24,638 bases of DNA from Acidobacteria bacterium UBA2994 (GTDB lineage: Bacteria > Acidobacteriota > Vicinamibacteria > Vicinamibacterales > UBA8438), in assembly GCA_002346545.1 (NCBI GenBank), contig DEAA01000039.1:1-24638 (forward strand), given 5' to 3'. How positions within the stretch are numbered: the stretch's first letter is position 1; each line of letters begins with the position of its first letter. A program made the position numbers and the translations under genes. The notes beneath the pieces are model-generated. The model was not told where the DNA came from. It did no database searches and saw only the letters and a list, made by a program, of their open reading frames with translations. Below, in pieces: positions 1 through 24,638 of this stretch.

Positions 1-1114
1 CGTCATTCTCAAATCCCCTTTCTTCGAATACGGCCCGCGCTTCGCGGCTGCTACCGGCACGAGCCTCATCGAGGGCTATGCTCGGGTGGGGCGGTGGGCG
101 CTCTGGCTGTATCTGGTTATCACGTTGCTCACCGCGGGAGTGATCCAGTCGGCCGTAGTGATGTTCACGGCTGTGCTTGTGAGCTTTGCGTTTGGTTTGG
201 ACTGGTCGGTAGCCGTCATCGGTGCCCTTGTCATGGTTGGCTGCGGACTGCTTCTTTGGCGAGGCCGGTTCCCCGCGCTCGACTGGTCCATCAAGATCAT
301 CTTGCTGTTACTGGCCATCTCGACCGTGTTCGCCGCGACGGTTAGTCTGCCCCGCGCCGACTTCTCGACGCTAGCCCAGTCGCCGTTCTCGCTGGTGGGT
401 GGCGTTGTGCCGTTCGCTTTTCTGCTCGCTTTGGTGGGCTGGATGCCGACCGCGATCGACGTGGCTGCCTGGAGCTCGCTCTGGACGTTGGCGAAGAGCG
501 AGGCTTCCGGTCAACGAGTGTCAGTGGAAATCGCCCGGAAGGATTTCCTTGTGGGGTATCTCGGTACCACGGCGCTGGCGTTCACCTTTCTGGTATTGGG
601 GGTGGGCGTCATGTACGGGTCTGGAGAGACCTTCGCCGAGGCCGGGCCGACGTTTTCAACCCAGCTCGTGGATCTCTACAGCGAGACGCTTGGCGCCTGG
701 ACTCGACCGGTCGTTCTGGTGGCGGTGGTGACCACGATGCTGTCGACGTCGCTCACGGTGATGGACGGGGCACCCCGTGCTCTCGAGCGGACGCTCCACG
801 TGCTGCGCCATGGGGTGGACCGCCCGGCGCCGTCAGCCGGTCCGGTGTACTGGTGGGCCCTCATCGTGCTGACGGTGCTGACGGCCGTGGTGCTGGTACT
901 GTTCGTCGGCAATCTAACCGCCATGGTCGATTTTGCCACCACCGTTTCCTTCCTGACCGGGCCCATCCTTGGTTACCTGACGTTACGTGTGGTGACGTCC
1001 GAGCAGATGCCAGCGCACCATCGGCCCGGTACAGCCATGCGCCTCCTTTCATGGGTCGGTTTGCTGCTGCTTGGGGGGACCGGCCTCCTTTATCTCGTGG
1101 GGATACTCGGATGA
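1..1114 (+). CDS. NRAMP-family metal ion transporter, 3' part (5' end outside window)
   Basis: This is the C-terminal portion of an integral membrane transporter of the NRAMP (SLC11) type, which moves divalent metal ions into the cytoplasm with protons. The reading frame is open from base 2, so the gene starts upstream and the metal-binding TM1 is not visible. The visible part opens with KSPFFEYGPRFAAATG and EGYARVGRWALWLY, typical of the loop and helix after TM2-TM3 in this family, followed by about eight hydrophobic segments. The TM6 region reads GWMPTAIDVAAW instead of the MPHN-type motif of classical Mn/Fe transporters, so this belongs to a divergent branch and its ion preference is uncertain. 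The stop codon overlaps the rpiB start (ATGA at 1111-1114), which suggests co-transcription and translational coupling. The family is fairly sure; the substrate is not. Confidence 0.85.
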   Translation, partial: VILKSPFFEYGPRFAAATGTSLIEGYARVGRWALWLYLVITLLTAGVIQSAVVMFTAVLVSFAFGLDWSVAVIGALVMVGCGLLLWRGRFPALDWSIKIILLLLAISTVFAATVSLPRADFSTLAQSPFSLVGGVVPFAFLLALVGWMPTAIDVAAWSSLWTLAKSEASGQRVSVEIARKDFLVGYLGTTALAFTFLVLGVGVMYGSGETFAEAGPTFSTQLVDLYSETLGAWTRPVVLVAVVTTMLSTSLTVMDGAPRALERTLHVLRHGVDRPAPSAGPVYWWALIVLTVLTAVVLVLFVGNLTAMVDFATTVSFLTGPILGYLTLRVVTSEQMPAHHRPGTAMRLLSWVGLLLLGGTGLLYLVGILG

Positions 1115-1542
1115 AAATTGCGATCGCCTCGGACCATGCCGGTTTCGACTATAAGACGATGCTGACCACGTGGCTCCGTACCGCTGGATACGAGGTGGTC
1201 GACTATGGAACGGACAGTAGCGAGTCGGTCGACTACCCGGACTACATCCGGCCGGCGGCCGAGGCTGTGGCGCGGGGCGATTGCGAACGCGGCATCGTTT
1301 TGGGCGGATCCGGCAACGGCGAGGCGATGGTGGCCAACCGAGTCACCGGCGTCCGATGCGCGCTCTGCTGGAATGTCGAATCCGCCCGCCTGGGTCGAGG
1401 TCACAATGACGCCAACATGGTGTCACTTGGCCAGCGAATGATGACCGAGGAGACCGCCCGCGCCATCGTGGAGGCGTGGCTCGAGGTGCCGTTCGACGGC
1501 GGACGACACGCCCGCCGTATCGAGAAGATCGATTCCGAGTAG
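1111..1542 (+). CDS. rpiB: Ribose-5-phosphate isomerase B (RpiB/LacAB family)
   Basis: A 143-residue cytosolic enzyme that interconverts ribose 5-phosphate and ribulose 5-phosphate in the non-oxidative pentose phosphate pathway. The sequence begins with the family signature MKIAIASDHAGFDYK. It contains GGSGNGE at residues 65-71 and GRGHNDANMVSLGQRMM near residues 95-111. In the E. coli type the active-site base is a Cys inside a CGTGxG loop. Here that loop is GGSGNGE, as in the actinobacterial (M. tuberculosis) type, in which a Glu replaces the Cys; E71 is the matching residue. The length is normal. The start is fixed by the ATGA overlap with the upstream transporter gene. A related sugar-phosphate isomerase role (the LacA/B family) is possible but less likely. 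Confidence 0.92.
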   Translation: MKIAIASDHAGFDYKTMLTTWLRTAGYEVVDYGTDSSESVDYPDYIRPAAEAVARGDCERGIVLGGSGNGEAMVANRVTGVRCALCWNVESARLGRGHNDANMVSLGQRMMTEETARAIVEAWLEVPFDGGRHARRIEKIDSE

Positions 1543-1582
1543 TCTTGCCAAACTGTCCCGTTCGTCAGTAGCCAGCAGAGTG

Positions 1583-2482
1583 TCAGTTGGCCGTCAACTC
1601 GTCGTACACGTCTTGCAGTCGCACCGGTGCCAGTGGCCAGCCGAGATCGCCGGTCTCCACCTGATCGGCGATCGTGTCGCGGGTGGCCCCATTGTCGATT
1701 GCCGCCTTGGTCCTGTCGAGCACCTTCTCCACGTTGTCGCGAAACGTCCTAACGTCGTTTTTGGTCAGCGTCTCGCCGTGTCCAGGGATCGCGGTGTTGA
1801 AGTCGAGCGCCAAAACTCCGGTGAGCGTGGCTGGCCATTCCACCGCGCTGCCGCCGTTGCGGACGTCCCAGAAGGGGGCCAGGGTGCTCCCGTCGAGTCG
1901 CTGCCCGTGAATGAACAGGTCACCGGTGTGGATCGCCCGTAGATCGGCGAAGTAGATCACGGCATCGCCGTTCGTATGCCCACGGCCGAAGTGATAGGCG
2001 TGCACCTCAGCGTCACCGAGATAGACGGCGGTTTCGTCCGCGAACACGACCCGTGGTGCACCCGTCTGGTTATTACGGAGGATGTTGGCCCGGACGTTCT
2101 TGTGCGCGATGACCTCGGCGTTAGGGAGAAAGTCGGCGTTGCTGCCGGCGTGGTCACCGTGATGGTGGGTGTTGAGGATGTACTTGATCGGCTCGTCAGT
2201 GACGCTCGCCACCTGCTCGGTGATGAAATCGAAGCTGTAGGGGAACTTGTTGTCGACGATGATCACCCCATCGCCGGTGACCCGCACCGCCACGTTGCCA
2301 CCCGACTGACCACCATCGAATCCGGGAATTACATACAGCCCGTCCATTACCTGCCTGATTTGCAGGCGCGCTTCCTGCTCAGGGGTGAAGTCTGGCCGCT
2401 GGCGTTGCCAGGCGGTCACGGCTAGGACGGCACCGGTGAGTAGGACCAGCGACAGGACGGTCGTGCGTTTCAGGTCGCGCAT
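1583..2482 (-). CDS. Exported metallo-beta-lactamase-fold hydrolase
   Basis: A 299-residue MBL-fold protein with an N-terminal hydrophobic export segment at about residues 7-24. The metal-binding set is visible: THHHGDH at residues 105-111 (HxHxDH), GRGHTNGD with H169, HTGD with D188, and a late PGHG. This predicts a di-zinc hydrolase acting outside the cytoplasm. The GRGHTNGD element resembles that of subclass B3-like and related secreted MBL proteins, but the substrate cannot be told and antibiotic hydrolysis should not be assumed. An in-frame ATG lies 12 bases upstream at 2494. The start at 2482 is preferred because GGAG sits 6 bases before it. The gene follows the YVTN-propeller lipoprotein with almost no gap and probably shares its mRNA. 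It faces rpiB tail to tail across 40 bases in which no clear terminator is seen. Confidence 0.85.
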   Translation of the reverse strand: MRDLKRTTVLSLVLLTGAVLAVTAWQRQRPDFTPEQEARLQIRQVMDGLYVIPGFDGGQSGGNVAVRVTGDGVIIVDNKFPYSFDFITEQVASVTDEPIKYILNTHHHGDHAGSNADFLPNAEVIAHKNVRANILRNNQTGAPRVVFADETAVYLGDAEVHAYHFGRGHTNGDAVIYFADLRAIHTGDLFIHGQRLDGSTLAPFWDVRNGGSAVEWPATLTGVLALDFNTAIPGHGETLTKNDVRTFRDNVEKVLDRTKAAIDNGATRDTIADQVETGDLGWPLAPVRLQDVYDELTAN

Positions 2483-2488
2483 GATGGG

Positions 2489-2492
2489 CTCC
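2489..2492 (-). promoter_or_regulatory. Ribosome binding site deciding the MBL-fold gene start
   Basis: GGAG lies 6 bases upstream of the ATG at 2482 on the minus strand. The alternative ATG at 2494 has no such element, because the preceding gene's stop (2500-2502) lies immediately before it. This supports the shorter protein. Confidence 0.5.
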
Positions 2493-2499
2493 ATCCAGG

Positions 2500-3558
2500 T
2501 CAGTTGGTCGGGACGATGGCTACGCCCCAGGGGCGCTCGCCGACCGGAACGGTCGCCACGACGGTCATGGTTTCTGTGTCGACTACCGAGACGTCGTTCG
2601 ATGGACCGTTAGCGGTATAGAGATAGCGACCGTCTTTAGTCAGATCGATTCCCCATGGCCGTTCGCCGACCTCGACCGACGCCACCACTTCGTAGGTCGC
2701 GGTGTCGATGGCCATGATGAGTCGACCACGTCCGGTCGAGACGTACAGCCGGCTTCCGTCTGGAGAGACACGTACTTCCATCGGTCGGATCAGTTCGCCG
2801 GTCAGCTCGATGGTCTCGATGACCGTGTGATCAGCCGTGTCGACGACCGACACCGTTCCACCGTTCTCTGCCGTGACATAGGCGCGAGTACTGTCGGGGG
2901 AGAAGCTCGACGAGCGGGGCCGGGCACCGACGTCGAAGGCGGCGATCACCTCGAGTGCCTCGGTATCGATCACCGAGACGCGGTTCTCCTCCTCGGAGGT
3001 GATATAGACCCAGGCGCCGTTCGGACTCCGCGTCACCCCTTCCGGTTCGCCGCCTACCGGCAACTCCGCGAGAATCTCACCGGTCGCGATCTCGACGATG
3101 CTGGCCAGCGCGGCGTCTTCGTTCGCCACGAAGACGAGAGTGCCGTCGGCGCTGATCGCAACTTGCTCTGGGTCGGTGCCGGCCTGCAGTACGTTGATGA
3201 TTCGCCCTTCGGCGATGTCCACGATACCGATCCCGTCAGCCGAGCGGTCTGGCGGCGGCAGACTGTCCTCGTCGGTTCCGGGTGGGGCCGGGGGAGAACC
3301 GCTGAGCGCTACGAAGAGCCGTGCGTTATCTGGGCTGACCTTGATCCCGCGCGGTCGCTTGCCGAGTGGGATGGTGGCCACGACCTCGTGCGTGCCGGCG
3401 GCGATGACGGTCAGGTCACCGGATGTCTCGTTCGTCACATACGCGTGGAAGGCAGGGGGCGGAGCATCGGCCTCTGGTGCCGGATCAGACGGCGCCTCTG
3501 CGCCTCCGCAAGCGTTAACGAGGAGGAGAAGGGCCAAGCAGGAGAGTGGTCGTCGCAT
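2500..3558 (-). CDS. YVTN-type beta-propeller lipoprotein
   Basis: A 352-residue lipoprotein made of YVTN/YNCE-like seven-bladed propeller repeats. The N-terminus is a lipoprotein signal peptide with lipobox LLVNAC and the acylated Cys at residue 17, followed by a short acidic, Pro/Ala-rich linker. Repeats of about 40-45 residues then recur with cores such as AYVTNETSGDLTVI, VFVANEDAALASIVEI, VYITSEEENRVSVID, AYVTAENGGTVSVVD, LYVSTGRGRLIMAID and LYTANGPSNDVSVVD, each followed by a V.A..xVG.RPxGI strand. Such propellers bind proteins or small ligands at the cell surface; the actual ligand here is unknown. GAGGAG sits 6 bases before the ATG, and the start is 10 bases after the htpG stop, so it is read from the htpG transcript. 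The MBL-fold gene follows with an overlapping or adjacent start. Confidence 0.88.
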   Translation of the reverse strand: MRRPLSCLALLLLVNACGGAEAPSDPAPEADAPPPAFHAYVTNETSGDLTVIAAGTHEVVATIPLGKRPRGIKVSPDNARLFVALSGSPPAPPGTDEDSLPPPDRSADGIGIVDIAEGRIINVLQAGTDPEQVAISADGTLVFVANEDAALASIVEIATGEILAELPVGGEPEGVTRSPNGAWVYITSEEENRVSVIDTEALEVIAAFDVGARPRSSSFSPDSTRAYVTAENGGTVSVVDTADHTVIETIELTGELIRPMEVRVSPDGSRLYVSTGRGRLIMAIDTATYEVVASVEVGERPWGIDLTKDGRYLYTANGPSNDVSVVDTETMTVVATVPVGERPWGVAIVPTN

Positions 3559-3568
3559 CGATAGCTCC

Positions 3569-5641
3569 TCATGCTTCTGACGGCTTTGCCGCCGGAGGGG
3601 AGTCGGTTGTAGAAGTGTCGCTGGAGTTAGCGTCAGTGTGGTCGGCTGTTGAGGCGTCGCTGCCGGTAGAAGCCGGGTCGGGTTCCGACGGGGCTACTCC
3701 CACCGCCAGGTGGGCGATGTCCACGAGCACCCGGCTGTAGGCACCTGGGTCGGGCAGCGTGCCGCCCTCGGCGAGAATCGCCTGGCCAAATAGGAGCCGA
3801 GCGTAGGTTTCCAGCGTTGACGCCGGCGTGTCGCCAGCTTCGAGCTCCGAGAGTCGCCGGATGAAAGGATGCGTCGGGTTAACCTCGAGAATACGCTTGG
3901 TCTTCGGCGGATCCTGTCCGAGCTGGCGCATCATCTGCTCGAGCTGCGGGCTAAGATCGTTGGCATCACCGATCAGGCAGACAGGACTGTCGGTCAGACG
4001 ACTGGACACGCGGACGTCCTTTACCTCATCCTGTAGGTATGTGCGCAAGGCCTGCAGCAGACCGTCGAGCGCTGGAGGCGGAGTGGGCGCGTCCCCATCG
4101 TGCTCCTCGGGCAATTCACCGAGGTCTAGCTCGCCCTTGCTGATCGACACCAGCTTCTTGTCTTTATAGCTCAGCTCTCGTTCTAGCCAGAACTCGTCGA
4201 CCGGGTCGGTAAACAGCAGAACTTCAAGCTTTCGCCTGGCGAAGGACTCCAGCAAGGGCGACTGGCGGATCGCATCGGTTGAGCTTCCCACGAGGAAGTA
4301 GATCGCCTTCTGGTCCGGCTTCATGCGGGCGAGATAGTCGTCGAGCGAAGTCAGCTCATCTCCAACAGTGGACGCAGCAAGTGTCACGCCGAGCAGTCGG
4401 TCTCGAGAGTCGTCTTCGGCGGCTGCCAATCCTTCCTTGAGCACGGCCCCGAATTCCTGCCAGAGGGTCCGCATCTTTTCGGGTTGGTCTTTCTTCAGCC
4501 GGTCAATCGCTTCCAACGCCTTCCTGACGGCGAAGCTCCGGATCGCCTTCACTTGCCGGTCATGCTGCAGGATCTCGCGGGAGACGTTGAGCGACAGGTC
4601 TTCGCAGTCGATCACCCCCTTCAGAAACCGCAACCATTCCGGGAGGAGGGCCTTCCAGTCGTCCATGATGTGAACCCGCTTCACATACAGTTGGACACCC
4701 TTGGTGACACGCTCCCGGTGATAGAGGTCGAACGGTGCTTTCGAAGGGATGTAGAGCAGGATCCTGGCGTTGAAGGTCCCCTCCATGGCCGCGGGGATCG
4801 TGGCGACCGGGTCCTGCCAGTCGTGCGACACGAGCCGGTAGAATTCGTGATATTCCTCCTCCGAGACCTCGCTTTTCGAGCGGGTCCATATTGCTTTCAT
4901 CGAGTTGAGTGTCTCGTCCTCGACGATCTTCTTCGGCAGAACCCCTTCGACCGGAGTGCCGGTGTTGTCGAGCACGGGTTCCTCGCGCTCGACCTTCATC
5001 CGGATCGGGTGGGCGACGAAGTCCGAGTGTTTCTTGACGATGTCGCGGAGCACGAACTGGTCGGTGTAGTCCCGGAGCCCGTCTTCTTCGTCGGCCGGTT
5101 TCAGGTGGAGCATCACCGTTGTGCCTGCCCAGACGCGTTCGGCGGTGTCGAGCGTATAGGCGCCGTCCCCGGCCGATTCCCAGCGGAGTGCCGAGTCGGT
5201 GCCCGCTCGTCTGGTCACCAGACTCACCCGGTTGGCGACCATGAAGGTGGAATAGAAGCCGACCCCGAATTGTCCGATCAGGTCGGCGGTGGCGGCATCC
5301 TGCTCGGCAGCCTGTTTTTGACGCAAGGAGCTCAGAAACTCCCGGCTACCCGATCGTGCGATGGTGCCGATGTTCTCGATCACCTCGTCCCGGCTCATGC
5401 CGATGCCGTTGTCCGAGATGGACAGCGTGCGGGCCTCTGGGTCGACCTCGAGACGAATCTCTAGCTCGCCTTCGGGCAGCAGGGCGGGATCGGAGTGTCC
5501 TTCCACCCTGAGACGGTCCAGCGCATCGCTGCTGTTCGAGATGAGCTCCCGCAGAAAGATGTCCTTCTGCGAATAGAGCGAGTGCACCATGAGGTTCAGG
5601 AGTTCCTGGACCTCGGCGGTAAAGTTATGTTGCTCGGTCAT
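3569..5641 (-). CDS. htpG: Molecular chaperone HtpG (bacterial Hsp90)
   Basis: A 690-residue ATP-dependent cytosolic chaperone. The N-terminal GHKL ATPase domain shows FLRELISNSSDALDRLR (catalytic Glu32, Mg-binding Asn36), SDNGIGM (D77-M82) and GQFGVGFYS (123-131). The middle domain has the client and ATP-coupling segment around GVQLYVKRVHIMDDW and DLSLNVSREILQHDR. The C-terminal dimerisation domain runs through EVNPTHPFIRRL. Compared with the usual length of about 620-640 residues, the protein has an extra tail of roughly 44 residues (about 647-690) rich in Ser, Thr, Asp, Ala and Pro. No strong Shine-Dalgarno sequence is visible before the ATG. A 79-bp gap with a strong hairpin separates it from the ankyrin gene upstream, so it probably has its own promoter. 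Two envelope-protein genes follow it closely downstream. Confidence 0.97.
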   Translation of the reverse strand: MTEQHNFTAEVQELLNLMVHSLYSQKDIFLRELISNSSDALDRLRVEGHSDPALLPEGELEIRLEVDPEARTLSISDNGIGMSRDEVIENIGTIARSGSREFLSSLRQKQAAEQDAATADLIGQFGVGFYSTFMVANRVSLVTRRAGTDSALRWESAGDGAYTLDTAERVWAGTTVMLHLKPADEEDGLRDYTDQFVLRDIVKKHSDFVAHPIRMKVEREEPVLDNTGTPVEGVLPKKIVEDETLNSMKAIWTRSKSEVSEEEYHEFYRLVSHDWQDPVATIPAAMEGTFNARILLYIPSKAPFDLYHRERVTKGVQLYVKRVHIMDDWKALLPEWLRFLKGVIDCEDLSLNVSREILQHDRQVKAIRSFAVRKALEAIDRLKKDQPEKMRTLWQEFGAVLKEGLAAAEDDSRDRLLGVTLAASTVGDELTSLDDYLARMKPDQKAIYFLVGSSTDAIRQSPLLESFARRKLEVLLFTDPVDEFWLERELSYKDKKLVSISKGELDLGELPEEHDGDAPTPPPALDGLLQALRTYLQDEVKDVRVSSRLTDSPVCLIGDANDLSPQLEQMMRQLGQDPPKTKRILEVNPTHPFIRRLSELEAGDTPASTLETYARLLFGQAILAEGGTLPDPGAYSRVLVDIAHLAVGVAPSEPDPASTGSDASTADHTDANSSDTSTTDSPPAAKPSEA

Positions 5642-5684
5642 TATCGTTTGTTCACGCAGTCGGTATTGGGCGTGCGGCTCGAAG

Positions 5685-5701
5685 GGCCGGCGGCGCCGGC
5701 C
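5685..5701 (-). other. Perfect GC hairpin between ankyrin gene and htpG
   Basis: GGCCGGC, GGC, GCCGGCC: a perfect 7-bp inverted repeat with a 3-nt loop, about 20 bases past the ankyrin stop codon on the minus strand. There is no T tract on either strand, so it is not a canonical intrinsic terminator. It could protect an mRNA 3' end or act as a weak terminator separating module 1 from htpG. Confidence 0.35.
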
Positions 5702-5720
5702 GGATGGTTGGTCCGGGACT

Positions 5721-7199
5721 TCAGTCGGGCGCGTTGGCGTTCAGGGCTTCACGTTCCCACGGCGCGAGGTCCATGGGGCGTCTGCTCCCAGCGGCCGGGT
5801 CCGCGCCGAGGCTTTCGAGGAGCGTGACCAGATCGGGGTGCCGGTTGAAGGTGTTGGGATAGAAGACCCCTTCGGCTATTGAAAGCGGTGTCCAGCCGGT
5901 CTCGTTCACCGCGTCTAGCTTGGCGCCCTTGTCGTGCAGGAAGCGGACGACGCCCTCCGCGCCTCGATGAATCGCGCCGTGGAGCGCGGTGTCTCCGTTG
6001 CCATCCACCGCATTGACGTCGTTGCCGAGCTCCCAGGCTAGCTCGACCGCGGCGAGCGCCTCGTCGTTGGTGCCCGGGTTCTCGCCGATTTTCCATATGC
6101 CGACGCCGGCGGCCGCCATCATCGGCGTGGCTCCGTTGTGGGTGGTCAGAGTCGCGTCCGCACCGAGTTCGGCCAGCAGACGCATCATCTCCACGTCGAC
6201 CGCCTTGGCTGCGAGCAGGAACGCCGTGGCCCCCGCGCGGTCCAGCATGTTGCGGTTGCCGTCCCGCGGTTCTTTGACCTGTCGATGATTCGGGTCGGCG
6301 CCGTGTTCGACGAGCAGTCGCGCCATGTCCAGTCCGTCAAGTCGGCCCAGCGGCACCGGGAAGGGGGGATTGCGTCCGAGGTTCGGTCGGCGCGTCCAGA
6401 CCACCTGATGCAGCGGAACCCAGCCCTGGCCGTCGGCGTTCGCATTCGCACCCGCTTCGAGCAGAAGCTCGGCCGCCTCATACTCAGCGTTGTAGACGGC
6501 CAGTCCTAGTGCGCTCGTGCCGTTCGGCAAGGCGTCGTCAGGGTTCGCGCCGGCTTCGATCAACGCGGTGAGCGCATCGAGATTCCCCTCGCGCGAAGCA
6601 AAGAGTAGCGGGGTATACCCGCCTGACGAGGTGGAGTGCAGGTTCGCGCCGCCTCGTATCAGAGCCCTAGCCGCCGTGCCCTGATCTGCCGCCGCCGCCC
6701 ACATCAGTGAGGTCTGCGCCCGCCATCCCTCGACGGAGTCAATATCGGCGCCATGGGCCAGCAGCACCTCGATGCCAGCGGCGTTGCCGGCTCGGGCCAC
6801 CGTCATCAACGGGGTCTCGCCCTCGCCTGTCGTCTGATTGGGGTCGGCGCCGGCTTCGAGAAGGAGGCGCAAGATATCCGGATGTCCGAGTGTCGCCCCG
6901 AGTCCGAGTGGCGTGACTCCGAGTCGTGTGGTGGCGGTCGCGTCGGCGCCGGCGCCGAGGAGCGCCTCGAGCGCGACGCCGTCGCTACGATAGGCGGCCC
7001 AGTGCAGCGCGGTTGTTCCGTCAGGGTCGGTGGCGGTTACGTCTGCGTTCAGTCCGACGAGTGCCACCACGCGCTCGGTGTCGCCGGTCTTAGCCGCATC
7101 GAGCAGGGGAGAGGTCGCCGACTGAGTCGCCGCCGTCGCGGAATACGCCAGGACGAGGCCCGCCAACGCGGTCCCTCTCGCTCGGTTGGTCGAGCCCAT
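5721..7199 (-). CDS. Secreted ankyrin-repeat protein (module 1)
   Basis: A 492-residue protein with an N-terminal export signal (hydrophobic stretch at about residues 10-24, small residues around ATAATQ). Tandem ankyrin repeats follow almost to the end, about ten or more. Examples are GTTALHWAAYRSDGVALEAL, GVTPLGLGATLGHPDILRLL, GETPLMTVARAGNAAGIEVL and GYTPLLFASREGNLDALTAL, each closing with LLEAGADPN-like turns. Two loops interrupt the repeat rhythm, near WTRRPNLGRNPPFPVP and GVGIWKIGENPGTND. Ankyrin arrays bind proteins, so a periplasmic scaffold or inhibitor role is the natural inference; no enzymatic motif is visible. The ATG lies 2 bases after the DUF1552 stop, so the two proteins are made from one mRNA in tandem. 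A paralogue occupies the same place in module 2. Confidence 0.88.
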   Translation of the reverse strand: MGSTNRARGTALAGLVLAYSATAATQSATSPLLDAAKTGDTERVVALVGLNADVTATDPDGTTALHWAAYRSDGVALEALLGAGADATATTRLGVTPLGLGATLGHPDILRLLLEAGADPNQTTGEGETPLMTVARAGNAAGIEVLLAHGADIDSVEGWRAQTSLMWAAAADQGTAARALIRGGANLHSTSSGGYTPLLFASREGNLDALTALIEAGANPDDALPNGTSALGLAVYNAEYEAAELLLEAGANANADGQGWVPLHQVVWTRRPNLGRNPPFPVPLGRLDGLDMARLLVEHGADPNHRQVKEPRDGNRNMLDRAGATAFLLAAKAVDVEMMRLLAELGADATLTTHNGATPMMAAAGVGIWKIGENPGTNDEALAAVELAWELGNDVNAVDGNGDTALHGAIHRGAEGVVRFLHDKGAKLDAVNETGWTPLSIAEGVFYPNTFNRHPDLVTLLESLGADPAAGSRRPMDLAPWEREALNANAPD

Positions 7200-7201
7200 G
7201 T

Positions 7202-8557
7202 CTAGACGCTCAGTGGCTCGAGGTTCAGGACACCGGTGCTGTCACCGAACTGTTCCGGGTACACCACCCCCGCCTTGTCCAGCATCGTCAGTAACAGGTT
7301 CGCCATCGGCGTGTCGGTCGGATAGCGGAGGTGACGATTGCCGTGCACCTGACCGCCTCCGCCGCCGGCAAGGATCAGCGGTAGGTCGATGTGCGAGTGC
7401 TGGTCGCCATCGCTTATGCCGCCGCCATAGAGAATCAGCGACTGGTCGAGCAACGTGCCGTCACCGTCCGGGGTGTCGGCTAGCCGTTTCAGGAAGCCGG
7501 CAAGCAGGTCCACGTGGTAGGTGTTGATCTTGGCGTATTGCTCGAGCTTGGCTGGGTCCATCTGGTGGTGCGACACGGTGTGGTGGGCGTCGGGGACTCC
7601 AACTTCCGGATAGCTCTGCGCGGTTTGCTCTCGGCCGATCAGATAGGTGAACACCCGTGTGATGTCGGCCTGGAACGCCAGCGCCTGCAACTCGAACATG
7701 AGTTGGGCGTGCTCGGTGAATGACTCCGGGATGCCCACGGGCCTGGCCAGATTCTCCGGCAAGGTTGCTTCGTCGGCCTGTGACTCGACGCGCTGTATGC
7801 GGCGCTCGATCTCCCGTACGGCGTCCAGATACTGGCTCACGCGAGCGCGGTCGCCGGCCCCGAGCTTCCGCTCGAGACGGGTCATGTCGTCGCGCACGGC
7901 GTCGAGGATGCTGCGATCTTCCTGGAGGCGCGCCACTCGCTGTTCGGTGGTACCACCCTCGCCGAACAGGCGCTCGAATACTACGCGCGGGTTGTGTTCC
8001 ATCGGAAGCGGGGTGGTCGGCGTGCGCCAGGCGATCGTGTTGGTATAGACACAGCTGTAGCCGTTGTCGCAGTTACCAACAACAAAACTGTTCTCGAGCG
8101 AAATCTCGAGAGAAGGCAGCGGCGTCTCCTGCCCGAGCTTTGCCGCCGCGATCTGGTCGGCGGTGGTGCCGGCCTGCACGTCGGAGCCCTCAGTCCGCTT
8201 CGGATGGACGCCGTTCAGCCAGACCCCGCTTGCGCGGGAGTGCTCGCCGTTGCCGTCACCCCAGGCCTCAGCTTGCCGATGGGCGAGGCCGGTCGGTATC
8301 ACGATCTGATCCTGTACCGGCGCAAGTGGGCTCAAGATGGGAGATAACTCCAGGCCCCCCTCGGCTGCCGGCGTCCACTGAGACATGTTCGCGCCGTTCG
8401 GGATGTAGATGAAGCCCAGCCGCTTGGTGGACCGTGCCGGGGTCTTGGCGAGCGCTGAGCCAGCCGGCACCATCGCGTCGAGGAGCGGGAGCGCCAGTGT
8501 GGCGCCGAGGCCACGGAGGAACGTGCGACGAGGCAGTGACATTTTGGTGATGATCAT
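7202..8557 (-). CDS. Tat-exported DUF1552 protein (module 1)
   Basis: A 451-residue protein of the DUF1552 family, which has no established activity. The N-terminus is a twin-arginine signal: PRRTFLRG at residues 9-16, then a hydrophobic segment ending near SALAK. Tat export suggests folding or cofactor loading before transport to the periplasm. A conserved central element carries C163 and C169 in NCDNGYSCVYT, which could form a disulfide or bind metal. A coiled helical region lies around RLERKLGAGDRARV and EIERRIQRVES. The C-terminal half has His/Asp-rich motifs (HHTVSHHQMD, GISDGDQHSHIDLP, GNRHLRYPTDTPMAN) reminiscent of DUF1501/sulfatase-like proteins; that link is my inference. The protein ends with EQFGDSTG, which is also in the paralogue. 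The start overlaps the DUF1592 stop by 4 bases (ATGA), with GAGGAG 9 bases before it. A start 5 codons later is possible. Confidence 0.92.
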   Translation of the reverse strand: MIITKMSLPRRTFLRGLGATLALPLLDAMVPAGSALAKTPARSTKRLGFIYIPNGANMSQWTPAAEGGLELSPILSPLAPVQDQIVIPTGLAHRQAEAWGDGNGEHSRASGVWLNGVHPKRTEGSDVQAGTTADQIAAAKLGQETPLPSLEISLENSFVVGNCDNGYSCVYTNTIAWRTPTTPLPMEHNPRVVFERLFGEGGTTEQRVARLQEDRSILDAVRDDMTRLERKLGAGDRARVSQYLDAVREIERRIQRVESQADEATLPENLARPVGIPESFTEHAQLMFELQALAFQADITRVFTYLIGREQTAQSYPEVGVPDAHHTVSHHQMDPAKLEQYAKINTYHVDLLAGFLKRLADTPDGDGTLLDQSLILYGGGISDGDQHSHIDLPLILAGGGGGQVHGNRHLRYPTDTPMANLLLTMLDKAGVVYPEQFGDSTGVLNLEPLSV

Positions 8558-10917
8558 GACGAGGTGCTCCTCATGCGGAACGGAACGCTCTTGACTACAC
8601 CCATGATGAGAGAGGTCAATCGATAGTCGTCGCGGGCGGCTTCCCGGGTAATAGCTCTCACCGCCGTGGCGTCGTAGTACTCCACGCCACGTCCAATGGC
8701 GTAGATCAGTAGCTTTTCGGTCACGGTGTTGACGAACCGCTCCGGGTGATCGAGGAGCGCGGTTTTCAGACCAGCTGGACCGTCAAAGACCGTACCGTCC
8801 GGCAGCTCGCCGCGTGTGTCTATTGGCTCCTTGGTCTCGTTCGGGGTGCGCCAGCGACCAACGGCGTCGAATGGCTCAAGCGCGAGTCCCATCGGGTCCA
8901 TCACCCGGTGGCAACTTGCGCAGACCGGGTTGGCGCGGTGTTGCACCATGGCCTCTCGCATCGTGAGCTGTTGGCCGCTGGTCGTTTCTTCGAGCGCCGG
9001 CACGTCGGGGGGTGGGGGTGGCGGCGGGTTGCCCAGGATGTTCTCGAGTACCCACTTGCCTCGCACGACGGGAGACGTTCGGTTGGCGTGCGAGGTGACC
9101 GTCAGGATGCTGCCATGGCCGAGGAGGCCACCACGCGCGGGATCGTCCAGTGCGACACGACGGAACTCGCTGCCTCGGACCCCGGGGATGCCGTAGTGGG
9201 TGGCGAGGCGCTCGTTCAGGAACGTGTAGTCAGCGCTCAGAAGCTCGACCACACTGAGCTCCTCTCGGAGCACGTGTTGGAAGAGTAGCTCGGTCTCGCG
9301 GCGGAACCCGTGGCGCAGGTCTTCGCCAAAATCTGGAAATTCGTCCTCGTCTGGGCGGACCGCCGCGGCGTTCCTGAGGCTCAGCCACTGACCGGCAAAA
9401 TTGGTGACCAACGCCTCGGCGCGCGGGTCCGACAGCATTCGCCGCGTTTGAGCCTCGAGCACCGCGGGCTCGTGCAGCCGCCGCTCGATGGCGAGGTCGA
9501 GGAGTTCGTCGTCTGGAATACTGCTCCACAGGAAGAAAGACAGCCGCGAGGCGAGCTCCAGGTCCGAGATCTCGTACGGGGTATTCGCCGCCAGCCCCTC
9601 CGGATCCTGTTCAATTCTGAACAGGAACTCGGGGCTTACGAGAAGGCGTCGCAGGGCCAGGTCGATGCCTCCATCGAAACCAGCTGACTCGGCACCCTGG
9701 TCGTAGAACGTCAGAAGTTGATCGACGTCGGTGCCGTCCACTGGGCGCCGGAACGCGCGTCGAGCCAGGGTGGTCAGAATCTCGTGGGCGCAGCCACGGG
9801 TCGCGACGGCGTCGTTGGCGGTCGGAGCGCAGGAGAAGATGCGAGCGCGGCTCGGCGTATCCACGGCCGGCCTGGTGCCGCGCGACTCGAAGGGACCGGC
9901 GATGGTCACGGCCTCAACATATGGCTGGTAGCGGGAGTCGCCACCCGATCCTTCTCCGGTGAAGGGGCGCAGGTACAGCTTGCGGCTCCGTTCCGGCGCC
10001 GCTGCGCTCTTGGCCAGGAACGCGACGCCGAGGCGGTGGGGACCGGCCGCTACCCGAACCCGGACTTCTCGTGGGTCGGCCTCGGTCGAGTACTCGCGCG
10101 GGCGCTGTCCCGGCTCCAGCCGTCGGCCGACACTGAACAGCTCGACGCGTTCCCCATCCAGGGTCACTTCGAGCTGATGCTCCTCGATATACAGTGGACC
10201 GTCGGGTAACACCGAGATGGCGTATTCGGCGTCCTCTGGGAAGTTGTAGTCGATGAACGTGCCGCCACGCGTGCCGAACGGGAGTCCAGCGATGTGCCGG
10301 TCCTGATCCAGGTCGGACGGGATGCGGAAGGTCTCGGCGGTCGCCGACGGGACGGGCGAACCGATCGCTAGACGGCTGATCTTCCGGGCGGCCGCGAGGT
10401 AGCGCTCCATCGAGGTGGGCGAGATCCCCAGTACGCCAGCGATGTTGTCGAAGCCGTAGCTGGTGTCGTCGGCAGGGAGCAGGTCACTGACGTTCACATC
10501 CAGCCCGAGCAGATCGCGGATGACGTATTGATACTCTGTGCGGCTCAGTCGATGAAGCGCCTCAGTGCGTCCCGGCTTGAGGGAGGCGCTCGCGGCATGG
10601 TCGAGCTCGGCTTCGAGCCACAGACGCAGGCCGTCGTACGCCTCTGGCTCTGGCCTCGGTCGAGGCTGCGGCGGCATTGCTCCCGCCCTGAGTTTTCGGA
10701 TCACCCTTTCCCAGGTCTCGGCGTGGTCGGGGACGTCGCTGAGCAGGAGGCCCTCGAGCGACAGGCCGCCCGTTTCGAGCTGGTCGTTGTGGCAGCTCAG
10801 GCAGTACCTGTCGACTAGCGCCGCCTGCGTCTCACGCCCGCTCGGCTGTGCGCCGAGCGGCGCGGCCAGGGCCAGCGACACACAGAGCACGCCGGCGACG
10901 AAGCGGACGTCCGTCAT
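8554..10917 (-). CDS. Secreted di-haem DUF1587/DUF1592/DUF1588/DUF1585 protein (module 1)
   Basis: A 787-residue exported multidomain protein of the 'Planctomycete cytochrome' type. A Sec signal peptide comes first, then a c-type haem site CLSCH at residues 39-43. DUF1587 (about 122-186) contains RLSRTEYQYVIRDLLGLD. A beta-sandwich, possibly carbohydrate-binding-like, spans about 195-340. DUF1595 (about 350-410) contains ARRAFRRPVDGTDVD. DUF1592 (about 425-560) is marked by LASRLSFFLWSSIPDDELL and NFAGQWLSLR. DUF1588 (about 570-680) has GNPPPPPPPDVP and a second CxxCH (CASCH, from residue 666), and DUF1585 lies at the C-terminus. Two haems suggest electron transfer in the periplasm; the substrate is unknown. 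An in-frame start 27 codons upstream (10998) would put coding sequence over a good divergent promoter and bury the signal peptide, so the start at 10917 is chosen. The DUF1552 gene overlaps its stop. Confidence 0.92.
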   Translation of the reverse strand: MTDVRFVAGVLCVSLALAAPLGAQPSGRETQAALVDRYCLSCHNDQLETGGLSLEGLLLSDVPDHAETWERVIRKLRAGAMPPQPRPRPEPEAYDGLRLWLEAELDHAASASLKPGRTEALHRLSRTEYQYVIRDLLGLDVNVSDLLPADDTSYGFDNIAGVLGISPTSMERYLAAARKISRLAIGSPVPSATAETFRIPSDLDQDRHIAGLPFGTRGGTFIDYNFPEDAEYAISVLPDGPLYIEEHQLEVTLDGERVELFSVGRRLEPGQRPREYSTEADPREVRVRVAAGPHRLGVAFLAKSAAAPERSRKLYLRPFTGEGSGGDSRYQPYVEAVTIAGPFESRGTRPAVDTPSRARIFSCAPTANDAVATRGCAHEILTTLARRAFRRPVDGTDVDQLLTFYDQGAESAGFDGGIDLALRRLLVSPEFLFRIEQDPEGLAANTPYEISDLELASRLSFFLWSSIPDDELLDLAIERRLHEPAVLEAQTRRMLSDPRAEALVTNFAGQWLSLRNAAAVRPDEDEFPDFGEDLRHGFRRETELLFQHVLREELSVVELLSADYTFLNERLATHYGIPGVRGSEFRRVALDDPARGGLLGHGSILTVTSHANRTSPVVRGKWVLENILGNPPPPPPPDVPALEETTSGQQLTMREAMVQHRANPVCASCHRVMDPMGLALEPFDAVGRWRTPNETKEPIDTRGELPDGTVFDGPAGLKTALLDHPERFVNTVTEKLLIYAIGRGVEYYDATAVRAITREAARDDYRLTSLIMGVVKSVPFRMRSTSS

Positions 10918-10970
10918 TTGTCGAGCGGTCCCAGGTAAAGCAAGTAGTCTATGGAGCAACCCGTGGACTA

Positions 10971-10998
10971 TTTTGGTGCTTCGGCTCGAGAGTGTCAA
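10971..10998 (-). promoter_or_regulatory. Candidate sigma70-type promoter for the module 1 leftward operon
   Basis: On the minus strand a perfect TTGACA (10998-10993) is followed after 16 bases by CAAAAT (10976-10971; 4 of 6 matches to TATAAT). This would start transcription about 45-50 bases before the ATG at 10917. The -35 lies inside the gap of an inverted repeat. The prediction is by eye only. Confidence 0.45.
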
Positions 10999-11010
10999 TC
11001 AAACGAGCCG
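10982..11010. promoter_or_regulatory. Inverted repeat in the module 1 divergent promoter region
   Basis: CGGCTCG at 10982-10988 and its exact reverse complement CGAGCCG at 11004-11010 are separated by 15 bases that contain the minus-strand -35 TTGACA. The position and spacing suit an operator for a dimeric regulator of the leftward operon and perhaps of both arms. Module 2 has related half-sites in the equivalent gap. Confidence 0.4.
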
Positions 11011-11039
11011 GCGCGGCAAAACGGTTCTCAGGGCATTGC

Positions 11040-11069
11040 TTGACACCGCCGGTGGCGCACGGATATTTA
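11040..11069 (+). promoter_or_regulatory. Candidate sigma70-type promoter for the PQQ-like propeller gene (module 1)
   Basis: A perfect TTGACA at 11040-11045 is followed by GATATT (11062-11067, spacer 16) or TATTTA (11064-11069, spacer 18) in an AT-rich patch unusual for this GC-rich region. Transcription would begin about 30 bases before the ATG at 11106. Confidence 0.5.
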
Positions 11070-11105
11070 TGCGTGCAACCTGACTCCAGAGACGAAAGGA
11101 CCGCC

Positions 11106-12497
11106 ATGTCGCCTCGACTGTGTCTCCCCTTTGCACTGCTCGGCGCCTTGACTCTGCCGGCCTCGACGGTCGGGGCGCAGTGGACCCAGTTTCGGGGCTC
11201 GAACGCCGGCGACGTCGGCGACGATCCTCGGCTGCCCGATACCTGGAGCGTGACCGAGAATGTCGTCTGGAGTATCGACGTACCCGGGTTGAGCTGGAGT
11301 TCGCCGGTGGTGTGGGAGAACACGATTTTCGTGACTTCGGCCATCAGCGCGGGCGAGGAGCCGGCTCCGATTCCCGGTCTCTATGACCCGGGCGATGACA
11401 ACGGTGCGACTCGCTCCGCGCAGGAACATCGCTGGGTGGTCTACAACATTGATTTCGAGACCGGCATGGTGCGATGGGAGCGCGAGCTGGCCTCGGCGGC
11501 GCCAGAGATCGCGCGGCACATCAAGAACAGCTTTGCCTCCGAAACACCGGTCACCGATGGCCGCCGGGTCTACGCCTATTTCGGGAGCGCCGGAGTGGTT
11601 GGCGCGCTGAATATGAGCGGCGAGACGGTTTGGACCACGGAACTGGGTGCGTTCGAGACCACTCTGGGGTTCGGTTCCGCCGCCTCGCCGGTGTTGCACG
11701 GCGACCGTCTCTATATCGTCAACGACAACATCGATCAGTCGTTCATGGTGGCGCTCGATAAGAATACGGGGCGTGAGATCTGGCGGGTCGAGCGGAACGA
11801 GCGAGGCCAGAACTGGGCCACCCCGTTCGTCTGGGAGCATGCTGAGCGGACCGAGATCGTCACTTCCGGCACCCAGGGGGTCCGTTCCTACGGCCTGGAC
11901 GGTAACCTGCTGTGGGAGATGCACGGCATGTCCGGGCTAACCATCCCGACCCCGTTCGCTAAGCACGGGCTGCTCTACATCAGTTCTGGCTATCCCGGCG
12001 GGGGGTTGCGGCCGGTCTATGTCGTCAAGCCGGGCGCGACCGGCGATATTTCGATCTGGTCGCCTGATGACATGCGGACCGGGCTGTCGTCGGGGTTCCC
12101 TGGAACCAAGGCGTCGTCAGACGCTATTGCCTGGGCGTACCCCCTGTTGGGCACCTACAACACCTCGGCCTTGGTCTATGGCGATCAGTACTACACGCTA
12201 CTCGATCGTGGCTTCCTCGTGGCTCACGATGCCCGGACGGGCGACGAGGTGTATGGCCGGCGGCGGCTCGAGATCGGCAACGGGTTCACCGCCTCGCCCT
12301 GGGCCTACAATGGCAAGATCTTCCTGCTCAGCGAAGACGGCGATACGTTCGTCGTGCGGGCTGGACCCCAGTTCGAGATTCTGCACACTAACCGGCTGGA
12401 GGAGATGACGCTGTCGACTCCGGCGGTCGCCTACGGGAGTCTCGTCGTGAGAACGCAGTCGAAGCTGTATCGGATTGCCGAAGGAGGACGACCGTGA
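11106..12497 (+). CDS. Secreted PQQ-like beta-propeller protein (module 1)
   Basis: A 463-residue protein. A Sec signal peptide ends near TVGAQ, followed by the WTQFRGSNAG opening typical of exported PQQ-like (BamB/quinoprotein-fold) propellers. Trp-docking repeat motifs recur, such as NIDFETGMVRWERE, ALDKNTGREIWRVER and GLDGNLLWEM. The Cys-Cys pair and the catalytic Asp/Glu signature of true quinoprotein alcohol dehydrogenases are not evident, so PQQ binding and enzyme activity are unproven; a structural or substrate-binding role is equally possible. The start at 11106 is chosen because AAAGGA lies about 7 bases upstream and the signal peptide follows at once; the open frame further upstream runs through the promoter. 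The gene is divergent from the DUF1592 operon and overlaps the LVIVD gene. Its paralogue at 20500 is very similar along the whole length. Confidence 0.93.
   Translation: MSPRLCLPFALLGALTLPASTVGAQWTQFRGSNAGDVGDDPRLPDTWSVTENVVWSIDVPGLSWSSPVVWENTIFVTSAISAGEEPAPIPGLYDPGDDNGATRSAQEHRWVVYNIDFETGMVRWERELASAAPEIARHIKNSFASETPVTDGRRVYAYFGSAGVVGALNMSGETVWTTELGAFETTLGFGSAASPVLHGDRLYIVNDNIDQSFMVALDKNTGREIWRVERNERGQNWATPFVWEHAERTEIVTSGTQGVRSYGLDGNLLWEMHGMSGLTIPTPFAKHGLLYISSGYPGGGLRPVYVVKPGATGDISIWSPDDMRTGLSSGFPGTKASSDAIAWAYPLLGTYNTSALVYGDQYYTLLDRGFLVAHDARTGDEVYGRRRLEIGNGFTASPWAYNGKIFLLSEDGDTFVVRAGPQFEILHTNRLEEMTLSTPAVAYGSLVVRTQSKLYRIAEGGRP
12481..12487 (+). promoter_or_regulatory. Strong ribosome binding site fixing the GTG start of the LVIVD gene
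   Basis: AAGGAGG lies 6 bases before the GTG at 12494, inside the last codons of the propeller gene. This near-perfect Shine-Dalgarno supports a GTG start with a 4-base overlap (GTGA). Confidence 0.7.
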
Positions 12498-13489
12498 AGA
12501 TCTCTGACCTGAGACGGCGGGTGGCTTGCGTCGTGGTGGGCGGCGTTGCCGGCGCGGTGGCCAGTGGAGGCGTGGTGTTCACCCAGGAGTCTCTGACCCC
12601 CGTGGGAACCATTCCAGGCCCGGTTGAGCATGTGCGTGCGGTCGAAGATCGAGTGTATCTATCCCATCACACCGGTCTGGCCGTTTGGGACGTGTCCGAT
12701 CCGAGCGCGCCGACGAAGCTGGGCGAGACCGAGTTCCCGGAGGAGATCTGGGGGTTCCGAGTTCGTGGGGATCGCGTCTATGTCGGCGCCAACTTCTTCG
12801 GCGTGGGGATTGTGGACGTATCGGATCCGTCGGCGCCGTCGCTGCTGGGCGCTCACAAGACCCTCGGCCAGGCCAAAATCGGCGCGGTCTGGGAGAACCG
12901 TGTGGTGTTGATCGACCACATGGAGGGCATGGTGATGGTCGACACGACCGACGAGTCGGCGCCGACGGGAGCCGGATCGTTCTTTCTCGACGGCTATGCC
13001 CGTGACGTCGTGACCTCCGGCCACATAGCCTATGCAACTGATTCGCCCACGGGCCTATATGTCTTCGATCTCTCCGTCTCTGGCGAACCGGCGCCGGTTG
13101 GGGTCCTGCACGCTCCCGCCTCTCCCCGATTCATCGAGGTGCAGCGGGAGGCGGGCGCCCCTTCGGGCATTTTGGCAGGCGGGGGCGGGGGAGACCTGCA
13201 GATCTACGACGCCACCGACCCTACCGTGCCAAGGCGCACCGCGACTTTTGAGACCCCGGGGCGTGCGGCCCGTGTGGCGATGTCTGGCGATCTCGTGTTC
13301 GTGGCCGACACGGATGCCGGTGTCACGATTGTCGACATCTCAGATCCGTCGTCGCCAAGCGGGGCCGGATCGTTCCTGACCGATGCCCCGGCACGGGATA
13401 TCGCGGCTACCGACACGCATGTGTTTGTGGTCGTGGGTGCGGGTGAGCGCCAGGACGGGCCCACCGAACTCCAGATTCTGTCGAGGTAG
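12494..13489 (+). CDS. Exported LVIVD-repeat beta-propeller protein
   Basis: A 331-residue protein. A basic N-terminus and hydrophobic segment (about residues 10-30) form a signal peptide or anchor. Six or seven LVIVD repeats of about 42 residues follow, with cores such as TGLAVWDVSDPSAPTKLG, FGVGIVDVSDPSAPSLLG, EGMVMVDTTDESAPTGAG and AGVTIVDISDPSSPSGAG. The LVIVD family forms propellers found in exported proteins of bacteria and archaea and has no single known function. The GTG start overlaps the stop of the PQQ-like gene (GTGA) and has a very strong ribosome binding site, so the two propellers are made together. Module 2 has no equivalent next to its PQQ-like gene. The gene ends 61 bases from the convergent YjbQ-like gene. 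Confidence 0.88.
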   Translation: MKISDLRRRVACVVVGGVAGAVASGGVVFTQESLTPVGTIPGPVEHVRAVEDRVYLSHHTGLAVWDVSDPSAPTKLGETEFPEEIWGFRVRGDRVYVGANFFGVGIVDVSDPSAPSLLGAHKTLGQAKIGAVWENRVVLIDHMEGMVMVDTTDESAPTGAGSFFLDGYARDVVTSGHIAYATDSPTGLYVFDLSVSGEPAPVGVLHAPASPRFIEVQREAGAPSGILAGGGGGDLQIYDATDPTVPRRTATFETPGRAARVAMSGDLVFVADTDAGVTIVDISDPSSPSGAGSFLTDAPARDIAATDTHVFVVVGAGERQDGPTELQILSR

Positions 13490-13496
13490 TCGCCTG

Positions 13497-13540
13497 ACGC
13501 GACTTTAGCGCGTTCGTCCAGCGAGGGCGCGGCCCCGCGC
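13497..13540. terminator. Two GC-rich hairpins in the convergent junction, possible bidirectional terminator
   Basis: ACGCG-N7-CGCGT (13497-13513) and GCGCG-GCCC-CGCGC (13527-13540) lie in the 61-bp gap where the LVIVD and YjbQ-like genes converge. Neither is followed by a T tract, so termination here is inferred from position more than from sequence. Confidence 0.3.
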
Positions 13541-13550
13541 GGTCGCGGTG

Positions 13551-14681
13551 TCAGAGGAAGCGCGTGAGGACAATGTCCACCTGACGCGCCCGAGATTCGT
13601 TGCGGCGCCACTGGACGAGGATCGGGCTCTGGTACTGACCCTGCGCGACATAGCCTGCTCCCGGCGTATCCCGGTCCGAGACGGGCACGCTGACCGAGCG
13701 CTTCATTCGCAGGAAATGGCGGGCTGGCGCGCCGAAAAACCGAGAGACGATCTGTTCGACGACCGAATCGCTGAGCCGTAATGTGTCGACCAGCTCGTTG
13801 AACACTCGGACCATGTCGTACTTGGCGTAGTCGATTGTCTTGTTTGGGATCGACCGGGGGTCGGCGAGCAGATGCCGGCTCTTCTCCGCCATGAAGCGAA
13901 GTGGGTCGCGGATGACTTCTGCTAGGTCGTGACGCATGAGCAGCGTCTCGTACTCGTTGACAGTCAGTCCGGCGTGGTCTTCGTTGGGACCGAGTGAGAG
14001 CTGGATCCGTCCCTTGGTCACGCCGTGGTGTCGGATCAGCTCCCGGCACCGCTCATAGATCCCGACTTTGGACGATTTCAGGTTAACCGAGTCGACAGGG
14101 TGCGACGAAACTGGTACCTCGACGCGGTCTTGCGCCACCGTTTCCTCGGTGTTGTAGCCGAGCACGGTGGTCACCCGCTGCCGAGGCTGCCCCCTGTAAA
14201 CGCCGTCCAGATCGATGAAGTACACCGGCTGGCCGCCGCGATCGCGGTAGGTGACGCAGCTGCGAAGTCCGGCGCTGATGAACGCCAGGTGCGAGTCCGC
14301 GTTCGGAGGCTCGATGCGACGCTGCGCCTCGGTGAGCTCCGCTCGAAGGTGCAGCTCATCGTGCTTGTAGCCGGCCCCTTCGGGAAAGACGTTCCGGAAG
14401 AAGGTGAGATACGGCGCTAGGCCGTCTCGCTGGTGATTCAGACGACGGGCGAGGCTCTGGTCCAAGTATCCGGCTGTGGTGTGGAACGACGAGTAGAGCG
14501 CCTTGGGGAACTGGTCGAGCAAGTCGTCGTGCCCTTCGGACACACGCTGACGGACGTCGACCAGATCAACGCGGGCACGAGGGCTGATAGATAGGGCGAC
14601 TTCAACGGGAGAGGCGGCCACTAAGGCGGGCAGTATAAACCGATTTTGGACAGAAATACCGTGGGGTGACGGGCCCGACAC
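13551..14681 (-). CDS. YjbQ-like (UPF0047) domain fused to an unrecognised C-terminal domain
   Basis: A 376-residue, probably cytosolic protein with no clear signal peptide. Residues about 30-176 follow the YjbQ/UPF0047 pattern: ARVDLVDVRQRV, then FHTTAG with H67, GAGYKHDELH with H107, NADSHLAF with N127 and H131, and VYFIDLDGVYRGQPRQRVTTVLGY as the closing strands. YjbQ proteins are small (about 140 residues), and some show weak thiamin phosphate synthase activity. The His residues are kept here, but the Glu that usually follows HTTAG is not at its place. Residues about 180-376 match nothing I recognise; they are mixed helical, basic, with a Val/Tyr-rich end. The start is GTG without a good ribosome binding site; V21 (GTG at 14621) is an alternative. 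The gene begins 24 bases after the ankyrin stop, so it is probably the last gene of the module 2 operon. Confidence 0.72.
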   Translation of the reverse strand: MSGPSPHGISVQNRFILPALVAASPVEVALSISPRARVDLVDVRQRVSEGHDDLLDQFPKALYSSFHTTAGYLDQSLARRLNHQRDGLAPYLTFFRNVFPEGAGYKHDELHLRAELTEAQRRIEPPNADSHLAFISAGLRSCVTYRDRGGQPVYFIDLDGVYRGQPRQRVTTVLGYNTEETVAQDRVEVPVSSHPVDSVNLKSSKVGIYERCRELIRHHGVTKGRIQLSLGPNEDHAGLTVNEYETLLMRHDLAEVIRDPLRFMAEKSRHLLADPRSIPNKTIDYAKYDMVRVFNELVDTLRLSDSVVEQIVSRFFGAPARHFLRMKRSVSVPVSDRDTPGAGYVAQGQYQSPILVQWRRNESRARQVDIVLTRFL

Positions 14682-14705
14682 ATCGGCGACCCGCTGGCGT
14701 TAGCG

Positions 14706-16475
14706 TCAACAGGAGAGACAGCGGTGGCTATTGGTGGCGCCCAGGCTCTCAAGTAGAGCGATGGTGTCCGGGAACGGTTGGATACGCTGAACCGGGCCAT
14801 TTGCCATGTCGACCGTCGTCTGGCCGGTACGGCTGACCTGGGTTACGTCGACGCCCTGGGCCACGAGGTAGCGGATCAGGTCGTTGTCTCCACGGGCGGC
14901 GGCGTGGTGCACGGAGTTGTAGCCGTTATGGTCCCGGAAGTGAACGTCGGCTCCGAGTTCTTCGACTAGAAAGCGCACCGTCGGGAGCCAGCCGCCAGGC
15001 ACGTGACGGTGGGTGTTCCCCGCGTAGCCCTGACCGTACCCCACGCCCGCCGCCGCCAACAGCGGTGAGACGCCCGGGCCGCCCATTGGGGTCGGTGGCA
15101 GACCGGAGGGGTCGGGGTCGAGCGGCCGCTGCCGGCTTGGCACCTTGATCGTCGGGATGTGCGGATCGGCGCCGTGGGAGAGCAGGAGCCGCATTGCGTC
15201 GAGGTCCAGCGCGTAGGCGGCTCGCCAGAACGGTGTGGCACCGGCGCGGTCGACGCCAAGCAGGTCACGGTTGTAGGTGGTGTACCACAGGGAGCGCTCA
15301 AGCCGGACATTGACATCGGCACCCGCATCGACGAGCGCCGTCATCAACTCGAGGTAGGACGTGGCCTGCTGCATGTAGTCGGTCGGCTGAGGGTGTCGCG
15401 CCTTGGGTGCCCACTGGATGTTCAGCGCGCCGTAGAGCGGTGTGGCCCCGGCATCGCTCGCCAGTGTTGGATCGGCCCCTCGGGTGAGTAGCGCTCGTGC
15501 CAGGTCGAAGTGACCGTTGATCGCCGCGATGAGGAGCGGGCTGGTCCCGTCGGCGGCGCTTACCCGATTGATGTCTGCGCCACCCTGGAGGAGGGCCAGC
15601 ACGGTCTTGATATGTCCGTCGCGTGCTGCCAACAGCAGCGGGGTGAGTCCACCGTGGGTGCCCACGAGGTCGGCGAATCCCAGCGGTTCGGGCTCTTCCT
15701 GCAGATCGGCTTCTCGCTCGACGGCGTCGGCGGCTGCTGCAGCCGCACGAACCGCAGGCGACGGTGGCGCGGTTGAGGCTGCGCGGGAGGGCAGTGCCAC
15801 CTCGGACAACTCGTCGGTAGGGGTTCGGCCGGCGCGGAACGCGGCAATCCGCTCGCGACGTCGGCGGCTGTCGGCGCGATCGGCGGTGTCGCGTGCTGAG
15901 ATGTCGACGACGCGGCCCGCGCGATCCGGGTTGGCGCCGCGGGCGAGCAACAGGGCCACCGTCGTGGTCCGGTTAGAGGCGGCGGCGAACATGAGCGAAG
16001 TCTGGCCCCAGGTCGGTTCGGTGGCGTCAATTAGCGCACCGCCATCGAGTAGGGCGTCGACGGCGCCGTCCGCGCCGCTGCCGGCCGCGAAGTGGAGTGG
16101 GGTGGCCCCGGTCTCGGTCTCCGCCGTCGGATCGGCGCCGCTGGCAAGCAGGGAGCGGACGACGGCTTCCCTGGCGGCACGGCTGGCCACGTGGAGCGGC
16201 GTGTGTTGGCCGAGACGGGTCACGGCCGTCGTTGAGGCCCCGGCCTCCAGGAGTAGATCGACCAGCGGCTCGTCGCCCCGGTACGCCGCCCAGTGAAGGG
16301 CCGTCATTCCGTCTCCAAGTGGAGCGTTTACGTCGGCGTCTTCGGTTAGAAGTGCTCGGACCGCTTCGAGGTCTCCGCGACGAGCTGCGTCAGCCACCGG
16401 CCCCGAGTTGGCGGTCGCCGGCGCGGCCATCCAGACGACCGCGATGCAGAGCGGCGTAATCCAGCTGGTGCGCAT
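14706..16475 (-). CDS. Secreted ankyrin-repeat protein with an internal linker (module 2)
   Basis: A 589-residue protein with a clean Sec signal (MRTSWITPLCIAVVW, small residues around ATANS) and two blocks of ankyrin repeats. The first block (about residues 25-185) has cores such as MTALHWAAYRGDEPLVDLLL, HTPLHVASRAAREAVVRSLL and ATPLHFAAGSGADGAVDALL. A charged linker of about 80 residues rich in Arg, Ala and Glu follows (about 186-266). The second block starts at GGLTPLLLAARDGHIKTVLA and is interrupted by proline-rich loops (VPSRQRPLDPDPSGLPPTP). The end carries two Cys (CLSC). It is probably a periplasmic protein-binding scaffold like its module 1 paralogue, which lacks the linker. A GTG at 16487 would overlap the DUF1552 stop by 4 bases; the ATG at 16475 is preferred for the signal peptide, although neither has a strong ribosome binding site. 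Confidence 0.87.
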   Translation of the reverse strand: MRTSWITPLCIAVVWMAAPATANSGPVADAARRGDLEAVRALLTEDADVNAPLGDGMTALHWAAYRGDEPLVDLLLEAGASTTAVTRLGQHTPLHVASRAAREAVVRSLLASGADPTAETETGATPLHFAAGSGADGAVDALLDGGALIDATEPTWGQTSLMFAAASNRTTTVALLLARGANPDRAGRVVDISARDTADRADSRRRRERIAAFRAGRTPTDELSEVALPSRAASTAPPSPAVRAAAAAADAVEREADLQEEPEPLGFADLVGTHGGLTPLLLAARDGHIKTVLALLQGGADINRVSAADGTSPLLIAAINGHFDLARALLTRGADPTLASDAGATPLYGALNIQWAPKARHPQPTDYMQQATSYLELMTALVDAGADVNVRLERSLWYTTYNRDLLGVDRAGATPFWRAAYALDLDAMRLLLSHGADPHIPTIKVPSRQRPLDPDPSGLPPTPMGGPGVSPLLAAAGVGYGQGYAGNTHRHVPGGWLPTVRFLVEELGADVHFRDHNGYNSVHHAAARGDNDLIRYLVAQGVDVTQVSRTGQTTVDMANGPVQRIQPFPDTIALLESLGATNSHRCLSC

Positions 16476-16483
16476 GATGGGGC

Positions 16484-17881
16484 TCACGCCGAGAGGGACA
16501 GCGTGCCGGTGCTGTCTCCGAACTGTTCTAGGTCGTCGACACCCAGCCGGTGCAAAAGATCCAGCATGGCGTTGGCCATTGGCGTGCCAGGCGCGGCGCG
16601 CCGGTGCAGGTTTCCAGCTAGTTGCCCGTGGGATCCGCCGAGCACGATCAGCGGGCAGCGCTTGTGGTTGTGCACGTTCGGGTCGCCCATCGGCGAGCCG
16701 TAGATGACCATGGCCTTGTCCAGCAAGGTGCCGTCGGCTTCTTCGAGCGCCTGCAGCTTGTCGAGAAAGTACGGCAGCAGACTGACGTGGTACCGGTTAA
16801 TCTGGGCGAACGCCTCGATATTCTGCTCCCGATCTCCGTGGTGGGATGCGGGATGGAAGCCGCGGTTGATGCCGCTCTCCGGGTACACACGCCCCGTGGC
16901 GTCGCGCGAGAGCTTGAAGGAGAACACTCGGGTCATGTCGCTCTCGAACGCTAGCGCCTGAAGGTCGAACATCAGCTTGACGTGCTCGTCGAACGAGTCT
17001 GGCACCCCCGGAGGGGCACTGGGAAGACCTCTGGCCTCACCGTTCCGGTTCTGCGCTTCGATCCGCTGAATGCGCCGCTCGATCTCTCGGATGTCATCGA
17101 GATAACGGTCCATTCGGCGCTGATCGGCTGGATCGAGCTCTTTCCGCAGGCGGGCGATTTCGTCTGTGATGAAGTCGAGCACGCTTCGTTGCGCGTCCCG
17201 CCGTGCCGCGCGATCCTCAGCGGTGCTGCCGGCGCCAAAGAGTTGGTCGAAGGCCAGTCTCGGATCCCGAATCATCGGGAGGGGATCGGTTGGCGACGCC
17301 CAGCTGATCGTGTCGGTGTAGACACAGGAGTAGCCGTAGGCACAGCCGCCAGCCTGGTCCACGTTCTCGATGCACAGCTGCATCGACGGGATCGGCGTGT
17401 TCTGGCCAAAGCGTTGGGCGTAGAGTTGATCGAGCGAAGTCCCCGAGCGGACGTCTGAGCTTTCGGTCTGCTTGGGGTGCGACTGGGTCAGGAAGGTTGC
17501 GCTCGAGCGGAAGTGATCGCCTCCGATTTCTGGGGGCGTGACCGCCTCGGCCGGACGGACGTCAGTGTTGCTGACGATCGTCAATTGATCACGGTAGCGC
17601 TCGAGTGGGGACAGGGCACTGGTCGATAGGTCGAAGTCGCGGCCGGTGGCCGCCGGGGCCCACAGGTGCCGGGACGCGCCGTAGGCGGTGCTACCAGCGG
17701 CGCCGTGCACGTTCTCGATGCAGACGAGTCGTATTGGGTCCGCTAGAGACTGCGCGATGGCGGTCTGGCGCCAGGGGCGGCCTGCAGGGGTGAAGGCGTC
17801 CAGGAAAGGGAGCGCAACCGACACGCCAAGCCCGCGAAGAAAGGTCCGACGAGGCAGGTATCTTCCGGTGACCACGGTCAT
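16484..17881 (-). CDS. Tat-exported DUF1552 protein (module 2)
   Basis: A 465-residue paralogue of the DUF1552 protein of module 1. The twin-arginine signal is LPRRTFLRG at residues 9-17 with a hydrophobic stretch after it. The conserved pair C180 and C186 lies in GCAYGYSCVYT. The SSDVRSGTSLDQL and EIERRIQRIEAQN elements match the paralogue, and the C-terminus closes with the same EQFGDSTG. The His-rich motifs differ: FHPASHHGD is kept, but the later loop reads GSPMGDPNVHNHKRCPL instead of GGGISDGDQHSHIDLP, so the possible metal or substrate site is altered. The function is unknown. Unlike in module 1, it is separated from the DUF1592 gene by 90 bases holding a plausible -10 box, so it may be partly independently transcribed. 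The ankyrin gene follows with overlap or an 8-base gap. Confidence 0.91.
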   Translation of the reverse strand: MTVVTGRYLPRRTFLRGLGVSVALPFLDAFTPAGRPWRQTAIAQSLADPIRLVCIENVHGAAGSTAYGASRHLWAPAATGRDFDLSTSALSPLERYRDQLTIVSNTDVRPAEAVTPPEIGGDHFRSSATFLTQSHPKQTESSDVRSGTSLDQLYAQRFGQNTPIPSMQLCIENVDQAGGCAYGYSCVYTDTISWASPTDPLPMIRDPRLAFDQLFGAGSTAEDRAARRDAQRSVLDFITDEIARLRKELDPADQRRMDRYLDDIREIERRIQRIEAQNRNGEARGLPSAPPGVPDSFDEHVKLMFDLQALAFESDMTRVFSFKLSRDATGRVYPESGINRGFHPASHHGDREQNIEAFAQINRYHVSLLPYFLDKLQALEEADGTLLDKAMVIYGSPMGDPNVHNHKRCPLIVLGGSHGQLAGNLHRRAAPGTPMANAMLDLLHRLGVDDLEQFGDSTGTLSLSA

Positions 17882-17904
17882 GATGGACTGCTACTCCTGG
17901 CCCT

Positions 17905-17910
17905 ATTCTA
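17905..17910 (-). promoter_or_regulatory. Candidate -10 element of an internal promoter before the DUF1552 gene
   Basis: On the minus strand TAGAAT (5 of 6 matches to TATAAT) lies 23 bases before the ATG at 17881, within the 90-bp gap after the DUF1592 gene. The -35 region is poor (TTGGGC at 18 bases), so support is weak. Confidence 0.25.
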
Positions 17911-17971
17911 CTGATTCCATGGAGCTTCGCCCAAAATACCACGCACGGCAGGCTCTTTGTCCAGCAACATA

Positions 17972-20395
17972 CTATTGCTCCGCCGCTCCAGCTTCTTCTC
18001 CGCCCTTCATCTGAAAGGCGGGAGATCGGACCACTCCAAGGATATAGGCTGAGAGGCGATGGTCGTCATCGGCGGCCTCGCGGACGATAGCCCTGATCCC
18101 AGGCATGTCGTAGGGTGCGATCCGTCGTCCGATGGCATACGCCATCAGGTTCTCGGTGAAAGTACGTAGCAGCGGAGTCGGCCGCCGGACCAGGGCGGTC
18201 CGGAGGTCGGAGGCGGAGGTGATGGGCGAACCGTCATATAGGGCGCCGCTGGCATCGATAGGTTGCCCGTTGTCCCAGCGCCGTCTGGCGCCGGTCACAT
18301 CGTAGTGCTCGAGCGCCAGCCCGATCGGGTCCATCATCCGATGGCAGGATGAGCATGCCGGACTCGCGCGGTGTCGCTCGAGGCGCTCGCGAACCGAAAG
18401 GAGCCGGCCGCTGTCGTTCGCCGTTGTCTCTTCGAGGTCCGGGACGTCAGGTGGGGGAGGCGGCGGCGGGCTGCCGAGGAGTACCTCCATGACCCATTTC
18501 CCCCTTAGTACCGGTGAGGTGCGGTCGGCGTACGAGGTGAGGGCCAGCACGGCGCCATGGCCCAGGAGCCCGCGCCGGTCCGGGTCGTCGATCGCGATGC
18601 GGGCGACGTCCGGACCACCGGGATGCGTCAGGCCGTAGTGCTGGGCGAGGCGCTCGTCGGCGAACGTATAGTCGGCCGTTAGGAGCTCGAGCACGGGGCG
18701 GTCCTCGCGGACGACGTGCTCGAAGAGCCGCTCGGTTTCCCGTCGCATCGCGTGTTTGAGCTGCTCGTCGAAGTCCGGGTAGATGCGGACGTCCGGATGC
18801 AGCCCGTCCAGGTCTGGCAGCCGCAGCCACTGGGCGGCAAAGCGGGTTGCGAGCGCTTCGGAGCGCGGGTCGGCTAGCATGCGATGAACTTCGGACTCGA
18901 GGACATCAGGGTCCGACAGGAGACTCTCACGGGCGCGATCGAGCAGCGTGTCATCAGGCCCGCTCGCCCAAAGGAAGAAGCTGAGGCGCGAGGCGAGGTC
19001 GTGGTCGCTCAGCGGGAACTGGGCCGACGGGGCCAGATCGACTGGCGGCTCCTCGAATCGGAACACGAATTGCGGGCTTGCGAGGAGGCCTTCGAGTGCC
19101 ATCCGGATCCCGCCCTCGAACCCATCACCGCTGGCCCCACGTTCGTAGAGGCCGAGCAGCGCTGAGAGATCCTCCTCGGTTGGCGGGCGGCGATAGGCGA
19201 TCGTACCGAGATTCTGGAGGATCGTGCGCGCACAGGCGGGGGCGTCGACAGGCGTCGCCGGCCGGCAGCTGAAGATGCGGGCTCGGCTTGGGGTGTCGGA
19301 GATGCCCACCGGGGCGATTGGTCCGCGGATAGCGAGATCGCGGAGGTGCGGGAGACTGGTGAAGCCGTAGGCGTTCGCGATGCTGGTACTGGCGAGCGAC
19401 CACTCGTGCGGCGAGATCAGGTCCTGCACGGGGCCGTCGAACTGTCGAATGAACACCGCCGAGATCCGGTGGGGGCCGGCTGAGATCCGGGCCGGCGGGG
19501 TCCAAAGGTTCACGCCGTTTGGATCGGAGACCTGCATCCATCGGTCGATGTCGAGCAGGGCGACACGAACGCCGTCGACCGAGATCTCCAGCTGCTCTGG
19601 GCGCTCGGCGGTATGGAGCGCCGCTCGGGCACTCCCGAACAGTTCGCCTGTCGTCTCGTGATGAAACGACACCCGGAAGACGTAGTCGGCGTCGGAAGGG
19701 AACGTATGTACGACGGAGAGACCACCTCGTGAACCGTACGGCGCGCCTTCGACCTGCTCGCGCTGCGACACCCAGCGGGTGACCTTGTAGGTGGTTTCGT
19801 TCGGGCCTCCTGCGGTGTCGCCCACCGCCAGTCGGCTGACGTCGCCGGCGGCGCGTAGATAGCCGTTCATCAAAGTGGGTGAGAGCAGCTGCGTGTCGGC
19901 GATGTTGTCGAAGTTCGCGCTCTTCGTGTCTGGCGGGAGGTACGCCCCGGCGTCGATGTCGAGTGCCAGTAGGTCCCGCACTGAACGCTCGTACTCTGCC
20001 CGGTTTAGCCGCTGAAAACTGCGGCGTCCAGGGTTGGGCGCGGCGGCCTCATCTAGGTGCTGCTCCAAGGCCGTGGCGAGCCCGACCAGTGCCGCTTCGT
20101 TCGGTCGGGTACTGCCGGCCGGAGGCATCAGACCGGCTTGCAGCTTCTTGACCATGCCCTCGGCTAGGCTGGGCCGTTCGGCGGCCGCCGAAACCTCGAA
20201 CCCGTCGAGGGAGAGGTTGCCGTAGCGGGCCTGGTCGTTGTGGCAGCGGCGGCAGGTCTGGTCAACGACCGCCTGTGCGTCTAGGTCGGGAGTCTGGGCG
20301 TGAACGTGGGTGTCGATGCCTGCTCCAGAGCATAGCCACCATACGGTCGCGGCGACACCGAGACGGCGGGGCAGGCGCGCCCGCCAAGACAGCAT
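17972..20395 (-). CDS. Secreted di-haem DUF1587/DUF1592/DUF1588/DUF1585 protein (module 2)
   Basis: An 807-residue paralogue of the module 1 cytochrome protein with the same domain order. It has a Sec signal, first haem site CRRCH at residues 48-52, DUF1587 (RLNRAEYERSVRDLLALDID) and a beta-sandwich middle region (GPHRISAVFIRQF). Then come DUF1595 (TIAYRRPPTEEDLSALL), DUF1592 (LASRLSFFLWASGPDDTLL, FAAQWLRLPDL), DUF1588 with LGSPPPPPPPDVP and a second haem site CSSCH from about residue 681, and DUF1585 (LMAYAIGRRIAPYDMPGIRA). It is predicted to be a periplasmic electron-transfer protein with unknown substrate. A GTG two codons earlier (20401) is an alternative start; neither has a clear ribosome binding site. 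The C-terminal tail (KGGEEAGAAEQ) is extra compared with the paralogue. Confidence 0.91.
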   Translation of the reverse strand: MLSWRARLPRRLGVAATVWWLCSGAGIDTHVHAQTPDLDAQAVVDQTCRRCHNDQARYGNLSLDGFEVSAAAERPSLAEGMVKKLQAGLMPPAGSTRPNEAALVGLATALEQHLDEAAAPNPGRRSFQRLNRAEYERSVRDLLALDIDAGAYLPPDTKSANFDNIADTQLLSPTLMNGYLRAAGDVSRLAVGDTAGGPNETTYKVTRWVSQREQVEGAPYGSRGGLSVVHTFPSDADYVFRVSFHHETTGELFGSARAALHTAERPEQLEISVDGVRVALLDIDRWMQVSDPNGVNLWTPPARISAGPHRISAVFIRQFDGPVQDLISPHEWSLASTSIANAYGFTSLPHLRDLAIRGPIAPVGISDTPSRARIFSCRPATPVDAPACARTILQNLGTIAYRRPPTEEDLSALLGLYERGASGDGFEGGIRMALEGLLASPQFVFRFEEPPVDLAPSAQFPLSDHDLASRLSFFLWASGPDDTLLDRARESLLSDPDVLESEVHRMLADPRSEALATRFAAQWLRLPDLDGLHPDVRIYPDFDEQLKHAMRRETERLFEHVVREDRPVLELLTADYTFADERLAQHYGLTHPGGPDVARIAIDDPDRRGLLGHGAVLALTSYADRTSPVLRGKWVMEVLLGSPPPPPPPDVPDLEETTANDSGRLLSVRERLERHRASPACSSCHRMMDPIGLALEHYDVTGARRRWDNGQPIDASGALYDGSPITSASDLRTALVRRPTPLLRTFTENLMAYAIGRRIAPYDMPGIRAIVREAADDDHRLSAYILGVVRSPAFQMKGGEEAGAAEQ

Positions 20396-20418
20396 TATCA
20401 CTATCGGGTAAGTGTAAT

Positions 20419-20461
20419 CGGAGCCGCAGCGTTTTTTCTACGACGGACGGGACCGGCTCCG
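20419..20461. promoter_or_regulatory. Inverted repeat in the module 2 divergent promoter region
   Basis: CGGAGCCG at 20419-20426 and its exact reverse complement CGGCTCCG at 20454-20461 are separated by 27 bases that include a run of six T (20432-20437). The pair lies between the divergent DUF1592 and PQQ-like genes. The half-sites resemble those of the dyad in module 1 (CGGCTCG/CGAGCCG). No convincing -35/-10 pair was found here on either strand. An operator is possible, and so is chance in GC-rich DNA. Confidence 0.35.
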
Positions 20462-20499
20462 GGATAGGATGCCCCCGATCGGTCAACAAGGAGTTGGGT

Positions 20500-21885
20500 A
20501 TGAAGTGGGGAACCCCGATGCTCGCCGTCGTCCTGGTCTTGGGCGCGGTCTCGGCGGCCAGTGGCCAGCAGTGGCCGCAGTTTCGAGGGACCGGTACCGG
20601 GCAAGTGCCGGACGATCCGGCGCTGCCAGATCGGTGGAGCGAGATCGAGAACATCGCCTGGAAGATCGACATTCCAGGGTTGAGCTGGGCGTCGCCGATC
20701 GTTTGGGACGATCACATCTTCGTGGTGACGGCCACGAGCGCAGCGGACGACGAAGAAGTGCAGCCGATTCCAGGTCTGTACGACCCGGGCGAGCACAACG
20801 GGTCGGTGCCGGCCAGCGCCGAACATCGGTGGCTGCTCTACGACATCGACTTCCAGACTGGCGAGATCCGGTGGCAGCGTGAGATTCACCGTCAGGTGCC
20901 AGAGATCACACGTCACCTGAAGAACAGCTACGCGTCTGAAACACCCGTCACCGATGGTGAGCGCGTCTACGTCTATTTCGGTGCCGTCGGGCTCGTCGCC
21001 GCCTTCGACTTTGAGGGAAACGAGCGGTGGCGGCGAGACCTTGGCACCTTCAATACGATGCAGGCGATGGCGACCGCGTCTTCACCGGCGCTGCACGACG
21101 GCCGCTTGTATGTGCTGAACGACAACACCGAGCAGTCCTTTCTGACCGCGCTAGACGCCGAGACCGGTGCCGAAGTCTGGACCGTCCAGAGGGATGAGCC
21201 CGGGCACACCTGGTCGACGCCGTTGGTGTGGGAGAACCACCTGCGTAGCGAGATAGTGACGTCGGCGACCGGGAAAGTTCGCTCATATGATCTAGATGGC
21301 GGGTTGCTTTGGGAACTGAGCGGTATGTCGTTGCTCTCGACACCGAGTCCCTTCACGAGCCACGGGCTCGTCTACATCAGTTCCGGTTATCCGGGTGGGG
21401 CGTTACGTCCGGTCTATGCGATTCAGCCAGGGGCGGCTGGCGACATCTCCATCTACCAGGAGGTGGCCAGCGGTCTTCAGGAAGGTTTTCCTGGAACCAG
21501 GCACTATTCCCGGGACGAACACGTCGTCTGGTCCTATCCGCTGCTGGGCACCTACAGCACCACGGCGCTGGTCTATGACGATGTGTATTACACGCTGCTG
21601 GACCGCGGCTTTCTGACCGCGCACGACGCAGCGACCGGCGAAGAGATCTACGGACGCCGGCGATTGGAGATCGGAAACGGATTCACCGCTTCGCCATGGG
21701 GCTACAACGGGTTGATCTTTCTTCTTAGCGAGGACGGTGACACGTTCGTGGTGCGAGCGGGCCCAGAATTCGAGATCTTGCATAAGAACTCGCTCGACGA
21801 GATGTCGCTGGCCACGCCTGCCATCGCCCATGGGAGTGTGATTCTCCGCACGCAAAGCAAGCTCTACCGGATCGCGCAGCAGTAG
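20500..21885 (+). CDS. Secreted PQQ-like beta-propeller protein (module 2)
   Basis: A 461-residue paralogue of the propeller at 11106, sharing well over half its residues by eye along the full length. A Sec signal ends near AASGQ, then come WPQFRGTGTG, IPGLYDPGEHNG, LKNSYASETPVTDG, YISSGYPGGALRPVYA, YGRRRLEIGNGFTASPWGYN and SEDGDTFVVRAGPEFEILH. Several of these strings are identical or nearly so in the other copy. Trp-docking repeats (ALDAETGAEVWTVQR, DIDFQTGEIRWQRE) give a PQQ-like propeller fold; the dehydrogenase signature residues are not evident. The start is supported by AAGGAG (20488-20493) 6 bases upstream of the ATG. The gene is divergent from the DUF1592 gene across about 100 bases. 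The channel gene follows 80 bases later and is probably separate. Confidence 0.93.
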   Translation: MKWGTPMLAVVLVLGAVSAASGQQWPQFRGTGTGQVPDDPALPDRWSEIENIAWKIDIPGLSWASPIVWDDHIFVVTATSAADDEEVQPIPGLYDPGEHNGSVPASAEHRWLLYDIDFQTGEIRWQREIHRQVPEITRHLKNSYASETPVTDGERVYVYFGAVGLVAAFDFEGNERWRRDLGTFNTMQAMATASSPALHDGRLYVLNDNTEQSFLTALDAETGAEVWTVQRDEPGHTWSTPLVWENHLRSEIVTSATGKVRSYDLDGGLLWELSGMSLLSTPSPFTSHGLVYISSGYPGGALRPVYAIQPGAAGDISIYQEVASGLQEGFPGTRHYSRDEHVVWSYPLLGTYSTTALVYDDVYYTLLDRGFLTAHDAATGEEIYGRRRLEIGNGFTASPWGYNGLIFLLSEDGDTFVVRAGPEFEILHKNSLDEMSLATPAIAHGSVILRTQSKLYRIAQQ

Positions 21886-21914
21886 CCGTCAGGCGCGGTC
21901 CCCCTCGTTCCCTC

Positions 21915-21951
21915 CTGATACGATCAGTCCGTTCCTGACCCGTGTCGGGTC
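21915..21951 (+). other. Two small hairpins before the mechanosensitive channel gene
   Basis: CTGAT-ACG-ATCAG (21915-21927) and GACCCG-TGT-CGGGTC (21937-21951) are perfect inverted repeats with 3-nt loops in the 80-bp gap between the propeller and channel genes. The second ends just before the ribosome binding site GAGAGG. They could be a transcript end, an operator or a translation-tuning leader; there is no T tract. Confidence 0.3.
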
Positions 21952-21965
21952 GAGAGGATCTCCAG

Positions 21966-23201
21966 ATGATCAACGTGATCGAGGACTGGCTTCTGTCGCA
22001 GGGTCTCGCCCAGAGCGCTGCGAGTCTCACGCTCTCCGCCAGCGGCATCGTAATGGTGCTGTTGCTGGCCTGGGTCGCGGACTTGGTCGCTAAGAAGGTG
22101 TTGCTGCGAGTCGTGCTGCGGCTGGCCGAGCGGACCGATACTGACTGGGACGACATAGTCACCAGCCGGAGGGTCTTTCATCGGCTTGCGCACATCGCTC
22201 CGGCGCTGGTGATCTATTTCTTCGCCCGCTCGGTGCTGCAGCCGGAAGAGGCTTCGGCCAATGCAGATGCCCTCCTGACGACTCTCGTTAAGTCTAGCTG
22301 CCTCCTCTATATGGTCGGGGTCGTGGTGTCGGTGCTCGACGGGTTGCTCAACGCACTGGTCGACATCGTCCGGCTCTCGAAGCTTGGCAAGTCGCTTCCC
22401 CTGACCACCATCTCGCAGGTCGCCAAGCTGATGCTGTACGGGACGGCGTTAATCGTCGCCCTGTCGGTGCTAATTGGCGAGTCTCCGGCGTTGCTCTTCA
22501 GCGGGCTGGGGGCGATGACGGCCGTGCTGATGTTGATCTTCCAGGATTCCATCCTGGGCTTTGTGGCCGGCATCCAGCTTTCGGCCAACCAGATGGTCCG
22601 ACCTGGCGACTGGATCGAGATGCCGAAGTACGGGGCCGACGGAGACGTCCTGGAAGTGGCGCTCACGACCGTCAAGGTTCAGAACTTCGACAAGACGATC
22701 ACGACCATCCCGACCCACGCGTTGATCACGCAGTCTTTCAAGAACTGGCGGGGCATGGCCGAGTCGGGAGGCCGCCGGATCAAGCGGGCGATCAACATCG
22801 ACATCGGCTCGGTACGGTTCTGTGATGAGCCGATGCTCGACCGGCTGTCGAAGATCGACTTCATGCGGGAGTATCTGGCGGAGAAGCAGGCCGCGATTAC
22901 AGAATGGAACGCCCGGCACCAGGACGATGCCGGCAGCGCCGTCCATCCTCGTCGCCTTACTAACATCGGGACCTTCCGGGCCTATGTCGTCGCCTATCTT
23001 CGTCACCATCCTCAGATACACCAGGATATGACCTTCCTTGTCCGCCAATTGCCCCCGACACCGCATGGAGTTCCCCTCGAGGTGTACGTCTTCAGCCGAG
23101 ACCAGAACTGGGTCCGATACGAGGGGATTCAGTCCGACATCTTCGAACACCTCTTGGCGGTGGTTCCCGAGTTCGATCTCCGCGTTTATCAGATTCCGTA
23201 A
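21966..23201 (+). CDS. MscS-family mechanosensitive channel, YbdG-like
   Basis: A 411-residue inner-membrane protein, close in length to E. coli YbdG (415 residues), a miniconductance-type channel that opens under membrane tension during osmotic downshift. About five hydrophobic helices are seen (for example GIVMVLLLAWVADLV, ALVIYFFARSVL, LLYMVGVVVSVLDGLL, LYGTALIVALSVLIG), then the pore helix region SGLGAMTAVLMLIFQDSILG. The MscS beta domain PGDWIEMPKYGADGDVLEVA and VQNFDKTITTIPTHALI follows, and the segment GRRIKRAINIDIGSVRFC is strongly YbdG-like. The start at 21966 is chosen over a GTG at 21942 because GAGAGG lies about 7 bases upstream and the GTG would overlap a hairpin. It is likely a housekeeping osmoprotection gene, not part of the cytochrome modules. 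Confidence 0.92.
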   Translation: MINVIEDWLLSQGLAQSAASLTLSASGIVMVLLLAWVADLVAKKVLLRVVLRLAERTDTDWDDIVTSRRVFHRLAHIAPALVIYFFARSVLQPEEASANADALLTTLVKSSCLLYMVGVVVSVLDGLLNALVDIVRLSKLGKSLPLTTISQVAKLMLYGTALIVALSVLIGESPALLFSGLGAMTAVLMLIFQDSILGFVAGIQLSANQMVRPGDWIEMPKYGADGDVLEVALTTVKVQNFDKTITTIPTHALITQSFKNWRGMAESGGRRIKRAINIDIGSVRFCDEPMLDRLSKIDFMREYLAEKQAAITEWNARHQDDAGSAVHPRRLTNIGTFRAYVVAYLRHHPQIHQDMTFLVRQLPPTPHGVPLEVYVFSRDQNWVRYEGIQSDIFEHLLAVVPEFDLRVYQIP

Positions 23202-23370
23202 CCGGCGGGCGGTAATCGGGTTCGTCGGCCATCAGCATCATCGGATCGTCTCGCTGCACGTAACGGTATGGGTGCGCACAGACTGGGACGAACGATATCT
23301 CCGGACTTCGCTCTATGAACCATTCACGGTGCGACGCCGCGCGTATCGGACATGACGCGGTGTCGTCCCC

Positions 23371-23399
23371 CCGACGTCAGCCTGGAACCGGGTTACAAT
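23371..23399 (+). promoter_or_regulatory. Candidate promoter of ahcY
   Basis: TACAAT at 23394-23399 matches the -10 consensus at 5 of 6 positions. Seventeen bases upstream lies CCGACG (23371-23376), a weak -35. A start near 23406 would give a leader of about 100 bases. Confidence 0.35.
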
Positions 23400-23404
23400 A
23401 GAGA

Positions 23405-23502
23405 GGCGACGGCACAACACTGCTGGCTAGTGGTTCGCCCTGAACTGATTGACAGCATTGAAGATGCGCCCGGTCGCGGGCGCATGACCGAGATCAGAGG
23501 AG
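23405..23502 (+). promoter_or_regulatory. Potentially structured leader of ahcY
   Basis: Several nested pairings can be read. GGCGA (23405-23409) pairs with TCGCC (23435-23439), enclosing CACT/AGTG (23418-23421 with 23429-23432). CTGAT (23445-23449) pairs with ATCAG (23493-23497). Inside the latter lies a perfect 9-bp hairpin ATGCGCCCG-GTCG-CGGGCGCAT (23464-23485). ATCAG directly abuts the Shine-Dalgarno AGGAG (23498-23502), so the fold could control translation. I do not recognise the consensus of the known SAH or SAM riboswitches, so this is a candidate only. Confidence 0.4.
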
Positions 23503-23508
23503 AGACGA

Positions 23509-24638
<1,130 letters not shown>

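Follow-up and report, generated by a model that had tools for sequence, protein, structure and literature searches.

A trio of DUF1592 cytochrome, DUF1552 and ankyrin genes as a recurrent unit in an Acidobacteriota genome, with propeller genes as local additions

In the genome of Acidobacteria bacterium UBA2994 (GCA_002346545.1), the conserved unit is a trio of genes for a DUF1592-type cytochrome, a DUF1552 protein and an ankyrin-repeat protein, and not the machine of four parts, propeller included, that the first-pass annotation had proposed. About 20 copies of the trio are present in this genome, two of them in the window, that is, the stretch of 24,638 nt of contig DEAA01000039.1 analysed here. 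The earlier idea of a recurrent, exported multi-gene unit holds for the trio, which recurs with export-like leaders (by a crude test) and is probably secreted, and fails for the propeller. The two modules in the window are old paralogues rather than the product of a local block duplication.

Both blocks were found at the positions first noted, each with the three trio genes and a divergent PQQ-like propeller gene, and with Pfam matches far above cut-off. In module 1 the minus strand carries the ankyrin gene (5721..7199, 492 aa, signal-like N-terminus, Ank_2 176 bits), the DUF1552 (HXXSHH) gene (7202..8557, twin-arginine leader, PF07586 334 bits) and the DUF1592 cytochrome gene with two CxxCH sites (8554..10998, likely start 10917, PF07631 163 bits). 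A divergent intergenic region, 10918..11105 as counted between likely start codons, separates the latter from the plus-strand gene of a single PQQ-like (BamB-like) propeller of 463 aa (11106..12497, 11106 being the likely start; PF13360 60.5 bits, cut-off 27.6), whose end is overlapped by a plus-strand gene for an LVIVD-repeat propeller (12494..13489, PF08309 100.6 bits). Module 2 begins with an orphan gene for a 376-aa protein without a Pfam match (13551..14681), followed, likewise on the minus strand, by the ankyrin gene (14706..16487, 593 aa, Ank_2 180 bits), the DUF1552 gene (16484..17881, PF07586 302 bits) and the DUF1592 cytochrome gene with its two CxxCH sites (17972..20401, PF07631 157 bits); its single PQQ-like propeller of 461 aa is encoded on the plus strand (20500..21885, likely start 20500, PF13360 68 bits against the same cut-off). 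Neighbouring genes of a trio share 4 bases (8554/8557 in module 1, 16484/16487 in module 2) or abut (7199/7202 in module 1); only DUF1592 and DUF1552 of module 2 are set apart, by 90 bases. The blocks had been described as alike, which is correct for the four shared families and their arrangement, but not for their full contents, as the LVIVD gene occurs in module 1 only and the orphan in module 2 only. Between the modules, identity amounts to 44% for DUF1592 (801 columns), 45% for DUF1552 (464 columns), 45% for the ankyrin protein (181 columns) and 62% for the propeller (455 columns).

All 26 DUF1552 genes of this genome are located beside a DUF1592 gene, and 21 of them have an ankyrin gene directly beside them or fused. 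Two more have an ankyrin gene at 2.0 and 2.6 kb with other genes between, and three have none (C26:116268, C71:63887, C18:55644). Across phyla, the presence of the ankyrin gene follows one DUF1552 clade, with 3 changes on a tree of 125 rows against a mean of 37 after shuffling; in this base version the labels of four loci of this genome were assigned manually, and stricter labels give 4 changes whereas a 4-kb rule still gives 3. This tree took part of the named loci, without rows that had little flank and no ankyrin. The trio ankyrin is tied to one clade of the DUF1592/DUF1552 pair. In L050, L160, L164 and L166 the module 1 ankyrin has the same place beside DUF1552. The 79 named loci have the DUF1552 sequences nearest to those of the window, which biases their ankyrin rate upward; a survey of 60 loci is fairer within genomes, although its seven genomes were picked for holding a window-like locus and so contribute at least one each by construction, and it leaves out single matches of G033, G036 and G037, three of G038, and the genomes G034, G039 and G040 entirely. 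I found no published description of the ankyrin partner in the open-licence literature.

The DUF1592 proteins have the characteristics of c-type cytochromes. The two CxxCH sites noted earlier are indeed present in each window copy, and exactly two occur in 62 of 62 DUF1592 proteins, together with an invariant Met108, features that would fit a function in electron transfer. PF07626, PF07637, PF07631, PF07627 and PF07624 match above cut-off, in this order, in both window copies, and PF07635 does so in module 1, where the domain order reads PSCyt1, PSD3, CBM-like sandwich, PSD5, PSD4, PSCyt3, PSD2. The sandwich, at about residues 216-373, emerges from a predicted model of the module 1 protein (mean pLDDT 88) and resembles CBM35/CBM36, a modest match with which TNF/C1q-like chains tie; the PDB search with this model was informative for the sandwich and barely so for the helical and heme parts. 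No Pfam CBM model matches, and DUF1592 has no significant solved relative by sequence.

The DUF1552 proteins, which match PF07586 above cut-off and contain the H-x-x-S-H-H region, share the EQFGDSTG end and the CX5C pair in both window copies, as had been observed before. His106, His326, His330 and His387 are invariant (His326 and His330 in 67 of 67 proteins), and His331 is found in 65 of 67; conserved Asp residues occur besides. In its predicted fold DUF1552 is similar to alkaline phosphatases/sulfatases and to DUF1501, which would place it in the alkaline-phosphatase superfamily, and a single profile-to-profile comparison with DUF1501 (HHalign probability 97.5, E 8.5e-12, 299 columns) suggests a distant relationship. 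The motif of S1 sulfatases is absent: the Cys form of the formylglycine motif, C-x-P/A-S/A/T-R, is found in none of the 67 proteins, and the looser pattern [CS].[PAT].R occurs at some place in the sequence in 29 of 67. The genome itself has nine matches to the sulfatase family PF00884, three of which gave no significant HHalign match to DUF1552. A search for solved relatives by sequence returned nothing significant (best E 0.015, a CRISPR protein).

What the trio does I can only infer, and the reading that I tentatively favour, which stops somewhat short of being probable, sees in each block one copy of a redox module that is secreted, scaffolded by ankyrin and active on glycan-like substrates. 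The ankyrin protein, which has an export-like leader, would dock the cytochrome and DUF1552 together with its solenoid, in the periplasm or at the cell surface. The predicted sandwich, flanked by the two CxxCH sites, would hold a glycan or glycan-like substrate, which the DUF1552 pocket of His106, His326, His330 and His387 might bind or cleave, DUF1552 being a twin-arginine protein of predicted phosphatase/sulfatase fold without the sulfatase nucleophile motif. The two hemes could then pass electrons from the substrate into the respiratory chain, or deliver them from this chain to an oxidase, and the roughly 20 diverged copies may serve different substrates. DUF1592 and DUF1552 are heavily multiplied in the searched genomes of Acidobacteriota, Planctomycetota and Verrucomicrobiota, with as many as 47 copies of DUF1552 in one genome. 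A bolder and rather doubtful proposal starts from a single acquisition of the ankyrin scaffold, by which the widespread pair would have become an interchangeable toolkit of secreted redox proteins; its radiation in one Acidobacteriota family would then have led to genomes with 15-47 copies of DUF1552, as a functional counterpart of polysaccharide-utilisation loci. If so, the chemistry would fall to a di-heme cytochrome that binds glycans and to a partner with a re-purposed phosphatase fold, in place of glycoside hydrolases. Among the scanned part of the neighbours of the trios in this genome, which are diverse, no constant glycan enzyme was seen.

Alternatively, the ankyrin protein could help to assemble the cytochrome or deliver heme to it, with cytochrome and DUF1552 acting as a pair, which I consider unlikely. 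According to PMC7567364, catalases of Pseudomonas aeruginosa (KatB) and Campylobacter jejuni (KatA) need an ankyrin protein for their activity (AnkB and Cj1386, respectively), probably because it allows heme binding, and AnkB is periplasmic by a reference given there. By analogy, the neighbour of the trio ankyrin carries heme sites, and P0030 joins a CxxCH protein to a related ankyrin. However, attachment of c-type heme is normally the task of the general Ccm machinery, and no heme binding would be expected of other fusion partners of the ankyrin, a molybdopterin oxidoreductase (P0046) and a GSDH domain (P0072). Moreover, 40 of 43 DUF1592/DUF1552 pairs in the surveyed Planctomycetota and Opitutaceae genomes are without ankyrin, so the pair in general does not need it.

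Less likely still, the trio could be a system for building the cell envelope or an extracellular polymer, rather than a catabolic one, with Tat proteins and their large partners modifying or placing the polymer. Its appeal derives from DUF1501, the relative of DUF1552, which carries a twin-arginine motif and stands with DUF1800 beside bacterial chitin synthase genes in the account given in PMC5122149. However, no polymer synthase was found among the scanned part of the trio neighbours, and a cytochrome as the large partner would fit redox work.

An obligate machine of four parts, duplicated as a block, is improbable and refuted as a general rule, even though several observations seem to favour it. 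The order of propeller and trio is kept in relatives, for module 1 in L050, L160, L164 (the contig of L049) and L166 (partly in L158, L165 and L167), and for module 2 in L158 and L161 (partly in L163). Moreover, the propeller is the only one of the four families in which both window copies group together (support 93, not starred); a grouping test without orthologues (p = 0.053) was replaced by one including them. However, the propeller faces DUF1592 directly at only 2 of the 26 DUF1552 loci of this genome, both in the window, a third propeller is some 2.5 kb away from a trio (L045), and for six of the nine propeller homologues in this genome the contig has no DUF1552 match. In stretches of 16 kb around four of them (L174-L177) there is no DUF1592 or DUF1552 match, and propeller-LVIVD pairs without a DUF1592 match occur in L168, L169, L170 and L171. 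The propeller is therefore rejected as a constant part of the unit. The block duplication fares no better, as the DUF1552, DUF1592 and ankyrin trees agree in grouping module 1 with L031 and L038 and module 2 with L048, all located elsewhere in the genome, and a joint grouping of the window modules and their orthologues is rejected for all three (p-AU 2.7e-6, 3.4e-46 and 4.2e-6, respectively), although several relatives also keep the two modules side by side. All trees were 'quick' trees; the DUF1592 clade test includes all rows of the module 2 side, with five short or distant rows left out of the tree, and the long branches own_L029_134 (propeller tests) and own_L027 (DUF1552 test) were omitted.

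The propeller, LVIVD and orphan genes are add-ons of the two window loci and not part of the core. Copies of the module 2 propeller, 77-86% identical, occur in five genomes of the family, besides a partial copy (94%) in G001. The LVIVD gene adjoins the propeller in L050, L158, L160, L164, L166 and L167, and the orphan adjoins the module 2 ankyrin in L158 and L161; one orthologue of the orphan (L161:2024-3094) is weakly UPF0047-like (PF01894, 23.4 bits, below the cut-off of 27). An identity of the propellers as PQQ-dependent enzymes is unsupported. A vicinal disulfide is a feature of PQQ-dependent dehydrogenases, and since neither window propeller has a cysteine after its likely signal peptide, they lack it; TIGR03075 scores 28 bits on the second propeller where 480 are required, and this protein has no significant solved relative by sequence. 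PqqE gave no match over cut-off in the genome, a result of little weight, as the genome is incomplete and the 14 control genomes likewise gave none.

A chance neighbourhood or hitch-hiking is strongly disfavoured: the distances of the three proteins agree over 17 unambiguous modules, which linkage and co-inheritance alone would produce too, but 22 of the 24 ankyrin genes in the genome are at DUF1552 loci (chance about 2e-25), adjacency is kept over several phyla with the ankyrin before, after or divergent, and fusions of ankyrin and DUF1592 into one frame occur. The correlations within the trio are 0.76, 0.59 and 0.60 over 19 modules without L042, whose DUF1592 frame is split; with it, over 20 modules, that of DUF1592 and DUF1552 is 0.42, and 386 of 20000 permutations were as high. 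The set of 17 omits both L033 modules, where the pairing of the ankyrins is unsure (one pair is flanked on both sides, the other has none directly beside it), and the fused module L032 and L047 are outside all sets.

Several known systems resemble the trio in part. As in AnkB-KatB and Cj1386-KatA, an ankyrin protein is tied to a heme protein, but the partner is a c-type cytochrome with DUF1552 and not a catalase. With S1 sulfatases and the alkaline-phosphatase superfamily DUF1552 has the predicted fold in common, whereas the sulfatase motif is missing from 67 of 67 proteins. The window propellers share their repeats (PF13360) with BamB and PQQ-dependent dehydrogenases, but are one small propeller devoid of cysteines after the likely signal peptide. 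PSCyt2/PSD1 (DUF1549/DUF1553) pairs with DUF1501, and this pair, like that of DUF1800 and DUF1501, combines a large partner with a Tat-type DUF1501 protein, a distant relative of DUF1552, although the domains of the large partner differ in the trio. The planctomycete-specific cytochromes (PSCyt3/PSD2-5; DUF1592, DUF1588, DUF1587, DUF1585, DUF1595) have the same Pfam domains and the DUF1552 pairing. In the part of PMC5615132 concerned, PSCyt3 genes are said usually to adjoin a family of unknown genes, left unnamed there, and some PSCyt genes to encode CBMs, the function being given as unknown; the features of the trio provide concrete handles on such a function. These are a defined three-gene unit, the apparent relationship in fold of DUF1552 with DUF1501 and with the phosphatase/sulfatase superfamily, the predicted CBM-like domain in the cytochrome and the natural fusion, all of which are testable. 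Compared with the planctomycete-specific cytochromes, the trio adds an ankyrin partner tied to one clade, the multiplication of DUF1552 to 15-47 copies in each genome of one family of uncultured Acidobacteriota, and a CBM-like sandwich inside the predicted model of the standard protein.

Both blocks of the window, module 1 (5721-13489) and module 2 (13551-21885), carry the same families, as the first-pass annotation had it: DUF1592, DUF1552, ankyrin and a PQQ-like propeller (window gene calls, Pfam). The order on the minus strand is in both DUF1592, DUF1552, ankyrin, almost gapless, and the propeller reads away from DUF1592. Identity between the blocks is 44% for DUF1592, 45% for DUF1552, 62% for the propeller and, over part of its length, 45% for ankyrin. 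Each has an extra gene, an LVIVD propeller in module 1 (12494-13489, plus strand) and a 376-aa orphan in module 2 (13551-14681, minus strand), which is conserved with that module and one of whose orthologues, at locus L161 of another genome, is weakly UPF0047-like. The genes that flank the blocks match ordinary families (RpiB-like, metallo-beta-lactamase, YncE-like propeller, HSP90, MscS-like, AdoHcyase).

The proposal that these blocks arose by duplication as a block does not survive the trees of the trio, that is, of the DUF1592, DUF1552 and ankyrin proteins. In each tree, L031 and L038, two further modules of this genome, form a group with module 1 and its orthologues (weak for DUF1552, starred for DUF1592 and ankyrin), and module L048 forms one with module 2 and its orthologues (starred in all three). 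Trees constrained to unite the window modules are rejected: p-AU is 2.7e-6 for DUF1552, 3.4e-46 for DUF1592 and 4.2e-6 for ankyrin. Only the propellers behave as a pair, falling in one group that also contains genome G007 (support 93, not starred). Among 17 unambiguous modules of the genome, pairwise distances of the three trio proteins are concordant (r 0.81, 0.65 and 0.64; 0 of 20000 permutations each), and the window pair is not a close one, ranking 156, 122 and 118 among the 171 pairs of a set of 19 modules.

L050, L160, L164 (same contig as L049) and L166 carry module 1 together with its propeller and LVIVD gene, and L158, L165 and L167 carry it in part; module 2 with the orphan is present at L158 and L161, and in part at L163. 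The two modules are adjacent, about 5 kb apart, in G008 (L158), and in G005 (L160, L269) about 5 kb separates the LVIVD gene of module 1 from a trio of module-2 type. Orphan fragments at contig ends near module 1 in G001 (L167) and G003 (L166) suggest the same arrangement, which is therefore kept within the family; in G010 the modules are on separate contigs (L161, L164), without such a fragment. What this neighbourhood brings together is a pair of old paralogous trios, not four genes recently duplicated in tandem.

The window holds 2 of about 20 trio copies in its genome (4.12 Mb, 82 contigs). A profile search finds 26 DUF1552 matches, all 26 adjoined by DUF1592, of which there are about 31 genes (32 matches, two belonging to one split gene). 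Ankyrin directly adjoins or is fused to the pair at 21 of the 26, lies farther off behind intervening genes at two (2.0 and 2.6 kb) and is missing at three; the conserved unit is thus the trio, not the four-part unit first described. Trio ankyrins make up 22 of the 24 ankyrin genes and 105 of the 107 Ank_2 matches, the only others being C4:78554 and C21:7308; a binomial estimate puts the chance that 22 of 24 would lie no more than 4 kb from a DUF1552 gene at about 2e-25. DUF1552 copies number 15 to 47 in all 18 other genomes of the family, and 0 to 13 in 12 genomes from other families of the order. By DUF1552, module 1 is close to the Acidobacteria MAGs UBA2990 (87% identity) and SAT150 (86%), its other named relatives being labelled Vicinamibacterales or Vicinamibacteria.

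Some copies are irregular. The DUF1592 gene at L042:10719-13220 (C7) is apparently frame-split into two PF07631 pieces, through sequencing error or decay, and at L033:1619-8623 ankyrin flanks one DUF1592-DUF1552 pair on both sides, the next pair downstream having no directly adjoining ankyrin. Close to trios there are also three proteins related to one another, each about 700-745 aa long (L032:8212-10449, L044:2946-5093, L045:1837-3951); two have a sub-threshold CarboxypepD_reg match, and all three are possibly outer-membrane receptors.

On 79 named loci, chosen by closeness to the window, 81 of 85 DUF1552 genes adjoin DUF1592 and 76 have ankyrin within 4 kb (45 of the 48 with at least 2 kb of flank on both sides). 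I also surveyed 60 DUF1552 loci in seven genomes, each genome reached via a named locus. Ankyrin is present at 16; by the label of the genome, 1 of 12 in Isosphaeraceae, 1 of 17 in Planctomycetota, 1 of 14 in Opitutaceae, 6 of 7 taken in Gammaproteobacteria, 5 of 6 taken in Longimicrobiales, 1 of 3 taken in Alphaproteobacteria and 1 of 1 in Pseudomonadales. With rising similarity to the window family the rate goes from 0/33 through 1/10 to 15/17. On a quick 125-protein DUF1552 tree, with long branches and root not inferred, 3 changes are enough to account for the ankyrin label (4 with strict own-genome labels), versus a shuffled mean of 37. Most simply, on this unrooted tree, ankyrin would have been gained once and then retained in one phylum-crossing DUF1552 clade.

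In that tree the nearest protein to the window's second DUF1552 is L237 (60% identity), from the Longimicrobiales genome of L118; it is nearer than any other own-genome copy, through horizontal transfer or deep paralogy. The 8.5-Mb Planctomycetota genome of L120 (G032) has 127 DUF1501 matches alongside its 17 DUF1552 matches.

Ankyrin also occurs in fusions. At L032:2216-6640, ankyrin repeats and the full DUF1592 set share one open frame of 1474 aa. The same combination is seen once more, in P0047 (1181 aa), among the best 120 of the 815 homologues that the ankyrin part has. In other fusions a related ankyrin part is coupled to a different partner: in P0046 to a molybdopterin oxidoreductase, in P0072 to a GSDH domain and in P0030 to a CxxCH-bearing protein. 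These fusions suggest that ankyrin serves to dock redox proteins. P0046 may be an artefact; an arginine-rich stretch separates its two parts. Partners across P0046, P0072, P0030, P0029, P0035 and P0038 include a CxxCH protein whose tail is weakly cyclase-like, as well as an unnamed C-terminal domain.

Passages of PMC2754498 list a secreted DUF1552 protein from Rhodopirellula baltica, and for another PSD/PSC protein they suggest a redox function on the strength of its domains; parts of PMC5122149 describe a DUF1800-DUF1501 Tat pair adjoining chitin synthase, and of PMC7789669 name DUF1587, DUF1588, DUF1592 and DUF1595 among domains from a domain comparison for anaerobic respiration design. A search of open-licence literature found no description of the ankyrin partner of DUF1592/DUF1552. 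Onto the established trio unit, with its clade-wise inheritance, sequence features and predicted folds, a most likely mechanism can be projected: outside the cytoplasm, ankyrin would tether the cytochrome to the DUF1552 protein, the sandwich of the DUF1592 protein would hold a glycan-like ligand, the DUF1552 pocket could act on its charged group, and electrons would travel via the two hemes of the DUF1592 protein. Alternatively, ankyrin may serve to load or protect the heme protein, a role with precedent in the ankyrin/heme-enzyme pairs AnkB/KatB and Cj1386/KatA, as described in part of PMC7567364.
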